Shown here: one piece after another, positions 1-64,000 of the stretch
Layout: the number at the start of each line of letters is the position of its first letter
Position numbering within the stretch: position 1 is the first letter of the stretch
NCBI RefSeq assembly: GCF_017876795.1
Contig: NZ_JAGIOR010000001.1
Span: 3,808,501-3,872,500, forward strand
Direction of reading: 5' to 3'
From: Rhizobium leguminosarum
Lineage (GTDB): Bacteria; Pseudomonadota; Alphaproteobacteria; Rhizobiales; Rhizobiaceae
Length of the DNA stretch: 64,000 nt
Program-made: the position numbers and the translations under genes
The notes under the pieces: model-generated
Database searches by the model: none
What the model was told of the DNA's origin: nothing
The model's input: only the letters and a program-made list of their open reading frames with translations

Positions 1-1716
1 CCTGGCGAGGGTGCGCGGCGTCTGCGGCGAACGGATATACATGTACCAGGCGAGGACGAAGCCGAGCAGCATGGCGATGAACGGGCTCAGGCCCACGAGC
101 GCCGGCACGTGGTGGAACTGTTCGACGAGTTCGTTCTCGGCGCCGGTGAAGAGCGCGCCCTTCCAGAACTCGGCATATTCCTCACCGTAGAAGCGGCCTT
201 CGAAGATCACGCCGGCAAACATTGCGCCGAACGCCAGAAGATAGAGCGGCACCAGCATGACCTGCGGCGACTCGTGGACATGATGCATGACCTCGTGCGA
301 AGCGCGCGGCTTGCCGAAGAAGGTCATGAAGATCAGGCGCCAGGAATAGAAGCTGGTAAACAGAGCCGCAATCACCAGCAGCGAGAAGGCAAAGCCCGCG
401 ACCGGCGAATGCGAAGCATAGGTCGCCTCGATGATCACGTCCTTGGAGAAGAAGCCGGCAAAGCCGAACGGCGTGAAGGGAATACCAACGCCGGTGATCG
501 CCAGCGTGCCGATGATCATCAGCCCGGCCGTAACCTTAATATGCGGCAAAAGTCCACCCATGTAACGCATGTCCTGCTCGCCATCGACCGCGTGGATGAC
601 CGAGCCGGCGCCGAGGAACAGCAGCGCCTTGAAGAAGGCATGGGTGAACAGGTGGAAGATCGCCGCGCCATAGGCCCCTACCCCGAGCGCCACGAACATG
701 TAGCCGAGCTGCGAACAGGTGGAATAGGCGATGACGCGCTTGATGTCGTTCTGCACCAGGCCGACGGTTGCCGCGAAGAAGGCGGTGATCGCACCGATCA
801 CGGTGACGACGACAAGTGCATCCGGCGACAGTTCGAACAGCGGCGACATGCGGGCGACGAGGAAGACGCCGGCGGTGACCATGGTGGCGGCATGGATGAG
901 GGCCGAGACCGGGGTCGGACCTTCCATGGCGTCCGGCAGCCAGGTGTGCAGCAGGAACTGCGCCGACTTGCCCATCGCGCCCATGAACAGCAGCAGGCAG
1001 ACGCCGGTCAGCGCATGCGCCTTGTCGAGCTGCATGCCGAAGAGGTTGAGGATCACTTCGCTCGCCTCGCCGCCGCCTTCATGCGGGGCAAAGTTCGAGG
1101 CATTGGCGAAGATCGTGTCGAGATTGATCGAGCCGAACAGCACGAAGACGCCAGCAATGCCGAGCACGAAGCCGAAGTCGCCGACGCGGTTGACGATGAA
1201 GGCCTTCATCGCCGCGGCCGTTGCCGACGGCTTCTTGAACCAGAAGCCGATCAGCAGGTAGGAGGCGAGACCGACGCCTTCCCAGCCGAAGAACATCTGC
1301 GCCAGGTTGTCGGCGGTCACCAGCATCAGCATGGCGAAGGTGAAGAGCGAGAGATAGGCGAAGAAGCGCGGGCGATGCGGATCGGTATGCATGTAGCCGA
1401 TCGAATAGACGTGAACCAGCGTCGAGACCGTGTTGACGACGATCAGCATGACGGAGGTCAGCGTATCCACGCGTAGCGACCAGGAGGCGTCGATGCCGCC
1501 GGACTGGATCCAGCGCAACACCTCGACCTTGATCGGGCCGCCTTCTGCATGCCCCATGCCGACGGTGAAGAACACCACCCAGGACAGGATGGCGGCGATG
1601 ATCATCAGACCGCTGGTGACATATTCCGAAGCCTTGGCGCCGATGGCGCGGCCAAAAAGGCCGGCGACGATCGCGCCGATCAAGGGAAGAAAGACGATAG
1701 CCTTATAGAGGAACAT
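1..1716 (-). CDS. nuoL: NADH-quinone oxidoreductase subunit L (partial, C-terminus outside window)
   Basis: Antiporter-like membrane subunit of respiratory complex I, which couples electron transfer to proton pumping in the inner membrane. The reverse strand reads from an ATG at 1716 ([15 protein letters not shown]) as an unbroken run of hydrophobic helices to the window edge, about 572 codons. The usual length is about 660, so the C-terminal part lies outside. Conserved stretches such as [18 protein letters not shown] and [24 protein letters not shown] are the NuoL/Mrp antiporter signature. It follows nuoK by 7 bases and is the last visible gene of the operon. Confidence 0.97.
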
Positions 1717-1723
1717 GAGCCAC

Positions 1724-2032
1724 TCAGCCCTTCATCATATTGACGTCTTCGACCGCGATCGAGCCGCGGTTGCGGTAGAAGACAACGAGAATTGCAAGAC
1801 CGATCGCCGCTTCGGCAGCCGCGACCGTCAGGATGAACAGCGCGAAGACCTGGCCGACGATGTCGTTCAGGAAGGAGGAGAAGGCGACCATGTTGATGTT
1901 GACGGCAAGCAGGATCAGCTCGATCGACATCAGGATGACGATGACGTTCTTCCGGTTCAGGAAGATGCCGAAGACGCCGAGCGTGAAGAGGATGGCGCTG
2001 ACCGTCAGGTAGTGGGAAAGTCCGATGACCAT
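1724..2032 (-). CDS. nuoK: NADH-quinone oxidoreductase subunit K
   Basis: Small membrane subunit of complex I, 102 residues, homologous to mitochondrial ND4L. Three hydrophobic helices are visible, including the conserved glutamates in the [16 protein letters not shown] and [14 protein letters not shown] stretches that belong to the proton path. The reading frame is open further upstream (to 2116), but that extension is arginine- and proline-rich and overlaps nuoJ. The ATG at 2032 gives the standard [11 protein letters not shown] start and length. It sits between nuoJ (22 bases) and nuoL (7 bases). Confidence 0.96.
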
Positions 2033-2054
2033 GTTCTTTGTTCCTTGACCTGCC

Positions 2055-2669
2055 TTAGACGCCCTGCCCGGGCTTGACCGACACCACCTCGACGGCGGTG
2101 GCGGGCGTGCGGGCAACCTGCCTGGGAATGTTCTGCCGCTTGATGTTGGTGCGGTGCCTCAGCGTCAGCACGATCGCGCCGATCATGGCGACCAGCAGCA
2201 CCAGACCGGCGATCTGGAAGAAATAGACGTAGTTGGTGTAGAGCACGTCGCCGAGGGCGGCCGTATTGGTGCGCTCCGTCAGCGCCGGGATCGGCATGGC
2301 GACTGATTTGGCAATCTCGGGCGAGATGACGCTGCCGCCGATGACGACGATCAGTTCGGCTGCGAGAATGATCCCGATCAGCCCGCCGATCGGCGCATAT
2401 TCGAGAACCCCTGCCCTGAGCTCGGTGAAGTCGATATCGAGCATCATCACCACGAAGAGGAAGAGCACGGCGACGGCGCCGACATAGACGACGAGCAGGA
2501 TCATCGCCAGGAATTCGGCACCGAGCAGCAGGAAGAGGCCGGCCGCGTTGAAGAACACCAGGATCAGGAACAGAACCGAGTGAACCGGGTTCTTCGCCCA
2601 GATGACCATGAACGCCGACGCCACCGCGACAAAGGCGAAAAGATAGAAAAATAGAGCCTGCAGACCCAT
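2055..2669 (-). CDS. nuoJ: NADH-quinone oxidoreductase subunit J
   Basis: Membrane subunit of complex I, homologous to ND6, 204 residues. Five hydrophobic helices are apparent in the first 170 residues. The motif [19 protein letters not shown] is the conserved helix 3, which contains the pi-bulge in known structures. The tail after about residue 170 is polar and basic. There is a 141-base gap to nuoI upstream and a 22-base gap to nuoK downstream, so it is still within the operon. Confidence 0.96.
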
Positions 2670-2810
2670 GTTGGTGCCTTTTTCATCTTCCCCCGGGCAG
2701 CCGGGAGTTTATCTGCCCGATAGAGATTTGCGCGGCTGACCGGCAAAGCTCCTGTGCATATTGACCGTGACCGGAGCAGCTAAGCTCGATCGCGGCATTT
2801 CAAAACCCAA

Positions 2811-3302
2811 TCAGCGGTACGGCGAATCGATCGCGATATTGCGGGCGATTTCGCGCTCCCACCGGTCGCCGTTATCGAGAAGGCGCGCCTTGTCGAAATA
2901 GAGCTCTTCGCGGGTTTCCGTCGCAAATTCGAAATTCGGGCCTTCGACGATCGCGTCGACCGGGCAGGCTTCCTGGCAGAAGCCGCAATAGATGCACTTC
3001 ACCATGTCGATGTCGTAGCGCACCGTGCGGCGGGTGCCGTCGTTGCGGCGCGGACCGGCCTCGATGGTGATCGCCTGGGCAGGACAGATCGCCTCGCAGA
3101 GCTTGCAGGCGATGCAGCGTTCCTCGCCGTTGGGATAACGGCGCAGCGCATGCTCACCGCGGAAACGCGGGGAAACCGGGCCCTTTTCGAAGGGGTAGTT
3201 GATCGTTGCCTTCTGGCGGAAAAAATAGCGCATCGACAGAAAGAACGCGCCGACGAATTCCTTGAGAAACAGCGAGCTGATGGAGCCGGACAAGCTTGCC
3301 AT
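2811..3302 (-). CDS. nuoI: NADH-quinone oxidoreductase subunit I (two [4Fe-4S] ferredoxin-like)
   Basis: Peripheral-arm subunit carrying clusters N6a and N6b, which pass electrons towards NuoB. Two CxxCxxCxxxCP motifs are present: [12 protein letters not shown] and [12 protein letters not shown]. Length is 163 residues, standard for alphaproteobacteria. An in-frame TTG lies two codons upstream at 3308, but the ATG at 3302 has a GGAGG ribosome site six bases before it and is preferred. It lies 40 bases after nuoH. Confidence 0.97.
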
Positions 3303-3342
3303 CTTCAACCTCCAATATTGCCGGAAACGAGAGCTGACATCA

Positions 3343-4386
3343 TCATGCCCAACCCATCAGTTTCAGCACGAATGCAACGATGACGACCATGGCGAGCGAC
3401 AGCGGCAGAAAGACCTTCCAGCCGAGGCGCATGAGCTGGTCGTAGCGGTAGCGCGGGACGAAAGCCTTGACCATCGCGAACATGAAGAACACGAAGCAGG
3501 CCTTCAGCATGAACCAGATGATGCCCGGAACCCAGTTGAGGATCCAGATGTCGACCGGAGGCAGCCAGCCGCCCAAAAAGAGGATCGTCGTCAGCGAGCA
3601 CATCAGGCAGACGGCCGCATATTCGCCGAGCATGAACATCATGTATGGCGACGAGCCGTATTCGACCATGAAGCCGGCAACAAGTTCCGATTCGGCTTCC
3701 GGAAGGTCGAAGGGCGGACGGTTCGTCTCGGCAAGTGCTGAGATGAAGAAGATGATGAACATCGGAAAGAGCGACAGCCAGTGCCAGTCGAGGAACGACG
3801 ATGGCAGGCCGAGCATGGTGCCGAGGCCGGTATGCTGCGCAGTGACGATATCGGTCAGGTTCAGCGAGCCGACGCAGAGCAGCACGGTGACGATGACGAA
3901 GCCGATCGAGACTTCATAAGAGACCATCTGTGCCGCCGAGCGCAGGGCGCCGAGGAACGGATACTTCGAGTTCGAAGCCCAGCCGCCCATGATGATGCCG
4001 TAGACCTCGAGCGAGGAGATCGCGAAGATATAGAGGATGCCGACATTGATGTTGGCGATCACCCAGCCATCGGCCAGCGGAACCACCGCCCAGGTGGCTA
4101 GCGCCAGAAGCACGGTCACCAGCGGGGCGAGCAGGAATACCACCTTGTTGGCGCCGGCCGGAATGACCGGCTCCTTGAAGACGAACTTCAGAAGGTCGGC
4201 GAAGGACTGGAACAGACCGAAGGGGCCGACGACATTCGGGCCGCGGCGCAGCTGCACGGCCGCCCAGATCTTGCGGTCGGCGAGCAGCACATAGGCGATG
4301 AAGACGAGCAGGCAGACGAGAAGCAGCAGCGACTGACCGATCATGATGATCGCCGGCCAGACATAGGTCGAAAAGAAAGAATCCAT
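3343..4386 (-). CDS. nuoH: NADH-quinone oxidoreductase subunit H
   Basis: Membrane subunit of complex I (ND1 homologue) that helps form the quinone-binding chamber, 347 residues. Family motifs include [14 protein letters not shown] near residue 42 and the acidic loop [22 protein letters not shown], which contributes to the quinone entry and proton coupling site. About eight hydrophobic helices are visible. It starts 12 bases after the nuoG stop codon. Confidence 0.97.
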
Positions 4387-4398
4387 AGTCCCCTGCCC

Positions 4399-6480
4399 TT
4401 ACTCTGCCGCGACTTTGAAGTTGTTGCGCGCCAATGCCGAGCACTCCGCCATGACAGCCGAGGCACGCGCTATCGGGTTCGTCAAATAGAAGTCTTTCAC
4501 CGGCGACGCAAACCCGGATTTGTTCATCTTGCCGGCTTTTTTCGCAACTGCGGCAATTTGGGCGCTATCGGTTTCGGCGATCTCGTCGATGGCGGCGAAA
4601 TGCGGGAAAGCGGCATAGAGCCGGACGCGCAATTCGCTGAGCGAATCGAAGGGAAGCTTCTTGCCGAGCACGTCGGAAAGGGCACGGATGATCGCCCAGT
4701 CCTCGCGGGCATCGCCCGGTGCAAAGCCTGCGCGATTGCCCATCTGGACGCGGCCTTCGGTATTGACCCATGTGCCGGACTTTTCGGTATAGGCTGCGGC
4801 CGGCAGGATGACGTCGGCATGATGCGCGCCGTTATCGCCATGCGAGCCGACATAGACGGTGAGCTTGGCCTTCTTGGCGGTGAAGTTGAGTTCGTCGGCG
4901 CCGAGCAGGAAGAGCACATCCATCGCCGTCAGCATTTCGGCGGCATTGACGCCCTTGGCACCGGGCACGAAGCCGAGGTCGAGGCCGCCGACACGCGAGG
5001 CAGCGGTGTGGAGAACGGCAAAGCCGTTCCAGCCTTCGACGACGGCGCCGACCGAACCGGCAAGCTTGGCGGCACTGGCGAGTACGCCGGCGCCGTCGGT
5101 GCGCGACAGCGCGCCCTGGCCGATGATGATCATCGGCTTGGCGGCGTTCTTCAGGACGTCCGCAAAAGCGTGGTTGCCGTCGACCAGATCCTTCAGCGTG
5201 TCGGGACCGCCGCCGAGATAGTCATAGCCATAGCGCAGTTCGCCCGGCTCGCCGATCACGCCGATCGGGAACTTGCCGCGGCGCCAGCGCTTGCGGATAC
5301 GGGTATTGAGGATCGCCGCCTCGAAGCGCGGATTGGCGCCGATGATCAGCAGCGCGTCGGCCTGGTCGATGCCTGAGATGGTCGGGTTGAAGAGGTAGCT
5401 TGCACGGCCGAGCGACGGATCGAGTGCCGCCCCATCCTGGCGACAGTCGAGATTGGTCGAGCCCAGCGACTTCACCAGCTCGGAAAGCGCATACATTTCC
5501 TCGACGGAAGCAAGATCGCCGGCGATTGCGCCGATCTTATCGCCGGAGGTGGCGGCAACGGCAGCCTTGATGGCGCCGAAAGCTTCGGCCCAGCTGGCGG
5601 GCTGCAGGCGGCCGTCGCGGCGGACGTAAGGCCGGTCGAGGCGCTGGGTCTTCAGGCCGTCCCAGATGAAACGGCTCTTGTCGGAGATCCACTCTTCGTT
5701 GATCGCTTCGTTGACGCGCGGCAGAACGCGCATGACTTCACGGCCGCGGGTATCGACGCGGATCGCCGAACCGACGGCATCCATGACGTCGATCGATTCG
5801 GTCTTGTTCAATTCCCACGGGCGCGCGGTGAAGGCGAAGGGCTTGGAGGTGAGCGCACCGACCGGGCAAAGATCGACGACGTTGCCCTGCAGCTCGGAGG
5901 TCATTGCCTGTTCGAGATAGGTGGTGATCTCGGCATCCTCGCCGCGGCCGATCAGGCCGAGTTCGGAAATGCCGGCAACCTCGGTGGTGAAGCGGACGCA
6001 GCGCGTGCAATGGATGCAGCGGTTCATCACCGTCTTGACCAGCGGGCCGATATACTTGTCTTCGACGGCGCGCTTGTCTTCCTGGTAACGCGAGGTGTCG
6101 ATGCCGAAGGCCATCGCCTGGTCCTGCAGGTCGCATTCGCCGCCCTGGTCGCAGATCGGGCAATCGAGCGGATGGTTGATCAGCAGGAATTCCATCACAC
6201 CTTCGCGGGCCTTCTTGACCATAGGGGTGTTGGTGAAGACCTCGGCCAGTTCGCCGTTCGGGCCGCCGCGAATATCGCGCACGCTCATGGCGCAGGAAGC
6301 CTGCGGCTTCGGCGGGCCGCCCTTTACCTCGACAAGGCACATGCGGCAATTGCCGGCAACCGACAGCCGCTCATGGAAGCAGAAGCGCGGAACTTCGGCG
6401 CCGGCATCCTCGCACGCCTGCAACAGCGTGTAATGATCCGGAACTTCGATTTCGTTGCCGTCAATCTTCAGTTTTGCCAT
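4399..6480 (-). CDS. nuoG: NADH-quinone oxidoreductase subunit G (75-kDa iron-sulfur subunit)
   Basis: Largest peripheral-arm subunit of complex I, 693 residues, carrying several iron-sulfur clusters of the electron wire. The N-terminal [2Fe-2S] domain has Cys residues in CFHERLSVAGNCRMC and further on. It is followed by the HPLDCPICDQGGECDLQDQ motif (N5-type His/Cys ligands) and CIHCTRCVRF (N4). The rest is a molybdopterin-oxidoreductase-like fold without cofactor, as is normal for the family. The downstream partner nuoH is 12 bases away; upstream, a 223-base gap separates it from the helix-hairpin-helix gene. Confidence 0.97.
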   Translation of the reverse strand: MAKLKIDGNEIEVPDHYTLLQACEDAGAEVPRFCFHERLSVAGNCRMCLVEVKGGPPKPQASCAMSVRDIRGGPNGELAEVFTNTPMVKKAREGVMEFLLINHPLDCPICDQGGECDLQDQAMAFGIDTSRYQEDKRAVEDKYIGPLVKTVMNRCIHCTRCVRFTTEVAGISELGLIGRGEDAEITTYLEQAMTSELQGNVVDLCPVGALTSKPFAFTARPWELNKTESIDVMDAVGSAIRVDTRGREVMRVLPRVNEAINEEWISDKSRFIWDGLKTQRLDRPYVRRDGRLQPASWAEAFGAIKAAVAATSGDKIGAIAGDLASVEEMYALSELVKSLGSTNLDCRQDGAALDPSLGRASYLFNPTISGIDQADALLIIGANPRFEAAILNTRIRKRWRRGKFPIGVIGEPGELRYGYDYLGGGPDTLKDLVDGNHAFADVLKNAAKPMIIIGQGALSRTDGAGVLASAAKLAGSVGAVVEGWNGFAVLHTAASRVGGLDLGFVPGAKGVNAAEMLTAMDVLFLLGADELNFTAKKAKLTVYVGSHGDNGAHHADVILPAAAYTEKSGTWVNTEGRVQMGNRAGFAPGDAREDWAIIRALSDVLGKKLPFDSLSELRVRLYAAFPHFAAIDEIAETDSAQIAAVAKKAGKMNKSGFASPVKDFYLTNPIARASAVMAECSALARNNFKVAAE

Positions 6481-6703
6481 CGTCGCTCAGTCCTGTTTCC
6501 CGTTTGCCTGATGACGGCAAACAAACCTATTTTTGCAACACTCTCATTGCCAAGCCGGATCTTTCGTCCTGCCGACACCTGATGTCGCCCAAATTCTCTG
6601 TCGCGTGTTCCAGGTCCGGAACCCGCACCGGCATCTGCGGCGCGAGGCCCCCGCCCGTCCGCCGATCTGCCCATCTTTCCGGCCGATTGCACGGCCGGAC
6701 AGT

Positions 6704-7420
6704 TCATTTCCTTCGGCGCGCCCGCCCTGCCAGAACTTTTGCCTGGCCGGCCCAGTCGTCACGGTCGATGCGGCCGTTGACGCCAAGCTCGGCGTCGAGC
6801 CGGGCGATGTCCTCGGCGCTCCAGGCAGCAATCTCGGCGAAGCTGCGAATGCCCCGGTCGTTCAGCACCTGCTCCAGCTTCGGGCCGATGCCGGCGATCA
6901 GCTTCAGATCGTCAACTTTTTTCGCCCGCTGGGCCGGTTTTGCCTTCACAGCCGGCTTCGGCTGGCTGGCAGGGACCGGTCCGCTGACCGGTGTTACAAC
7001 AGTCAGTTTCGGCCTTGCCTTCTTCTCGACGTCAGGCTTGGTCTCCGCCGCCGGGTTGGCCGCGGCCACCGGCTTGACCACAGCCTTGGCGACAACCTTG
7101 ACCTCAGGGCGGATATTCTCCGGCCGGATATCGACGGCGGGCATCGGCTCGTCCGGCGGCGTGTCATCGAGGGCGGCAGCGACTTTGCCGGTGGTTTCCA
7201 GCGCGCTCTGGAAGGCGCCGAAGAAGGCGCCGGCCATCTGGGTCGAGAGACCGAAGCCGATCGCGGTTGCGGCGGCAAAGGCTGCGGCGGGATGCGCCAT
7301 CAGCGGATGCACCGGCATTGCCCGCGCATTTTCCAGCATCTCGGCGGCAAGACGGCCGAAGCCGGCCGCGAAATCGGCGGCGTCTTCCTTCTTCCCACTC
7401 TTCGATGCCTTGTCCGCCAT
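6704..7420 (-). CDS. Helix-hairpin-helix domain protein encoded inside the nuo operon
   Basis: 238 residues with no assigned role. The N-terminal part (about 1-90) has an alanine-rich hydrophobic stretch, possibly one membrane or amphipathic helix. The middle (90-165) is a low-complexity Pro/Ala/Lys linker. Residues 171-238 form a helix-hairpin-helix module (LIAGIGPKLEQVLNDRGI), of the type annotated as flap-endonuclease-like H3TH domain (COG3743). A closely similar module forms the C-terminus of NuoE in the same operon. It starts 2 bases after the nuoF stop, so it is almost certainly co-transcribed and translationally coupled. A structural or assembly role in complex I is inference. Confidence 0.8.
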   Translation of the reverse strand: MADKASKSGKKEDAADFAAGFGRLAAEMLENARAMPVHPLMAHPAAAFAAATAIGFGLSTQMAGAFFGAFQSALETTGKVAAALDDTPPDEPMPAVDIRPENIRPEVKVVAKAVVKPVAAANPAAETKPDVEKKARPKLTVVTPVSGPVPASQPKPAVKAKPAQRAKKVDDLKLIAGIGPKLEQVLNDRGIRSFAEIAAWSAEDIARLDAELGVNGRIDRDDWAGQAKVLAGRARRRK

Positions 7421-7422
7421 GA

Positions 7423-8727
7423 TTATTCAGCCGCCTCCAGAACCGCGCCATGATCAAGGGCGCTTGCCGTATACTGGTCGATGCGTTTTTCGATCTCGGG
7501 ACGGAAGTTACGGATCAGACCCTGCACCGGCCATGCGGCGGCGTCGCCGAGCGCGCAGATGGTGTGGCCTTCGATCTGCTTCGTCACCTGGAACAGCATG
7601 TCGATTTCGCGCTTCTGGGCATTGCCCTTGGCCATGCGCTCCATCACCCGCCACATCCAGCCGGTGCCTTCGCGGCAGGGCGTGCACTGGCCGCAGCTCT
7701 CGTGCTTGAAGAAGGCGGAGATGCGGGCGATCGCCTTGATGACGTCGGTCGACTTGTCCATGACGATCGCGGCGGCCGTGCCGAAGGAGGAGCCGACGCC
7801 GCGCAGGCCGTCGAAATCCATCGGGCAGTCGATGATGTCCTTGGCCGGAACGATCGGGCAGGATGCGCCGCCCGGAATGACCGCGAGCAGATTGTCCCAG
7901 CCGCCGCGGATGCCGCCGGCATGGCGGTCGACCAGTTCGCGGAAGGTGATGCCCATTTCCTCTTCGACGGTGCACGGCTTGTTGACGTGGCCGGAGAGCA
8001 TGAACAGCTTGGTGCCGACGTTGTTCGGGCGGCCGATGGCCGAAAACCAGCCAGCGCCGCGGCGCAGGATCGTCGGCGCAACGGCGATCGATTCGACGTT
8101 GTTAACCGTCGTCGGGCAGCCGTAAAGGCCCATATTGGCCGGGAAAGGCGGTTTCAGGCGCGGCTGGCCCTTCTTGCCCTCGAGGCTTTCAAGCAGGGCT
8201 GTTTCCTCGCCGCAGATATAGGCGCCGGCGCCGTGATGGACGAAGATGTCCATGTCCCAGCCGAGCTTGTTGTTCTTGCCGAGCAGGCCGTAATCATAAC
8301 ATTCGTCGATCGCCGCCTGCAGCGCTTCGCGCTCGCGGATATATTCGCCGCGCACATAGATGTAGGCCGCATTGGCGCCCATGGCGAAGCTGGCGATGAC
8401 GCAGCCTTCGATCAGCGTATGCGGATCGTGGCGCATGATGTCGCGGTCTTTGCAGGTGCCGGGCTCCGATTCGTCGGCGTTGACGACGAGATAATGCGGG
8501 CGGCCGTCGCTTTCCTTCGGCATGAAGGACCATTTGAGGCCGGTGGGGAAGCCGGCGCCGCCGCGACCGCGAAGGCCGGACGCCTTCATCTCGTTGATAA
8601 TCCAGTCGCGACCCTTTTCGAGAATCTGCTTGGTGCCGTCCCAGTGGCCGCGGCCCATCGCGCCCTTCAGGGACTTGTCCTTCAGGCCGTAGATGTTGGG
8701 AAAGATGCGGTCTTTATCTTGTAACAT
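7423..8727 (-). CDS. nuoF: NADH-quinone oxidoreductase subunit F (NADH/FMN-binding)
   Basis: 51-kDa subunit that oxidises NADH and passes electrons through FMN to cluster N3. 434 residues, family-typical. The nucleotide-binding glycine-rich motif is [16 protein letters not shown] (about residues 52-67). The [4Fe-4S] ligands are in [12 protein letters not shown], with the fourth Cys in [12 protein letters not shown]. It lies 11 bases after nuoE, its partner in the flavoprotein module. Confidence 0.97.
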
Positions 8728-8738
8728 GCTTCACCTCT

Positions 8739-9908
8739 TTACCGCGGCTTCTTGCCGAAGACCTTGATATATTCCGCTTCGCCGCCCTTGGCGAGCGCCT
8801 TGGCCTGCTTGACCCAGTCGTCACGCTCGATGCGGCCGCGGAAGTTCAGGTAGCCGTCGACCCATTCACGCTCGGCCTTCTTCCAGCCCGCGACCTGCGA
8901 GAAGGTGAAGATGCCGATCTCGTTCAACGTCGCCTCGATTTTCGGGCCGACGCCCGAGATCATCTTCAGGTCATCCGGTGCGGCGGGCTTTTCGATGCCG
9001 GCCGGACGGTTCTTGTCGGTCAGGGCAGGTTTTGCCGCCGGGGCGGCTTCGGCCTTGACGGTAAGTGCCGGCGCCGGTTCGGCAGCCGCGGTGCCGGATA
9101 CCGGCTGCTGCCCGGCTGCCTTGGCATTCCTGGCTGCCGCTTTCGGTGCCGTTGCCGGCGTCTTCAGCGCGGCATTGGTCTCGGCATCGGTGCTCTTCGG
9201 GCGGGCGGCCTCGGAGGGCGGGACCGGAGCGGCGTCGACGACCGGAGCCGACACGGTTTCGGCATCGGCCTTCTTGGCGCGCGTCCTTGCCTTCGGCTCT
9301 GCCGTCGTCAGCGAGGTCAGACCGCCTTCCGGCGCCGAAAACACCCGGTCGATCTGGGTGCCTGGCTTGATGCTCGCGCCGTTGCCGGCGGCAAAGGCAT
9401 CGATGATCTCTTCGAGACGCGCCGGCGTCAGGTCCTCATAGGTGTCCTTGCCGATCATCACCATCGGGGCGTTGACGCAGGCGCCAAGACATTCGACCTC
9501 TTCCCACGACAGCGTGCCTTCGGCATTGCGCTCGAAGCTATGGGCATGGATCTTGCTCTTGCAGACCGACATCAGCGCTTCCGAGCCGCGCAGCATGCAG
9601 GGCGTCGTGCCGCAGACCTGGACATGGGCGCGGGTGCCGACGGGGTGCAGCTGGAATTGCGTATAGAAGGTCGCGACCTCGAGCACCCTTATATAGGCCA
9701 TGTCGAGCATGTCGGCGATCTTTTCGATCGCCGCGCGCGTGACCCAGCCATCCTGCTCCTGCGCCCGCATCAATAGCGGGATGACCGCCGATTGCTGGCG
9801 GCCGGCGGGGTATTTCTGGATCGTCTTGTCCGCCCAGACCGCATTTTCATCGCTGAAAGCGAATGCGGCAGGCTGAAATTGATCTTCGGCTAATCGACGA
9901 ACGGACAT
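8739..9908 (-). CDS. nuoE: NADH-quinone oxidoreductase subunit E with long C-terminal extension
   Basis: 24-kDa [2Fe-2S] subunit (cluster N1a). The thioredoxin-like core is in residues 1-180 with ligands Cys99, Cys104, Cys140 and Cys144 (CGTTPC and CLGAC). The protein is 389 residues, roughly twice the length of the E. coli subunit. The extra part is an Ala/Pro/Lys-rich linker (about 195-310) followed by a helix-hairpin-helix module at 313-389 (MISGVGPKIEATLNEIGI). The same module occurs in the separate protein encoded at 6704-7420. Extended NuoE is, to my knowledge, common in rhizobia. The role of the extension is unknown. Confidence 0.95.
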   Translation of the reverse strand: MSVRRLAEDQFQPAAFAFSDENAVWADKTIQKYPAGRQQSAVIPLLMRAQEQDGWVTRAAIEKIADMLDMAYIRVLEVATFYTQFQLHPVGTRAHVQVCGTTPCMLRGSEALMSVCKSKIHAHSFERNAEGTLSWEEVECLGACVNAPMVMIGKDTYEDLTPARLEEIIDAFAAGNGASIKPGTQIDRVFSAPEGGLTSLTTAEPKARTRAKKADAETVSAPVVDAAPVPPSEAARPKSTDAETNAALKTPATAPKAAARNAKAAGQQPVSGTAAAEPAPALTVKAEAAPAAKPALTDKNRPAGIEKPAAPDDLKMISGVGPKIEATLNEIGIFTFSQVAGWKKAEREWVDGYLNFRGRIERDDWVKQAKALAKGGEAEYIKVFGKKPR

Positions 9909-9924
9909 TCTTCCTCACGCCTTG

Positions 9925-10197
9925 TCAGTTTAGGGTTCCACACCGCGAAGCGGTCAAAGACTGCATTTCGCAGGCATAGGCCGACTGGTCTTTCTGCATA
10001 AACACTACGAATTTTCCGCCATTCGGAATGGCAGCCTTGATCTGATAGCCCTTGGACAAAAGCTCGCCCATGGACGTTTTCGTCGCCGGCGGCGTCACTT
10101 CCTTACGGCCCAGCGGCGTGCCGAGCGTATCGGTCTCCTGGGCCGAAACCCCGGATGCCGCGAGAAGAAGGGCGACGGCAAGCGGCAGACGCTGCAT
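9925..10197 (-). CDS. Small exported protein of unknown function within the nuo operon
   Basis: 90 residues. It begins [20 protein letters not shown], a clear Sec signal peptide with predicted cleavage after AQ, so the mature protein (about 70 residues) should be periplasmic. It has two Cys residues near the C-terminus that could form a disulfide. The ATG at 10197 overlaps the nuoD stop codon by one base (TGATG), indicating translational coupling. An upstream in-frame extension exists but overlaps nuoD entirely. The stop lies 16 bases before nuoE. Function unknown. Confidence 0.75.
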   Translation of the reverse strand: MQRLPLAVALLLAASGVSAQETDTLGTPLGRKEVTPPATKTSMGELLSKGYQIKAAIPNGGKFVVFMQKDQSAYACEMQSLTASRCGTLN

Positions 10198-11387
10198 CAG
10201 CGGTCCACCTCGCCGAAGACGATGTCGAGCGAGCCGAGCACGGCCGCGATGTCGGCAAGCTGGTGGCCGCGGCACATGAAGTCCATCGCCTGCAGATGCG
10301 CATAACCCGGCGCACGGATCTTGCAGCGATACGGCTTGTTGGAGCCATCGGAAACCAGATAGACGCCGAACTCTCCCTTCGGCGCCTCGACGGCCGCGTA
10401 AACCTCGCCGGCCGGCACGTGGTAGCCTTCGGTATAGAGCTTGAAGTGGTGGATCAGCGCTTCCATCGAGCGCTTCATCTCGCCGCGCTTCGGCGGCACG
10501 ACCTTGCCGTCGATCGACGAGAAAGGACCGGTCTTGGCATCCGACAGCAGGCGATTGACGCATTGCTTCATGATGCGGACCGATTCGCGCATCTCGATCA
10601 TGCGGATCAGGTAGCGGTCATAGTTGTCGCCGTTCTTGCCGATCGGAATGTCGAATTCGAGATCGGAATAACATTCGTAGGGCTGGGCGCGACGCAGGTC
10701 CCAGGCAGCGCCCGAACCGCGCACCATGACGCCGGAGAAGCCCCAGGCCCAGCAATCCTCCAGCGAAACGACGCCGATATCGACGTTGCGCTGCTTGAAG
10801 ATGCGGTTGCCGGTCAACAGATTGTCGATGTCGTCGAGCGCCTTCAGGAAGGGGTCGCACCAGTCGCCGATATCCTGGACGAGCTGTTCCGGCAGATCCT
10901 GGTGGACGCCGCCCGGACGGACATAAGCGGCATGCATGCGCGAGCCGCTGGCGCGCTCATAGAACACCATCAGCTTTTCACGCTCTTCGAAGCCCCAGAG
11001 CGGCGGCGTCAGCGCGCCGACGTCCATGGCCTGCGTCGTCACGTTCAAGAGATGCGAGAGAATGCGGCCGATTTCCGAATAGAGAACGCGGATCAGCTGG
11101 CCGCGAATCGGGATGTCGATGCCGAGCAGCTTTTCCACAGCCATCGCATAGGCATGCTCCTGGTTCATCGGCGCGACGTAATCGAGACGATCGAAATAAG
11201 GCACGGCCTGAAGATAGGTCTTGGTCTCGATCAGCTTCTCGGTGCCGCGGTGCAGCAGGCCGATATGCGGATCAACCCGCTCCACAATTTCGCCGTCAAG
11301 CTCCAGGACAAGACGAAGAACGCCATGCGCCGCCGGATGCTGCGGTCCGAAATTGATGTTGAAGTTGCGGACGTTATGTTCGGTCAT
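10197..11387 (-). CDS. nuoD: NADH-quinone oxidoreductase subunit D (49-kDa)
   Basis: Peripheral-arm subunit forming the quinone site together with NuoB, 396 residues. It shows the [NiFe]-hydrogenase-large-subunit-like fold motifs [21 protein letters not shown] near the N-terminus and [14 protein letters not shown]. The His and Tyr quinone-head ligands of the family lie in the QHPAAHG and [11 protein letters not shown] segments. It is separate from nuoC, as in most alphaproteobacteria, and 66 bases downstream of it. Confidence 0.97.
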
Positions 11388-11453
11388 GGCGATGGGCTCG
11401 CGTTCTCAGATAACCAGTGAATGGCGGGCACAAGCCCACCAGCCGCCTTGAAT

Positions 11454-12056
11454 TTATTGCTTCGCCTTTTCGTCGCCTGGCAGCACGTATTCAGTACCTT
11501 CCCAAGGCGACATGAAGTCGAAGTTGCGGAATTCCTGTTTGAGCTCGACCGGCTCGTATACGACGCGCTTTGCCGCATCGTCGTAACGGACTTCGACGAA
11601 ACCGGTGGTCGGGAAGTCCTTGCGCAGCGGGTGGCCTTCGAAGCCGTAGTCGGTCAGGATGCGGCGCAGGTCCGGATGGCCGGTGAACAGCACGCCGTAC
11701 ATGTCCCAGGTTTCGCGCTCGAACCAGTCTGCTCCGGGATGGACGGCGCAGGCCGACGGCACCGGCGTATCTTCGTCGGTGGCCACCTTGACGCGGATGC
11801 GCAGGTTCTGCTTCGGCGACAGCAGGTGATAGACGACGTCGAAACGCAGCTCGCGCTGCGGCCAGTCGACGCCGCAAATATCGATCAGGTTGACGAAACC
11901 GCATCTGGCGTCGTCACGCAGGAAGGTCAAAAGCGCGATCAGGTTTTCACCGGTCGTTGTCAGCGTCAGCTCGCGATACTTCAGCTGCGATGCGGCGATC
12001 AGGTTGCCACGCGCTTCGCCAAGGTAGGACGCAAGCTCAGTCAGGGCTTCACTCAT
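11454..12056 (-). CDS. nuoC: NADH-quinone oxidoreductase subunit C (30-kDa)
   Basis: Peripheral-arm structural subunit, 200 residues. The family signature [37 protein letters not shown] is present across about residues 112-150; key conserved residues are the ERE, MYG and GHPLRKDFP blocks. No cofactor is expected. It lies 18 bases downstream of nuoB. Confidence 0.97.
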
Positions 12057-12074
12057 ATGCCTTGTCCTTAACCC

Positions 12075-12659
12075 TTAGCGTTCGATCGTGCCGGTGCGCC
12101 GGATCTTCTTCTGCAGCAGAAGCACGCCGTAAAGCAGCGCCTCCGCCGTGGGGGGACAGCCCGGCACGTAGATGTCGATCGGCACGATGCGGTCGCAGCC
12201 GCGCACCACCGAATAGGAATAGTGATAGTAGCCGCCGCCATTGGCGCAGGAGCCCATCGAGATGACGTAGCGCGGCTCGGGCATCTGGTCGTAGACCTTG
12301 CGCAGGGCGGGCGCCATCTTGTTGGTCAGCGTGCCGGCGACGATCATCACGTCCGACTGGCGCGGCGAAGCGCGCGGCGCAAAACCGAAGCGCTCGACAT
12401 CATAACGCGGCATCGACAGCTGCATCATTTCGACGGCGCAGCAGGCAAGGCCGAAGGTCATCCACATCAGCGAGCCGGTACGGGCCCAGTTGATCAGCTC
12501 GTCGGTCGAGGTAACGAGAAAGCCCTTGTCGGCAAGTTCGTTGTTGATCTCGCCGAAAAATGCGTCGTTGCTCCCGATCGGCTTGCCGGTCGAGGGATCG
12601 ATGATCCCCTTCGGCTGCTGGGCGACGAGCGGCTGATTGCTCACAGGGGCTACTCCCAT
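12075..12659 (-). CDS. nuoB: NADH-quinone oxidoreductase subunit B (PSST, cluster N2)
   Basis: Carries the terminal [4Fe-4S] cluster N2, which reduces quinone. Ligands are in [18 protein letters not shown] and [15 protein letters not shown] chose the ATG at 12659 (MGVAPVSNQ, 194 residues) because a GGGAG ribosome site sits seven bases upstream. An ATG at 12680 in frame would add seven residues and a longer overlap with nuoA. The gene overlaps the end of nuoA by 10 bases. Confidence 0.96.
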
Positions 12660-13015
12660 TCCAGGGCTCCCTTTTTCCATTCATAGATAAAGCCGATGGT
12701 CAGCACGAGGAGGAAGACCATCATGGACCAGAAGCCGAACCAGCCGATGGCGCCGAAGGAAACGGCCCAAGGGAAGAGGAAGGCAACTTCCAGATCGAAG
12801 ATGATGAAGAGGATCGACACGAGGTAGAAGCGGATGTCGAATTTCATGCGGGCGTCGTCGAACGCGTTGAAGCCGCATTCGTAAGCCGAGAGCTTTTCCG
12901 AATCGGGCGCTTTGAAAGCCACGGCGAACGGCGCAATGAGCAGCGCCAGACCGATAACGAGCGCGATAGCGATGAAGATAGCGATCGGAATATAGGAACT
13001 GAGCAGTTCAGTCAT
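12650..13015 (-). CDS. nuoA: NADH-quinone oxidoreductase subunit A
   Basis: First gene of the nuo operon; small membrane subunit (ND3 homologue), 121 residues with three hydrophobic helices. The conserved loop [18 protein letters not shown] carries the Cys of the active/deactive-switch loop. Three closely spaced ATGs occur; [10 protein letters not shown] at 13015 is the family-typical start. The 248 bases upstream, before the tRNA-Asp gene, must hold the operon promoter, though I could not fix its -35 and -10 boxes. Confidence 0.95.
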
Positions 13016-13263
13016 CATGTTCATCCCTGCTTGCCGGAGGCGCCAGACGGCACATTTGGGCAAATGCCCGGCAAGCGAACGTGCGTTGCAACAAAGCCGT
13101 GGTTAGCGCAGCCGACGCCCCGGCGCAAGAGATTTACAGAGGCAATTCGACGCGTCGCGCGCGGACATTATCAAGCAGATGCAACGATGTCGCGACAAAT
13201 CCACCCAAGCCGTGTGAAGCTGCATGTCTGACCACTGGAAACTGCATGGCTTGGTGAAGAGAA

Positions 13264-13340
13264 TGGCGCGAGTGACGGGGCTCGAACCCGCGACCTCCGG
13301 CGTGACAGGCCGGCACTCTAACCGACTGAGCTACACCCGC
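13264..13340 (-). tRNA. tRNA-Asp (GTC), copy 1
   Basis: 77-nt cloverleaf with encoded CCA. The acceptor stem pairs GCGGGTG with CACTCGC. The anticodon stem CCGGC/GCCGG encloses a 7-nt loop with GTC, and the T-arm has GGTTCGAGCCC. It lies between nuoA and the second copy. Confidence 0.97.
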
Positions 13341-13424
13341 GCATTGATCGGCCCTTTGTGGCCGCGAGGATGAAGAAACCCGGACAAACGACAAATCACA
13401 TTTGCGTTTTTACAAGACTTGAAA

Positions 13425-13501
13425 TGGCGCGAGTGACGGGGCTCGAACCCGCGACCTCCGGCGTGACAGGCCGGCACTCTAACCAACTGAGCTACACCCG
13501 C
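13425..13501 (-). tRNA. tRNA-Asp (GTC), copy 2
   Basis: 77-nt gene nearly identical to the copy at 13264. The only difference seen is in the D-loop (GTTGGTT here versus GTCGGTT in the other copy). Same anticodon GTC and encoded CCA. A tandem duplication separated by 84 bases. Confidence 0.97.
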
Positions 13502-13902
13502 AATTCATTTCAAGCAGTCCGGATGCCTTCGCACCCTCACCAAAACGGCTGCCCGTTTCGATGAGCGGCTAACTACGGGGTTCGCCATTTAGTGTCAAGC
13601 AGGTTTGGAGACAAAACCATGACAGCCGTTGAATTGTTTTTGCAAGGCCACTCGGAACGAAGGAAAAGCCGGCAATTCCGTTTCCCGCTGCTGCGCTGAG
13701 GTCTCATCGAAGCCGCCGGTACAGTCGAAGCCGACATGCAGCCTCCCCATTATCCACAGCCGGCCTCTCCGACCAACATCATAAGGAACGGGACCGCCGC
13801 CAAAAAAATCAAAAAATCTTCACAAACACTCTTGCGGTTTTGCCGCGATCCGCATAGATCACGGCCACCAAAGCGGCAGGCCGATCCGGCTTCGTTTGCG
13901 AT
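13502..13902. other. Intergenic region before tRNA-Val
   Basis: About 400 bases with no convincing gene. It should contain the promoters of the minus-strand tRNA-Asp genes and of tRNA-Val. No clear repeat or terminator was found. Confidence 0.6.
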
Positions 13903-13978
13903 GGGCGATTAGCTCAGTTGGTAGAGCGCCTCGTTTACACCGAGGATGTCGGGAGTTCGAGTCTCTCATCGCCCACCA
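13903..13978 (+). tRNA. tRNA-Val (TAC), integration target
   Basis: 76-nt cloverleaf. The acceptor GGGCGAT pairs with ATCGCCC, the anticodon loop TTTACAC gives TAC, and CCA is encoded. The last 23 bases (T-arm to CCA) are part of a direct repeat found again at 32319-32343. The phage-like element therefore integrated into the 3' end of this gene and restored it. Confidence 0.97.
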
Positions 13979-13980
13979 TT
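13956..13980 (+). repeat. attL, left core repeat
   Basis: 25-bp segment starting TTCGAGTCTC and ending CCCACCATT, identical to 32319-32343. It covers the 3' end of tRNA-Val plus two bases. Such tRNA-tail duplications are the usual product of tyrosine-recombinase integration. Confidence 0.93.
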
Positions 13981-14004
13981 CTATCTCTTTGAAATTGCTA
14001 GAAC

Positions 14005-14028
14005 CCCTTGCGCCATAAGGGCTTTTTG
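14005..14028 (+). terminator. Rho-independent terminator after tRNA-Val
   Basis: Stem CCCTT/AAGGG with loop GCGCCAT followed by CTTTTT. It lies on the element side of attL, so the element supplies the terminator for the reconstituted tRNA. Confidence 0.55.
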
Positions 14029-14038
14029 CCCATATTGA

Positions 14039-14058
14039 CGTCACAAATCACGTCACAA
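14039..14058 (+). repeat. Paired CGTCACAA sites near attL (possible integrase arm sites)
   Basis: CGTCACAA occurs at 14039-14046 and 14051-14058. The same pair recurs at 32228-32243 beside attR. Position and pairing at both ends fit arm-type integrase binding sites; this is inference. Confidence 0.4.
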
Positions 14059-14070
14059 AATGGGTTTCGA

Positions 14071-15629
14071 ATGGCTGGCAAGCCTCAACACTGGAAAGAG
14101 CGCAACGGGCGTTACTCGGCCCGCGTCGTCATCCCTCCCCAACTTCGGCCATATCTCGACAATCGCGCGGAACTGGAAATTCAGCTAGGCGGCGACCGGC
14201 GCACGGCTCTCCGCAACCACGCCGCTGCCGTCGCTTCTATCCAGCGCCAAATTGGCATTGCTCGGCAAAAGCACGAAGCCGCAACCGGCCAGCGGCCGAA
14301 AGCCCCCTCCTACCCTCTCACAGCCCAGCAGATCGCCCTTCGCGACTACCAGAGCCAAATCGACTTTGATGCGGAGCTGCGGGCGAACGATTCCCGATAT
14401 GCTCAGTTCGGCGTTGACCTTGATGACGCGCAACGCTTCCGAGACGGCTTCGCGGGCAAGCTGTCCGATGACGAACTAGAGGAACTGGTGGGCGCTCGCC
14501 TTGCCCGTGCCCGACTCGCCGGAAACACCGATGCCGCGAGGGGCACCGATAAATGGCGAGCGCTGGCGCAAGCGCTATGCGTGTCCTCTTACGAAGCGCT
14601 CGCTCGCGAGGACGAACGGAACGAAGGCGACTTTACCGGGAAGCCGACTCACCCGCTGCTTGCTGAAGCCCCGCCTATATATAATGACGAACCAGACCCG
14701 ATTACCTTCGACAATATAATAGACGACGAAGTTAAGCGCCGGGCGCGCGGGAAGAACGCGAAGCCCCTGCCCGACCGCACGGCGAAGAAGTATCGCGACC
14801 ATTGTGCCGCGTTCGCAAAGCGGCGCAAGAGTAAGAACGCGCTCACTGTCACGGCTGCAGAGGGCAAGGAATGGATCGAATCATTGCAGGACGCGGGCGA
14901 ACTCAGCAACCGCACTGTTAAGGCCATGCTTCAGAACGTCCGCACGGTCATGAATTGGGGACGCCAGAACGACCCCACGAACTTCTTCCCGGCAGGCAAC
15001 CCGCTCAACGGTATCAAAGCCCCCGACTTCACAACTCTGCCTTCTTATCTTCGCGCCTTCACTATGGACGAGGCCAACTTGTGCTTTCGGCGGCGCGGCA
15101 AGAGGACAAGGCTATGTTCCGGTGGATACCGTGGCTATGCGCCTATTCCGGGATGCGGGTTAGCGAAGCCGGGAATCTCCGCAAGGAAGACTTCTTCGAA
15201 ATCGGTGACCGGTGGTTCTGGAAGGTCACGACCGTAGGCGCTCGCTCGCTGAAGACCGCCAGCAGTGAGCGCCGCATTCCAGTCCATAAGGCTCTTGTCG
15301 ATGAAGGGTTCATTGATTTCGTGAAGGCTGCAAAGTCGGGACGGCTATTTAAAGGCGACACGAAGGACGCGATTCTTATTCAGCCCCGTATTAGCACATG
15401 GGTCCGCAGCCTCATCCCATTCGACAAGCGGCCCGAACTTTCGCCGAATCACGGCTGGCGTCACTTGTTCGAAGATTTGTGCCGTCGCGACCACGTGCCG
15501 GAAGATGCGCGCAACTATATGACCGGACGAACGGACGGCGGCTCTCAAGAGCTTTATGGGCGAAGCGAAGTGATGCTTCCCGGCCTGGCCGCTGCGATGG
15601 ACCGAATAATACCGATCCGCTTGACTTGA
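14071..15629 (+). pseudogene. Tyrosine integrase, frameshifted
   Basis: Site-specific recombinase expected to integrate and excise the element. The N-terminal part (MAGKPQHWKERNGRYSARV, then an SAM-like core-binding domain) reads in one frame from ATG 14071 to about 15080. The catalytic domain continues in the +1-shifted frame to 15629. The catalytic Arg (SGMRVSEAGNL), the HGWRH motif and the terminal Tyr (GGSQELYGR) are all downstream of the break. Restoring one G near 15081 (TTGTG to TTGGTG) would rejoin the frames. As written, no active recombinase is made. An earlier in-frame start at 14008 is possible but overlaps the arm sites. Confidence 0.88.
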
Positions 15630-15656
15630 GAACGTGGCATTTGGGAGCATAAGAAA

Positions 15657-15688
15657 TTCGCCCTCGCCGAAGTTTTGGCGAGGGCGAA
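15657..15688. terminator. Bidirectional terminator between integrase and the convergent gene
   Basis: Perfect 12-bp stem TTCGCCCTCGCC/GGCGAGGGCGAA with an 8-nt loop. It lies between the integrase stop (15629) and the stop of the minus-strand gene (15696). Confidence 0.8.
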
Positions 15689-15695
15689 CGCTGTA

Positions 15696-16010
15696 TCAGA
15701 TCCGACCCGAACCGGCGAAGAAAGACCGCAGCACTTCCTCGGAATTGACCTTGCCGAAGTAGCGCATGGACATATCGCCCGGATCGAAGATAACAGCCAT
15801 GTCATGATCAGGGCTAAGCTCAGCGCAAACAGAATGAGCAAACTTGTTCGTGTCGAGTGGGGACTCTGCCAAGATAAACGACGTTGTGCTGTCCCAGAAG
15901 CCGCTTTTCGCGTAGGCAGCGGCATCTATAAGGGACTGCCGGCGTTCATCGTAGGTCCGGCCCTTCACGGTCTGGTTAGCGATACGGAACGAGATGCAAT
16001 AAGAAGCCAT
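15696..16010 (-). CDS. Conserved small protein of unknown function
   Basis: 104 residues starting MASYCISFRIANQTVKG, convergent with the integrase. The pattern of short beta strands and helices, with a segment AVIFDPGDMSMRYFG, resembles a family of about 100-residue proteins I have seen annotated as hypothetical in alphaproteobacteria, possibly with a ferredoxin-like fold. No catalytic motif is evident. It is divergent from the structural operon across the 340-base control region, a place where phage elements often keep a regulator or moron gene. Confidence 0.65.
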   Translation of the reverse strand: MASYCISFRIANQTVKGRTYDERRQSLIDAAAYAKSGFWDSTTSFILAESPLDTNKFAHSVCAELSPDHDMAVIFDPGDMSMRYFGKVNSEEVLRSFFAGSGRI

Positions 16011-16250
16011 GTTGCAATTTCCTTGTATGGCTTCAGCAGCGGCTTGACCCGTCTTTCGTTCGGGCTAGAGTAAGCTTGCATTCATATCAGGCCGCCCTGA
16101 AGGCTTGGTTGAAGTTAGGCACTGGGTTGCGCCCCAGTGCCCACATCTGTTATTGGCCCCACCGATTCGCGCAAGCCGTGCGGCTATTTTTCCCAATGAA
16201 ATACACATAATTCACACATTGAAGAATTTATTCCTTCTTTTAGGAATATT

Positions 16251-16335
16251 TTCACAAACAAGGATTCACAAGGGAGTCCTAATGTGAGATTCTGTCCTCA
16301 AATTAATTGAGGACAGATTGTCTATTGTTTGTGAA
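16251..16335. promoter_or_regulatory. Nested inverted repeats upstream of the structural operon
   Basis: The inner 10-bp perfect inverted repeat is CTGTCCTCAA (16292-16301) / TTGAGGACAG (16307-16316). The outer 9-bp repeat is TTCACAAAC (16251-16259) / GTTTGTGAA (16327-16335). They lie just before the portal start at 16352 in an AT-rich region. An operator for a regulator is likely but not shown. Confidence 0.55.
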
Positions 16336-16351
16336 CATTAAGAAGGCGGCG

Positions 16352-17566
16352 ATGATGCCGCTTAACAACCTCATCGAACAGAAGGCATATACTCTCCTCG
16401 ATGCCCGCCTTTCCGAATTGGTTGGCACTCGACCTACTTACTCAGGCGTGAATATCGGCGGGCAGTCGGCACTTTATGTTCCGGCTGTTCTTCAGGCTAT
16501 CCGGTTGATCTCCGAGAATATTGGATCGCTTCCTTGCAAGCTCTATCGGGAAACCGCAGACAGCAAGGAAGAGGCCAAGGATCATCCCGCCTATCGCATC
16601 GTCCACAAGCGGGCGAACGAATATACGGGCGCGGGTGAGTTTCGCGTGGCCCTCACTGCCGACGCCTTTACTCACGGCAACGGCTATGCTCGCGTGATCC
16701 GGTATCCCGACGATGGCCGCCCCTACGCTTTCGACTATCTAGAACCTGGCAAGGTCACGACGCTGAAGCATCCGCTGACCGGCGCGCCGGTCTATCGTGT
16801 TTCCGAAGAAGACGGCGGCACCCGCGATTATCCCTTCACCGAAATTCTTCATCTTCGCTCGTTTCTCGGCAAGTCGCCGATCTCGTTCGGCAAGGAAGGC
16901 ATCGGCCTCGCGTCCATCCTTGAGCGCCACGGCGCGCAGTTCTTTGGCTCCGGCGCTCGACCGACCGGCATTTTTACCAATGAAGGCAAGGCCGTCAGTG
17001 GCGACGACGCGAAGGGCGCGAAAACGGTCATCAGTATTCTAAAGTCGTTCCGCAAGTGGAAGGACAGCGGGAACGGTGATCCGCTCATTATAGACGGCGG
17101 TTGGAAGTATGAGGCCCAGACGATGGCCTCGACCGATGCGCAGTTCATCGAGAATCGCGATTTCCAGCTTGATGAAATCGCCCGCATCTTCGGCGTTCCA
17201 CCGCATCTCGTATTCAACTTTAAGCGCCAGACTTGGAGCAACGCCGAAACCATGGGCGCGGCGTTCCTCACGCTTTGCCTGAAGCCGTGGCTGGACCGCT
17301 GGACGGATGCCCTTGCGACCGTCCTTCTCAGCGAAGACGAACAGGACAGCCATTCTTTCGAGTTTGTGACCGACGACCTCATGCGTGCCGATGCGGCCAG
17401 CCGCACCGCGAACATGACCGCCTTGGTGACGAACCGCATCATGACCCCGAACGAAGTCCGGGCGATCCTGAACCTTCAGCCGCTTCCGGGCGGCGATGAA
17501 CTCACCAATCCGCACACGACCAGCAACGCCGCGCCGGTTCCGGCCCCGGCGAAGGAACCCGCATGA
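16352..17566 (+). CDS. Phage portal protein (HK97 family)
   Basis: Dodecameric ring protein at the capsid vertex through which DNA is packaged. 404 residues from ATG 16352. An in-frame TTG at 16307 would add 15 residues but lies inside the inverted repeats. Features include YVPAVLQAIRLISENIGSLP near the N-terminus, TADAFTHGNGYARVIR and the GVPPHLVF...NAETMGAAFL segment, all typical of the HK97 portal family. An AAGG ribosome site precedes the ATG. The next gene overlaps by 4 bases. Confidence 0.93.
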   Translation: MMPLNNLIEQKAYTLLDARLSELVGTRPTYSGVNIGGQSALYVPAVLQAIRLISENIGSLPCKLYRETADSKEEAKDHPAYRIVHKRANEYTGAGEFRVALTADAFTHGNGYARVIRYPDDGRPYAFDYLEPGKVTTLKHPLTGAPVYRVSEEDGGTRDYPFTEILHLRSFLGKSPISFGKEGIGLASILERHGAQFFGSGARPTGIFTNEGKAVSGDDAKGAKTVISILKSFRKWKDSGNGDPLIIDGGWKYEAQTMASTDAQFIENRDFQLDEIARIFGVPPHLVFNFKRQTWSNAETMGAAFLTLCLKPWLDRWTDALATVLLSEDEQDSHSFEFVTDDLMRADAASRTANMTALVTNRIMTPNEVRAILNLQPLPGGDELTNPHTTSNAAPVPAPAKEPA

Positions 17567-17883
17567 CCGAACACCGCGCCTTCTTCGGCGACGGCGAAAA
17601 GCTATTCGCCTTCCCGACCCGCGAACTTATCGAAGAGCTTGAGCGCAAGACCGGCCAGCCTATCGGCGCGCTTTTTCGCCGGTTCCAGAACCATGACTTT
17701 TCGTTCTCCGACCTGACCGAAGTTATTCGGCTCGGCCTTATCGGTGGTGGCGCTTCGCCCGCCGACGCCGACCGGCTCGTGTCTGTCTATTCGATCGGTC
17801 GTCCGCTCACCGAAAGCTTCCTCATCGCGCTCGGCATCGTCACGGCGCTGTTCCTCGGCAACGCTGAAGAAGACGCAGAATGA
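17563..17883 (+). CDS. GTA-gp10-like tail protein or assembly chaperone
   Basis: 106 residues. The stretch LTEVIRLGLIGGGASPADADRLV followed by GRPLTESFLIALGI matches my memory of the gene-transfer-agent family proteins (Phage_TAC_11 / GTA gp10). Its position between portal and capsid is unusual for a tail gene. It overlaps the portal stop (ATGA) and the next start (ATGA), so it is tightly coupled in the operon. Confidence 0.6.
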   Translation: MTEHRAFFGDGEKLFAFPTRELIEELERKTGQPIGALFRRFQNHDFSFSDLTEVIRLGLIGGGASPADADRLVSVYSIGRPLTESFLIALGIVTALFLGNAEEDAE

Positions 17884-19436
17884 GCGAACGCCTCGAATTC
17901 AAGGCCGCGCTCACGGTTGACGACGCCGGCACTATCACCGGCATTGCATGGCCTTTCGGTTCCCCGGATCGCGTCGGCGACGTGATCGAAAAGGGTGCGT
18001 TCGCCTCGCCCGAAGTCCTGCCGATGCTGTTCGCCCATGATCAGGGGCAGGTTATCGGCGTTTGGGACCAGATCGAAGAAACCCCGGACGGTTTGACCGT
18101 CAAGGGCCGCTTGCTCGTGGACGACGTTGAACGCGCCCGCGAAGTCCGCGCCATGATCCGCACGAAGGCCGTTTCCGGCCTGTCCATCGGCTTCCGCACG
18201 AAGGCAGCGAAGCCCCGTCAGCGCGGGCGCACGATTACCGCCCTCGACCTTCACGAAATCTCAGTTGTCGCCGTCCCTAGCCATCCCGGCGCGCAAATCA
18301 CGTCAGTAAAGGCCGCCGATGGCACGGCAGACCAGAAGGAAACCATCTTGGAAAATGAAGCAGAACTTGAAGTGAAGAACGATCCGGTGATCTCGCCGGA
18401 AGATTTGAAGGCACTCAAGGCCGACGTTGCGACGATCAAGGCGAAGCTCAATCGCCCGACCGCCGCGAACAACAATCACCCGGTGCCGGCCAATGACAAC
18501 GGCTTTGAGCGTAAGGCTTTCAACCTGTTTCTTCGCCGTGGCGTCGAACGTATGTCCGCCGACGAAGTGAAGGCGCTCACGGTCGCCAACGACACGAACG
18601 GCGGCTTCCTCGCCCCGGAAGAAGTCGGCAATGAGCTTATCAAGCTTCTGTCCGAATACTCGCCGATCCGCAGCTATGCCCGCGTCGTCTCGATCTCTGC
18701 CGAGTCCATCAAGTATCCGCGCCGCATGTCCGGCACCGCTGCAACGTGGGTGGACGAAACCGAAGACCGCACCGAAAGCGGCATGACGTTCGAACAGGTC
18801 ACGCTGACGCCTATCGAGCTGGCGACCTTCACCGACGTTTCGAACCAGCTCCTCGAAGACAACGCCTATGGTCTTGAGGGTGAACTTCTGTCCGACTATG
18901 CGCAGTCGTTCGGCCAGACCGAAGGACTTGCATTCGTCAAGGGCACGGGCATCAAGCAGCCGAAGGGCATCATGACCGCTTCCGGCATCAAGGAAGTGAA
19001 AACTGGCGTTGCCGCTGCCTTCCCGACCACGAGCCCGGCAGACGTGCTTATCGGCATGTATCACGCCATTGCGACGACGCACGCCAATAACGGCGTCTGG
19101 CTCATGAACCGCAACACGCTCGGCACTATTCGCCAGTGGAAGGACAGCACGGGCCGTTATCTCGTTCTCGACCCGATCACCGCAGGTGGCGTTTCCACCC
19201 TGCTTGGCCGTCCGATTGTCGAGATGCCCGACATGGACGATATCGGCGCAGGCAAGTTCCCGATCCTTTTCGGCGACCTGACCGGCTACCGGATCGTTGA
19301 CCGCGTCGGACTTTCGACCCTTCGCGACCCCTACACCCTCGCAACGAAGGGACAGGTTCGCTTCCACGCTCGTAAGCGCGTCGGCGCTGACGTGACTCAC
19401 CCTGACCGCTTTATCAAGCTGAAGGTCGCGGCCTAA
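17880..19436 (+). CDS. Fused HK97 prohead protease and major capsid protein
   Basis: 518 residues combining two usually separate phage proteins. Residues 1 to about 150 are an HK97-type maturation protease: GIAWPFGSPDRVGDVIEKGAF, His53 in LFAHDQG, and Ser in VSGLSIGF. Residues about 160-215 are a charged helical scaffold-like delta region. From about 220 follows an HK97-fold major capsid protein (NGGFLAPEEVGNELIKLL, KGTGIKQPKGIM, LLGRPIVEMPDM). Fusion means protease and shell are made in equal amounts and the protease must be cleaved off during maturation. No separate protease gene exists in the element. Confidence 0.93.
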   Translation: MSERLEFKAALTVDDAGTITGIAWPFGSPDRVGDVIEKGAFASPEVLPMLFAHDQGQVIGVWDQIEETPDGLTVKGRLLVDDVERAREVRAMIRTKAVSGLSIGFRTKAAKPRQRGRTITALDLHEISVVAVPSHPGAQITSVKAADGTADQKETILENEAELEVKNDPVISPEDLKALKADVATIKAKLNRPTAANNNHPVPANDNGFERKAFNLFLRRGVERMSADEVKALTVANDTNGGFLAPEEVGNELIKLLSEYSPIRSYARVVSISAESIKYPRRMSGTAATWVDETEDRTESGMTFEQVTLTPIELATFTDVSNQLLEDNAYGLEGELLSDYAQSFGQTEGLAFVKGTGIKQPKGIMTASGIKEVKTGVAAAFPTTSPADVLIGMYHAIATTHANNGVWLMNRNTLGTIRQWKDSTGRYLVLDPITAGGVSTLLGRPIVEMPDMDDIGAGKFPILFGDLTGYRIVDRVGLSTLRDPYTLATKGQVRFHARKRVGADVTHPDRFIKLKVAA

Positions 19437-19438
19437 TT

Positions 19439-20062
19439 ATGAACCTTCAGCGGCCCGCATTTGAACAGGTGACGATCGCGCACGGTGGCAACTCCGTGAC
19501 GCTTCGCCCTTCTTTGCGGGCCGCCGCGACTCTTGAGGAACGCCACGGCCTGCCGGCACTGTTCCGCGCCCTGAACGACCTCAACTTGACTATCATTTCC
19601 GACATCATCCTGACCGCGTCCCTTCCTGGTCATGATGCAGCGGCTTTCTTGTCCTCAACCTCGGGAAAGCCGCTCTTCCCTTTCTTCATGGCCGCGCAAA
19701 AGCCGCTCGCCGATCTCGTGTCCATGTTCATGCCCGCGCCCGATCCGAAGGCCCCGCCTTCCACCGGCACCGGCAAGCCTATGCCGTGGTCCGAAGTATT
19801 CGCGACCCTCTTTGACAGCGCGACCGGCTGGCTTGGCTGGACGCCGGACGCTGCTTGGAACGCGACCCCGACCGAAATCACCCGCGCCATGTCCGCGCAC
19901 TTTGACCGGCTCGTCAGGACTGGCGTCCTCGTTCGCGACAAGACGACCGCAAAGGCACCCGACCCTGAGCAGGCCGCGCGGAACATCGCCGAAAACCTGG
20001 ACCCCGAATTTGACCGCGCCGGGCTTCGCGCCCTCAAGGCGAAGATCTCACAAGGAAACTGA
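19439..20062 (+). CDS. Putative phage tail assembly chaperone-like protein
   Basis: 207 residues. An N-terminal beta-rich part (FEQVTIAHGGNSVTLRPSLRAAATLEERHG) resembles tail-tube or chaperone N-termini. The C-terminal half has GWTPDAAWNATPTEITRAMSAH, reminiscent of the TAC_6 chaperone family. It starts 2 bases after the capsid stop. If it is a chaperone, its client tail tube protein is not encoded nearby, which is odd. Confidence 0.5.
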   Translation: MNLQRPAFEQVTIAHGGNSVTLRPSLRAAATLEERHGLPALFRALNDLNLTIISDIILTASLPGHDAAAFLSSTSGKPLFPFFMAAQKPLADLVSMFMPAPDPKAPPSTGTGKPMPWSEVFATLFDSATGWLGWTPDAAWNATPTEITRAMSAHFDRLVRTGVLVRDKTTAKAPDPEQAARNIAENLDPEFDRAGLRALKAKISQGN

Positions 20063-20064
20063 GA

Positions 20065-20328
20065 ATGATCGACCCCTTCGAACAGTATGCCCGTCCGCAC
20101 CCCGGCACCTTCGACCACGCTCTTGCGATCACCCCGGACAATGACAACGATTTGTCGGTTGCTCCTAGCCTCATTTGGCTTGGAACGCCCGGCGACGTGC
20201 GGATTACCGCAATGAACGGCGAGACGGTCACGCTCAAGAATCCGAAGTTGCTGCCCTTCCTCTTTGCGAGGGCGAAACGCATCCACGCGACCGGAACCAC
20301 GGCCAGCGACATCGTTCTGTTGTGGTAA
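20065..20328 (+). CDS. Spike-base-like phage protein (RCAP_rcc01079 type)
   Basis: 87 residues, beta-rich. The patterns APSLIWLGTPGDVRITAMNGETVTLKN and RAKRIHATGTTASDIVLLW match the short proteins annotated as spike base protein of the Rhodobacter GTA. It starts 2 bases after the preceding stop. In GTA-like particles this protein sits near head spikes. The assignment comes from remembered pattern only. Confidence 0.55.
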   Translation: MIDPFEQYARPHPGTFDHALAITPDNDNDLSVAPSLIWLGTPGDVRITAMNGETVTLKNPKLLPFLFARAKRIHATGTTASDIVLLW

Positions 20329-20330
20329 TC

Positions 20331-20729
20331 ATGAGCTTGCCGCCTCGCATCTGCTCTTGTGGAAACGTCGTGCCTCATGGCGAGCTTTGCGCTTGTCAGA
20401 AGAAGGCACGGCAGGAACGTGGTGCGCGTCATGACGCACGGCGTCCTTCAGCTCGTGCGCGCGGCTATAACCATGAGTGGCGCAAGGCCCGCGCCGAATA
20501 CCTCGCCACGCACCCGCATTGCCGGGAATGCAGCAATCACGGCGTCACCCGCCATGCTACCGTCGTGGATCACATCATTCCGCATCGTGGCGACCAGCGC
20601 TTGTTTTGGCACCGCGCCAATTGGCAGCCCCTTTGTGCGCCTTGCCACAACAGCGTGAAGCAGCGGCAGGAACAGAACACCCTTAGTAAAAATCGGAACC
20701 AGAGCTTTGAGGCAGCGGAGTGTCAGTGA
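20331..20729 (+). CDS. HNH endonuclease
   Basis: 132 residues from ATG 20331. A Cys pair near the N-terminus (CSCGN) is followed by the HNH core: CRECSNHG, TVVDHIIPHRGD, NWQPLCAPCHNSVK. HNH nucleases next to packaging genes commonly assist terminase in HK97-type phages. The C-terminal 47 bases overlap the 3' end of the minus-strand gene 20683-21177. Confidence 0.9.
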   Translation: MSLPPRICSCGNVVPHGELCACQKKARQERGARHDARRPSARARGYNHEWRKARAEYLATHPHCRECSNHGVTRHATVVDHIIPHRGDQRLFWHRANWQPLCAPCHNSVKQRQEQNTLSKNRNQSFEAAECQ

Positions 20730-21177
20730 ATTGAAAGACGTGATTGTTATTGGTCTGGCAGCGCCTGTAGTCGCCGTTTCCCTGAAGGAAACTAATCAAG
20801 TGGTCTCGATTCAGGCAAACCGGGCAAATGAAATGCACAGGTTGCCCGTTGGCCATATCCTCCTTGAGTTTGAATACTACGTCGCCTTCCCGAGTTTGAG
20901 TAAGCGCATATCTAGCCTTCTCTCTTTCGAACTCGTCCTGCCGCAGCATTTCCCGGCTCAGTGTCTTCAGGGCTTGGCTCAGTTGAACATTTGTCATGTT
21001 TGCCATGGTCAGTTCAGTGGCCAAGTCGTTCAGGAGCTTGGAGGCTTCGCTATTGTCCGGCGTCTTACCTGCCTCGAAAAGCCCCTTAATGGCCGCGATG
21101 GTGGAAGTCGCTTTTCCGGTAAGACCCACTGCACTGGAAGCGAGGCCAAGCACTTCGTTGATCGGCGTAAGATCCAT
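20683..21177 (-). CDS. Zinc-ribbon protein encoded antisense within the structural operon
   Basis: 164 residues on the strand opposite to all neighbours. The N-terminal third contains a Gly/Ala-rich possible amphipathic helix (VLGLASSAVGLTGKATSTIAAIKGLF). A helical middle follows. The C-terminus holds CPVC and a later Cys/His pair (RRCQTNNNH), a zinc-ribbon-like arrangement. It interrupts the order HNH-connector, has its own upstream region (21178-21347) and overlaps the HNH gene tail-to-tail. It behaves like a moron. Function unknown; defence or superinfection control are guesses. Confidence 0.7.
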   Translation of the reverse strand: MDLTPINEVLGLASSAVGLTGKATSTIAAIKGLFEAGKTPDNSEASKLLNDLATELTMANMTNVQLSQALKTLSREMLRQDEFEREKARYALTQTREGDVVFKLKEDMANGQPVHFICPVCLNRDHLISFLQGNGDYRRCQTNNNHVFQFTDTPLPQSSGSDFY

Positions 21178-21347
21178 TCTGCTGTTCTCCGCGCGGCGCA
21201 GTTGCTGACGGCAGAAGTCTATCTGGCTTCAGTGACATCGCACAAGGATGGCCGGGGGGTAATCCGCAACTTTCCGCGATGCATGGGGACCGGCGGGGGG
21301 AGCACCGCGCAAGAGACCCCGAATATAACTTTTTCAAGGAATGAAGC

Positions 21348-21650
21348 ATGACCGCAGTAGGTCTTGATCTCGCCAAGGCTCATATGAAGGTGGATGGAAC
21401 CGCCGAAGATGAGCTTGTTTCCCTGTATCTTGAGGCCGCAGAGGCGTGGTGCGGGAATTACATCGGCAAGCCGATTGCCGATCTCGCCCCCGTTCCGGCA
21501 GACGTGAAGCTTGCGATTTTAAAGCTCATTTCCTTCTATTACGAGGTGCGCAGCCTCGCGACTTATGGCCTTTCCGTCGATATGGCACCGCAGGGCGTGA
21601 CCTCCATCCTCGATAGCTATCGCGAAAAGTGGTTCACCGATGGCGAGTAA
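21348..21650 (+). CDS. Head-tail connector protein (gp6-like)
   Basis: 100 residues, all-helical. The pattern LDLAKAHMKVDGTAEDELVSLYLEAAEAWCGNYIGKP is the signature of the HK97 gp6 / DNA-packaging connector family, which docks under the portal. It overlaps the start of the next gene by 11 bases. Confidence 0.88.
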   Translation: MTAVGLDLAKAHMKVDGTAEDELVSLYLEAAEAWCGNYIGKPIADLAPVPADVKLAILKLISFYYEVRSLATYGLSVDMAPQGVTSILDSYREKWFTDGE

Positions 21651-22056
21651 CGGCTTGAAAGAGACCCTTGCCGCGATGGAGCGCGTGAAGCTGGCCGCGA
21701 AAGAAGCGGCTATGAAGCAGCTTATCAAGGGCGCGAACGACGTTGCCGACTTGCAGAAGCAGCTTGCGCCGGAGGATAGCGGCGCGCTCGCCGACAGCAT
21801 CGCCGTGACGCTGCCCGGCCACACGACGCCGCCTTATTCGCAGCCGGGCGGTTCCCGCGTGGTCGGTGAAAATCAGGTGGTCGTCACCGCCGGCAATAGT
21901 GACGTTCGCTATGCGCACCTTGTCGAGCATGGAACCTCGCAGGCAGAAGCGCAGCCGTTCTTCTTCCCCGGTTATCGCCTGCTTAGGGACAAGGTGAAGC
22001 GCTCCACCGGTAGCGCCTATGGCCGCGCCGCTCGCAAGGAGTGGAACCGTAAGTGA
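21640..22056 (+). CDS. HK97 gp10-like head-tail protein
   Basis: 138 residues. An N-terminal helix rich in Lys/Ala is followed by YSQPGG, YAHLVEHGTS and FFFPGYRLLRDKV, features of the HK97 gp10 family of tail-completion proteins. It overlaps connector and DUF3168 genes by a few bases on each side. Confidence 0.88.
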   Translation: MASNGLKETLAAMERVKLAAKEAAMKQLIKGANDVADLQKQLAPEDSGALADSIAVTLPGHTTPPYSQPGGSRVVGENQVVVTAGNSDVRYAHLVEHGTSQAEAQPFFFPGYRLLRDKVKRSTGSAYGRAARKEWNRK

Positions 22057-22466
22057 TTGAACCGACCTTGGCCCTTCAGACCGCAATTCGCGGCGCGCTC
22101 GTGGATGCGCCGGGCGTTGTTGCGCTCGTGCCCGCCGATCATATCCGGGCCGGCAGCACTCGGCCCGACAAGACGCCGTGCATCATCATGAGCGACGGCA
22201 ACACCGCTTTGCACGGTCACGACTACACCGCCCAGCGCACGGCATGGGTTTATCTCGACCTTCATATCTGGACGCTGGACGCCGGACAGGACGCAGCAAA
22301 GGAAATCGCGGGTGCTGTCATCGCAGCCCTCGATAAGCCCCTGAATTTTGAGGGGTGCGACTGCGATCATTTCCGCGTCAAGCGCTCGACCTTCCCGCGC
22401 GATCCCGACCCGGCTTATGGGCATGGCGTGCTGTCCGTTGAAGCCTTCATTCGGTGGATCGTCTGA
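22053..22466 (+). CDS. DUF3168 tail terminator-like protein
   Basis: 137 residues beginning at GTG 22053 (overlapping the preceding stop). The pattern LALQTAIRGALVDAPGVVALV, DHIRAGS, then LDLHIWTLDAGQDAAKEIAGAV is typical of DUF3168, a tail-terminator-like family. Its usual neighbour, the major tail protein, is absent downstream. Confidence 0.85.
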   Translation: MIEPTLALQTAIRGALVDAPGVVALVPADHIRAGSTRPDKTPCIIMSDGNTALHGHDYTAQRTAWVYLDLHIWTLDAGQDAAKEIAGAVIAALDKPLNFEGCDCDHFRVKRSTFPRDPDPAYGHGVLSVEAFIRWIV

Positions 22467-22783
22467 TGCTGAATATTGGCAACATGGATCGCCGCATCAC
22501 GATTGAGGGCGAAACGGAAACGGTAAAGCCGTCCGGCAGCGTCGTGAAGACGTGGGCGCCGCTCGCAACCGTATGGGCCGAAGTCCTTCAACAGACGGCG
22601 AGCGAATTCTTCACCGGCTACGGCGATGCCGAAACCGGCACCGTGATTTTCCGTATTCGTTATCGCCCTGGCATCACGACCGCCGAACGCGTGACCTATG
22701 ACGGCACAGCCTACGGCATCGAGGAAATCAAGGAACTCGGCAGGCGTGATGCGCTGGAACTTCGCGGCGAGGCCCTGAAGTGA
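22466..22783 (+). CDS. Head-tail adaptor (head closure) protein
   Basis: 105 residues. NIGNMDRRITIEGETE at the N-terminus, WAEVLQQTASEFF, and FRIRYRPGITTAERVTYDG are characteristic of the phage head-tail adaptor (gp16/SPP1-type) family. The start ATG at 22466 shares its A with the DUF3168 stop (TGATG). A GTG at 22454 is an alternative. Confidence 0.88.
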   Translation: MLNIGNMDRRITIEGETETVKPSGSVVKTWAPLATVWAEVLQQTASEFFTGYGDAETGTVIFRIRYRPGITTAERVTYDGTAYGIEEIKELGRRDALELRGEALK

Positions 22784-23166
22784 CGCACCTTCGCGGCATC
22801 AAGCCGCCGATTCCGACCGATAGCAATGCACTGACGAAGGCACCGGCAGCGCCGAAGCACCTTTCACCGTATGCGCGCGCGGAATGGAAGCGGATCATGC
22901 CCGGCCTCATTGAACGCGGCATCATCACGCGCGGCGATCTCGGCGGCATCGAGGATTTGTGTATGGCGCGCGGCTTCGCCCGTGAAGTCGAAGACGCCCG
23001 CCGCGCCGCACCGATGGATAAGGTTCTGTTCGGGATGCAGAACCGCGCCTTGCAGACGGCCCGGCAGCTTGCCGCCGAATATGGCCTCTCGCCCACGTCG
23101 CGCGCCCGCGTCGGCAGTGCCGCGAGGGAAGATGATGATAGCGACAACCCGCTTATGGTGCGCTGA
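22780..23166 (+). CDS. Terminase small subunit (P27 family)
   Basis: 128 residues from a GTG that overlaps the adaptor stop. LSPYARAEWKRIMPGLIERGIITRGDLGGIEDLC and the C-terminal LAAEYGLSPTSRARV are hallmarks of the P27-type small terminase, which recognises phage DNA for packaging. Its ATGA overlap with the large subunit shows coupling. Placement after the connectors, not before the portal, is a rearranged order. Confidence 0.92.
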   Translation: MTHLRGIKPPIPTDSNALTKAPAAPKHLSPYARAEWKRIMPGLIERGIITRGDLGGIEDLCMARGFAREVEDARRAAPMDKVLFGMQNRALQTARQLAAEYGLSPTSRARVGSAAREDDDSDNPLMVR

Positions 23167-24806
23167 TGAGCATGAGCGCCTTTCCGGCATGGGTTTTCGA
23201 CAACAGCCCGATTGACGACCCGCTAGGCTACGGCGACCGCGCGGTGCGCTTCCTTCGCGCTTTACGTCACCCGGCCAGCACCGCACCGAAGCACGCTTTC
23301 CAGCTTTACACGCCGTTCGAACGGATCACGAAGGGCATCTATGGCCCGCGCAACCCTGATGGCACCCGCGTCGTGAAGAAGGCATTCCTGATGCTTGGCC
23401 GTGGCAACCGGAAGACCAGTCATGCCGCCGCGTGGTCGCTTTTGCACCTGCTTGGCCCTGAAGCAGTCCCGGCCGGACAGGTGATCTTTGCGGCTTGCGA
23501 CCGCGAACAGGCCGGCATCGGCTTCCGCGAAGCCGCAAATATCGTCCGCATGGATCGCCGCCTTGTGGCTGCGACCAAGATCAATGACGCCTTTAATTCC
23601 GCCAAGCAGATTTTGAACCGCCAGACCGGCGCGACTCTGAAGGCAATTTCCAGTGATGGAAGGGCGCAACATGGCACTACGCCGAACTTCATCCTTATGG
23701 ACGAAATTCACCAGTGGCCGAACCGCGACCTGTTCGAAGCATTGGATTCCGGCACTACGAAGGTCGCGGACCCTCTTACAATAATCTGCACCACGGCAGG
23801 CCGTGGACAGGATAATCTTGGCTTTGAACAGTATGACTATGCCTACAAGGTCGCGACCGGAGAGATTGACGACCCGACGGTGTTGCCGATCTTGTTTCAG
23901 CTTGAACCCGGTGACGACTGGCGCGACGAAGGCACTTGGCTCAAGGCAAACCCCGGCTTGCCCTATGGCTTCCCGAACATCGTCGGTTTACGGAACAAGG
24001 CGAAGGAAGCAGCGAACAGCCCGCCCGCCCGCTACCAGTTCCAGCAGTTGAATCTGAATATGTGGCAGGCCGCTTCCCGCGATCCGCTGTTTGATATGGC
24101 CGTCTATGACGCCGGACACGATAAGGGTTTCGACCCCGCCGACCTTGAAAGCTTGCCGTGCTGGCTTGGCGTGGACTTGTCACGCTCCGGTGACTTGACC
24201 GCGCTTGTGGCCGCGTTCCGTCATGAGGATGGCCGGATCTCGCTTCACCCGTGGTTTTATCTGCCGTCCGAAGGGTTGGACGACAAGGCCAAGGTTGAAC
24301 AGGTTCCCTATCCCCGCTGGCGCGACGACAAGCTGTTGAACGTCATTGACGGCCCGGTGATCGAACCCGACGTGATCGCCGACCAGATTATCAACATTTG
24401 CGGCACCTACGACGTTCGCGAAGTCATCTTCGACCCGTCGCTAGCCGGGCCGCTCATGGCTAAGCTCATCGATCACGGCATCAACGTGCTTCAGCTTCCG
24501 CAGACGGCCAAGCACATGCATGGCCCGATTTGCGACCTCGAGCGCGTTGTGAATGGCCGGCGCATCCGGCACGGCGCGCACCCGATCCTTCGCAACCACT
24601 TCGAAAGCGTCGTGGTGAAGCGGGCGACCAGCGCAAGCGAATTGACCACGATGCACAAGGGCACCCGCCACAGCAACCATATCGACGGCGCTGTCGCGTC
24701 CGCGCTGGCCGTCTTCAGGGCCGCTGCGAACGATAACCAGCGCTCAATTCATGACCTCCCTCCCGAAGAATACGACCGGCTTTTTGATGAAGCCGAAGCA
24801 GCATAA
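23166..24806 (+). CDS. Terminase large subunit (packaging ATPase/nuclease)
   Basis: 546 residues. It drives DNA into the prohead and cuts concatemers. Walker A is LGRGNRKT at about 78-84, Walker B ILMDE with Asp179-Glu180, the coupling motif is CTTAGRG, and the RNase-H-like nuclease domain opens with WLGVDLSRSGDLTAL (Asp337). Length and motifs fit the Terminase_1 (HK97-like) family. Apparently intact. Confidence 0.96.
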   Translation: MSMSAFPAWVFDNSPIDDPLGYGDRAVRFLRALRHPASTAPKHAFQLYTPFERITKGIYGPRNPDGTRVVKKAFLMLGRGNRKTSHAAAWSLLHLLGPEAVPAGQVIFAACDREQAGIGFREAANIVRMDRRLVAATKINDAFNSAKQILNRQTGATLKAISSDGRAQHGTTPNFILMDEIHQWPNRDLFEALDSGTTKVADPLTIICTTAGRGQDNLGFEQYDYAYKVATGEIDDPTVLPILFQLEPGDDWRDEGTWLKANPGLPYGFPNIVGLRNKAKEAANSPPARYQFQQLNLNMWQAASRDPLFDMAVYDAGHDKGFDPADLESLPCWLGVDLSRSGDLTALVAAFRHEDGRISLHPWFYLPSEGLDDKAKVEQVPYPRWRDDKLLNVIDGPVIEPDVIADQIINICGTYDVREVIFDPSLAGPLMAKLIDHGINVLQLPQTAKHMHGPICDLERVVNGRRIRHGAHPILRNHFESVVVKRATSASELTTMHKGTRHSNHIDGAVASALAVFRAAANDNQRSIHDLPPEEYDRLFDEAEAA

Positions 24807-24817
24807 GGACTTTTCGC

Positions 24818-27064
24818 ATGGCAGATGATGGCCAGCAGCTTCTTCTTACTTTCGACGCCAAGTTTGAAAGGTATCTTCGCAACTTCGAACGGGCGCAACA
24901 GCAGACCGACCGGCGCTTCCGGGCAATGGAACAGCGTTCCAAACAGGCAAGCGACCGCATGGAAAGCGCCTTCGCGAAGGCCGGCAGCGGTATTCGCAAC
25001 ACCTTCAGTTCGATCGGCAACGTCTTCGCTGGTATCGTGTCGGCGAAGGCCACGAAGGATCTCATTGATAGCTCGATCAAGATCCAGAACCAGCTCAAGA
25101 CGACCGGCCTTGCTGGCAAGGAATTGAAGGGCGTCTACGACGAGCTTTTCGCATCCGCGTGGAAGAACGCCACGCCGCTTGAAGCCCTCGTGACGCTCTA
25201 TAGCCGCACCTCCGGCGCAGCTAAGGATTTGGGCGCAAGTCAGCAGGATTTGCTTAGGTTCACGGATGGCGTGTCGCTCGCAATGCGCGTTTCCGGCCAG
25301 TCGGCAAGCGAAAGCGCGGGCGCACTGCTTCAGCTTTCCCAGGCGCTCGGCGGCGGGAAGATTCAGGCCGAAGAATATAATAGCCTTCTGGATGCCGGCC
25401 GCCCGATCCTTCAGGCCGTTGCAGCGGGATTGTCCGACGCGGGCGGCTCGGTTTCGAACCTCACGAAGCTCGTGAAGGATGGCAAGGTTTCGTCGGAAGC
25501 CTTCTTCCGCGCATTCCTTGCCGGTCTTCCGACCCTTCAGCAGCAGGTGGCCGGATCGGAAGCGACCATTTCCAGCAGCTTTGTGCGCCTTCAGAACGTG
25601 CTTATCGACGCCGCAGGGCGCTTCGATCACTCCGCGAAGGCGTCGAAGGCATTTGGCTCTGTCATTGATGGAGTTGCGGCCTCTATCAGCGCCGTGAACT
25701 TCGATAACTTGATAACCCAGATCGAAGCAGTCACGACCGCCGTTCAGAATAGCATTGCGACCCTGAACAGTTGGGCGGACACGCTCGGCACGATCTCCGG
25801 CGCGGGTAATCTCGGCGACTTGATTGTTTCGTCACTGCCCGGCGACACGACGGTTAAGAATGTCCTCGGCATGAAGGTTGTTCAAACCGATCAGGTGCAG
25901 CGCCGCATCACTGACGCATTTGACGCACCGGCCACGAATTCCGGCGGACTCACGCCCGAACAGATCAAGGCGTTCGCCAGCAATTCCGGCGCGATAGCAG
26001 GCGCAGAAGCGGCAGCGAAGGTTTCCCGCCTTCCGGCTGCACCGAATGCGCCGGCAGCGGTCAAGCCCGTATCGCTCGCCGATTATCCGATTGCGCCCAC
26101 GAGTGCCGCGCCCAGCAGTGCGGGCCGTGGGGGAAGTGGTGGCAGGAGCGGCCGCGACAGCTTCGCCAGCGACCTTCAGGAACTTCAGTCACGCACCCAG
26201 GCGCTTCAGTCGGCGACGGCAGCGCAGGCCGCGTTGAACCCGTTGATTGACGACTACGGCGCAGCACTGGCGACGGCGCAGGCGAAGCAGCAGCTTATGA
26301 ACGCTGCCCAGCAGCAGAATAAGACCGTGACGCCGGAGATGGCCGCCCAGATCGATGTGGCAGCGCAGGCATATGGGCGGGCGACCGCAGCAGCCGAACA
26401 GCTTCAGGAGCAGCAGGACGCCGTAAGGCGCTCGGCAGAAGAAGCCCTTGGCACCGCCCGCGACGTGACGCAGGGGCTTATCACCGACCTTGCCAGCGGC
26501 AAGAGCGGCGCGGAAGCCCTGTCTAATGCGCTTGCCAAGATCGGCGATGCGATCTTGAACAACCTCTTGGATAAGGTATTCGACCTGAAGAACTTCACCG
26601 GCACCGGGAGCGCCGGGGGCGGTTTCCTCGGCGTCATTGGTTCCTTGCTCGGCTTCTCGGACGGTGGCTATACCGGCGACGGCGGGAAGCACGAGCCGAA
26701 GGGCGTTGTCCACGGTGGCGAATTCGTCGTGACGAAGGAGGCAACGCGCCGCATCGGCGTCCAGGCGCTGAATGCAATGAACTATGGTCGGGTGCCCGGT
26801 TATGCCGAAGGGGGCTATGTCGGCAGCGCCCCGGCGCTTCGCAAGCCCGATCTCGTCGTCGCGAACGGCAACGCCGCGCCGGTCCAGCAGATCAATATTT
26901 CTTCTGCGATCACCGTCAACGGTAGCGCCGGAACGCCCGAACAGAACACCGACCTCGCCCGCAAGATGGCCCGCGAATACGAACAGTCCATGCGTGGCGT
27001 TGTTGCCGACGAAATCCGCAAGCAGACGCGGCCCGGCGCGTTCATGAACCAGAGGGCGCGCTAA
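24818..27064 (+). CDS. Tail tape-measure protein
   Basis: 748 residues. An N-terminal coiled-coil region (ERAQQQTDRRFRAMEQRSKQASDRME) precedes the tape-measure domain (TTGLAGKELKGVYDELFASAWK, LYSRTSGAAKDLGASQQDLLRF, SQALGGGKIQAEEYNSLLDAG). The Gln/Ala-rich helical middle contains a Gly/Ser linker near 425-445. The C-terminus has the usual GGYTGDGGKHEPKGVVHGGEFV motif. The protein would set tail length. Its presence without any tail tube gene is the main oddity of this element. It starts 11 bases after the terminase. Confidence 0.92.
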   Translation: MADDGQQLLLTFDAKFERYLRNFERAQQQTDRRFRAMEQRSKQASDRMESAFAKAGSGIRNTFSSIGNVFAGIVSAKATKDLIDSSIKIQNQLKTTGLAGKELKGVYDELFASAWKNATPLEALVTLYSRTSGAAKDLGASQQDLLRFTDGVSLAMRVSGQSASESAGALLQLSQALGGGKIQAEEYNSLLDAGRPILQAVAAGLSDAGGSVSNLTKLVKDGKVSSEAFFRAFLAGLPTLQQQVAGSEATISSSFVRLQNVLIDAAGRFDHSAKASKAFGSVIDGVAASISAVNFDNLITQIEAVTTAVQNSIATLNSWADTLGTISGAGNLGDLIVSSLPGDTTVKNVLGMKVVQTDQVQRRITDAFDAPATNSGGLTPEQIKAFASNSGAIAGAEAAAKVSRLPAAPNAPAAVKPVSLADYPIAPTSAAPSSAGRGGSGGRSGRDSFASDLQELQSRTQALQSATAAQAALNPLIDDYGAALATAQAKQQLMNAAQQQNKTVTPEMAAQIDVAAQAYGRATAAAEQLQEQQDAVRRSAEEALGTARDVTQGLITDLASGKSGAEALSNALAKIGDAILNNLLDKVFDLKNFTGTGSAGGGFLGVIGSLLGFSDGGYTGDGGKHEPKGVVHGGEFVVTKEATRRIGVQALNAMNYGRVPGYAEGGYVGSAPALRKPDLVVANGNAAPVQQINISSAITVNGSAGTPEQNTDLARKMAREYEQSMRGVVADEIRKQTRPGAFMNQRAR

Positions 27065-27423
27065 TGGCAGGTTCATTTGCAAACGGTCTGAGTTATGCAA
27101 CTCTAGGAAACGACACTCAAAACAATATGGAGTCAGACGCCATGTGGTTGACTTACCCCTTCAAGGTGAACGCAGCGCTTGCGGCCATGGCTATTCCCCC
27201 TCAGACCTTCACATCTGAATGGCGTTCTGAACTTCAGCGGCTTGGATATTCCTCCAAGCTGACGCCGCAAGAAACAGCTCTCCTGATGGTCGCTCACGGG
27301 CTTGGCATCCACTACCCGCTCGATGTGGAACGAGCCATTGGCGTCTGGCGCCATGAACGAATGATTGACATTTCGAAGCCGAGTGTCGCCGAAGCGCTTA
27401 GCAAGATGGGTTTCAGTATTTAG
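27064..27423 (+). CDS. Hypothetical protein, last gene of the structural operon
   Basis: 119 residues, start ATG overlapping the tape-measure stop (TAATG). Family not recognised. The C-terminal half is helical with HGLGIHYPLDVERAIGVWRHERMID. In a complete siphophage this place would hold distal tail genes, so it may be a replacement. Function unknown. Confidence 0.65.
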   Translation: MAGSFANGLSYATLGNDTQNNMESDAMWLTYPFKVNAALAAMAIPPQTFTSEWRSELQRLGYSSKLTPQETALLMVAHGLGIHYPLDVERAIGVWRHERMIDISKPSVAEALSKMGFSI

Positions 27424-27602
27424 CTCACCGAACCGGCGAGGACAGCAAGAGAGACAATCCAGACTGAAGGGAAGATCTGCTACAGCGAGTCACTGGCACG
27501 TTTCGTGCGCCCGGACGTGTTGTTTCTCATCCGACGCCCGGAACGCCTCTCAGGGACTCGCTACAGCGGAAACGCGGAACGACCCGCGCCCCGCTAGAGA
27601 TA

Positions 27603-27640
27603 GGTTCCGCGATCGGGAGCGCAGCGACCGAGCCGGAACC
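27603..27640. other. Two-tier stem-loop in the non-coding region
   Basis: The outer stem GGTTCCG (27603-27609) pairs with CGGAACC (27634-27640). An inner TCGG/CCGA stem encloses a GAGCGCAGCGA loop. No T-run follows, so it is not a simple terminator. Confidence 0.55.
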
Positions 27641-27682
27641 CTCTCACATCGACATGGGATAGTTCCCGACCGAAAGCTCTCT

Positions 27683-27722
27683 ACCCGCCCGCAGGATTTA
27701 GAGAACCTTCCGGGCGGGCGTT
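27683..27722 (+). terminator. Probable terminator of the structural operon
   Basis: CCCGCCCG pairs with CGGGCGGG across an interrupted loop (GCAGGATTTAGAGAACCTTC), followed by CGTTTC. The T-run is weak, so this is a tentative call. Confidence 0.45.
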
Positions 27723-27791
27723 TCACTCGACAGCGCCGCTAGGCGCTGGCAAGGCCGAAGGCCGCGCAGGGAGCCGCCTGCGGCGGCGAGT

Positions 27792-27814
27792 GTCCGGCGA
27801 CGTTATGGCGAATT
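27792..27814 (+). repeat. 23-bp motif, copy 1
   Basis: GTCCGGCGACGTTATGGCGA plus ATT. Identical to 28544-28566 and inverted at 27900-27922. It flanks an AT-rich segment (27815-27870). Confidence 0.85.
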
Positions 27815-27870
27815 CTTCGTCTTTTATATGTATCTTATTATCTAGTATCTACGTCCGTAATATACGTGCA

Positions 27871-27885
27871 ATAACGTCGCCGGAC
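27871..27885 (-). repeat. 23-bp motif, partial inverted copy
   Basis: 15-bp match (ATAACGTCGCCGGAC on the plus strand) to the inverted motif. It lies 14 bases before the complete inverted copy. Confidence 0.75.
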
Positions 27886-27899
27886 ATTTAGCCATTCCT

Positions 27900-27922
27900 A
27901 ATTCGCCATAACGTCGCCGGAC
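27900..27922 (-). repeat. 23-bp motif, complete inverted copy
   Basis: Exact reverse complement of copy 1, about 68 bases upstream of the ribbon-helix-helix gene. With copy 1 it brackets an AT-rich stretch that looks like a promoter or melting region. Confidence 0.85.
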
Positions 27923-27989
27923 TTTCCGCCCCATTTCTGCCATCATATTACTCCAATATTGGATTATTATTTGATCCCCGGAGCATCCC

Positions 27990-28415
27990 TTGTCTAAACC
28001 TGATTCCCTTCGCCTTTCTCCGCGCCGCCTCGAACAGCTTCACGCCATCGCGGGCGCGCTCGGCCTGTCCGTCACTGAAACCATCACCCACATGATCCGA
28101 AGGGAAATCGCCGCTGGCACGATCCCGGCAGCAGTTCCTGGCTTTGCCGTGAAGAAGGAAGCAGACGGCGTTTCCATCCAGATCGATAACGGCCCCGGCA
28201 AGACTTATAGCGTGGAAGGTGCGAGGGCGCTGGCAGCGACCATTCGTGGAACCGTTGCCGGTGAGGTCGGCGTCTTCAGCGTCAAGCATGGCTACAGCTT
28301 CATCCGGCTTGGCAGGGGCTTCAAGCTCAGCTCACCGATGCCCGGCTCGGAAGTCAGTATGACGGGCGATCTCGCTATTGATCTTGCGGAACAGATCGAA
28401 AAGGCCGCAGCATAA
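27990..28415 (+). CDS. Ribbon-helix-helix DNA-binding protein, putative element regulator
   Basis: 141 residues. Residues 5-45 (LRLSPRRLEQLHAIAGALGLSVTETITHMIRREI) look like a ribbon-helix-helix fold (MetJ/Arc/CopG type). The rest is a beta-rich domain of unknown type (KTYSVEGARALAATIRG, FSVKHGYSFIRLGRGFKLSSP). The start is TTG at 27990 with a CCGGAG ribosome site eight bases upstream; no ATG is available in the N-terminal part. It lies just downstream of three copies of the 23-bp motif, so autoregulation through that motif is a reasonable inference. Confidence 0.7.
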   Translation: MSKPDSLRLSPRRLEQLHAIAGALGLSVTETITHMIRREIAAGTIPAAVPGFAVKKEADGVSIQIDNGPGKTYSVEGARALAATIRGTVAGEVGVFSVKHGYSFIRLGRGFKLSSPMPGSEVSMTGDLAIDLAEQIEKAAA

Positions 28416-28420
28416 GAAAA

Positions 28421-28449
28421 ACCCCGGCGAGTGCTTAATGCGCCGGGGT
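28421..28449 (+). terminator. Rho-independent terminator after the RHH gene
   Basis: Stem ACCCCGGCG/CGCCGGGGT with an 11-nt loop, followed by CTTAAG. Preceded by an A-run, so it may also work in reverse. Confidence 0.65.
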
Positions 28450-28484
28450 CTTAAGGTCACAATCCGCTTCAAAGACTGTTCACA

Positions 28485-29081
28485 ATGATTAGCAAAACAG
28501 ACGAAGATAGTCAACATTTATTGAACAATGACGCGGCGACCGCGTCCGGCGACGTTATGGCGAATTTCATGGCAAGCAGCCCGGTTGACCCGAAGTTGGC
28601 AAGCGGCTTCGACCTCACCGAAGACGACATCGCCGAGATTGTCGCCTATGACGAACAGCGCCCGCCCTCACGGCATAAGGCAGTGTTTGAGGCTTGGCAG
28701 GAACGGCACCGAGCAGATATCGAGCGCAACCAGCGCACCGGCCATATCGCACAGGGGCTCGACGCCATTGACGAGCACCGCAAGACGCCGGAAGGACGCG
28801 CCGACTACAACGCTAATCGCCGAGAGAAGCGCAGCAAGGACGCCAATGCAGAGGGCCGGACCATTAAGCCCCGGAAGCGTCACGAGACGCAGGACGAAAG
28901 TGTGCGGGCCCACGCCGCCGCGAAGCTCGGTTATAAGAGCCGGCAGAAAGCCGAATTTGCCTTATTGTCGCCGGACGAGCAGCAAGCCATCCGTGACAAA
29001 GAGGCGGAGCGGAAGCGTAACAAGCGCAGAGAGAATGAGGAGAAGGCCGCGCAGGCGCTTAGGGATAAGGCCATCTTCTAA
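28485..29081 (+). CDS. Highly charged hypothetical protein
   Basis: 198 residues, rich in Lys, Arg and Glu, mostly helical, no family recognised. The 3' half (RRPKSRQKAEFALLSPDEQQAIRDKEAERKR type) suggests a nucleic-acid-binding coil. The start is uncertain. ATG 28485 has no good ribosome site. The 23-bp repeat lies inside the frame and offers an internal ATG at 28558, which would give a 173-residue protein. Confidence 0.55.
   Translation: MISKTDEDSQHLLNNDAATASGDVMANFMASSPVDPKLASGFDLTEDDIAEIVAYDEQRPPSRHKAVFEAWQERHRADIERNQRTGHIAQGLDAIDEHRKTPEGRADYNANRREKRSKDANAEGRTIKPRKRHETQDESVRAHAAAKLGYKSRQKAEFALLSPDEQQAIRDKEAERKRNKRRENEEKAAQALRDKAIF
28544..28566 (+). repeat. 23-bp motif, copy 4, inside a reading frame
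   Basis: Identical to copy 1 at 27792. It lies within the first codons of the gene at 28485, so it may act as an operator over the real start of that gene. Confidence 0.85.
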
Positions 29082-29133
29082 CTATTCGCGCACTACCTAC
29101 CGCGCTTCCTCGGCGATCCCGCTATAATTGTCC

Positions 29134-29165
29134 ATGTCAGTCATTACTGGCGTTCTGACTGACAT
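29134..29165. promoter_or_regulatory. 10-bp perfect inverted repeat
   Basis: ATGTCAGTCA (29134-29143) and TGACTGACAT (29156-29165) separated by 12 bases. It lies between gene 28485 and a strong terminator. Operator or RNA hairpin. Confidence 0.5.
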
Positions 29166-29196
29166 AGGGCGCTTGCTAACACCTGCCCCTGTATGG

Positions 29197-29231
29197 ACAC
29201 CCCTACGTTTACATGACGTAGGGGTGTCTTT
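29197..29231 (+). terminator. Strong rho-independent terminator
   Basis: Perfect 12-bp stem ACACCCCTACGT/ACGTAGGGGTGT with a 7-nt loop followed by CTTTG. It ends the 28485 transcription unit. Confidence 0.8.
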
Positions 29232-29359
29232 GTGAAGGCGGTAAGTAAGCATTTACTTATTCTAATTTGAATTCAAATACTTAAACCGAAACATGCTTGC
29301 CAAATCATTAACATTGAATCATCCGTGTTGCTGTTAGCAAGCAACAAGGAGCCTCCACC

Positions 29360-29551
29360 ATGCAGGAGCAATTCATTGAACTCGACCGCTACAATCTCGC
29401 CATCGCCGGCCTTGAAGCAATCGCCCGCACATTCGAACCGGCCGCGCCTGACGATCTCCGCACCCGGATTATAGAAGTGCTCGGCGATCTCGGCGTGTGG
29501 CCGGAAGACTGCTTGGAGCAACGGCATGTCACGCCGCGTCTGGTCGCTTGA
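29360..29551 (+). CDS. Small hypothetical protein
   Basis: 63 residues, MQEQFIELDRYNLAIAGLEA..., acidic and helical. An AAGGAG ribosome site lies eight bases before the ATG, which supports translation. Family unknown. Confidence 0.6.
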   Translation: MQEQFIELDRYNLAIAGLEAIARTFEPAAPDDLRTRIIEVLGDLGVWPEDCLEQRHVTPRLVA

Positions 29552-29561
29552 CTTCCTATAT

Positions 29562-29594
29562 TCGTTTCGTTACATGCAGATTGTAACGAAACGA
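29562..29594. promoter_or_regulatory. 13-bp perfect inverted repeat upstream of gene 29608
   Basis: TCGTTTCGTTACA (29562-29574) and TGTAACGAAACGA (29582-29594) around a 7-base spacer, ending 13 bases before the next ATG. It is well placed for an operator that blocks transcription or translation initiation. Confidence 0.65.
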
Positions 29595-29607
29595 GATTGA
29601 GGCTCAA

Positions 29608-30117
29608 ATGGCTAAAACGCCAGCAGAACGCACCCGTGAGCATCGCGAACGCCTTATAGCAAAGGAGCGCGAAAAACTGCTTCAGCCTATCCCGGCACCC
29701 GCTTACGTCCAGACCCCGTTCCATGCCTTCATGGAAGGCCGTCATGTAGACTTCGAGGAAAACCTTGATGCTTACGGCGTCCAGATCAGCGGCACCGATC
29801 TCGGCGAGGAAGTGCAGAAGTTCGAAACGGAAGCGCCGTGGGACAGGTCATTCACCTCGCTCGAACGAGCGAGAGGCATGATGGGCGTCTTCCTCGACGC
29901 CGCGAAGGAACTCGCGGCCCTAATCAATGAATACAAGCTTCAGGAAATTGAAGCCGCCATCGATGCCGCGCACGAAGTCAGTGCCGACTTGCCACGTGGC
30001 GATGTGGAAGCACTCAAGAAATCCTTTGCCGAGATTGAACGCCTAAAGGCTATCCGATCGGAGCTTAGGAAGCCGATGCGGCACACCCTGCTTAGCGTCG
30101 ATGCGAAGGGCGAATAG
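29608..30117 (+). CDS. Hypothetical protein with basic N-terminus
   Basis: 169 residues. The N-terminus AKTPAERTREHRERLIAKEREK is a basic helix of the kind seen in many small phage DNA-binding proteins. The remainder is helical and acidic. No family recognised. It is controlled by, or adjacent to, the inverted repeat at 29562. Confidence 0.6.
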   Translation: MAKTPAERTREHRERLIAKEREKLLQPIPAPAYVQTPFHAFMEGRHVDFEENLDAYGVQISGTDLGEEVQKFETEAPWDRSFTSLERARGMMGVFLDAAKELAALINEYKLQEIEAAIDAAHEVSADLPRGDVEALKKSFAEIERLKAIRSELRKPMRHTLLSVDAKGE

Positions 30118-30226
30118 CTCATGAAGCAATGCCCTACCGGAAGCGGCGGGAACCGCCCCGGCAGGTCTGAAATGCCGACTACCAATCAACATTCAAAAGC
30201 CCTTGAGGGCTGGAAAGGCTTATACC

Positions 30227-30508
30227 ATGTCGAAGACCGACAAGGAACTGTTTCGCGAATACTTGGCATCCAAGGAATCGGGTAACGGCGAAGACACCGT
30301 TTTCCGCCTCTATCTGACCGGCCACGAGTGCTTCGGCATCGACGAGATGCTGAACGACGTTGTGAACAGCATCGTCAACGCCGACCCGGAGCCGGTTCAG
30401 GAACTCGACTTTTTGATGGATGAATTGCGCGGGCTTCTTCATAACCTCGCCCACGTCAAGAAGGGTTTCCTTGCCTACAAGGCTGCTCAGACTGGCGAGG
30501 CCGCATAA
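30227..30508 (+). CDS. Small acidic hypothetical protein
   Basis: 93 residues from ATG 30227 (MSKTDKELFREYLASK). Acidic and helical; no recognised family. Its stop overlaps the start of the next gene (TAATG), so the two are translationally coupled. Confidence 0.6.
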   Translation: MSKTDKELFREYLASKESGNGEDTVFRLYLTGHECFGIDEMLNDVVNSIVNADPEPVQELDFLMDELRGLLHNLAHVKKGFLAYKAAQTGEAA

Positions 30509-30765
30509 TGGCTCCCTCCCCGGAACTGAAGCTCATGGTGTCAGGTGTGGCCCTCGATCCGCTGGAAGCCAAGAGGGCCGCAATCCTCGCCCGGCAGGCC
30601 GATGCGCGACGTGAACTCGCCTCGCTGACCGATTGCGAACCTGAAACGGACGAACACGAGCCGTCCATTCGCGCGCGGTTGGCGTGGCTTGGATTGCAGA
30701 AGGCAACCAAGAGGGAGCTTCGCGAAATCATCGTGAATGCTATGGAAAGCGATCGCAACCTCTAA
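30508..30765 (+). CDS. Small hypothetical protein
   Basis: 85 residues, MAPSPELKLMVSGVALDPLEAKRAA..., helical. Coupled to the gene before it. A terminator follows 12 bases after the stop. Function unknown. Confidence 0.55.
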   Translation: MAPSPELKLMVSGVALDPLEAKRAAILARQADARRELASLTDCEPETDEHEPSIRARLAWLGLQKATKRELREIIVNAMESDRNL

Positions 30766-30777
30766 GCGCCTCATCAC

Positions 30778-30804
30778 GGCCCGCCCTCACGGCGGGCCTT
30801 TTCC
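30778..30804 (+). terminator. Rho-independent terminator
   Basis: GGCCCGCC/GGCGGGCC stem with a CTCAC loop followed by TTTTCCTTTT. It closes the two-gene unit 30227-30765. Confidence 0.85.
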
Positions 30805-30817
30805 TTTTGGAGCTATC

Positions 30818-31024
30818 ATGTCCAGCAGATACGAAGGGCTATCCGCCGAAGAAGCCGACGACGTTATGAGGGGCACAATTGGCTCCCTCATCTGTGAGAT
30901 GCTTGACGAATCCCGGCGCATGACGCGCAAGGAGCTCAACGAGCGCGATATCTTCGAATGGTCGAACTATGTGGCCGGTTTGATCGCGGTCGTTATCGAG
31001 AACCGGCGACGGGGCGCACCGTGA
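30818..31024 (+). CDS. Small hypothetical protein
   Basis: 68 residues, MSSRYEGLSAEEADDVMRG..., helical. A TTTTGGAG ribosome site lies six bases before the ATG at 30818. Its stop overlaps the GTG start of the next gene. Confidence 0.55.
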   Translation: MSSRYEGLSAEEADDVMRGTIGSLICEMLDESRRMTRKELNERDIFEWSNYVAGLIAVVIENRRRGAP

Positions 31025-31446
31025 AAACGCGTGCTGAAAGGCGGCGCGAACGAAGAAAGCAGTGGTTCGTTCAAGCCGAAGTCGAGGACTTCATTCGTCA
31101 AGAATATCCCGCCTGCCCGGAATTTGCAGTGGTCTATTTCGCGACCCGCATTTGCACCGTGCCGAAGAACTGGCGTAGCGCGCCGATCTCCGAAGCCGTT
31201 GATGTGACGATGCAGAACATGCTTCGCCACCAACTGACTGATTACGATCAGCTGATGTTGATTGGAGTTCGGCGGAAGGAAGCCCGGCGACGGGTTCAAC
31301 CGAAGGTCAACGCCATCATTGATGGCTGGAAGAAACAGCGGCCCGAAATGGTTGCTCAGCCGGTTGAGAAGCGGATGGATCCGAGAGAATTCGCAGCCGA
31401 GCTACTTATCACCGACAAGGTAATCATGGATCGCCTCGCCAAGTAA
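31021..31446 (+). CDS. Basic hypothetical protein
   Basis: 141 residues from GTG 31021, which overlaps the previous stop (GTGA). A strongly basic N-terminus (VKTRAERRRERRKQW) suggests nucleic-acid binding. Helical throughout. No family recognised. Confidence 0.55.
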   Translation: MKTRAERRRERRKQWFVQAEVEDFIRQEYPACPEFAVVYFATRICTVPKNWRSAPISEAVDVTMQNMLRHQLTDYDQLMLIGVRRKEARRRVQPKVNAIIDGWKKQRPEMVAQPVEKRMDPREFAAELLITDKVIMDRLAK

Positions 31447-31552
31447 TGAGCGTCAGAGCAGCACAACATCCGCGGTTGAAGATCGGCGAACTCCCTCTTG
31501 TTTGGGGTTGCATTCGTCGGCACAATCTCCCGTGGCAAAGGGGAGTTACTCG

Positions 31553-31633
31553 ATGAAATTTGATTTCAGGAGCACGGTGCACTTTGTGCGTTCGACCGTC
31601 GCGTCGAGCATGAGGAGCGCGCATGTTCGTTAA
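31553..31633 (+). CDS. Possible 26-codon leader peptide
   Basis: A short ORF (MKFDFRSTVHFVRS...) with a very good ribosome site (AAGGGGAG, eight bases before the ATG). Its stop codon overlaps the start of the membrane protein gene at 31623. It could couple translation or be a leader. Too short to be sure. Confidence 0.35.
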   Translation: MKFDFRSTVHFVRSTVASSMRSAHVR

Positions 31634-32132
31634 AGGGGTAGTCAGACGACAGGTGGGGCTCGAGTGGTGGGCTGGGTTTGCCAGCAGCGTGGTGGTGATT
31701 GCTTACGGCTTCCTCACCCCTGAGCCGTTCCACCTACAGATGCTGTTTGCCATGACCGTTGCGCTCGTGATTCAGGTCATGCACGGTCTTCGCACGGCCA
31801 GCGAATTGCATAGGGATGAGGTGATGTCGGCGGAGTGGCGCGGGCAGCTAGCCTTGCGCCTCGGCATGGAGCGCCTCGCCAACGAACCGAAGCGCGGAAT
31901 CGACTGGGAAGAAATCCGAAGCGAGGTAACAGCCGACGTGAAGGCAGCCATCGAAAGTGATCATTTCGACGACCAATTCAAACGTTCCGTCTATACCGAG
32001 ATGGTTATCCATTTCTGCTCAATACCGCTATCTCTGCTTTTTCGCCCGCTCTTGGGTTGGTGGCTGGCACAGGCGTTGCTCACCTATGCGCCGCGTCTCG
32101 TTGTATTCTTGACCACCGGAGTTAGAATATAA
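31623..32132 (+). CDS. Membrane protein next to attR
   Basis: 169 residues. Two hydrophobic helices near the N-terminus (WWAGFASSVVVIAYGFL and LQMLFAMTVALVIQVM) and two near the C-terminus (IHFCSIPLSLLFRPLLGWWLAQALL, YAPRLVVFLTTGV) flank a charged cytosolic loop of about 65 residues. A GAGGAG ribosome site precedes the ATG. Last gene of the element; this position often holds lysogenic-conversion or superinfection-exclusion genes, but the function here is unknown. Confidence 0.65.
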   Translation: MFVKGVVRRQVGLEWWAGFASSVVVIAYGFLTPEPFHLQMLFAMTVALVIQVMHGLRTASELHRDEVMSAEWRGQLALRLGMERLANEPKRGIDWEEIRSEVTADVKAAIESDHFDDQFKRSVYTEMVIHFCSIPLSLLFRPLLGWWLAQALLTYAPRLVVFLTTGVRI

Positions 32133-32227
32133 GCTAGGCCGATTAGTGTGCCAGTTGGGCTAAATGTCCGGCCCGCCCAAAGGACGAAGGCCGCCCCGCC
32201 CACAACTTTCTTTCACAAATTTCCGAC

Positions 32228-32243
32228 CGTCACAACGTCACAA
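32228..32243 (+). repeat. Paired CGTCACAA sites near attR
   Basis: Two abutting CGTCACAA copies (32228-32235, 32236-32243), about 75 bases inside attR, matching the pair near attL. Confidence 0.4.
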
Positions 32244-32318
32244 ATTAGCAGACTCTACTATTTGTTTTATCTTTTATATTCAATAGTTTATGGGGAATAC
32301 CGATGAGAGGTTCGAGTT

Positions 32319-32343
32319 TTCGAGTCTCTCATCGCCCACCATT
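32319..32343 (+). repeat. attR, right core repeat
   Basis: 25-bp exact copy of the tRNA-Val 3' end at 13956-13980. The bases upstream do not continue the tRNA, so this is the displaced tRNA tail. Confidence 0.93.
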
Positions 32344-32632
32344 TTTTCTTTCCCTAAAGTGTCAGATAGCTGGATGATGTTGAGGCCTCGCAGGCAGACG
32401 CCCGCATTGTTTCGTCACCTATCTGGAATGCCGATTGGCCACTGATCCAGGTGAAGCGCCCGGCAGCTTCGGATGCGGCGCGCCGCCTGATCCAGCACTC
32501 CACCAAAACGGACTACTCCCGGCCCGCCGTGCCACCTCCTATTGGGCGAATGGATGCGGGCCGGCAAAAGTGGGAGAATTCGCCGCCCGGAAATCTCCGC
32601 GCTTGAAGGCCTACAATGCCTGGAGGTGTGCC
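32344..32632. other. Intergenic region after attR
   Basis: Chromosomal flank beginning with a T-run that probably ended the original tRNA-Val transcript. Otherwise nothing recognised. Confidence 0.5.
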
Positions 32633-32845
32633 ATGAGGACTCTCTGCTCCGCATTGACGCTGTGCATCGCGATTGCCCTTTGCGCGCCAAGCGCCAGATA
32701 TGTCAGCCTGCCCGGATACGCATTCAAGACGAATCCGAAATGCGAGCGCCACGAGCCGAAGACGCGATTCGACAGAAGGTGCGACTGGCCGAAAGTGGGC
32801 TTCAAGGACTTCACGCCCCCGCTTGTGACTACGCTTGGGATCTGA
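32633..32845 (+). CDS. Small exported hypothetical protein
   Basis: 70 residues. MRTLCSALTLCIAIALCAPSA is a signal peptide. The mature part has two Cys and an RRCDWPKVGFKDF segment. A GGAGG ribosome site lies seven bases upstream of the ATG. Several overlapping ORFs in other frames lack this. Function unknown. Confidence 0.5.
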   Translation: MRTLCSALTLCIAIALCAPSARYVSLPGYAFKTNPKCERHEPKTRFDRRCDWPKVGFKDFTPPLVTTLGI

Positions 32846-32989
32846 CAACGCTTCTCAGCGTCTTTGCGAATCATCGTGGTCCAGGACGCTTGCTCGCCCG
32901 ACGGCATCCATTGTTTTTTTCTGCGACAGAGTCTCTGATCGTGGTCGAACGCCTTCGCTCTGAACTCCCCACCAGACTCTATATAGCAC

Positions 32990-33105
32990 TTCGGAATCCC
33001 GAAATTGGTTGCGGGATTGAAATCATTGCATGTTTTTTTCTGTCGGCACCTCGCGAAGCGCCGCGGATTTCGGAATCCCGAAGCGGGGAATTTCGGGATT
33101 CCGAA
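32990..33105. repeat. Three copies of a TTCGGAATCCCGAA palindromic motif
   Basis: Copies at 32990-33003 and 33069-33082 (direct) and 33092-33105 (inverted, TTCGGGATTCCGAA). The last two can form a 14-bp hairpin with a 9-base loop. Adjacent to a RIME element. Confidence 0.7.
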
Positions 33106-33111
33106 GTGGCG

Positions 33112-33223
33112 TTCTAAAGCATGTCGCGCAAAAGTGTGCAGCGGTTTTGCGGCAACGACATGCGCAGATACAAAGAGCTAAAGCGCGAGAAGCGAATCTG
33201 AAAGATCGCGACGCGCTTTAGAA
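33112..33223. repeat. RIME-like intergenic mosaic element
   Basis: About 112 bp bounded by TTCTAAAGC and GCTTTAGAA, containing GCATGTCGCGCAAAAGTGTG and ACGACATGC. This matches my memory of the RIME1 family of Rhizobium. Confidence 0.7.
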
Positions 33224-33252
33224 TCATGACAGCCGGGCTCATCACCCACTAT

Positions 33253-33801
33253 TCACCCCTTCGCCAGTTCTTTATCCACCGCGGAAACCAGCCGCGAATC
33301 ATCGGCCGTCACATCAGGCGCGAAGCGGGCGGCGACTTTGCCGTCGCGGCCGATCAGGAATTTTTCGAAGTTCCAGAGAATGTCGTCCTCGTCGCCACCT
33401 GACATGCCGTGGGATTTCAGCCGTTCACGCATCGGGCCCTCGCCTGTGGTCTTCACGCCAGACTTCGTCAGTTGCCGGTAGAGCGGGTGCTGGGCTTCGC
33501 CCTTGACCGAGATCTTCGAGAAGATCGGGAAAGTGACATCGTAGGTGCTGGTGCAGAAATCGAGAATCTCGGCGTCGGTGCCGGGCTCCTGACCCTTGAA
33601 GTCGTTGGCGGGGAAAGCGGCGATGACGAAGCCGCGTTCGCGCTTTTCGCCATAGAGCTTTTCGAGCCCCTCATATTGAACGGTGAGCCCGCATTTCGAG
33701 GCGACATTGACGACCAGGAGAACGCGACCCTTGTATTCGTTGAGCGCGGTTTCACGACCATCCACTGTTTTCACGGGAATATCCAACACGTTCGCCGTCA
33801 C
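33253..33801 (-). CDS. Glutathione peroxidase family protein
   Basis: Thiol peroxidase that reduces hydroperoxides. 182 residues from GTG 33801. An ATG four codons upstream (33813) is in frame, but its first codons contain the GGAGG ribosome site of the GTG. Motifs are VNVASKCGLTVQYEGLEKLY with the peroxidatic Cys, AFPANDFKGQEPGT, and the WNFEKFLIGRDG tetrad region. Cysteine replaces selenocysteine, as usual in bacteria. Confidence 0.92.
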   Translation of the reverse strand: MTANVLDIPVKTVDGRETALNEYKGRVLLVVNVASKCGLTVQYEGLEKLYGEKRERGFVIAAFPANDFKGQEPGTDAEILDFCTSTYDVTFPIFSKISVKGEAQHPLYRQLTKSGVKTTGEGPMRERLKSHGMSGGDEDDILWNFEKFLIGRDGKVAARFAPDVTADDSRLVSAVDKELAKG

Positions 33802-33904
33802 GGGAACCTCCATTTTTATGGGAACATATTCGCCAAACTTAGCGATATCGCCGCCGTTGTCATCAGCGTCGGAATCAATTCCGCGTCAGAAGAAACCGGC
33901 GCGG

Positions 33905-34000
33905 CATGGCGCATGGGTGCAGCGGTTCCGGATACGACATGCATCAAAACGAAGAGCTAAAGCGCGTCGCGTGAATCAAGTTCGACGCGATGCGCTTTAG
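33905..34000. repeat. RIME-like element, second copy
   Basis: Contains GTGCAGCGGTTCCGGATACG, ACGACATGC-like and AAAGCGCG...GCGCTTTAG ends, similar to 33112-33223. It sits upstream of the glutathione peroxidase gene. Confidence 0.6.
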
Positions 34001-34024
34001 CGGCCGGCACCGGGCTTAGACCTC

Positions 34025-34384
34025 TCAGGCCGGGGATGTTTCCTTCACGTCGTCGAGCAAGAAGTGCACGACGATATAATCCGTCTTGAAATGGCGGCCG
34101 CTGTCCGACACGGATTCGACGCTGCCGCCGTCCTTCGGGTGCCAGGCGTGGTAATGCGGGTTGGTGGTGATCAGCGTGATGGCCTTGCCTTCCAGGGCTT
34201 CCTCACCAAGCCGGAAGCGCATCTCGGCAAACGGCCAGATCCGCTCGTAATCCTCCATGCTGATGCGTGCCTTCAGCGCCTTACGGTGCAGCGGTGCTTC
34301 GCCGGCCTCGGCCGGTGATTCCAACAATACCTCCTCGGCCCCTTTAATGATGGCGTTGAACTCTTCAGGCCACATGCGTCTCAT
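34025..34384 (-). CDS. Conserved hypothetical protein
   Basis: 119 residues, MRRMWPEEFNAIIKGAEEVL..., soluble, with an NPHYHAWHPKDGGS segment rich in His. No recognised family and no signal peptide. Stands alone between a RIME copy and the methyltransferase gene, divergent from the latter. Confidence 0.65.
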   Translation of the reverse strand: MRRMWPEEFNAIIKGAEEVLLESPAEAGEAPLHRKALKARISMEDYERIWPFAEMRFRLGEEALEGKAITLITTNPHYHAWHPKDGGSVESVSDSGRHFKTDYIVVHFLLDDVKETSPA

Positions 34385-34547
34385 GAAATAGCTCCTCCCG
34401 AGGCTCTCGTCAGTCCACAGGTGAAACTTAGCGATTTGTTCGAAAGAAGCAAATTCCCGTCATGTGGTTGTCATCGGCGTCGGCTGCTCCTACGTTCGCC
34501 GCAGACCACATCAGGGCCGTCAGTCGCCCGTAATCCCGAGATCAGAG

Positions 34548-35153
34548 ATGAAGACACGTGAAGAAAGGCAGGCGCTCCGGGCGAGCATGCCGCGCACTCC
34601 GCTCAGCGCCCATCATATGGAAAACGCCCGCCTGCTGCCGGATCGCGGCGAGCTGCTCTACCGCATCCCGAACGGCGGCATCGGCGTCGAAGTCGGCGCA
34701 GCCTTCGGCGAATATACGGCTGAGATCCTCGAAAAGAATCGCCCGGCGCAGCTCTACCTCATAGACCCCTGGTCGATGGATCGTTACAGCTCCGGCCTCG
34801 ACGCAATCCACACGACATTCGCGTCCGAGATCGAGGCCGGCCGGCTGCATCTGATGCAGGGCACATCGCTGGAAAAGCTCGCAGAATTCGAGGACGATTT
34901 CCTCGACTGGGCCTATATCGATACCGACCATTCCTTCGAGCTCACCTGGCAGGAACTTCTGCTCTGCGAAAAGAAAGTGAAGCGGACGGGGCGCATTGCC
35001 GGGCATGATTTCTGCACCGGCAATACGGTCAAGCCGATCGTCTATGGCGTCGTCGAGGCGGTCACCAAATTCTGCAAGGATTACGGCTGGCAATTCGAGT
35101 TCCTGACAGTCGAATCACATGCGCATTTCTCATACTGCCTGAAGCGGCTTTGA
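34548..35153 (+). CDS. Class I SAM-dependent methyltransferase
   Basis: 201 residues from ATG 34548. The Rossmann motif GIGVEVGAAFGEYTAEIL (motif I) is followed by LYLIDPWSMDRY and DDFLDWAYIDTDHSFELTWQEL, typical of Methyltransf_24 proteins. Substrate unknown. Upstream in-frame codons exist but read through non-conserved sequence. Confidence 0.85.
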   Translation: MKTREERQALRASMPRTPLSAHHMENARLLPDRGELLYRIPNGGIGVEVGAAFGEYTAEILEKNRPAQLYLIDPWSMDRYSSGLDAIHTTFASEIEAGRLHLMQGTSLEKLAEFEDDFLDWAYIDTDHSFELTWQELLLCEKKVKRTGRIAGHDFCTGNTVKPIVYGVVEAVTKFCKDYGWQFEFLTVESHAHFSYCLKRL

Positions 35154-35154
35154 T

Positions 35155-35556
35155 TTAGCTCAAGCCGGAATATTGCGCGTCGCTGACCTGCTCCATCCAG
35201 TCGACATGTCTGCCGTCCAGCGCCTCGTGAATGGCGATGTGCGTCATCGCCGTGTCCGCGGCAGCACCGTGCCAATGTTTTTCGCCCGGCGAAAACCATA
35301 CCGTGTCGCCGGCGCGGATCTCGCTTATCTCACCGCCCCAGCTCTGGACGAGGCCCCTGCCAGAGGTCACGATCAGCGTCTGGCCGAGCGGATGCGTATG
35401 CCAAGCGGTGCGGGCGCCGGGTTCGAAGGTGACGGAGGTTGCCCGCATCCGGGCCGGTTCGGGCGTTTCCATCAGCGGATCCTGGCGAACGGCGCCGGTG
35501 AAATAATCGGCCGGCGGCTTCATCGAGGGGCGAGAGCCGACAGGTTTGATCTCCAT
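35155..35556 (-). CDS. Cupin-domain protein
   Basis: 133 residues. The cupin metal motif [20 protein letters not shown] and the second half [19 protein letters not shown] give three His ligands. Similar to carboxymuconolactone-associated or quercetinase-like small cupins. The start at 35556 has a GGAAAG ribosome site. Converges with the methyltransferase gene. Confidence 0.85.
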
Positions 35557-35700
35557 GATCTTTCCTTTTCCATTCATTGCGGTTGAAGCCTTGTAGCGGA
35601 ACGATATTTCATCGAGGCGACCAATCAAGGCCGGATCGACAATTGCCGCATAGTTGTCCGCCTGATAGGCCGATATCTTTCATCACCTGGAGAATTTTTC

Positions 35701-36687
35701 ATGAAACACCATGCTTTCGGCCGCATGTCCTTCACCGTCACCAATGTCGGCTTCGGCGCCTGGCAGATCGGCGGCTCCTGGGGCGATATCAGCGAGGCGG
35801 ATGGACGCGCGGCGCTCAACGCCGCACTCGATGCCGGCATGACCTTCATCGATACGGCTGACGTCTATGGCGACGGCCGCTCGGAAAAAATCATCGCCGA
35901 CGTGCTGAAGGCGCGCGGCGGCCAGCGCCCGATGGTCGCCACCAAGGCCGGCCGTCGCCTCAACCCGCATGTCGCCGAAGGATATACCAAGGTCAACCTC
36001 GAAGGCTTCATCGACCGCAGCCTTGAGAATCTTGCCGTCGACAGCCTCGACCTCGTGCAGCTCCACTGCCCGCCACGCGAGGTGTTTTACCAGCCAGAAG
36101 TCTTCGAGGGCCTGAACGCGCTGCAGAAGGCTGGCAAGATCAAGGGTTACGGCGTCAGTGTCGAAAAGGTCGAGGACGGGCTGAAGGCGATCGAATATCC
36201 GGGAGTCGTCAGCATCCAGATCATCTACAACATCTTCCGCCAGCGTCCCGACCACCTGTTCTTCCAGGAAGCGCGCCGCAGGAACGTGGCGATCATTGCC
36301 CGCGTGCCGCCGGCAAGCGGCCTGCTCTCCGGCAAGATTACCCGGGAGACCCACTTTGCCAGCGACGACCACCGCAATTTCAACCGCCACGGCGAAGCCT
36401 TCGACGTCGGCGAAACCTTTGCCGGCGTGCCCTTCGAAGTCGGCCTGCAGGCGGTGGAAGAGGTGCGCAAGCTGGTGCCTCAGGGCGCCACTATGGCGGC
36501 CTTCGCGCTACGCTGGATCCTGATGGCTGAAGCCGTCACCGTCGTCATCCCCGGCGCCCGCAATGGCGAACAGGCGAAAGCCAATGCGGCTGCCGCCGAT
36601 CTGGCGCCCCTTTCGGCCGATGTCATGGCGGCAACACGCGAGATCTACGGGCGGCTGATCGCGCCGCGTGTGCATCAGCGCTGGTAG
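35701..36687 (+). CDS. Aldo/keto reductase
   Basis: NADPH-dependent oxidoreductase, 328 residues, TIM barrel. Motifs are GFGAWQIGGSWG, DAGMTFIDTADVYGDGRSE with the catalytic Asp-Tyr, DLVQLHCPP (the catalytic-loop His) and the C-terminal VIPGARNGEQAKANAAA cofactor motif. Divergent from the cupin gene. Substrate unknown. Confidence 0.92.
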   Translation: MKHHAFGRMSFTVTNVGFGAWQIGGSWGDISEADGRAALNAALDAGMTFIDTADVYGDGRSEKIIADVLKARGGQRPMVATKAGRRLNPHVAEGYTKVNLEGFIDRSLENLAVDSLDLVQLHCPPREVFYQPEVFEGLNALQKAGKIKGYGVSVEKVEDGLKAIEYPGVVSIQIIYNIFRQRPDHLFFQEARRRNVAIIARVPPASGLLSGKITRETHFASDDHRNFNRHGEAFDVGETFAGVPFEVGLQAVEEVRKLVPQGATMAAFALRWILMAEAVTVVIPGARNGEQAKANAAAADLAPLSADVMAATREIYGRLIAPRVHQRW

Positions 36688-36893
36688 GGCTGGAGCGTCG
36701 CTTTTTTGTAAAGGCTGCGGCAAGTCGAGACCGGCCCTCATCCGGCTGCCGCCACCGGCCGGGGTCGAGCCATGGGTCTCGACCCGTCCCCCGTAAACGA
36801 GGCGAAGGGGATGCCGCAACCGCTCGGTTCCCTGCCCCCCTTTCGCATGGTACGTCCCCTTTCCCCGTTTTCTGGGGAAAGGGTTAGGGTACC
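36688..36893. other. Intergenic hairpins downstream of ribN
   Basis: GGGTCGAG/CTCGACCC (36762-36785) and CCCTTTCCCC/GGGGAAAGGG (36857-36883) are clear stems. The second lies where a ribN terminator is expected on the minus strand, but there is no long T-run. Confidence 0.5.
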
Positions 36894-37792
36894 TCAGGCG
36901 GGTTTCCGCTCTTGGCGCATCTCGTTTCGCATGATGAAGAGCGAGGCGGAAAGTATGAGCGCTGCCCCGAGCCAGAGGTAGCCGGCCGGCGCATAACCGA
37001 AGAACAGCCAGCCGGCCAGGACGTTCAGCGGCAGCTTCAGATCGTCGAAAGGCTGGACATAGGCGGCATCCGCTGCGGCATAGGCAAGGGTCAGGAAATA
37101 CTGCGCTGCGGCGGTCAGCACCCCCGCCAGCAGGAACAAGGCAAGCGTTGCATCCGTCGGCACTGCAAAGCCTGCAGCAAGCGCCAGCCCGCCGTTTATC
37201 GGCGTCAGCAGAACGAGCAGCCAGACGGTGATCGTCTCCGGTCGCTCGAGGCCCGTCAGGCTCTTGGTTATCAGCGACGAGGCGCCCCAGAGCAGCGCCG
37301 AGAGCACCGGCAGGAGTGCGGCCCAGCCAAAGCCGTCCGACCATGGCTGCAGGATGATCATCGCTCCGGTGAAACCGGCTGCGGTCGCGGCCCAGCGGGC
37401 CGGGCCGACGCGCTCGCCCAGGAAAAGCCGGGCGCCCAGAATGATGAAGAAGGGCGAGGTCATCACCAGCGCGATCGCCTGCCAGATCGGCACCGCGGCA
37501 AGGCCGGCGACCCAGGCCTCGACCCCGAGCGCGCAAGCACGACGCGCGCCAGGTGACGCCAGGGATAGTGCGTGCGCATCGCCGCCAGGCCGAGCCTACG
37601 AACGAACGGCAGCGAAAACAGGAAGGCGAAGCCATATTGCCAGAAGGCTGCCGAGGCCGAGGGGAAGGCAAGCTTCATCGTCAGCCATTGGGTGACGACG
37701 TTGAGAAGCGAAAAGGCGATGCCGGCAAGCACCATCCAAAGTGCACCGACAACGGCGCGGGACGGCTCAACCGCAAGAGAATTCTGATTCAT
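36894..37792 (-). pseudogene. ribN: Riboflavin transporter RibN (EamA/DMT family), frameshifted
   Basis: Ten-helix drug/metabolite-transporter-type permease. Identity as RibN rests on the EamA fold plus the FMN riboswitch directly upstream, the arrangement described for R. leguminosarum. The N-terminal frame (MNQNSLAVEPSRAVVGALWM ... HLARVVLA) runs from 37792 to about 37531. The C-terminal frame (LGVEAWVAGLAAVPIWQAI ... MRQERKPA) continues in another frame to 36894. One missing base in a GCGCGC tract near 37531 explains the break. A separate ATG at 37493 could give a 199-residue fragment. Confidence 0.85.
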
Positions 37793-37886
37793 GTCTTTCA
37801 TCCAAAACCAGGGACCAACATAAATCAGGACGCATGAGCCACGAACAGGCGACGCAGGACACCCCCACCCTTCGCACGGCCGACGC

Positions 37887-38035
37887 TCATTCTCTTCCAT
37901 CCGGACTTTAACCGTCGGCTCCGGAATCGCACCGGATCTGCTGACCCTCCCCCGCGTGGACGCGAAGGGAAGCGCTCGCGGGCTCAGGCCGAAACCCTTC
38001 CCGCCGGTGGGGAGTTTCACCCCGCCCTGAGAACA
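37887..38035 (-). promoter_or_regulatory. FMN riboswitch (RFN element) upstream of ribN
   Basis: The minus strand reads AGGGCGGGGTGAAACTCCCC, then ACCGGCGG, then GATCCGGTGCGATTCCGGAG, CCGACGGTTAAAGTCCGGAT and GGAAGAGAA. These are the conserved junction and stem blocks of the FMN aptamer in order. The expression platform would be in the about 95 bases before the ribN start. High FMN should switch off transporter synthesis. Confidence 0.95.
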
Positions 38036-38081
38036 GAAATGTCGTAGATCAAAGCCAGCATGGCGGCAAGGCCATCAACGC

Positions 38082-38168
38082 AAAGGGTCTGGCAAAGCAA
38101 AAGGGCCAAGCCAAAAGGGCCTGGCAAGGCAAACGGATCTGGCAAAGCAAAAGGGGTCCGGCAAAGCC
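38082..38168. repeat. Degenerate 18-bp tandem repeats
   Basis: Five units of AAAGGGTCTGGCAAAGCA type (38082, 38100 shorter, 38114, 38132, 38150). Located between hupB and the riboswitch. The last unit is part of the hupB terminator. Confidence 0.75.
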
Positions 38169-38178
38169 GAACCCCTTC
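38149..38178 (-). terminator. hupB terminator
   Basis: On the minus strand AAGGGGTTCGGC pairs with GCCGGACCCCTT, followed by TTGCTTT. Confidence 0.7.
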
Positions 38179-38227
38179 TCAAATCCTGCACAGCCGGTCT
38201 CGTTTACGGCTGGCGGATAATCTCAGA

Positions 38228-38503
38228 TCAGCCGTTGACGGCGTCCTTCAGGCCCTTGCCGGGCGTGAACTTCGGCACGTTGCGAGCCGGAATGTCGACT
38301 TCAGCGCCCGTCGATGGGTTGCGGCCCTTCGATGCGGCACGATGAGAAACGGTGAAGCTGCCGAACCCTGCAAGGCGGATGTCGCCCTTGTTCTTGAGTT
38401 CACCCTGGACAACGTCGAAAACCGCGTCAACAGCAGAAGCCGCGTCAGACTTCGTCAGTCCTGCCTTTTCGGCGACTGCGGACACGAGTTCATTCTTGTT
38501 CAT
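38228..38503 (-). CDS. hupB: DNA-binding protein HU
   Basis: Histone-like nucleoid protein, 91 residues. MNKNELVSAVAEKAGLTKSDAA, GFGSFTVSHRAASKGRNPSTG and ARNVPKFTPGKGLKDAVNG are the HU dimerisation and beta-arm motifs. An AAAGGGGTGG ribosome site precedes the ATG. It follows lon, as in other rhizobia. Confidence 0.97.
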   Translation of the reverse strand: MNKNELVSAVAEKAGLTKSDAASAVDAVFDVVQGELKNKGDIRLAGFGSFTVSHRAASKGRNPSTGAEVDIPARNVPKFTPGKGLKDAVNG

Positions 38504-38634
38504 GTTTCCACCCCTTTCTAAATGGTACGAAACGACTCAATATAAGCTAGGCGCCGAATAGGTATCATCAGGCCCGCCGGGAACCCAAAAGCCCTGCAAA
38601 TCAAGGAAAAGCAAGCGTCTACATGACGTTTTCA

Positions 38635-38668
38635 CAAAAAAGGCTGGCGTTTTCGCCAGCCTTTTTCC
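38635..38668 (-). terminator. lon terminator
   Basis: Perfect hairpin AAAGGCTGGCG/CGCCAGCCTTT with a short AAAA loop and T-run. Lies 40 bases after the lon stop on the minus strand. Confidence 0.92.
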
Positions 38669-38708
38669 GAGTTTTCAGCCAATGGGGCATAAATGTGGCC
38701 GAGGCCAC

Positions 38709-41126
38709 TCAATGCGCTATGGTTGCGCCCGTCTCGTCAAGGCCTTCGACCGATGCGATGACCGGTGTTTCCACCGTGCCGTCCCATTCGATCGGCTCTG
38801 GCCGCCGGATCAGCGCATGCTTGATCACCTCGCCCATGCGGGACACCGGGATGATCTCCATGTTGTTCTTCACGTTATCCGGAATCTCCGCCAGGTCCTT
38901 GGCGTTTTCCTCGGGAATCAGCACCTTCTTGATGCCGCCGCGAAGCGCTGCGAGCAGCTTTTCCTTGAGACCGCCGATCGGCAGCACACGGCCGCGAAGG
39001 GTGATTTCACCGGTCATGGCCACGTGCCTGTTCACCGGGATACCGGTCATGATCGAGACAATCGCGGTTGCCATGGCGACGCCGGCCGAGGGGCCATCCT
39101 TCGGCGTCGCGCCTTCCGGCACGTGCACGTGGATGTCGCTCTTGTCGAAGCGCGGCGGCTCGATGCCGAAATCGACAGCGCGCGAACGGACATAGGAGGC
39201 CGCTGCCGAGATCGATTCCTTCATCACTTCCTTCAGATTGCCGGTGACCGTCATGCGGCCCTTGCCCGGCATCATCACACCTTCGATGGTCAGCAGCTCG
39301 CCGCCGACCTCCGTCCAGGCAAGACCGGTGACAACGCCGACCTGATCCTCGCCCTCGGCTTCGCCATGGCGGAAGCGCGGAACGCCCAGATAGTCGGAGA
39401 TGTTGGCGGCCGTCACATGAACGGACTTCGTCTTGCCCTTGATGATCTCGGTGACCGCCTTGCGGGCGAGCTTCATCAGTTCACGTTCGAAGCTGCGGAC
39501 GCCGGCTTCGCGGGTGTACTGCTGGCTGATGGACATCAGGGCGTCGTCGCTGACCGAAAATTCCTCCGGCTGCAACGCATGTTCCTTGATGGCCTTCGGC
39601 AGCAGATGCCGCTTGGCGATCTCGCGCTTTTCATCTTCGGTGTAGCCGGCGATACGGATGATCTCCATGCGGTCCATCAGCGGCGCCGGGATGTTCAGCG
39701 TATTCGCTGTCGTGATGAACATCACATCCGACAGGTCGTATTCGACCTCCAGATAATGGTCCATGAAGGTCGAGTTCTGCGCCGGATCGAGCACCTCGAG
39801 CAGGGCCGAAGACGGATCGCCGCGATAGTCCTGGCCGAGCTTGTCGATCTCGTCGAGAAGGAACAGCGGGTTGGACTTCTTCGCCTTCTTCATCGACTGG
39901 ATGACCTTGCCGGGCATCGAGCCGATATAGGTGCGGCGGTGACCGCGGATTTCGGCTTCGTCGCGAACGCCGCCCAGCGCCATGCGGACATACTCACGGC
40001 CGGTCGCCTTGGCGATCGACTGGGCGAGCGAGGTCTTGCCGACACCCGGAGGACCAACGAGGCAGAGAATCGGGCCCTTGATCTTGGTGGCGCGAGCCTG
40101 CACGGCCAGATATTCGACAATGCGCTCCTTGACCTTGTCGAGACCGAAGTGATCGGCTTCGAGGATCTTCTCGGCATTGTTGAGGTCGGCCTTGACCTTC
40201 GACTTCTTGCCCCACGGAATGCCGAGCAGCCAGTCCAGATAATTGCGCACGACAGTGGCTTCGGCCGACATCGGGCTCATCTGGCGCAGCTTCTTCAGCT
40301 CCGCATCGGCCTTTTCACGGGCCTCCTTGGACAGCTTGGTCTTGGAGATGCGCTCTTCCAGCTCGCTCATCTCGTCGCGGCCTTCCTCGCCGTCGCCGAG
40401 TTCCTTCTGGATCGCCTTCATCTGTTCGTTCAGGTAGTATTCGCGCTGGGTCTTCTCCATCTGGCGCTTGACGCGCGAGCGGATGCGCTTTTCGACCTGC
40501 AGGACCGAAATCTCGCCTTCCATGAAGCCGAGAGCCTTTTCGAGGCGGGCCTTGACGCTGGTGGTCTCCAGCATCTCCTGCTTCTCGGTGATCTTGATCG
40601 ACAGATGCGAGGCGACCGTATCGGCGAGCTTGGAATAGTCGTCGATCTGGCTGGCAGCGCCGACCACTTCGGGCGAAATCTTCTTGTTGAGCTTCACGTA
40701 GCTCTCGAATTCGGAGACGACCGAACGCGACAAAGCTTCCAGTTCGACCGGATCGTCATGCGGTTCCTCGAGCACATGGCCGAGCGCCTCATAGAAATCT
40801 TCGCGGCTGGTATAGGTGTCGATCTCGGCGCGGGCGCGGCCTTCGACCAGAACCTTGACGGTGCCGTCGGGCAGCTTCAACAGCTGCAACACGTTGGCCA
40901 CGGTGCCGACATTGTGGATCGCGGAAGGATCCGGATCGTCGTCACTGGCATTGATCTGCGTCACGAGCATGATCTGCTTGTCGGAACCCATGACCTCTTC
41001 GAGCGCACGGATCGACTTTTCCCGTCCGACGAACAGAGGCACGATCATATGCGGGAAAACCACGATGTCGCGTAGGGGCAGAACGGGGTAGGCAGTACTG
41101 CTCGCTACAGACGTTTTCTTCGTCAT
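38709..41126 (-). CDS. lon: ATP-dependent protease Lon
   Basis: 805 residues, full length. The N-terminal substrate domain (YPVLPLRDIVVFPHMIVPLFVGR) is followed by a coiled coil with EKTQREYYLNEQMKAIQKELG, AAA+ Walker A GPPGVGKTS and Walker B FLLDEIDKL. The C-terminal protease domain has the catalytic Ser in PKDGPSAGVAM and the Lys in GGLKEKLLAA. Degrades misfolded and short-lived regulatory proteins in the cytosol. Separate transcript from clpX, with its own terminator and a heat-shock-type promoter candidate. Confidence 0.98.
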   Translation of the reverse strand: MTKKTSVASSTAYPVLPLRDIVVFPHMIVPLFVGREKSIRALEEVMGSDKQIMLVTQINASDDDPDPSAIHNVGTVANVLQLLKLPDGTVKVLVEGRARAEIDTYTSREDFYEALGHVLEEPHDDPVELEALSRSVVSEFESYVKLNKKISPEVVGAASQIDDYSKLADTVASHLSIKITEKQEMLETTSVKARLEKALGFMEGEISVLQVEKRIRSRVKRQMEKTQREYYLNEQMKAIQKELGDGEEGRDEMSELEERISKTKLSKEAREKADAELKKLRQMSPMSAEATVVRNYLDWLLGIPWGKKSKVKADLNNAEKILEADHFGLDKVKERIVEYLAVQARATKIKGPILCLVGPPGVGKTSLAQSIAKATGREYVRMALGGVRDEAEIRGHRRTYIGSMPGKVIQSMKKAKKSNPLFLLDEIDKLGQDYRGDPSSALLEVLDPAQNSTFMDHYLEVEYDLSDVMFITTANTLNIPAPLMDRMEIIRIAGYTEDEKREIAKRHLLPKAIKEHALQPEEFSVSDDALMSISQQYTREAGVRSFERELMKLARKAVTEIIKGKTKSVHVTAANISDYLGVPRFRHGEAEGEDQVGVVTGLAWTEVGGELLTIEGVMMPGKGRMTVTGNLKEVMKESISAAASYVRSRAVDFGIEPPRFDKSDIHVHVPEGATPKDGPSAGVAMATAIVSIMTGIPVNRHVAMTGEITLRGRVLPIGGLKEKLLAALRGGIKKVLIPEENAKDLAEIPDNVKNNMEIIPVSRMGEVIKHALIRRPEPIEWDGTVETPVIASVEGLDETGATIAH

Positions 41127-41208
41127 TTTTAAGTCCTTTCCATCGTCCCGTTGCCGGGCTCTCTGCGCGGCCGCTTGGGACCGGCCGGCACTCTCACTTG
41201 GCTCTACA

Positions 41209-41236
41209 AGTGGAGGTTCTGACTACGCTTTTCAAG
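41209..41236 (-). promoter_or_regulatory. Candidate sigma-32 heat-shock promoter of lon
   Basis: The minus strand shows CTTGAAA (41236-41230), a 13-base spacer, then CCTCCACT (41216-41209), close to the RpoH consensus CTTGAAA-N13-17-CCCCATNT. About 85 bases upstream of the lon start. Lon is heat-induced in many proteobacteria. Confidence 0.45.
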
Positions 41237-41481
41237 CCACGCTAACGCCCGCGTTCCCCGGATGTGACAGCTTCATTATAACGGAACGCCAACACTATGA
41301 AGCGCGTGGCTGGACCGGCGCTTACCACTTCCGACCCGGCTAAAATACAAACGCCAGCAATAGGCTTACGGAATCACGGCGTCATTGCCAAGCACTCTCC
41401 CTTGCGCAACATCGGCAAAGGCAATTCCGGTTCCCACCGGTAAAATACTAACAGTGCCTCGGATGGTTTTTCAAATAGAAA

Positions 41482-41505
41482 GGGGCCTGCCGATGGCAAG
41501 CCCCC
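41482..41505 (-). terminator. clpX terminator
   Basis: GGGGGCTTGCC/GGCAGGCCCC stem with an ATC loop, followed by TTTCTATTTG on the minus strand, 27 bases after the clpX stop. Confidence 0.85.
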
Positions 41506-41531
41506 AAAATAATCGTGCGAAAGCGCAAAGG

Positions 41532-42809
<1,278 letters not shown>

Positions 42810-42982
42810 TTCACTTTCCTTCCAGCACGCCGCATTTCAAGGCGAAATCGCGGTCCACTCTATCAGCTCCTGGCGGCACTCCGTTTCCGGAGCCTTTGCC
42901 GAGAAGGGCTTCAGGGGCTACGAACCGGGCCCAACCAATCATGTCCGGGTCCCGGCGGCAACGAATTCCCCTTCGAATGCCG

Positions 42983-43014
42983 AATGCTATGTCACAAAAA
43001 TTCAACATAGCATT
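42983..43014. promoter_or_regulatory. 10-bp perfect inverted repeat upstream of clpX
   Basis: AATGCTATGT (42983-42992) and ACATAGCATT (43005-43014) with 12 bases between, about 175 bases upstream of the clpX start in an AT-rich stretch. Operator-like. Confidence 0.5.
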
Positions 43015-43112
43015 AATAGTTACTATTAGCGTCTTCGTCGCCGTATGAAAGCCCTTGTTCAATCACAAATGGGATAGAACTGTGGCGACGAAAACACCAT
43101 CCCTATTAATTA

Positions 43113-43742
43113 CTAGGCCTGTTCGCCTTCCATTTCGATGCGCGACGTCAGAACCTTGTCGATCACGCCCCAGCTCTGGGCCTCGTCCGCATCCATGAAA
43201 TGGTCACGATCGAGCGTCTTTTCAACTTCCTCGTAGGTGCGGCCGGTGTGTTTGACATAGACCTCGTTCAGGCGGCGCTTCATCTTGAGGATGTCGCGGG
43301 CGTGGCGCTCGATGTCCGAGGCCTGTCCCTGGAAGCCGCCCGAGGGCTGATGCACCATGATGCGGGAATTCGGCGTGGCGAAGCGCATGTCCTTGTGGCC
43401 GGCTGCCAGCAGCAGCGAGCCCATGGAGGCGGCCTGACCGATGCAGAGCGTCGAAACCGCGGGCTTGATGAACTGCATCGTGTCGTAGATCGCCATGCCG
43501 GCGGTGACGACGCCACCGGGCGAATTGATGTAGAGGGCGATTTCCTTCTTCGGGTTTTCGGCCTCGAGGAAGAGAAGCTGGGCGCAGACGAGCGTCGCCA
43601 TATGGTCTTCGACGGCACCCGTCAGGAAGATGATGCGTTCCTTCAACAGGCGGGAATAGATGTCGTAGGAGCGTTCACCGCGGTTGGTCTGTTCCACGAC
43701 CATCGGCACGAGGGCCATTGCGGTATCGACTGGGTTTCTCAT
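43113..43742 (-). CDS. clpP: ATP-dependent Clp protease, proteolytic subunit ClpP
   Basis: Serine peptidase that forms a double heptamer and degrades proteins fed by ClpX or ClpA. 209 residues. The catalytic triad is Ser in [14 protein letters not shown], His in MVHQPSGG, and Asp in the TLDRDHFMD region. The N-terminus has a short propeptide-like stretch ([23 protein letters not shown]). First gene of the clpP-clpX-lon block. Confidence 0.98.
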
Positions 43743-43872
43743 GTGCGTCCTTTGTCAGCGTCTCGCCGGCCGGCGCCGGGAATCAAAGAAAATGTCTATC
43801 TCTACATAGAGTGTCCCTGCCCTCCTCTTCAAGACACGCATGAGGATAACGTTAAGAAGGCGGGGCAAGACG

Positions 43873-43942
43873 GCTTTAGCTCCTTTTTTCATGCATGTCG
43901 TTATCCCGGAACCGCGGCACACTTCCGGGCGACATGCATTGA
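43873..43942. repeat. RIME-like element fragment
   Basis: Reverse-oriented repeat with CATGCATGTCGTTATCCCGG and CTTCCGGGCGACATGCAT, matching 45473-45542. Between clpP and the GGDEF gene; the rest of that 480-base gap holds nothing recognised. Confidence 0.6.
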
Positions 43943-44221
43943 GCTTTCCGCTCCTGGTAGCCTCTTTCCCCCAACCCCCTGTTAACGGCGAGCCCCTGGC
44001 ACCATCGCCCCCGGCTTTTCTCCACGACAGGATGAAGGAATGCTTACTTCATTCGAGAGCGCTCATACACGTTTACCTGACGGAAAGCCTACCGGCAGAT
44101 ATTCAGCCCAAAACCATGCCGCAGTGCAGCGGCATTAAGGAAGTGGCGAGCTTCCTCGGCAAGGATAAAGGCCAACAGATAGCGGCCGACAGATAAGGCC
44201 GACGGGCAAGGGGTTGCTGCC

Positions 44222-45475
44222 GTGTTCAATATTGCTACAGGTCTCGCGATCTGGTGTTCTGAAGCCATGACGCTCGCTTTGGTGCTGTTCGTCGCCTGGC
44301 GCCACAATGTCAGGAACGAGGCCTACCTCTATTGGGGCCTCGGCTTCCTTCTGACCGGTATCGGCTTTGCGATGGTAGCGCTACGCAGCGAAATCCCGAG
44401 CGTGCTTTCCATAGAGGCAGGCAATGCCATTGCGTTGCTCGGCCAGAGCGCCTGGGTGGCGGGTTTTCTGGCACTCGACCGCAAGAAGATCGAATGGTGG
44501 GCACTCCTGCCGCCGGCAATCTGGCTCGCCGGGGTCTTCCTGCCCTGGGTCAACACCGACTATTCAAACCGGGTGGTGCTCTATAACCTCGCTTCGGCGA
44601 CGGGTGCGACGGCGCTTGCCCTGGCGGTCGCCGCCGGCGACATGCGCCGCGAGCGTACCCGCGTCAAGCTGATGGGCGTCTTCGTCATTCAGGGCTGCCT
44701 GTGCTTCGGCTCGGCGCTGACGATGGCGCTGACGCTGCCGAGCGATATCGACGCAACCAATCTCGGCGGCGCCTCCGCCATGGCAAGCGCCTTCCTGCTC
44801 ACCATCGCCTTCGCGTTTACCTGCCGGCTGATCATGGAGCGCTCCGAACGGCACCTGCGCGCCCTCAGCCTGACCGATTCGCTGACGGGCGTGCTCAACC
44901 GCCGCGGCCTGCTCGGCTATTTCGACGCCATCCAGGAAAAAGCCCATGACGACCAGCGCCAGGTCGCGGTGATCCTTTTCGATCTCGACCATTTCAAGCG
45001 CGTCAACGACCGCTTCGGCCATCAGTCCGGCGATGCCGTGCTGACAGAGTTCGCGCGCATGGCCCGCCAGTATATTCCGAACCACATCTTCGGCCGCATG
45101 GGCGGCGAAGAATTCGCAGCCTTCGCCACGGTCACCGACCAGACGGAAGCCGAGGCGATCGCCGAAGCGATCCGCACCGAATTCTGCCGTCTTCCCGTCA
45201 GCACCGGCGAAGCGATCGTCCCGGTCACGGTCAGCATCGGCATCGCGCTTGCCTCCTCGATCGAAGCCAATATCGACAAGCTGATCTCGGCCGCCGACCG
45301 GGCGCTCTATGCAGCGAAGGCTGCCGGCCGCAACTGCACCGTTACCTTCGGCGAAGCCGAGGCGGCAGCGCCGGCGCCGGCTGCGCCGAGCACCACCGCC
45401 GGCGAACTCGTGCCGACGGTCGACGACCAGGTCGAGGCGCTGCGGCGCATGGGCACGCTGTCGCGGGCCGGCTAA
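44222..45475 (+). CDS. Membrane-bound diguanylate cyclase (GGDEF)
   Basis: 417 residues. Six hydrophobic helices in residues 1-195 form a membrane sensor. The GGDEF domain follows (SLTDSLTGVLNRRGLLGYF, ILFDLDHFKRVNDRFGHQSGD, active site RMGGEEF). It should synthesise c-di-GMP. The GGEEF variant is active in the family. The C-terminus ends in an Ala/Pro-rich tail. Confidence 0.93.
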   Translation: MFNIATGLAIWCSEAMTLALVLFVAWRHNVRNEAYLYWGLGFLLTGIGFAMVALRSEIPSVLSIEAGNAIALLGQSAWVAGFLALDRKKIEWWALLPPAIWLAGVFLPWVNTDYSNRVVLYNLASATGATALALAVAAGDMRRERTRVKLMGVFVIQGCLCFGSALTMALTLPSDIDATNLGGASAMASAFLLTIAFAFTCRLIMERSERHLRALSLTDSLTGVLNRRGLLGYFDAIQEKAHDDQRQVAVILFDLDHFKRVNDRFGHQSGDAVLTEFARMARQYIPNHIFGRMGGEEFAAFATVTDQTEAEAIAEAIRTEFCRLPVSTGEAIVPVTVSIGIALASSIEANIDKLISAADRALYAAKAAGRNCTVTFGEAEAAAPAPAAPSTTAGELVPTVDDQVEALRRMGTLSRAG

Positions 45476-45542
45476 AGCTCTTTGTTTTTATGCATGCCGT
45501 TACCCCCCGGAACCGCTGCGCACTTCCGGGCGACATGCATTG
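45473..45542. repeat. RIME-like element fragment
   Basis: CTAAAGCTCTTTG, TGCATGCCGTTACC and CTTCCGGGCGACATGCAT; reverse orientation to 33112-33223. It begins at the stop codon of the GGDEF gene. Confidence 0.65.
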
Positions 45543-45688
45543 GCGTAACCCCGAAAATCGGAATCGATTCCTTGGGTTGGACGCAACCTTTAAAGTGCTG
45601 ACGCGTGCTACCGGGCGCATCGCTTCAGGGCGGCTCTCCCTCACCCCGCATCTTTCCGAGGCCGGGCAAATCCGCTAAGCCTTCGAGC

Positions 45689-46933
45689 ATGATGATACCA
45701 CCCTTTCTGTCGATCGATCCGGCCAGCCGCCACGTCTCGCTGGACGCCCGCAATCCGGCCTTCTACGGCAATCCGAATGCCGCCTATGCCGCCCTTCACG
45801 CCCATTGTCCGACGTTTTACTGGAACGAGCAGAAGCAGTGGTTCTTCACCGGTTACGACCATGTGAACGGGCTGCTGCGCGACCGCCGCTTCGGCCGGCA
45901 GATCCTGCATATCGCCAGCCGCGACGAGCTCGGGCTTGCCGAGCCGATGCCGCATCTTGCCAGTTTCGACCTCTCGGAACGTTATTCCCTGCTCGAACTC
46001 GAACCGCCGGAGCACACACGGCTGCGCACGCTCGTCAACCGTGCCTTCGTCTCCCGCCATGTCGAAAAGATGAAACCGGAACTTGCCGAGCTTGCCAACC
46101 GGCTAATCGACGGCTTCGCCGACAAGGGCGAGGTCGAACTGCTCTCGGCCTTTGCCGACATCATCCCGGTGACGATGATCGCCCGGATGATCGGCATCCC
46201 GGAGGAGATGGGGCCGCAGTTGCTCGCCTGGTCGCACGCCTATGTCCGCATGTACATGTTCGGCCGCACGCGCGCGCAGGAGGAAGAGGCGGAACGGGCG
46301 GCGAAGGAATTTTCCGACTATGTCCGGACTGTCATCGCGGAACGCCGAGCCGAGCCGCGCGATGACCTGCTCACCCACATGATCCACACCGAGCACAAGG
46401 GTCAGTATCTCACAGAGGAGGAGCTGATCTCGACGACGATCGTGCTACTCAATGCCGGGCACGAGGCGACCGTCCACCAGATCGGCAATTCGGTGCGCAT
46501 CATCCTCGACAGCGGCTTAGATCCGGCGGAACTCTTCCGCGACGAGGCGGCGACGGAGCGCACAGTCGAGGAAACCCTGCGCATCTGCGCGCCGGTCCAC
46601 ATCTTCCAGCGCTGGGCCCTCGAACCGGCCGAAATCGACGGTATCTGCTTCCAGCGCGGCGACAAGGTCAGCCTCATTCTCGCCGCCGCCAATCTCGATC
46701 CGGCGAAATTCACCGATCCGCTGGCCTTCCGGCCCGACCGCAACGAGGCGCCAAACCTCTCCTTCGGCGCCGGCATCCATTTCTGCATCGGCGCACCGCT
46801 GGCGCGGCTGGAGCTCAACGTCGTGCTGCCGATCCTATTCGAACGGCTTGCCGGCCTGAGGCTGGCGAAGACGCCTGAAGTCAAGGACGTCTACCATTTC
46901 CACGGGTTGGACCGGCTGGATCTGCAATGGTGA
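45689..46933 (+). CDS. Cytochrome P450
   Basis: Haem-thiolate monooxygenase, 414 residues, soluble bacterial type. The I-helix is LLNAGHEATVHQIGN; the ExxR motif is in EETLRICAP. The haem-binding loop FGAGIHFCIGAPLARLE carries the axial Cys. Two adjacent ATGs at the start (45689, 45692). Substrate unknown; no ferredoxin or reductase gene is adjacent. Confidence 0.95.
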   Translation: MMIPPFLSIDPASRHVSLDARNPAFYGNPNAAYAALHAHCPTFYWNEQKQWFFTGYDHVNGLLRDRRFGRQILHIASRDELGLAEPMPHLASFDLSERYSLLELEPPEHTRLRTLVNRAFVSRHVEKMKPELAELANRLIDGFADKGEVELLSAFADIIPVTMIARMIGIPEEMGPQLLAWSHAYVRMYMFGRTRAQEEEAERAAKEFSDYVRTVIAERRAEPRDDLLTHMIHTEHKGQYLTEEELISTTIVLLNAGHEATVHQIGNSVRIILDSGLDPAELFRDEAATERTVEETLRICAPVHIFQRWALEPAEIDGICFQRGDKVSLILAAANLDPAKFTDPLAFRPDRNEAPNLSFGAGIHFCIGAPLARLELNVVLPILFERLAGLRLAKTPEVKDVYHFHGLDRLDLQW

Positions 46934-46949
46934 TCCACCCGCTCGCAGA

Positions 46950-47144
46950 TTAGCCGTAACGGCCGGTGATGTCGTCTTCCGTGCGCTTGACCTTCGGCGA
47001 CTGGAAAATCTCAGCGGTCGGGCCGTATTCGATCAGCTCGCCGAGATACATGAAGGCGGTGTTGTCGGAGATGCGGCTTGCCTGCTGCATGTTGTGGGTG
47101 ACGATAACGATGGTGAAGTCGCCCTCAGCCGGGCGACCCATCAA
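46950..47144 (-). pseudogene. pstB: C-terminal remnant of phosphate ABC transporter ATPase PstB
   Basis: About 53 recognisable residues: [40 protein letters not shown] and [10 protein letters not shown]. These match only the H-loop and C-terminus of PstB. Walker A, signature and Walker B are missing; the sequence breaks near 47125 just before the next gene. A rearrangement scar, and not a functional gene. Confidence 0.85.
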
Positions 47145-47151
47145 TCGCGCA

Positions 47152-49281
47152 TCATGCGGCCGAGTCTTCCTGCAGCCTGTCGGATATGTCGTGCGCCGAC
47201 ATAGGTCTTCCCAGCAGATAGCCTTGAAGCTGATCGCAGCCGGCCTCTCGTAAGATCGCCGCCTGGCGGCTATTTTCGATACCCTCAGCGGTCACGGGAA
47301 TCTGCAGGGCGGTCGCCAGGGAAATGGTCGCCCGAAGGACATCGGCGCCGTGGGCGCCTTCATCGAGAGCGGATACAAGCGAGCGATCGATCTTCATGCG
47401 ATCGAACCCGAACTGCCGCAAAGCGCCAATGCTGGCGTAGCCGCAGCCAAAGTCATCGAGCGCGAATTTTATCCCGACGCGCTTGAGCTGGTCTATCGAC
47501 CGCCGGGCCTGATCCGGATTTGTCATCAGAACGCCTTCAGTGATTTCCAAGGTCAGGCGCTTTGGATCGAAATTGAGCTCCTGCAGGACCGAAATCACCT
47601 CGGCGGCAAATTCGGGATTGCAGAGCTGGATTGGCGAGACGTTGACCGACAATGCCAAATCGGGCCAGCTCTCGGCATGTTCGATCGATGTTCTCAGCAT
47701 GTGAACGCCGAGCGCGTCGATGAGGCCGCACCTCTCGGCGAGAGGGATGAAAATCTCCGGGCTGATGTTTCCTGCTGACGTTCGCCAGCGTGCCAGCGCT
47801 TCAAGACCGGTGACAGCGCCTGTCGTGGCAGAGACGAGCGGCTGGAAAACGGCCTCGATCGCACCAGTGCTGATTGCGTGCTTCAACAGACCTTCCAGTT
47901 CGGCGACCCGTTGGCGTTCCTCGTCCAGTTCGGGGTCGTATTCGATCGCCTGGCCTCTGCCATTTGCCTTGGCACTATAGAGAGCCATATCCGCTCTGCG
48001 GAGAAGCTCCAAGGGCTCGATTTCCCCGTCGCTCGCGGCAGCTCCGATGCTTGCTCCAACTTCGATTGTTCGTCCGTCGATTTTGAAAGGCTCGGCAAAC
48101 AGCGCCAGAACGGTCTTTTCCATGTCCTCGCAGGTGGCGGACCCAATATGCACCAGCGCAAATTCGTCGCCTCCCAACCGGGCCACGGCAACGACTTCGG
48201 GGTGGCAGGCCACCAGCGCGTTCGAGACCAGTCGGATCAAATCGTCGCCGACCGCATGCCCCCAGGCATCATTGACGGCCTTGAAGCCATCAAGGTCGAC
48301 CAGATAGAGCCGTAATGGCGAAGAGCCCGAACTCTCCAACTCTTCCAGCAGGCCGAGAAGTCCATGCCTGTTCAACAGGCCGCTCAGGCTGTCATGGCTG
48401 GCTTCGAAAAGCGCTGTTTCCGCCAACTGGCGCAGGCGCCGTGCCTCGGACGCCCCGACCATCAGAACGCCAATCAGGAACAGCGCAAGAATGGCGACGG
48501 CGGCCGCAACATAGGGCGTGACTTGATGAAACACAGTGCTTCCCGGCGCTTTGCTCGGCCATACGAGGTAGCCGATGACGGCGCCTTTCATGTCCGTGAT
48601 CGGCGTGTTCAGAAATTCCGGCCTGGGCTTCGTCTCAAGGTGCAAGCCTTCGAGTTCATGTTCGTTCGAGAGCGCGTCGAGAACAGCAGGGGTGAATTCC
48701 TTGTAGAAGGTCAACACGCTGAGCTTCGGAAGCTCTCCGGAGGCTTCGAAGGGCTGGATTGCCTGCGATGCGAGCAGGGCGATACCGCTTTCGGTCTTGA
48801 TGAAGTTGACCATCGGCGCCCGCTCGGGATCGGCAGATGCGTTGATCTGCCGATAAAAGCCTTCGCCGAAAAAGGCACTCGGCTCGAAGGGCTTGCCCTT
48901 GGCATATGCCGAGACGATCGAAGACCGGTCAGGGCCGATGACAATCGCGCCGTCATAGAGCGCGTAATCCTCGCTGGTCTTTCCCCAATTTTCATAGGCC
49001 CAATCGGCGGCTGTAGGAGATGAGGCCGCACTATAGGCATCGTCCCATATGGCATTGTCCGTCGTCGTCCCGCTCAGACGAGCCATAAAGGCTCCGATCG
49101 CCGCGCGGGCGGCGCGCGTGGCCCGCGCATCGTCGATCTCATTCGCCGACCGGGTCATCGTGACGACGACGTGTGCCATCAGGCCGGTCAGGATGAGGGC
49201 GACGACAAGGAAACAGACCGTTGTCGCAATGATGGAAAAGGTCTGGGTGCGAACGTGCCTACCTGCAAGATTCGACGACAT
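47152..49281 (-). CDS. CHASE4-GGDEF-EAL signalling protein
   Basis: 709 residues from ATG 49281. An N-terminal membrane helix ([21 protein letters not shown]) precedes a periplasmic sensor of CHASE4 type ([25 protein letters not shown]) and a second helix near 265. The GGDEF domain has RLGGDEF and the EAL domain begins [21 protein letters not shown]. Key EAL residues ([30 protein letters not shown]) are intact, so it may both make and degrade c-di-GMP. Confidence 0.92.
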
Positions 49282-49510
49282 GCATATTCCGCAAAAGATT
49301 AATTGCAAGGCCATGTCTGTGGGGACGGCAGGAGACATCATGTCCGCAATGCGCTGCGGATAAGATATAGCATTTTAACGATGTAGGCACGATTAATGGG
49401 ATTGGTTAAAAGCGTTCTATCCGGCAAAGAAGCGCAGCCATTAGCAGAAAGACGGGCCGTCATCGCCGCAAATCGGCACAGACACGCCATCGTCGGTTTG
49501 CCGGCGCGGC

Positions 49511-49855
49511 TTAAACCTTGATTACATAATCCTTGCGAGTCGTTTCAACGACTTCCCACGTTCCTTTGAAGCCGGGTCTCAAGATCATCCGGTCGCCCAT
49601 CTCCAGATGAACCGGCTCACCGCCCTCCTCCGTGACGATCGAATAGCCGGACAGCAGGCTGAAATATTCCCATTCCTCATAGACGATCCGCCACTTGCCC
49701 GGCGTCGCCTCCCAGATGCCGGAATAGATCCCGCCTTCGGCCTCCTCCAGGTTCCAGGTGCGGAATTGCGGATCGCCTGAAATGATCCGGCCGGGCTCAG
49801 GGGCGCCGAACTCGGGTTCGACGCCGTCGATGCTGAAGGTGATGAAATTTGCCAT
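49511..49855 (-). CDS. Cupin-fold protein (DUF861/cupin_3 type)
   Basis: 114 residues with EAEGGIYSGIWEATPGKWRIVYEEWEYF and GDRMILRPGFKGTWEVVETTRKDYV, typical of the single-domain cupin_3 family (related to EutQ and ureidoglycine aminohydrolase-like proteins). No signal peptide. Stands alone. Confidence 0.85.
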   Translation of the reverse strand: MANFITFSIDGVEPEFGAPEPGRIISGDPQFRTWNLEEAEGGIYSGIWEATPGKWRIVYEEWEYFSLLSGYSIVTEEGGEPVHLEMGDRMILRPGFKGTWEVVETTRKDYVIKV

Positions 49856-50015
49856 GGTCGCGAACCTCTCTGATATCCTGTCCTTCGCAGCAAACGTCGG
49901 AATTTGCGATTCAGGAATTCATTGCAAATGTCCTAATCAGTATTGGCGAGGCTGCCATCCTTTATCGAACATTGGCCAAACTGTATATTTCCAGGCCTTG
50001 GTACCGGAGGTCGAT

Positions 50016-50755
50016 ATGGGCAGAAGGCTTACCACTATTTTGGCTGCGGACGTCGCGCAGTACAGCCGGCATGTCGAAAATGATGAATTTGCCACTCTGT
50101 CTCATTGGAAAAACTCCGCGAAATCATGGACGCGATTATCCGGAGACATGAGGGGTCAATCGCAAATACCGCTGGTGACAGCGTCATTGCTGTCTTCGAC
50201 AGCGCCGTCGAGGCGGTTCTCGCTGCCATCGATATCCAGGCGGCGCACAAGACCTACAGTGAAACCGTACCTCCGGCGCAACGCCTGAAATATCGGATCG
50301 GAATCAACATCGGCGATGTCACTGTGCAGCCGAACGGCGACGTCCTTGGAGGCGGAGTGAATATTGCGGCCAGATTGGAGTCGATCGCCCAACCGGGCGG
50401 CATATGCCTTACTGAAAGCGTCTTCGAGCAGGTTGACCGAAAATTGCCCACCGACCTCAAAAAGATCGGGGAACATTATGTCAAGAACCTTGCGAAACCG
50501 ATCAGCGTTTATGCGATATCCGACGCCGATGAGAGCCTCATGGCGTTATCGAAAAGAAAGTCCGCCGCATTTATTCGAAAGCCGGCATTTCTGGCTGGGC
50601 TGGCAATCTTGACGGTGGCGGCTTTCGGAGCCTCGGTCTTTCTCCTGACGCAGCAACGGACGCCGGAGTGGGCGCAACGGGCATACAAATGTCGCACCCG
50701 ACGTGCCGCAGCCGCGAGGCTAAGGCATTTTTGCTTCACGCCCAGAATGCCTTGA
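50016..50755 (+). pseudogene. Class III adenylate cyclase, frameshifted and truncated
   Basis: Starts MGRRLTTILAADVAQYSRHV with a good CGGAGG ribosome site, then loses frame near 50105 (CATTGG for CATTTGG) and continues as EKLREIMDAIIRRHEGSI, GDSVIAVFDSAVEAVLAAIDIQ, GINIGDVTVQPNGDVLGGGVNIAARLESIA. A membrane helix (AFLAGLAILTVAAFGASVFLL) follows, then only about 35 residues of unrelated sequence. The usual C-terminal TolB/TPR part is missing. Confidence 0.8.
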
Positions 50756-51110
50756 TGGAGTGGGCTACGTCGTGAGCGACGGCAATGCCCTCCTCCGCGA
50801 CGGATCGACAGCGGAAAGGCGTTCTGGTGCCCAACGTCAATGCCGGTCGACGTTCCGACAAAGCCACGAACTGGAGGTTGCATTTCGACCACAATTTCGC
50901 CATTAGGGCGTCCTGCCGTCGGCCATAATCGCAACAAAGGCCGATGCAGCTTAGGGCGCTCCGATACGAGATCGTAGAGCGCCCACTCCTTTCCTTCGGC
51001 ATACCTTCACACCTGGTCACGCAGGGTAATCAATCGTCAATTACGAATTTGGAATATACGTGTACGGTGCCCCCTTGGGGATTGCCATCCCTGCCCTGAG
51101 GTCGACGATA
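50756..51110. other. Intergenic, possibly decayed sequence
   Basis: No supported gene. Several overlapping ORFs lack family features and ribosome sites. Probably the remains of the cyclase 3' region or an insertion. Confidence 0.45.
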
Positions 51111-51377
51111 ATGGACTGGGACGCAACCTCTGCATTCACACCCGTCGGGCTGACTCTGCGCGGCCAGCCAGCTCACAGGATCGTACGGACCCTCGGCGAC
51201 GCGGCATATATGCTGCTCAAGGACTGGCCTTCCGATGACGGCGAAGAATATGTCACTGCGGTGAAGGCTTGCGTCGATGCGATCAGCGGTCAGATCGCTC
51301 CGGAGCAATTTTGGGACGCGTTTTTGCGTGCTGCTGATGAGGCGGGAATCGCTGCGCTCACTGTCGTTCACCGATGA
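51111..51377 (+). CDS. DUF982 family protein
   Basis: 88 residues from ATG 51111 (MDWDATSAFTPVGLTLRGQP). RIVRTLGDAAYMLLKDWPSDDGEEYVTAVKACVDAISG and FLRAADEAGI match the DUF982 family, which is expanded in rhizobia and of unknown function. An in-frame upstream start at 51060 is less likely. Confidence 0.75.
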   Translation: MDWDATSAFTPVGLTLRGQPAHRIVRTLGDAAYMLLKDWPSDDGEEYVTAVKACVDAISGQIAPEQFWDAFLRAADEAGIAALTVVHR

Positions 51378-51408
51378 CAACTGGAAGGAAAACGACAAAA
51401 AAAGGGGG

Positions 51409-51607
51409 CACCGATTACAACTGAGATTGGAACTATTCGTCGAAACGCCTGAGACATCGCCGATTTCTATCAGCGGGTTCTGGGCTTTGAAGTTCGGGGT
51501 TCGGCGGTGGACTCGGCATCGAGATCGTCTTGAGCGTCGCTGATGTCGACGATGCCTATCGCAGGGCAAAAGCCGATGACGGCAATCGAGAGGCAAGTCA
51601 CCCATCG
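51409..51607 (+). pseudogene. Glyoxalase/VOC-family remnant
   Basis: Fragments LELFVETPE, DIADFYQRVLGFEV and GIEIVLSVADVDDAYRRA occur in three successive frames, with single-base losses near 51453 and 51502. They resemble the start and middle of a VOC dioxygenase-type domain. The C-terminal half is missing, and the remnant runs into the neighbouring cyclase gene. Confidence 0.6.
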
Positions 51608-53365
51608 TCAGGTATTGCGGCGGTTGGCTAATCCGACCTCACGTAGTCCATTGGCGAATTGGTTCAGTGCCTCGGCTCCATTGATCCAGGCTTCACTCGC
51701 GAGGACCGATGGTTCGAAGTCCGGATACCGTCTTGTCATCTCCTCCACGACTTTTTCGGCGTCGTTCTTCCGCCCGACTCCTGCCAGGCAAAGCGCCTCG
51801 AACAAGCGGGTAGTCGGGGTGTCTGGAGAACCTGAAACTGCCTCAAGGCCAGACGCGTAGTCGCGGACGAAGTAGCAGACTCGAAGCTTGTTCATGTAAT
51901 ACCAGCTTGGAGGAAATGGATGGAGCCGCAGCGCGCGGTCGATGACCTGCAACGCCTCATTGGGTCTGCCCAGAATGCCCGCCACGTATTTTGCAATCAG
52001 CGTCATGGCGTCGGCATTGGTTCGACCGCTCGCCAGTGCCTGCTCAAAAGCCGCCTTCGCCGCCACGCTATTGCCATCCTCAAAGTACATGTCGCCTACC
52101 TCGATCTTTACCAGCGGGTCGTTTGGATCGAGGTCTGCAGCTTTGAAAATTGCGCGCCGCCGTTCCTGCCGTGCGAAGTGGATGTCACTCTGCCAAAAGT
52201 TGGTCGCCACGTGCTCCCAGCAATAGGCCAGGACGAGCCAGCCGCGGGCGAATTTCGGGTCGAGCGCCAAGCTTCTCTGCAAGAAATCGATAGATTCCAG
52301 TGTCCTTTCCCGGTCGAATGTCCTCTCACCCTCGAGACCGAGCAGGAAGAGTTCGAAGCTTTCGAGTGTCGCCGGCCGCCTTCTGCCCAAACGGGCGAGG
52401 TGAGCACGCACGACTGCGCCTTCCATCCCGCAGACACTGCCAGCTACGGCCTCGACTACGGCATCCTCCAGATCGAAAAGGTCGCCTTCCGATCGATCCA
52501 GCCGTCCCGCCCAGACGTGAACTCCAGTTTCGGAGTCAACGAGTTGGACGTTAAGACGGATTTTCGAGCTTGAGACCTGTATGCTTCCAATGAGCAGGTA
52601 GTCGGCACCGAGGGATCGGCCGACGTCGCGGAGGTCCACCGATTTCCCTTTGAAGGCGAAGGTCGAGGAACATGCGATGACCGCCATCTCGCCGTGCCGG
52701 ACGAGATCGGTGATAATTTCTTCCACGATCCCGTCTGCAATCCGTTCCCAGCGATCGTCGACCGCGAAGCTGGTGAAGGGCAGGACTGCGATCGACGGTT
52801 TTTCTGTAGCTGATCGCCTTGCTGAAATAGACGTAGTTGCCGCCTGTTCGTAGCCGTCGAGGATTATGTGATAGATGTGGATCGGTCGATCTATATTCTT
52901 CAGTGATTGCTCGCCCATGTCCTCGAAGGCGAGATCAAGCCTTTTGTCGACCTGATCACGGACAGCAGATGAGACTGCGACACCGCCCGGTTTGGCGAAC
53001 CCTTCAATCCGCGCGGCGATATTGACGGCGTCCCCGTAAAGATTTCCGGCCTCGACCATGACATCGCCGAGGTTGATGCCGATCCGGAATTGCATTTTCC
53101 GGTCGCCTGGCAGGTCGAACGGTAATTGAGACAGGCTCGTCTGAATTTGGACTGAGGCCCGCACCGCCTCGACAGAACTGCCAAACTCAGCGATGACGCC
53201 GTCCCCAGCTTCACCGAATATCCTTCCGCCGTGTTTTTCGATTAGTCTGCCAATGGTGTCGCGGCAGACCCGAAAAGCGCCGAGCGTACGCTCTTCGTCA
53301 GCCCCCATGAGGTGACTATAGCCGACCACGTCGGCCGAAAGAACGGTGGTAAGGCGACGCCCCAT
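51608..53365 (-). CDS. Class III adenylate/guanylate cyclase with TolB-like and TPR domains
   Basis: 585 residues. The cyclase domain (1-170) has the metal Asp in VLSADVVGYSHLM, GEAGDGVIAEF and GINLGDVMVEAGNLYGDAVNIAARIE. A TolB N-like domain follows (IAVLPFTSFAVDD ... GVHVWAGRLD). Several TPR units then fill residues 330-570. Cytosolic. Such proteins are numerous in rhizobia and produce cAMP in response to unknown signals. Confidence 0.92.
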   Translation of the reverse strand: MGRRLTTVLSADVVGYSHLMGADEERTLGAFRVCRDTIGRLIEKHGGRIFGEAGDGVIAEFGSSVEAVRASVQIQTSLSQLPFDLPGDRKMQFRIGINLGDVMVEAGNLYGDAVNIAARIEGFAKPGGVAVSSAVRDQVDKRLDLAFEDMGEQSLKNIDRPIHIYHIILDGYEQAATTSISARRSATEKPSIAVLPFTSFAVDDRWERIADGIVEEIITDLVRHGEMAVIACSSTFAFKGKSVDLRDVGRSLGADYLLIGSIQVSSSKIRLNVQLVDSETGVHVWAGRLDRSEGDLFDLEDAVVEAVAGSVCGMEGAVVRAHLARLGRRRPATLESFELFLLGLEGERTFDRERTLESIDFLQRSLALDPKFARGWLVLAYCWEHVATNFWQSDIHFARQERRRAIFKAADLDPNDPLVKIEVGDMYFEDGNSVAAKAAFEQALASGRTNADAMTLIAKYVAGILGRPNEALQVIDRALRLHPFPPSWYYMNKLRVCYFVRDYASGLEAVSGSPDTPTTRLFEALCLAGVGRKNDAEKVVEEMTRRYPDFEPSVLASEAWINGAEALNQFANGLREVGLANRRNT

Positions 53366-53521
53366 CGCTCACTCCGCCTGTTTGGAGGGGAGAGTATCAC
53401 GTCAAAGTCGTGGGCGCATCCATGGCGATCCGGGAGCCACATCAGGGCGCATGCCGTGCCAAGCCTACCTCTTCTGAGGATCGGCTTGCCCTATTGCGAG
53501 GCTCTCAACAGCGCTTACGCC

Positions 53522-53970
53522 TCAGTCATATAGATCGTCGTATCGAACCAGAGTCTCGACGGCCTGTTCGTACTGCTTGCGGTCGAACTCAAACGGGCCA
53601 AAGCTCGAATAATTCCGGCTTGGCCGATGCGGCTGGCTGAACCCATCCCAATTAACCTTGTCGTCGTCCACGCGAACGTGGGCGATCAGGGGCCAACACC
53701 CCACCTCACCGCAGTCACATGACAAGATATAAATTTCGCCCGGTCCATCGCCGGTTACGGGCGCTTCCTGACCATGGAAGTAGCTCCGCAGCGGACCGAA
53801 GCGATAGAATGAGGGTATGAGCCACCATAGCCACCAGCGGGATCGCGGTAGCCAGCGGCTTCTTCGAAAGCAGCCACAAGCTGATCTAGTCCCACGCCAT
53901 CCACGCACGGAAGAACGGCAACCGTGTGTTCGTCCACATTTTCAAACTTGAAGCTGAGAACGTTTGTCAT
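53522..53970 (-). pseudogene. Conserved hypothetical protein, frameshifted
   Basis: The N-terminal frame from ATG 53970 (MTNVLSFKFENVDEHTVAVLP) ends abruptly near 53820. The continuation (LIPSFYRFGPLRSYFHGQEA ... CDCGEVGCWPLIAHVRV ... FDRKQYEQAVETLVRY) is one frame away. Adding one base in GGC/GCC near 53820 gives a 149-residue protein. The CDCGEVGCWPL motif suggests a small Cys-rich fold seen in uncharacterised bacterial proteins. Confidence 0.65.
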
Positions 53971-54134
53971 GCACCACGCATAGAACCAGCCAGCGCTCGA
54001 GGTCAATTTCACATTATCAGTTTCTTCGCCTGAATTTGGCGTTCAACATTCAGCCCCGAACGGGTCGCAGTCCGCCATAGTGACGCCATAGAGTTGGGAC
54101 CAATACTGCTTTTATAACAACCGGGTGGCGAAGA

Positions 54135-54393
54135 ATGAGATTGCTGGTTCTCCGTGCTGCGGCCCTCTTTCTGACAGCGGCGCATGCCCAAGCCAAGTTT
54201 ACGCGCCGTATGATGGATATGATGGATACGATGAATACGATGGCTATGGGTATGATGACCCTTACAGCCCGTATCCCCTCCTCCCTACTACGAGCCAGAA
54301 CCTGGTTATCGGGAACCTTTGCAAGAGCGGCGCGAGCCATCGACGCGAACTGGAATCAGATCTTCGAGAGCGCCTGTTCGAGATCGGCGATGA
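54135..54393 (+). pseudogene. Exported Tyr/Asp/Gly/Pro-rich small protein, twice frameshifted
   Basis: MRLLVLRAAALFLTAAHAQA is a signal peptide. The next frame reads QVYAPYDGYDGYDEYDGYGY, and a third reads PPPYYEPEPGYREPLQERRE. Each shift is cured by one added C (near 54194 and 54275). The corrected product would be a low-complexity exported protein of about 86 residues. Its 3' end overlaps the end of the converging metY gene. Confidence 0.55.
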
Positions 54394-55639
54394 TGTCCTT
54401 GACGTCCTCGATGCCGACGGAAAGGCGCACTACGTCCGGCCCGGCGCCGGCTGAGGTTTTCTGCTCGTCGCTCAACTGACGGTGCGTCGTCGAGGCAGGA
54501 TGGATGACCAGCGAGCGGGTGTCGCCGATATTGGCAAGATGGGAGAAGAGCTGCAGCCCCTCGACCAGGGTCTTGCCCGCCTCATAGCCGCCCTCGACGC
54601 CGAAGGTGAAGACGGAGCCGGCGCCCTTCGGCGAGTAGCGCTGCTGCAGGGCGTGGTTGGGATCGTCCTCAAGGCCCGCATAATTCACCCAGGCGATCTT
54701 GCTGTGCGCCTTCAGCCACTTTGCGACGGCGATCGCATTGTCGCTGTGGCGCTGCATGCGCAGCGGCAGCGTCTCGATGCCGGTCAGGATCAGGAAGGCG
54801 TTGAAGGGCGAGATCGCCGGGCCAAGATCGCGCAGGCCGAGCACGCGGGCAGCGATCGCAAAGGCGAAATTGCCGAAGGTCGCGTGCAGGACCATGCCGT
54901 TATATTCCGGCCGCGGGCTCGACAGCATCGGGTAGTTGCCGGATTTCGACCAGTCGAAGGTGCCGCCATCGACGATGAGGCCGCCCATGGAATTGCCGTG
55001 GCCGCCGAGAAACTTCGTCAGCGAATGCACGACGATATCGGCGCCGTGCTCGATCGGGCGGATAAGATAGGGGGTTGCCATCGTATTGTCGACGATCAGC
55101 GGCAGGCCATTGCGATACGCGACCTCGGCAATGGCAGCGATGTCGACGAAGGTGCCGCCCGGATTGGCCAGGCTCTCGATGAAGATGCCGCGCGTCTTGT
55201 CGTCGATCTGGCTTTCGAAGCTTGCCGGATCGGCTGGATCGGCCCAGCGCACCTGCCAGCCGAAATTCTCGAATGCATGGCCGAACTGGTTGATCGAACC
55301 GCCATAGAGCCTGTTGGCGGCGATGAAATTCTCGCCGGGTCGCATGATGTTGTGGAAGACGATCACTTGCGCTGCATGGCCGGAGGCGACGGCAAGCGCC
55401 GCCGTGCCGCCCTCGAGCGCTGCGACGCGCTCCTCGAGCACGGCCTGCGTCGGGTTCATGATGCGGGTGTAGATGTTGCCGAAGGCCTGCAGGCCGAAGA
55501 GGGCTGCGGCATGATCGGAATCATTGAAGACGAAGGCGGTGGTCTGATAGATCGGCGTTACCCGCGCGCCGGTCGCCGGGTCGGGCTGGGCGCCGGCATG
55601 GATCGCCAACGTGTTGAATCCCGGATCGTTCTTGGCCAT
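54356..55639 (-). CDS. metY: O-acetylhomoserine sulfhydrylase
   Basis: PLP enzyme converting O-acetylhomoserine and sulfide to homocysteine in methionine synthesis. 427 residues from ATG 55639 ([16 protein letters not shown]). Motifs are [53 protein letters not shown] and the PLP Lys in [13 protein letters not shown]. Four upstream in-frame codons exist (55651). No SAM riboswitch was seen upstream. Confidence 0.95.
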
Positions 55640-55781
55640 GTCGTCCTCCACTTGTTGCTGACGGGCAGGATCATAGCCTGTCGCTTATGAATGTTAATCG
55701 CGATCCATTTCAACCCATGGGCGTTCGGTGGAAAATCCGTCTCAGCCGACTGCAACTCAAGCAATGAGCTGGGCAATGAGG

Positions 55782-56210
55782 TCAGGCAATGAGACGGGGA
55801 TACTCGATCGCCGGGCAGCGGTTCATCACCACTTTGATGCCCGCAGCCTCCGCCTTTGCAGCAGCCGCATCGTCACGGACGCCAAGCTGGGCCCAGATGA
55901 TCTGTGGCAACGGCCTCAGCGCCAACGCCTCCTCGATCACCCCATCCAGATATTCGGCGGCACGAAACACATCGACCATGTCGATCGGCACTGGAATGTC
56001 GGCGAGCCGGGCATAAACGGTGCGGCCCTGGATCTGTTTGCCCGCCTGCCCCGGGTTGACGGGAATGACCTCGTAGCCGCGCGACAGCAGATAGCCCATG
56101 ACGCCGTTGCTCGGCCGGGCCGGATTGGGCGAAGCGCCGGTCAGCGCGATGGTCTTTACCGAATGCAGGATTCCGGCGAGATAAACATCCGTATAGGCGT
56201 CGTGGTTCAT
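55782..56210 (-). CDS. CoA-binding domain protein
   Basis: 142 residues from ATG 56210 (MNHDAYTDVYLAGILHSVKT). A Rossmann fold of the succinyl-CoA-synthetase alpha type: IALTGASPNPARPSNGVMGYLLSRGYEVIPVNPG, then DMVDVFRAAEYLDGVIEEAL, IIWAQLGV and the C-terminal MNRCPAIEYPRL. Related to the YccU family. Exact role unknown. Confidence 0.9.
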   Translation of the reverse strand: MNHDAYTDVYLAGILHSVKTIALTGASPNPARPSNGVMGYLLSRGYEVIPVNPGQAGKQIQGRTVYARLADIPVPIDMVDVFRAAEYLDGVIEEALALRPLPQIIWAQLGVRDDAAAAKAEAAGIKVVMNRCPAIEYPRLIA

Positions 56211-56236
56211 GTTGCTTCTCCACTCCCGAAAGCCCA

Positions 56237-56282
56237 AGAGCATGATGCCGAAAAGTGTAGGCGGTTTTCGGACGACATCAGG
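56237..56282. repeat. Short palindromic intergenic repeat
   Basis: GAGCATGATGCCGAAAAGTG and CGGTTTTCGGACGACATCA form the two arms of an imperfect palindrome common between rhizobial genes. Confidence 0.5.
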
Positions 56283-56390
56283 CTCCCAAATTATTGATCT
56301 AGATCGGCCCGCAGTTTTTTTGCGTTGCCGTGAAACCGGCTGCGCGGCTTTTCCGTATATATGAATTGGGTGCTCCCGGAGGATGATTCG

Positions 56391-56714
56391 ATGAAAAAAA
56401 TCGCTCTTGCCCTCATGCTCGTGCTCGCCGCATCGCCGGCGCTGGCGATCTCGCGCTACAATCCGCTCACCACGAGCTGCGCCAACGTGCGTGCCGCCAT
56501 CCACAATCAGGGCGCCGTTATCTTCCGCTACCAGTCCCCCCGCGGTTTGCCGCTTTACGATCGCTATGTTCGCAACAGCAATTATTGTGATGCGACCGAA
56601 TATGCGGAATGGACGCATATTCCCCCGAAAGACAATCCCCGCTGCGCGGTCCTGAACTGCCAGAACATCGACAACCTTGACGGGATGCTGTTCGTTCCGC
56701 ATTATCAACTCTGA
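56391..56714 (+). CDS. Exported hypothetical protein
   Basis: 107 residues. The signal peptide is MKKIALALMLVLAASPALA, followed by a mature part with four Cys (TTSCANVRAAIHNQG, NSNYCDATEYAEWTHIPPKD, NPRCAVLNCQNID). Probably periplasmic and disulfide-bonded. A GGAGGA ribosome site lies nearby. Function unknown. Confidence 0.75.
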   Translation: MKKIALALMLVLAASPALAISRYNPLTTSCANVRAAIHNQGAVIFRYQSPRGLPLYDRYVRNSNYCDATEYAEWTHIPPKDNPRCAVLNCQNIDNLDGMLFVPHYQL

Positions 56715-57186
56715 TGGTTTCGCCGTCCTGGCGGTCGCAGGAACGGTGCGTCTTTCGCGTTTGCGAAAGGTCCCGGCTCAATCCCGCGCTGCGATTTTTC
56801 AAAGAATGCACAACCAAAAGCTTTAAATTTCCCGTATATCAAAGTTATAGAATAATATCTATATTTCAGCAGCATAGAATAATCGGCTGCCTATTACCTG
56901 CAGACATTTTCCCCTTTTGTTCGTGATAACACCGCGCTCCGTTCCTGCATCCATTAGAAACATCTCATAGCTGAAAGGATCGCGTGGATTGAACGCATAT
57001 CGCGCGCACGTACAAATTGCCCGAACGGGCCGCGATTGTTTCCATGCTGAAAGAATGCTATCCGACATATGCACGCGTCCGCGGCCGCTGCCCGTGCATT
57101 TCGTGCAAATCCCAGTTGTCCTTAGTAAATTGAAACGCCGAAGGCGAGGCGTTTTCCGCTTCCCTCATCTTTCCGGATTCACTCCC
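56715..57186. other. Intergenic region
   Basis: About 470 bases, AT-rich around 56810-56930. No supported gene, RNA or repeat found. It must contain the promoter of the EamA gene. Confidence 0.5.
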
Positions 57187-58023
57187 TTGCCGCTCGACGT
57201 CATTCTGCTCGTTCTCTTCGGCGCCCTGCTGCACGCGACATGGAACGCCATCGTCAAGGCGGGAAGCGATAAACCCCTCGATGCGGCGTTGATCTCGGCC
57301 GGTGGCGCGGTTTCGGCGCTGCCGTTCCTGGCATTCCTGCCGTTGCCGCACAGGGCGTCTTGGCCGTTTATCGGCGTCTCGGCCATCCTGCAATTCGCCT
57401 ATTTCCAGCTGGTCGCCGCTGCCTACCGGGCCGGCGATATCGGCCTCGTCTATCCGCTGATGCGCGGCTGCGCACCGCTGCTGATCGCCGCGACAAGCGG
57501 CTTCATCCTGAAGGAAAACCTTTCTGGCGGCGCCCTTGCCGGCACGATGACGATCTGCGCCGGCGTCCTGACGCTCGCTCTGGAGGCGCGGCGCGGCAAC
57601 AGCCGCGCCGTCATGCTCTCGCTTACCAATGCCTGCGTCATCGCCAGCTACACCTATGTCGACGGCATCGGCGCACGCCTTTCCGGCAATGCGATTTCCT
57701 ACACATTGTGGATGTCGCTACTGCCGCCGGTGCTGCTGTTTTCCTGGGCGGTTTCGCAGCGCGGCACCTTGGCCGTGGCGCGTCATGTTCGTCGCAACTG
57801 GTGGCGCGGCCTGATCGGCGGCGCCGGCTCGATCGCTTCCTACGGGATGGCCCTCTGGGCGATGACGAAAGCCCCGGTCGCAACCGTCGCAGCCCTGCGC
57901 GAAACCGCGATCCTCTTTGCGCTGGTGATCTCGATTACCGTCTTCAAGGAAAAAGCCAGTGCCTGGCGCTACGTCGCCGGCGTCGTCATCGCGATCGGCG
58001 GGCTGGTTCTAAAACTGGCGTGA
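57187..58023 (+). CDS. EamA/DMT-family permease
   Basis: 278 residues if started at TTG 57187 (LPLDVILLVLFGALLHATWN). The frame is open to 56989 but the upstream part is basic and not conserved. Ten hydrophobic helices in two EamA repeats, with VYPLMRGCAPLLIAATSG and APVATVAALRETAILFALVI as family motifs. Inner-membrane transporter of unknown substrate. Confidence 0.82.
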   Translation: MPLDVILLVLFGALLHATWNAIVKAGSDKPLDAALISAGGAVSALPFLAFLPLPHRASWPFIGVSAILQFAYFQLVAAAYRAGDIGLVYPLMRGCAPLLIAATSGFILKENLSGGALAGTMTICAGVLTLALEARRGNSRAVMLSLTNACVIASYTYVDGIGARLSGNAISYTLWMSLLPPVLLFSWAVSQRGTLAVARHVRRNWWRGLIGGAGSIASYGMALWAMTKAPVATVAALRETAILFALVISITVFKEKASAWRYVAGVVIAIGGLVLKLA

Positions 58024-58257
58024 TTATTTGAAACCAAATTCGCGGAGTAATATCTGGAAAAGCTCGCCTGCCGCTCCCTCGTCTAGTTGAATGGTCTGGC
58101 TAAGTTTACCTGGCTCTTGGCGGGCATCTCTTCCGTAAGTTGATATTTGAATTAGTTTTCGACCATCGTATTCGTGGGTGAAAAGCTTCGCGTCAATTGG
58201 ATCATGTAGCTGAAAACGCTGCATTTTTGCCAATTCAAATTTGGTAATTCGTGCCAT
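58024..58257 (-). CDS. Small conserved hypothetical protein
   Basis: 77 residues, MARITKFELAKMQRFQLHDP..., soluble. KLIQISTYGRDARQEPGKLSQTIQLDE resembles short conserved proteins seen in many rhizobia. The stop abuts the end of the EamA gene. Function unknown. Confidence 0.65.
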   Translation of the reverse strand: MARITKFELAKMQRFQLHDPIDAKLFTHEYDGRKLIQISTYGRDARQEPGKLSQTIQLDEGAAGELFQILLREFGFK

Positions 58258-58259
58258 GA

Positions 58260-59084
58260 CTATTCACCCTTCCATTCCGGCAAGCGCTTGCCGAGGAAGG
58301 CGCCGATCCCCTCCTCGGCATCCTGCGTCAGCATATTGTCGACCATCACCCCAACGGCATAATCATAAGCGGCCTCGACCGGCAGTTCGAGCTGCCGGTA
58401 AAAGGCTTCCTTGCCGATCTTCAGGGTGAGAGGCGATTTGCTCGCGATCACTCCGGCATATTTGGAAACGACCTGCGCCAGATACTGCTTCGGCACGATG
58501 CGGTTGACGAGGCCGAAATCCTTGGCTGTGGAGGCGTCGATCGTCTCGCCGGTCAGCAGCATCTCCATCGCCTGCTTACGATGCGCGGCACGGGAAACGG
58601 CCACCATCGGCGTCGAACAGAACAGACCGATATTGACGCCCGGTGTGCAGAAGGTCGAACTATCCGTGCAGATCGCCAGATCGCAGGAGGCGACGAGTTG
58701 GCAGCCGGCCGCCGTTGCAAGCCCGTCGATCTCGGCGATGACGGGCTTCGGCAAATGTGCGATCTTCAGCATCAGGTCGGCACAGGCCCGGAAAGACTTG
58801 TCGAAGAAGCCGGCCCCCTGATCGTCATCGGCGCGATGGGCGGTCATTTCTTTGAGATCATGCCCGGCGGAGAAGACATTGCCGGTCGAGGCGATGACGA
58901 CGACGTGCACATCCGAATCCGACCCGGCCGTCTCAAGCTCGGCCATCAGCCTCTCGAGCAGCGCGATCGAGAGCACATTGGCCGGTGGGTTGTTGGGCAC
59001 GAGGCGCAGCACGCCGTCGCGCAGCGAGCGGATCAGCAGCGCCTCCGCCTTGCCTGCATCCGGGAAGGATACGATTTCGGCCAT
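58260..59084 (-). CDS. Enoyl-CoA hydratase/isomerase family protein
   Basis: 274 residues from ATG 59084 (MAEIVSFPDAGKAEALL). The oxyanion-hole segments are ASTGNVFSAGHDLKEM and GLATAAGCQLVASCDLAI. The catalytic-Glu region has substitutions (STFCTPGVNIGLFCST), as in the enoyl-CoA-hydratase-domain-containing protein 3 group. Exact reaction uncertain. Separated by 2 bases from 58024-58257, same strand. Confidence 0.88.
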   Translation of the reverse strand: MAEIVSFPDAGKAEALLIRSLRDGVLRLVPNNPPANVLSIALLERLMAELETAGSDSDVHVVVIASTGNVFSAGHDLKEMTAHRADDDQGAGFFDKSFRACADLMLKIAHLPKPVIAEIDGLATAAGCQLVASCDLAICTDSSTFCTPGVNIGLFCSTPMVAVSRAAHRKQAMEMLLTGETIDASTAKDFGLVNRIVPKQYLAQVVSKYAGVIASKSPLTLKIGKEAFYRQLELPVEAAYDYAVGVMVDNMLTQDAEEGIGAFLGKRLPEWKGE

Positions 59085-59181
59085 GATGCTGCTCCCTGCG
59101 CTCGATTGCCAGACGGATGTATTGCCACAAGGCGCCGGCAAATTCGAGCAGCATCCGCGCTTTCCGCACGGGCCGTCGCAG

Positions 59182-59412
59182 TCAGCACCAGAACCACGAC
59201 TTTGCTGTCTCTGCCTTTGCCTGCGCACGGGTCAGACCGACATCGCAAAGCTCGTTGTCGGTGAGTTCCGACAGTGTGCGGCGGCTCCGCCGCTTTTCAA
59301 GGCGATGCGCGACGGCTGCCAGCAGCCACCGGCCCCAGCGCGCCGTTCCGTGAACTTTCGACTGCACGGTATCGCGCGGTGTCGCAAAGATCCCACTCAA
59401 CTCCAGGGCCAT
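59182..59412 (-). CDS. DUF1127 family small protein
   Basis: 76 residues. WGRWLLAAVAHRLEKRRSRRTLSELTDNELCDVGLTRAQA is the DUF1127 motif. Proteins of this family act in RNA metabolism and phosphate or stress responses in some alphaproteobacteria. Divergent from the LysR gene. Confidence 0.85.
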   Translation of the reverse strand: MALELSGIFATPRDTVQSKVHGTARWGRWLLAAVAHRLEKRRSRRTLSELTDNELCDVGLTRAQAKAETAKSWFWC

Positions 59413-59507
59413 CTCTTTTTTCCTTTCTTCGACGGATAAAAGATGCGCTGGAGAATGCCGCGAAGGAAGCTTATGGATATTATCACAGGCATAAGGATTT
59501 CTTTGGT

Positions 59508-60359
59508 ATGGCGCTCAACCTCGATCAGCTTGCAACCTTCGTCAACGTCACGGATCTCGGAAGCTTTACGGCGGCGGCCGACAAAGAAGGACTGACGCAA
59601 CCGGCCGTCAGCCTGCAGGTCAAGGGGCTCGAACAGCGGCTCGGCGTCCGGCTGATCGAGCGCGTCGGACGGCGGGCGCAGCCGACCGCAGCAGGTCTCG
59701 ACCTGCTTGTGCATGCAAGACGCCTGCTCCAGGACGCGGGTGCAGCTGAGGAAGCGATGATGCCCTACAGGGATGGCGCGAGCGGCCGCGTGCGCATCGG
59801 CAGCGGCGGCACGGCGTCGATCCACCTGCTTCCTCGCGCCATTGCCGCCGTCAGAAAATCGATGCCCGGTCTCGAAATTATCGTGCGCATAGGCGATGCC
59901 GACGACATTTTGCGCGATCTGGAGGCCAACAGCCTCGACATCGCCGTCGTTGCCCTGCCGGCCTCGGGGCGCAACTTCGAGATCGAACCGTTCTACGAGG
60001 AGGACTTGCTGGCCGTTGCGCCCGCCGGCAGCCTCATGCCCGACGGCGGACCGGACGCCGCCTTCATGCGCGACAAGACACTGCTGCTTTATGAAGGCGG
60101 CAATACGAGACGGGCAATCGATGCGTGGCTGGCCGAACCGGATAACGGTATCCGACCGGCGATGGAGTTCGGCAGCATCGAGGCGATCAAGGAACTGGTG
60201 GCCGTCGGGCTCGGCTGGTCGATCCTGCCGGGACTGGCGCTGAGGCGAGACCGGGCCAGCCTCGTGACGACATCATCGCTGCAACCGAAGCTCACGCGCC
60301 GCCTCGGCATGGTTCTGCGCCGCGACAAACACCTGACACTGGGCTTCGCGACATCATGA
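59508..60359 (+). CDS. LysR-family transcriptional regulator
   Basis: 283 residues from ATG 59508. The N-terminal winged HTH is LDQLATFVNVTDLGSFTAAADKEGLTQPAVSLQVKGLEQRLG. The effector domain follows (IGSGGTASIHLLPRAIAAVR, SLDIAVVALP, FGSIEAIKELVAVGLGWSILPG). Divergent from DUF1127 and enoyl-CoA hydratase genes, which it may control. Confidence 0.92.
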   Translation: MALNLDQLATFVNVTDLGSFTAAADKEGLTQPAVSLQVKGLEQRLGVRLIERVGRRAQPTAAGLDLLVHARRLLQDAGAAEEAMMPYRDGASGRVRIGSGGTASIHLLPRAIAAVRKSMPGLEIIVRIGDADDILRDLEANSLDIAVVALPASGRNFEIEPFYEEDLLAVAPAGSLMPDGGPDAAFMRDKTLLLYEGGNTRRAIDAWLAEPDNGIRPAMEFGSIEAIKELVAVGLGWSILPGLALRRDRASLVTTSSLQPKLTRRLGMVLRRDKHLTLGFATS

Positions 60360-60524
60360 AGTGCCTGCGCGAGTTTAAGGGTTAGGGCCCTTTTCAAACC
60401 CGGCAGGCATGAAAAACGCCCAAGCATCGCAGTCCGCCAACCAACCAATGTGTGGTGTCATAATACCTCATGAATAACCTGTTGTTTTTGCTTTGATTTT
60501 TTTCAGCACGCCGAAACGGCCGAT

Positions 60525-60553
60525 ATTGACCCGATGTCACATTCCCTTTATAC
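60525..60553 (+). promoter_or_regulatory. Sigma-70-type promoter of rplM-rpsI
   Basis: TTGACC (60525-60530), a 17-base spacer, TATACA (60548-60553). Near-consensus housekeeping promoter, about 125 bases upstream of rplM. Confidence 0.65.
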
Positions 60554-60564
60554 ACCGCGCAGAA

Positions 60565-60593
60565 CGCAGCCTGTCCGGGCTGCTTTCTTTTTG
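60565..60593 (+). terminator. Terminator-like hairpin in the rplM leader
   Basis: GCAGCC (60565-60570) pairs with GGCTGC (60577-60582), followed by TTTCTTTTT. It lies just after the predicted transcription start and before rplM, so it could act as an attenuator. Confidence 0.5.
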
Positions 60594-60676
60594 GCATGGC
60601 GCGAGCCTGCCAATTCAAGCAACAAGAAACGCCCTTCAAGCCCTCGGGCCAAGGGTCTCAAAAGAGAGTATTCACT

Positions 60677-61141
60677 ATGGCAACCTTCTCCCAGAAGCCT
60701 GCAGAGGTGGAGAAGAAGTGGGTGATCATCGACGCCGAAGGGCTGGTCGTTGGCCGTCTCGCTTCCATCATCGCTATGCGCCTGCGCGGCAAGCACAAGG
60801 CAACCTTCACGCCCCACGTTGACGATGGCGACAACGTCATTGTCATCAATGCCGACAAGGTCGTTTTCACCGGTAAGAAGTATTCCGACAAGGTCTACTA
60901 CTGGCACACCGGCTTTGCCGGCGGCATCAAGGAACGCACCGCGCGCCAGATCATCGAAGGCCGCTTCCCGGAGCGCGTCCTCGAAAAGGCCGTCGAACGC
61001 ATGGTTCCGCGTGGCCCGCTCGGCCGTCGCCAGATGAAGAACCTGCGCGTTTACGCCGGCTCCAACCATCCCCATGAAGCCCAGCAGCCGGTCGCCCTCG
61101 ACGTTGCCGTGCTCAACAAAAAGAATGTAAGGAGCGCCTGA
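60677..61141 (+). CDS. rplM: 50S ribosomal protein L13
   Basis: 154 residues from ATG 60677 ([20 protein letters not shown]). [39 protein letters not shown] and [34 protein letters not shown] are L13 hallmarks. The frame is open 27 codons further upstream but without conservation. Operon with rpsI, two bases apart. Confidence 0.98.
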
Positions 61142-61143
61142 CC

Positions 61144-61611
61144 ATGGCTGACCTCTCCTCCCTGAAGGATCTCGGCACGGTTTCCGAAGCTGCTGCTCCG
61201 GCCCACGTCCGCAAGGTCGATTCGCTCGGCCGCTCCTACGCGACCGGCAAGCGCAAGAACGCCGTCGCCCGCGTATGGGTCAAGCCGGGCTCCGGCAAGA
61301 TCATCATCAACGGCAAGGAATTTGCGGAATATTTCGCGCGTCCGGTGCTGCAGATGATTCTGCGCCAGCCGATCGTTGCAGCTGCCCGTGACGGCCAGTT
61401 CGACATCATCGCAACCGTTGCCGGCGGCGGCCTGTCCGGCCAGGCCGGTGCCGTTCGCCACGGCCTGTCCAAGGCGCTCACCTACTTCGAACCGGGCCTG
61501 CGCGCGGTATTGAAGAAGGGCGGCTTCCTGACCCGCGACAGCCGCGTCGTCGAACGCAAGAAGTACGGCAAGGCAAAGGCCCGCCGCTCGTTCCAGTTCT
61601 CCAAGCGTTAA
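61144..61611 (+). CDS. rpsI: 30S ribosomal protein S9
   Basis: 155 residues. [48 protein letters not shown] and the basic tail ending [17 protein letters not shown] are S9 signatures; the C-terminal Lys-Arg contacts P-site tRNA. Confidence 0.98.
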
Positions 61612-61636
61612 TCGCTTCGGACAGACGGAATTACGA

Positions 61637-61662
61637 AGGCCGGGGCAACCCGGCCTTTTTGT
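61637..61662 (+). terminator. rplM-rpsI terminator
   Basis: AGGCCGGG/CCCGGCCT stem with a GCAA loop followed by TTTT, 25 bases after rpsI. Confidence 0.92.
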
Positions 61663-61907
61663 TTGCGCGGTTTAAGCCACGAAAGGGTGCCGGACAAAGG
61701 ACGGCCGCTCGATGATAACCAGCGGCCGTCATCCGAACGATTGCTTGAAATCTGCCCGATCCTCGCCTACCCCTTTCTGCGCGCGAGCGGATCGGCCAAT
61801 TCCTTCGCGCAGATCCCTGCCCGACGCTCCGGCGTGAACGGCGATCCTGCGATGCTGCGTCCGCGTCGGATGCGACATTGGTTTTGCGACCGAAAAAGGA
61901 GCATGAC

Positions 61908-62870
61908 TTGGCGAACAGATCGATTGACCACGCCTTCACGGCGACCAGCCTCACATCAGCCGCCGGCGACCCGACCTTTGCCGGAGCGCTGTCCTTCATG
62001 CGCCGCCGCTTCACCAAGGAACTCGCCGGCGTCGACGTCGCTGTATGGGGTATTCCCTTCGATGCAGCAACCTCGAACAGGCCAGGCACGCGCTTTGGAC
62101 CACAGGCGATCCGGCGCGCCTCGGCGATCTTCGACAATGATCCACAATATCCCTTCAACCGCGAACTCTTCACTGAGATGGCGGTCATCGATTACGGCGA
62201 TTGCCTGCTCGACTACGGCAATCATCAGGATACGCCTGATGCCATCGAACGCCAGGCCAACGTCATCCTCGACAGTGGCGCCTTCCTGCTGACGCTCGGC
62301 GGCGATCACTACGTCACCTGGCCGCTGCTGAAAGCCCATGCGGCAAAACATGGGCCGCTTGCGCTCGTGCAGTTCGATGCGCATCAGGACACCTGGTTCG
62401 ACGAGGACCGGCGCATCGACCACGGCTCCTTCGTGGCACGCGCGGCCCGCGCGGGCATCATCGATCCCGACCGCTCGATCCAGATCGGCATCCGCACCCA
62501 TGCGCCGGATGATTGCGGCATCAATATTCTCTACGGCCATCAGGTCGAGGAGATGAGCGCCAGCGACATCGCCTCGGCGATCATCTCGCATACGCGCGGC
62601 GCGCCCGCCTATCTCACCTTCGATATCGATTGCCTCGATCCGGCCTTTACGCCGGGCACCGGCACGCCGGTTGCCGGCGGCCCATCGAGCGCCAAGATCC
62701 TCTCGGTGCTGCAGCGCCTGCACCAGCTCGATATTCGCGGCGCCGATGTCGTCGAGGTGTCGCCGCCCTACGACCACGCCGATATCACCGCCATTGCGGG
62801 GGCAACGGTGGCGATGTATATGCTGGGGCTTCATGCCGAGCGACGCGCCATCGCCGTGTCACAAGGCTGA
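61908..62870 (+). CDS. speB: Agmatinase
   Basis: Ureohydrolase, binuclear manganese enzyme converting agmatine to putrescine and urea. 320 residues from TTG 61908, which has an AAGGAG ribosome site seven bases upstream. Metal motifs are GGDHYVTWP, QFDAHQDTW and TFDIDCLDPAFTPGTGTP. GTRFGPQAIRRAS is a family signature. Substrate within the arginase family is inferred from overall similarity. Confidence 0.9.
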   Translation: MANRSIDHAFTATSLTSAAGDPTFAGALSFMRRRFTKELAGVDVAVWGIPFDAATSNRPGTRFGPQAIRRASAIFDNDPQYPFNRELFTEMAVIDYGDCLLDYGNHQDTPDAIERQANVILDSGAFLLTLGGDHYVTWPLLKAHAAKHGPLALVQFDAHQDTWFDEDRRIDHGSFVARAARAGIIDPDRSIQIGIRTHAPDDCGINILYGHQVEEMSASDIASAIISHTRGAPAYLTFDIDCLDPAFTPGTGTPVAGGPSSAKILSVLQRLHQLDIRGADVVEVSPPYDHADITAIAGATVAMYMLGLHAERRAIAVSQG

Positions 62871-62929
62871 CTTATCATCCCAAAGTGAATCCGGAAACCT
62901 TCTGAACCCATTGAAAGCGCAGGTCTAAC

Positions 62930-63862
62930 ATGGCACCGAAAATCTTCATCGACGGCGAACACGGCACGACGGGTCTGCAGATCCGCACGCGCATGGCTGG
63001 CCGCCGCGATGTCGAGCTTCTCTCCATTCCCGAGGCCGAGCGGCGCAACGCCGCCATGCGCGAGGACATGCTGAACGGCGCCGATATCGCCATTCTCTGC
63101 CTGCCCGACGACGCGTCCAAGGAAGCGGTGCAGATGGTTTCGGCCAACAATAATGTCCGCGTCATCGACACCTCGACCGCCTTCCGCGTCAATTCCGGCT
63201 GGGCCTATGGCTTTGCCGAAATGGACAGCGCGCAGGCCGACAGAATCAAGGCCGCCCGTTTCGTCGCCAATCCCGGCTGCTACCCCACGGGCGCGATCGG
63301 CCTCATCCGGCCGCTGCGCGCCGCCGGAATTCTGCCGGACGGCTATCCGGTCACGGTCAACGCGGTCTCCGGCTATACCGGAGGCGGCAAGCAGATGATC
63401 GCGCAGATGGAAAACCCGGATCACCCGGATGCGATCACCGCGCCGCATTTCCTCTACGGCCTGCCGCTGACCCACAAACATGTGCCCGAAATGACCGTGC
63501 ACGGCCTGCTCGACCGCGCGCCGATCTTCTCGCCGTCGGTCGGCAAGTTCGCACAGGGCATGATCGTGCAGGTGCCGCTGCATCTCGGCGACCTCGCCGA
63601 GGGCACGACGATGGATGGCATTCATGCGGCCCTCGCCGCTCATTATGCCGGGCAGGAGATCGTCACGGTCGTGCCGCTCGCCGAAAGCAAGGCACTGCCC
63701 CGCATCAACGCCGTCGAGCTCGAAGGCAAGGACACGATGAAGCTCTTCGTCTTCGGCACGCCAGGCGGTTCGCAGGTCAATCTGGTGGCGCTGCTCGACA
63801 ATCTCGGCAAGGGCGCCTCGGGCGCTGCCGTGCAGAACATGGACCTGATGCTCGCCTCTTGA
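62930..63862 (+). CDS. argC: N-acetyl-gamma-glutamyl-phosphate reductase
   Basis: Third step of arginine synthesis, reducing N-acetylglutamyl phosphate with NADPH. 310 residues, the shorter type-2 form. [18 protein letters not shown], the catalytic Cys in [19 protein letters not shown], and HKHVPEM. Lies 59 bases downstream of speB; both act in arginine-related metabolism. Confidence 0.96.
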
Positions 63863-63866
63863 CGTC

Positions 63867-64000
63867 ATGACGCTGGATGCGCTTATCGCCGGCGTGCACG
63901 CATGGTTTGCCGCCGCCCTGCCCGACCATGGCATCTATGCGCTGATGGCGTTTGCCTTCATTGCCGGGCTTGCCCGTGGGTTTTCGGGCTTCGGCGCCGC
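63867..64000 (+). CDS. TauE/SafE family permease (partial, runs off window)
   Basis: 45 codons visible from ATG 63867: MTLDALIAGVHAWFAAALPD, then a hydrophobic helix ending GLARGFSGFGAA. The GFSGFG motif is typical of the sulfite exporter TauE/SafE (TSUP) family. Four bases after argC. The C-terminal part lies outside. Confidence 0.75.
   Translation, partial: MTLDALIAGVHAWFAAALPDHGIYALMAFAFIAGLARGFSGFGA

What the first reader, a model, noticed from the sequence alone, without database searches (positions are those of the whole stretch)
13956..32343. Compact phage-like element with capsid and packaging genes plus tape measure, but no tail tube, lysis or replication genes
Seen: complete head and packaging set, fused protease-capsid, three connector-type proteins, terminases and a 748-residue tape measure in one operon, inside 18.4 kb between perfect att repeats. 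Nothing recognisable as major tail protein, distal tail, holin/endolysin, replication or CI repressor. Known: capsid-forming satellites carry heads without tails, and GTAs carry modified packaging. Inference: this may be a satellite type that retains its own tape measure and borrows a tail tube, a GTA-like element, or a prophage with a clean deletion.
Basis: partly seen in the sequence, partly recalled or inferred. Interest (0 to 1): 0.82.

Follow-up and report, generated by a model that had tools for sequence, protein, structure and literature searches.

The report
Phage satellite with helper-matched tape measure
This 18 kb element belongs to a large bacterial family of virus parasites that carry genes for their own heads but not for a tail tube or tip, and whose tail-length protein ends in a short piece closely resembling that of large phages, which suggests how they seize another phage's tail parts.

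Summary
In detail: 18.4 kb between 25-bp repeats at tRNA-Val, with head, packaging and tape-measure genes but no tail tube, tip or lysis genes found. It is neither decay nor a GTA: the order recurs in 124 complete loci (107 distinct terL) of Rhizobiales and Rhodobacterales; 114 show no tube-like gene.

New: the tape measure is a chimera. Residues 1-670 resemble those of 40-60 kb rhizobial siphophages; the last ~60 resemble those of 115-122 kb RHEph10/X66-type Rhizobium phages (10 of 50,697 phage records hit). The second chaperone's C-terminus matches X66-type phages too. Across 102 satellites x 25 such phages the two matches covary (0 of 5,000 permutations, also within terL clades). Eight of ten loci with a tube-like gene lack the helper-type end.

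Best explanation: capsid-forming satellites that assemble chimeric tails, docking their own tape measure into the helper's tip and recruiting its tube. Satellite tape measures and chimeric tails are known in Vibrio PLEs; the interface matching, this family and its probable helpers were not found in the papers searched. No particle or transfer was tested.

The parts
13956..13980 (.). attL-side 25-bp direct repeat, 3' end of tRNA-Val
14008..15629 (+). tyrosine integrase, frame-broken between about 15070 and 15111 (pieces 14008-15237 and 15000-15629)
   Evidence: relatives L038, L057, L059 have one open frame of 517-532 aa
16352..17566 (+). portal protein (PF04860)
17563..17883 (+). tail assembly chaperone TAC11 (PF11836, GTA-gp10 type)
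17880..19436 (+). S78 prohead protease fused to HK97-type major capsid protein
19439..20062 (+). probable second tail assembly chaperone (called TAC6 here; PF09550 below cut-off); last ~25 residues match the protein just before the tape measure of X66-type phages
   Evidence: model
20065..20328 (+). 87-aa protein (phrog_12296); in some relatives a helper-type gpI gene follows TAC6 here
20325..20729 (+). HNH endonuclease
21348..21650 (+). gp6-like head-tail connector
21640..22056 (+). HK97-gp10 type neck / tail completion protein
22053..22466 (+). tail terminator (PF11367)
22454..22783 (+). head closure protein (PF05521)
22780..23166 (+). terminase small subunit
23166..24806 (+). terminase large subunit
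24818..27064 (+). chimeric tape measure protein: residues 1-670 siphophage type, last ~60 residues RHEph10/X66 type
27064..27423 (+). 119-aa protein of unknown function; position where some relatives carry a helper-type gpM gene
27791..28566 (.). four copies of a 19-23 nt repeat (two + and two -) around the p141 gene; operator or iteron candidates
27990..28415 (+). p141, relatives in 47 of 124 loci; CopG-like N-terminus judged by eye only, a regulator candidate
28485..32132 (+). accessory region of small unknown ORFs (p198, p63, p169, p93, p85, p95, DUF2293 protein p162, p169b)
32319..32343 (.). attR-side 25-bp direct repeat

Best explanation
The element belongs to a widespread alphaproteobacterial family of capsid-forming phage satellites. 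It makes its own ~18 kb head, packages its own DNA and supplies connectors, tail terminator, one or two tail-assembly chaperones and its own tape measure. It has no tube or tip. On infection by a ~115-122 kb phage of the RHEph10/X66 type, the satellite tape measure docks into the helper's lambda-like tip through its helper-type last ~60 residues, and the helper-type C-terminus of the second chaperone recruits the helper's tube protein. The tube polymerises to the length set by the satellite tape measure and is capped by satellite neck proteins on a satellite head. Shown by sequence: gene content, recurrence, chimera, covariation. Inferred: helper identity, assembly steps, particle. This copy has a broken integrase and may be unable to excise by itself.
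For: Recurrent order in 124 complete loci, each core gene in 114-124 of 124. Ends mapped in 34 of 44 loci tested, 16.5-18.9 kb. Window tape measure 1-670: 46-48% identity over ~640 aa to two siphophage tape measures, little above shuffled level against X66, the C-terminus the reverse. Last 60 aa: the best of 25 phage-type tape measures scores 42, 47 helper-type ones 73-250. Last 72 aa hit 10 of 50,697 phage records, all 115-122 kb Rhizobium phages. Of 27 element proteins only the TMP and TAC6 C-termini match X66 convincingly. Covariation over 102 x 25, r 0.361, 0 of 5,000 permutations; with chaperone ORFs taken automatically r 0.296, 0 of 5,000. Helper-type end against own tube: both 2, end only 105, tube only 8, neither 6, Fisher 1.4e-7. 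Some relatives also carry helper-type gpM (10 of 124) or gpI (5 of 124), tip genes of the helper; one gpM is 96% identical to a helper's. Published roles fit: TMP C-terminal 60 aa essential (PMC5099701), TMP C-terminus inside a lambda-like tip (PMC11945409), T domain recruits the tube protein (PMC4493119).
Against: No particle, induction or transfer data. The same single best helper was picked by both proteins in only 11 of 102 satellites (6.3 expected). The satellite tail terminator shows no sequence match to X66's, although it must cap the helper's tube. No helper-type tape measure was found in the window's own genome other than the satellite's own C-terminus. Part of the covariation may be co-divergence of hosts, phages and satellites. 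Two loci (L127, L134) have both a tube-like domain and a helper-type end. The naming of TAC6 rests on a sub-threshold Pfam match, and the helper's partner protein is a 'hypothetical protein' named here by position; the TAC6 model found no significant structural match. Integrase broken here.
Confidence: 0.8

Rival explanations
1. A defective prophage that lost its tube, tip and lysis genes by deletion; the tape measure is a remnant.
For: Integrase is broken in this copy. A sister group with the same head and packaging order keeps a tail tube gene (tube-like domain in 10 of 124 loci), and one of these (L109) also has a distal tail gene hit (E 2e-47), so the lineage probably came from a tailed phage.
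Against: 114 of 124 complete loci show no tube-like gene and the core head, packaging, chaperone and tape-measure genes are each found in 114-124 of 124; mapped sizes are narrow and att repeats sit at several tRNA genes; the tape measure end follows other phages.
Confidence: 0.05
2. A capsid-forming satellite that simply attaches finished helper tails to its heads, the tape measure and chaperones being unused leftovers.
For: Known cf-PICIs are described as depending on the helper only for tails (PMC10690885, passages read). In mutants of TP901-1, purified tails added to tail-less heads restore function (PMC4493119, passages read).
Against: Chaperones (114 of 124) and tape measure are kept, and their ends track helper subtypes, which unused genes would not do; some loci add helper-type gpM and gpI. 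Note that the 124 loci were selected to have a tape measure; seven loci have similar head genes and no tape measure hit, so tail-taking without one may exist in relatives.
Confidence: 0.1
3. The tape measure and chaperone act as decoys that poison helper tail assembly (defence) rather than building satellite tails.
For: A protein carrying the helper's tip-docking end could compete with the helper's own; PLE11's Rta blocks tail assembly (PMC12987554, section 8 read).
Against: Long rulers (median 877 aa in 121 loci) with own neck, terminator and packaging genes are more than a decoy needs. Both effects could coexist.
Confidence: 0.05

Closest known systems
Capsid-forming PICIs (cf-PICIs; Alqurainy et al. 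2023, paper itself not read; known here through passages of PMC10690885, PMC10803314 and PMC12987554)
   Same: Own capsid, protease, portal, connectors, HNH, terminases; depend on helper tails; small (average 14 kb, PMC10803314 passage); integrated at specific sites.
   Different: No AlpA or primase found by profile here; carries tape measure, chaperones and terminator; helper-type C-termini. Some cf-PICIs are said to encode putative tmp genes (Extended Data Fig. 10b legend of PMC12987554 read; the maps are not held).
PLEs of Vibrio cholerae (PMC12987554, section 8 and passages read)
   Same: Satellite-encoded tape measure and chaperone; chimeric tails with helper components, shown there by experiment; shorter tails as expected from the satellite tape measure.
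   Different: PLE11 virions contain the helper's capsid proteins; their TMP and TAC are given as 20% identical to ICP1's; no interface matching is reported in the section read, and the mechanism of selective use is called unknown.
MulchRoom and MiniFlayer Streptomyces satellites (PMC10690885, passages read)
   Same: Own capsid and packaging genes; no primase.
   Different: The word 'tape' does not occur in the text; different hosts and genes; MiniFlayer has tail fibre genes.
Mesorhizobium phage vB_MseS-P1 and Rhizobium phage RHph_TM3_3_14B
   Same: Tape measure body (46-48% over ~640 aa) and a TAC11-type chaperone in the records.
   Different: Tails with tube and (MseS-P1) distal tail and hub genes; different tape measure C-terminus.
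Rhizobium phages RHph_X66, B1VFA, V1VFA-S, RHEph10, N1_10, Y2_11 (probable helper type)
   Same: Last ~60 aa of the tape measure; for the X66 group also the C-terminal ~25 aa of the protein before the tape measure.
   Different: 115-122 kb phages with lambda-like tails; of 27 element proteins only these two ends match X66 convincingly.

Membership tests
cf-PICI | own capsid, portal, protease, connectors, HNH and both terminases | tested here: met
cf-PICI | no tail tube or tip genes; relies on helper tails | tested here: met
   absence by Pfam, PHROGs and phmmer; reliance itself not tested
cf-PICI | integrase and att site | tested here: met
   25-bp repeats at tRNA-Val; integrase frame-broken in this copy
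cf-PICI | PICI-type control and replication module (AlpA/Stl, primase; feature list recalled) | tested here: inconclusive
   no match in 10 window ORFs or 95 accessory ORFs of 16 loci; divergent proteins could be missed; Rep-like protein with HUH motif in 38 of 124 loci
cf-PICI | common ancestry of capsid genes with published cf-PICIs | not tested
   no cf-PICI sequences were at hand
PLE | satellite TMP and TAC built into tails with helper tube | tested here: inconclusive
   genes present and interface-matched; particle composition not testable
PLE | uses the helper's capsid | tested here: not met
   own capsid and protease
Gene transfer agent | head-tail cluster including tube and baseplate (feature recalled) | tested here: not met
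   no tube, distal tail, hub or megatron found
Gene transfer agent | vertically inherited locus without att repeats or integrase (feature recalled) | tested here: not met
   att repeats and integrase remnant; different tRNA sites in relatives
Complete prophage | tail tube, tip and lysis genes | tested here: not met

The most novel reading that the evidence does not exclude
Satellites of this family treat the tape measure as a modular adaptor: an interchangeable body sets tail length and fits the satellite's own neck, while a ~60-residue C-terminal cassette, together with a ~25-residue chaperone end and sometimes borrowed gpM or gpI genes, is exchanged or co-evolves to fit one helper subtype. 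Helper specificity of a capsid-forming satellite would then be written in, and readable from, two short protein ends.
Probability: 0.6. Interest if true: 0.88.

Novelty: new variant of a known kind. Interest (0 to 1): 0.8.

Why it matters
How a satellite gets its own tape measure into a helper's tail was called unknown for PLEs (PMC12987554). Here the sequence itself singles out two interfaces, tip docking and probably tube recruitment, and names the probable helpers. It offers a way to predict satellite-helper pairs from sequence, and suggests that capsid-forming satellites with chimeric tails are common in Alphaproteobacteria, rhizobia among them: 57 of 394 genomes of the window's family, its own included, have a terL of this group (E <= 1e-150, my count from the table; the tape measure was not checked in these).

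Tried and rejected
Hidden tail tube gene: searched in Pfam, PHROGs and with tube sequences; none found in the window. The phmmer screen alone had given 0 of 146 loci with a tube gene; ORF clustering then found a tube-like ORF in 9 of 124 (the L109 copy scores as major tail protein), and a last search with those ORFs added L127, where the domain is fused to the capsid protein. A weak hit in L162 is to another part of the L027 query and was not counted.

Decayed or deleted prophage, and GTA: rejected by recurrence, mapped sizes and att repeats.

Helper resident in the own genome: no X66-type tape measure except the satellite's own end. The own genome's second element is a remnant without a tape measure.
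Full report
OBSERVATION. The element lies between perfect 25-bp repeats at 13956-13980 (end of tRNA-Val) and 32319-32343. Its operon, on the + strand, is portal, TAC11, protease-capsid fusion, TAC6, p87, HNH, connector, neck, tail terminator, head closure, terS, terL, tape measure. No tube, distal tail, hub, tip or lysis gene was found. It missed TAC11 (PF11836, E 9e-21), the probable second chaperone TAC6 (PF09550, E 0.003, below cut-off) and the terminator, and the integrase is frame-broken between about 15070 and 15111 (the near-identical contig L003 is split likewise).

RECURRENCE. 146 loci have a tape measure directly after terL. 124 of them also have a portal and at least 1.5 kb after the tape measure (64 from genomes, 60 from viral contigs, 107 distinct terL; L003, the window's near-duplicate, left out). 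In these 124: portal, terL and TMP 124 (by selection); capsid, HNH, neck, terminator, head closure and terS 122 each; connector 118; TAC11 and TAC6 114 each. Hosts named include Rhizobium, Agrobacterium, Shinella, Hoeflea, Mesorhizobium, Bosea, Ruegeria, Roseovarius, Paracoccus and Rhodobacter. Of 51 genome loci scanned for tRNAs I tested the 44 with a tRNA in a fitting place: 34 have an att-like repeat of 17-32 nt, at tRNA genes for several amino acids, and are 16.5-18.9 kb long, median 18.0. A terL of this group (E <= 1e-150, my count from the table) is in 57 of 394 genomes of the window's family, the window's own among them; the seven other same-genus genomes listed have no match at E <= 1e-80. 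No named phage has a close terL: 2,090 records match, all below 60%, the highest identity among the 25 listed being 32%. This is a family, not a decayed prophage.

THE TAPE MEASURE IS A CHIMERA. Window residues 1-670 align at 46-48% identity over ~640 aa with tape measures of MseS-P1 and RHph_TM3. Against the six helper-type phages the same residues score 80-144, X66 98, when 20 shuffles gave a mean of 62 and a maximum of 89, so little or weak similarity; the last 78 residues do not match the siphophages. The last 60 aa reach at most 42 against 25 phage-type tape measures (found through the body, so selected for it) but 73-250 against 47 helper-type ones (41 contigs found through gpL or held earlier, 6 named phages; not dereplicated), while residues 1-300 have a median of 617 against the former and 77 against the latter. 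tblastn of the last 72 aa against 50,697 phage records (E <= 0.1) finds 10, all Rhizobium phages of 115-122 kb, RHEph10 being counted twice; the full protein hits 987 records. At DNA level, 13 satellite/phage pairs that I chose (three with the window), compared without gaps from the 3' end, show 43-93% identity in the last three 60-nt blocks and 18-50% beyond, so the shared module is about 60 residues.

THE SECOND CHAPERONE TOO. Residues 184-206 of TAC6 are 74% identical to the protein just before the X66 tape measure (blastp E 1e-5 in a small database). That protein is annotated 'hypothetical'; I call it TAC-T because it lies between tube and tape measure genes as in lambda. Of all 27 element protein pieces compared with X66 (bases 1-105,000 of 120,445, six frames), only TMP (E 6e-26) and TAC6 match, plus a weak integrase hit at 0.004. 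With the last 88 residues of TAC6 as query, three of 22 phage records hit are X66-type by this segment, at E 9e-3 to 4e-2; 18 Pseudomonas phages and one Saccharomonospora phage hit another part, some at E 6e-3. AlphaFold gives TAC6 a good model (mean pLDDT 87.5; 72-83 over the last 30 residues) in which residues 193-205 form a separate last helix.

COVARIATION WITH HELPER SUBTYPES. A gpL search collected 47 loci of this phage type. For 102 satellites (TMP under 500 aa and exact duplicates dropped) and 25 dereplicated phages for which both ends could be read, the scores of the TMP end and the TAC end, after removing row and column means, correlate at 0.361. None of 5,000 permutations reached this, and none of 5,000 when permuting only within terL clades of at least 55, 65 or 75% identity (null maxima 0.279, 0.320, 0.342). 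The phages' TAC-T ORFs were picked there partly by eye; with automatic picks r is 0.296 (26 phages, null maximum 0.171, 0 of 5,000), and without tube-bearing loci 0.342 (0 of 5,000). Clear pairs are window with V1VFA-S/X66/B1VFA, L141 with L226, L057 and L189 with L235, L197 with L250, and L006, L095 and L097 with L228. Against this: the same single best helper for both ends in only 11 of 102 (6.3 expected).

BORROWED TIP GENES. 10 of the 124 loci carry a helper-type gpM gene directly after the tape measure, and nine loci of the whole set, five of the 124, a helper-type gpI (E 6e-44 to 1e-101). In L146 the gpM is 96% identical in protein to that of phage contig L228 and 325 of 354 in DNA, dropping to background right after the gene. 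The gpM and TMP-end scores correlate over 10 satellites (r 0.605, 5 of 10,000 permutations), though the gpM-best helper ranks low by TMP end in four of ten. phmmer (E <= 1e-3) found no gpL, gpK or gpJ in the loci held at that time other than the phage contigs L041-L044.

NATURAL CONTROL. Ten of 124 loci have a tube-like domain: a sister group of nine (the L109 copy is PHROG major tail protein, E 1e-20) and L127, fused to the capsid protein. L109 also has a distal tail hit (E 2e-47), so some of these may be complete phages. Counting helper-type C-terminus against own tube (121 loci with TMP of at least 500 aa): both 2 (L127, L134), C-terminus only 105, tube only 8, neither 6; Fisher 1.4e-7. The motif rule is conservative, since some of the 'neither' rows look helper-type by eye. 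Loci are related, so the p-value is not one of independent events.

MECHANISM. Published work supports the two interfaces: in TP901-1 the C-terminal 60 residues of the tape measure are needed and are placed with the tip-side initiator complex (PMC5099701, abstract and passages); in T1 the TMP C-terminus lies inside the lambda-like tip cone, supported by the insertion protein gp34, with a similar feature in lambda (PMC11945409, passages); [quoted passage not shown] That gp34 corresponds to gpI is my recall. X66-type phages have the lambda-like order tube, two small chaperone-position genes, TMP, M, L, K, I, J. The satellite thus holds the parts that face the helper's tip and, probably, tube, plus all head-side parts. 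X66 has annotated RepC and Par genes and no annotated integrase between 1 and 105,000, so it may be plasmid-like or virulent. What remains unexplained is how the satellite's unmatched terminator caps the helper's tube.

KNOWN AND NEW. PLEs encode TMP, TAC and a hub protein and build chimeric, shorter tails, and some cf-PICIs are said to carry putative tmp genes (PMC12987554: section 8 and passages read). So a satellite-encoded tape measure is not new. Helper-type C-termini, the covariation, this alphaproteobacterial family and its probable helpers were not found in the papers searched (listings, with passages of eight papers; open-access library only). Hence 'new variant of a known kind'. I do not file the element as a cf-PICI, because the PICI control and replication module was not found and ancestry was not tested; it works like one.

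Noticed in passing
G000:C1 about 3398-3407 kb (L053): Second, decayed element in the same genome: portal, protease-capsid (49% identical), HNH, connector, terS and a terL in two pieces about 1.7 kb apart; no tape measure found.
   Followed up: partly
window 27791-28566: A 19-23 nt repeat in four copies and both orientations around p141/p198; other short repeats after the tape measure in L059, L148, L099, L105. Operators or replication iterons.
   Followed up: partly
L171:13142-14155 and 37 other loci: A Rep-like protein with invariant HxHG and conserved Y..K residues; model resembles AAV and circovirus Rep nuclease domains in Foldseek (E 4e-3 at best, mixed with other folds; none at E <= 0.001). 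Probable HUH replication initiator; not found in the window.
   Followed up: partly
L022, L109, L112, L113, L121, L123, L124: Sister group with the same head and packaging order plus an own tail tube gene and other tape measure ends: possible ancestors or complete phages.
   Followed up: partly
L127:4539-6191: A tube-like domain fused to the C-terminus of a capsid protein, with a gpM-like ORF nearby.
   Followed up: no
L118, L120, L122, L125, L128, L129, L133: Loci with similar capsid and terL genes but no tape measure hit near terL; possibly ordinary tail-taking satellites, a natural comparison.
   Followed up: no
accessory regions of 16 loci (alignment A4): Matches to TIR, Abi-alpha, pentapeptide and MT-A70 families: possible defence cargo; some ORFs are probably host genes beyond the element.
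   Followed up: no
between HNH and connector in 89 of 124 loci (for example L073:7562-8104): A large, mixed ORF cluster (median 180 aa, single linkage) inside the structural operon, one member HNH-endonuclease-like; in the window a minus-strand ORF sits there.
   Followed up: partly
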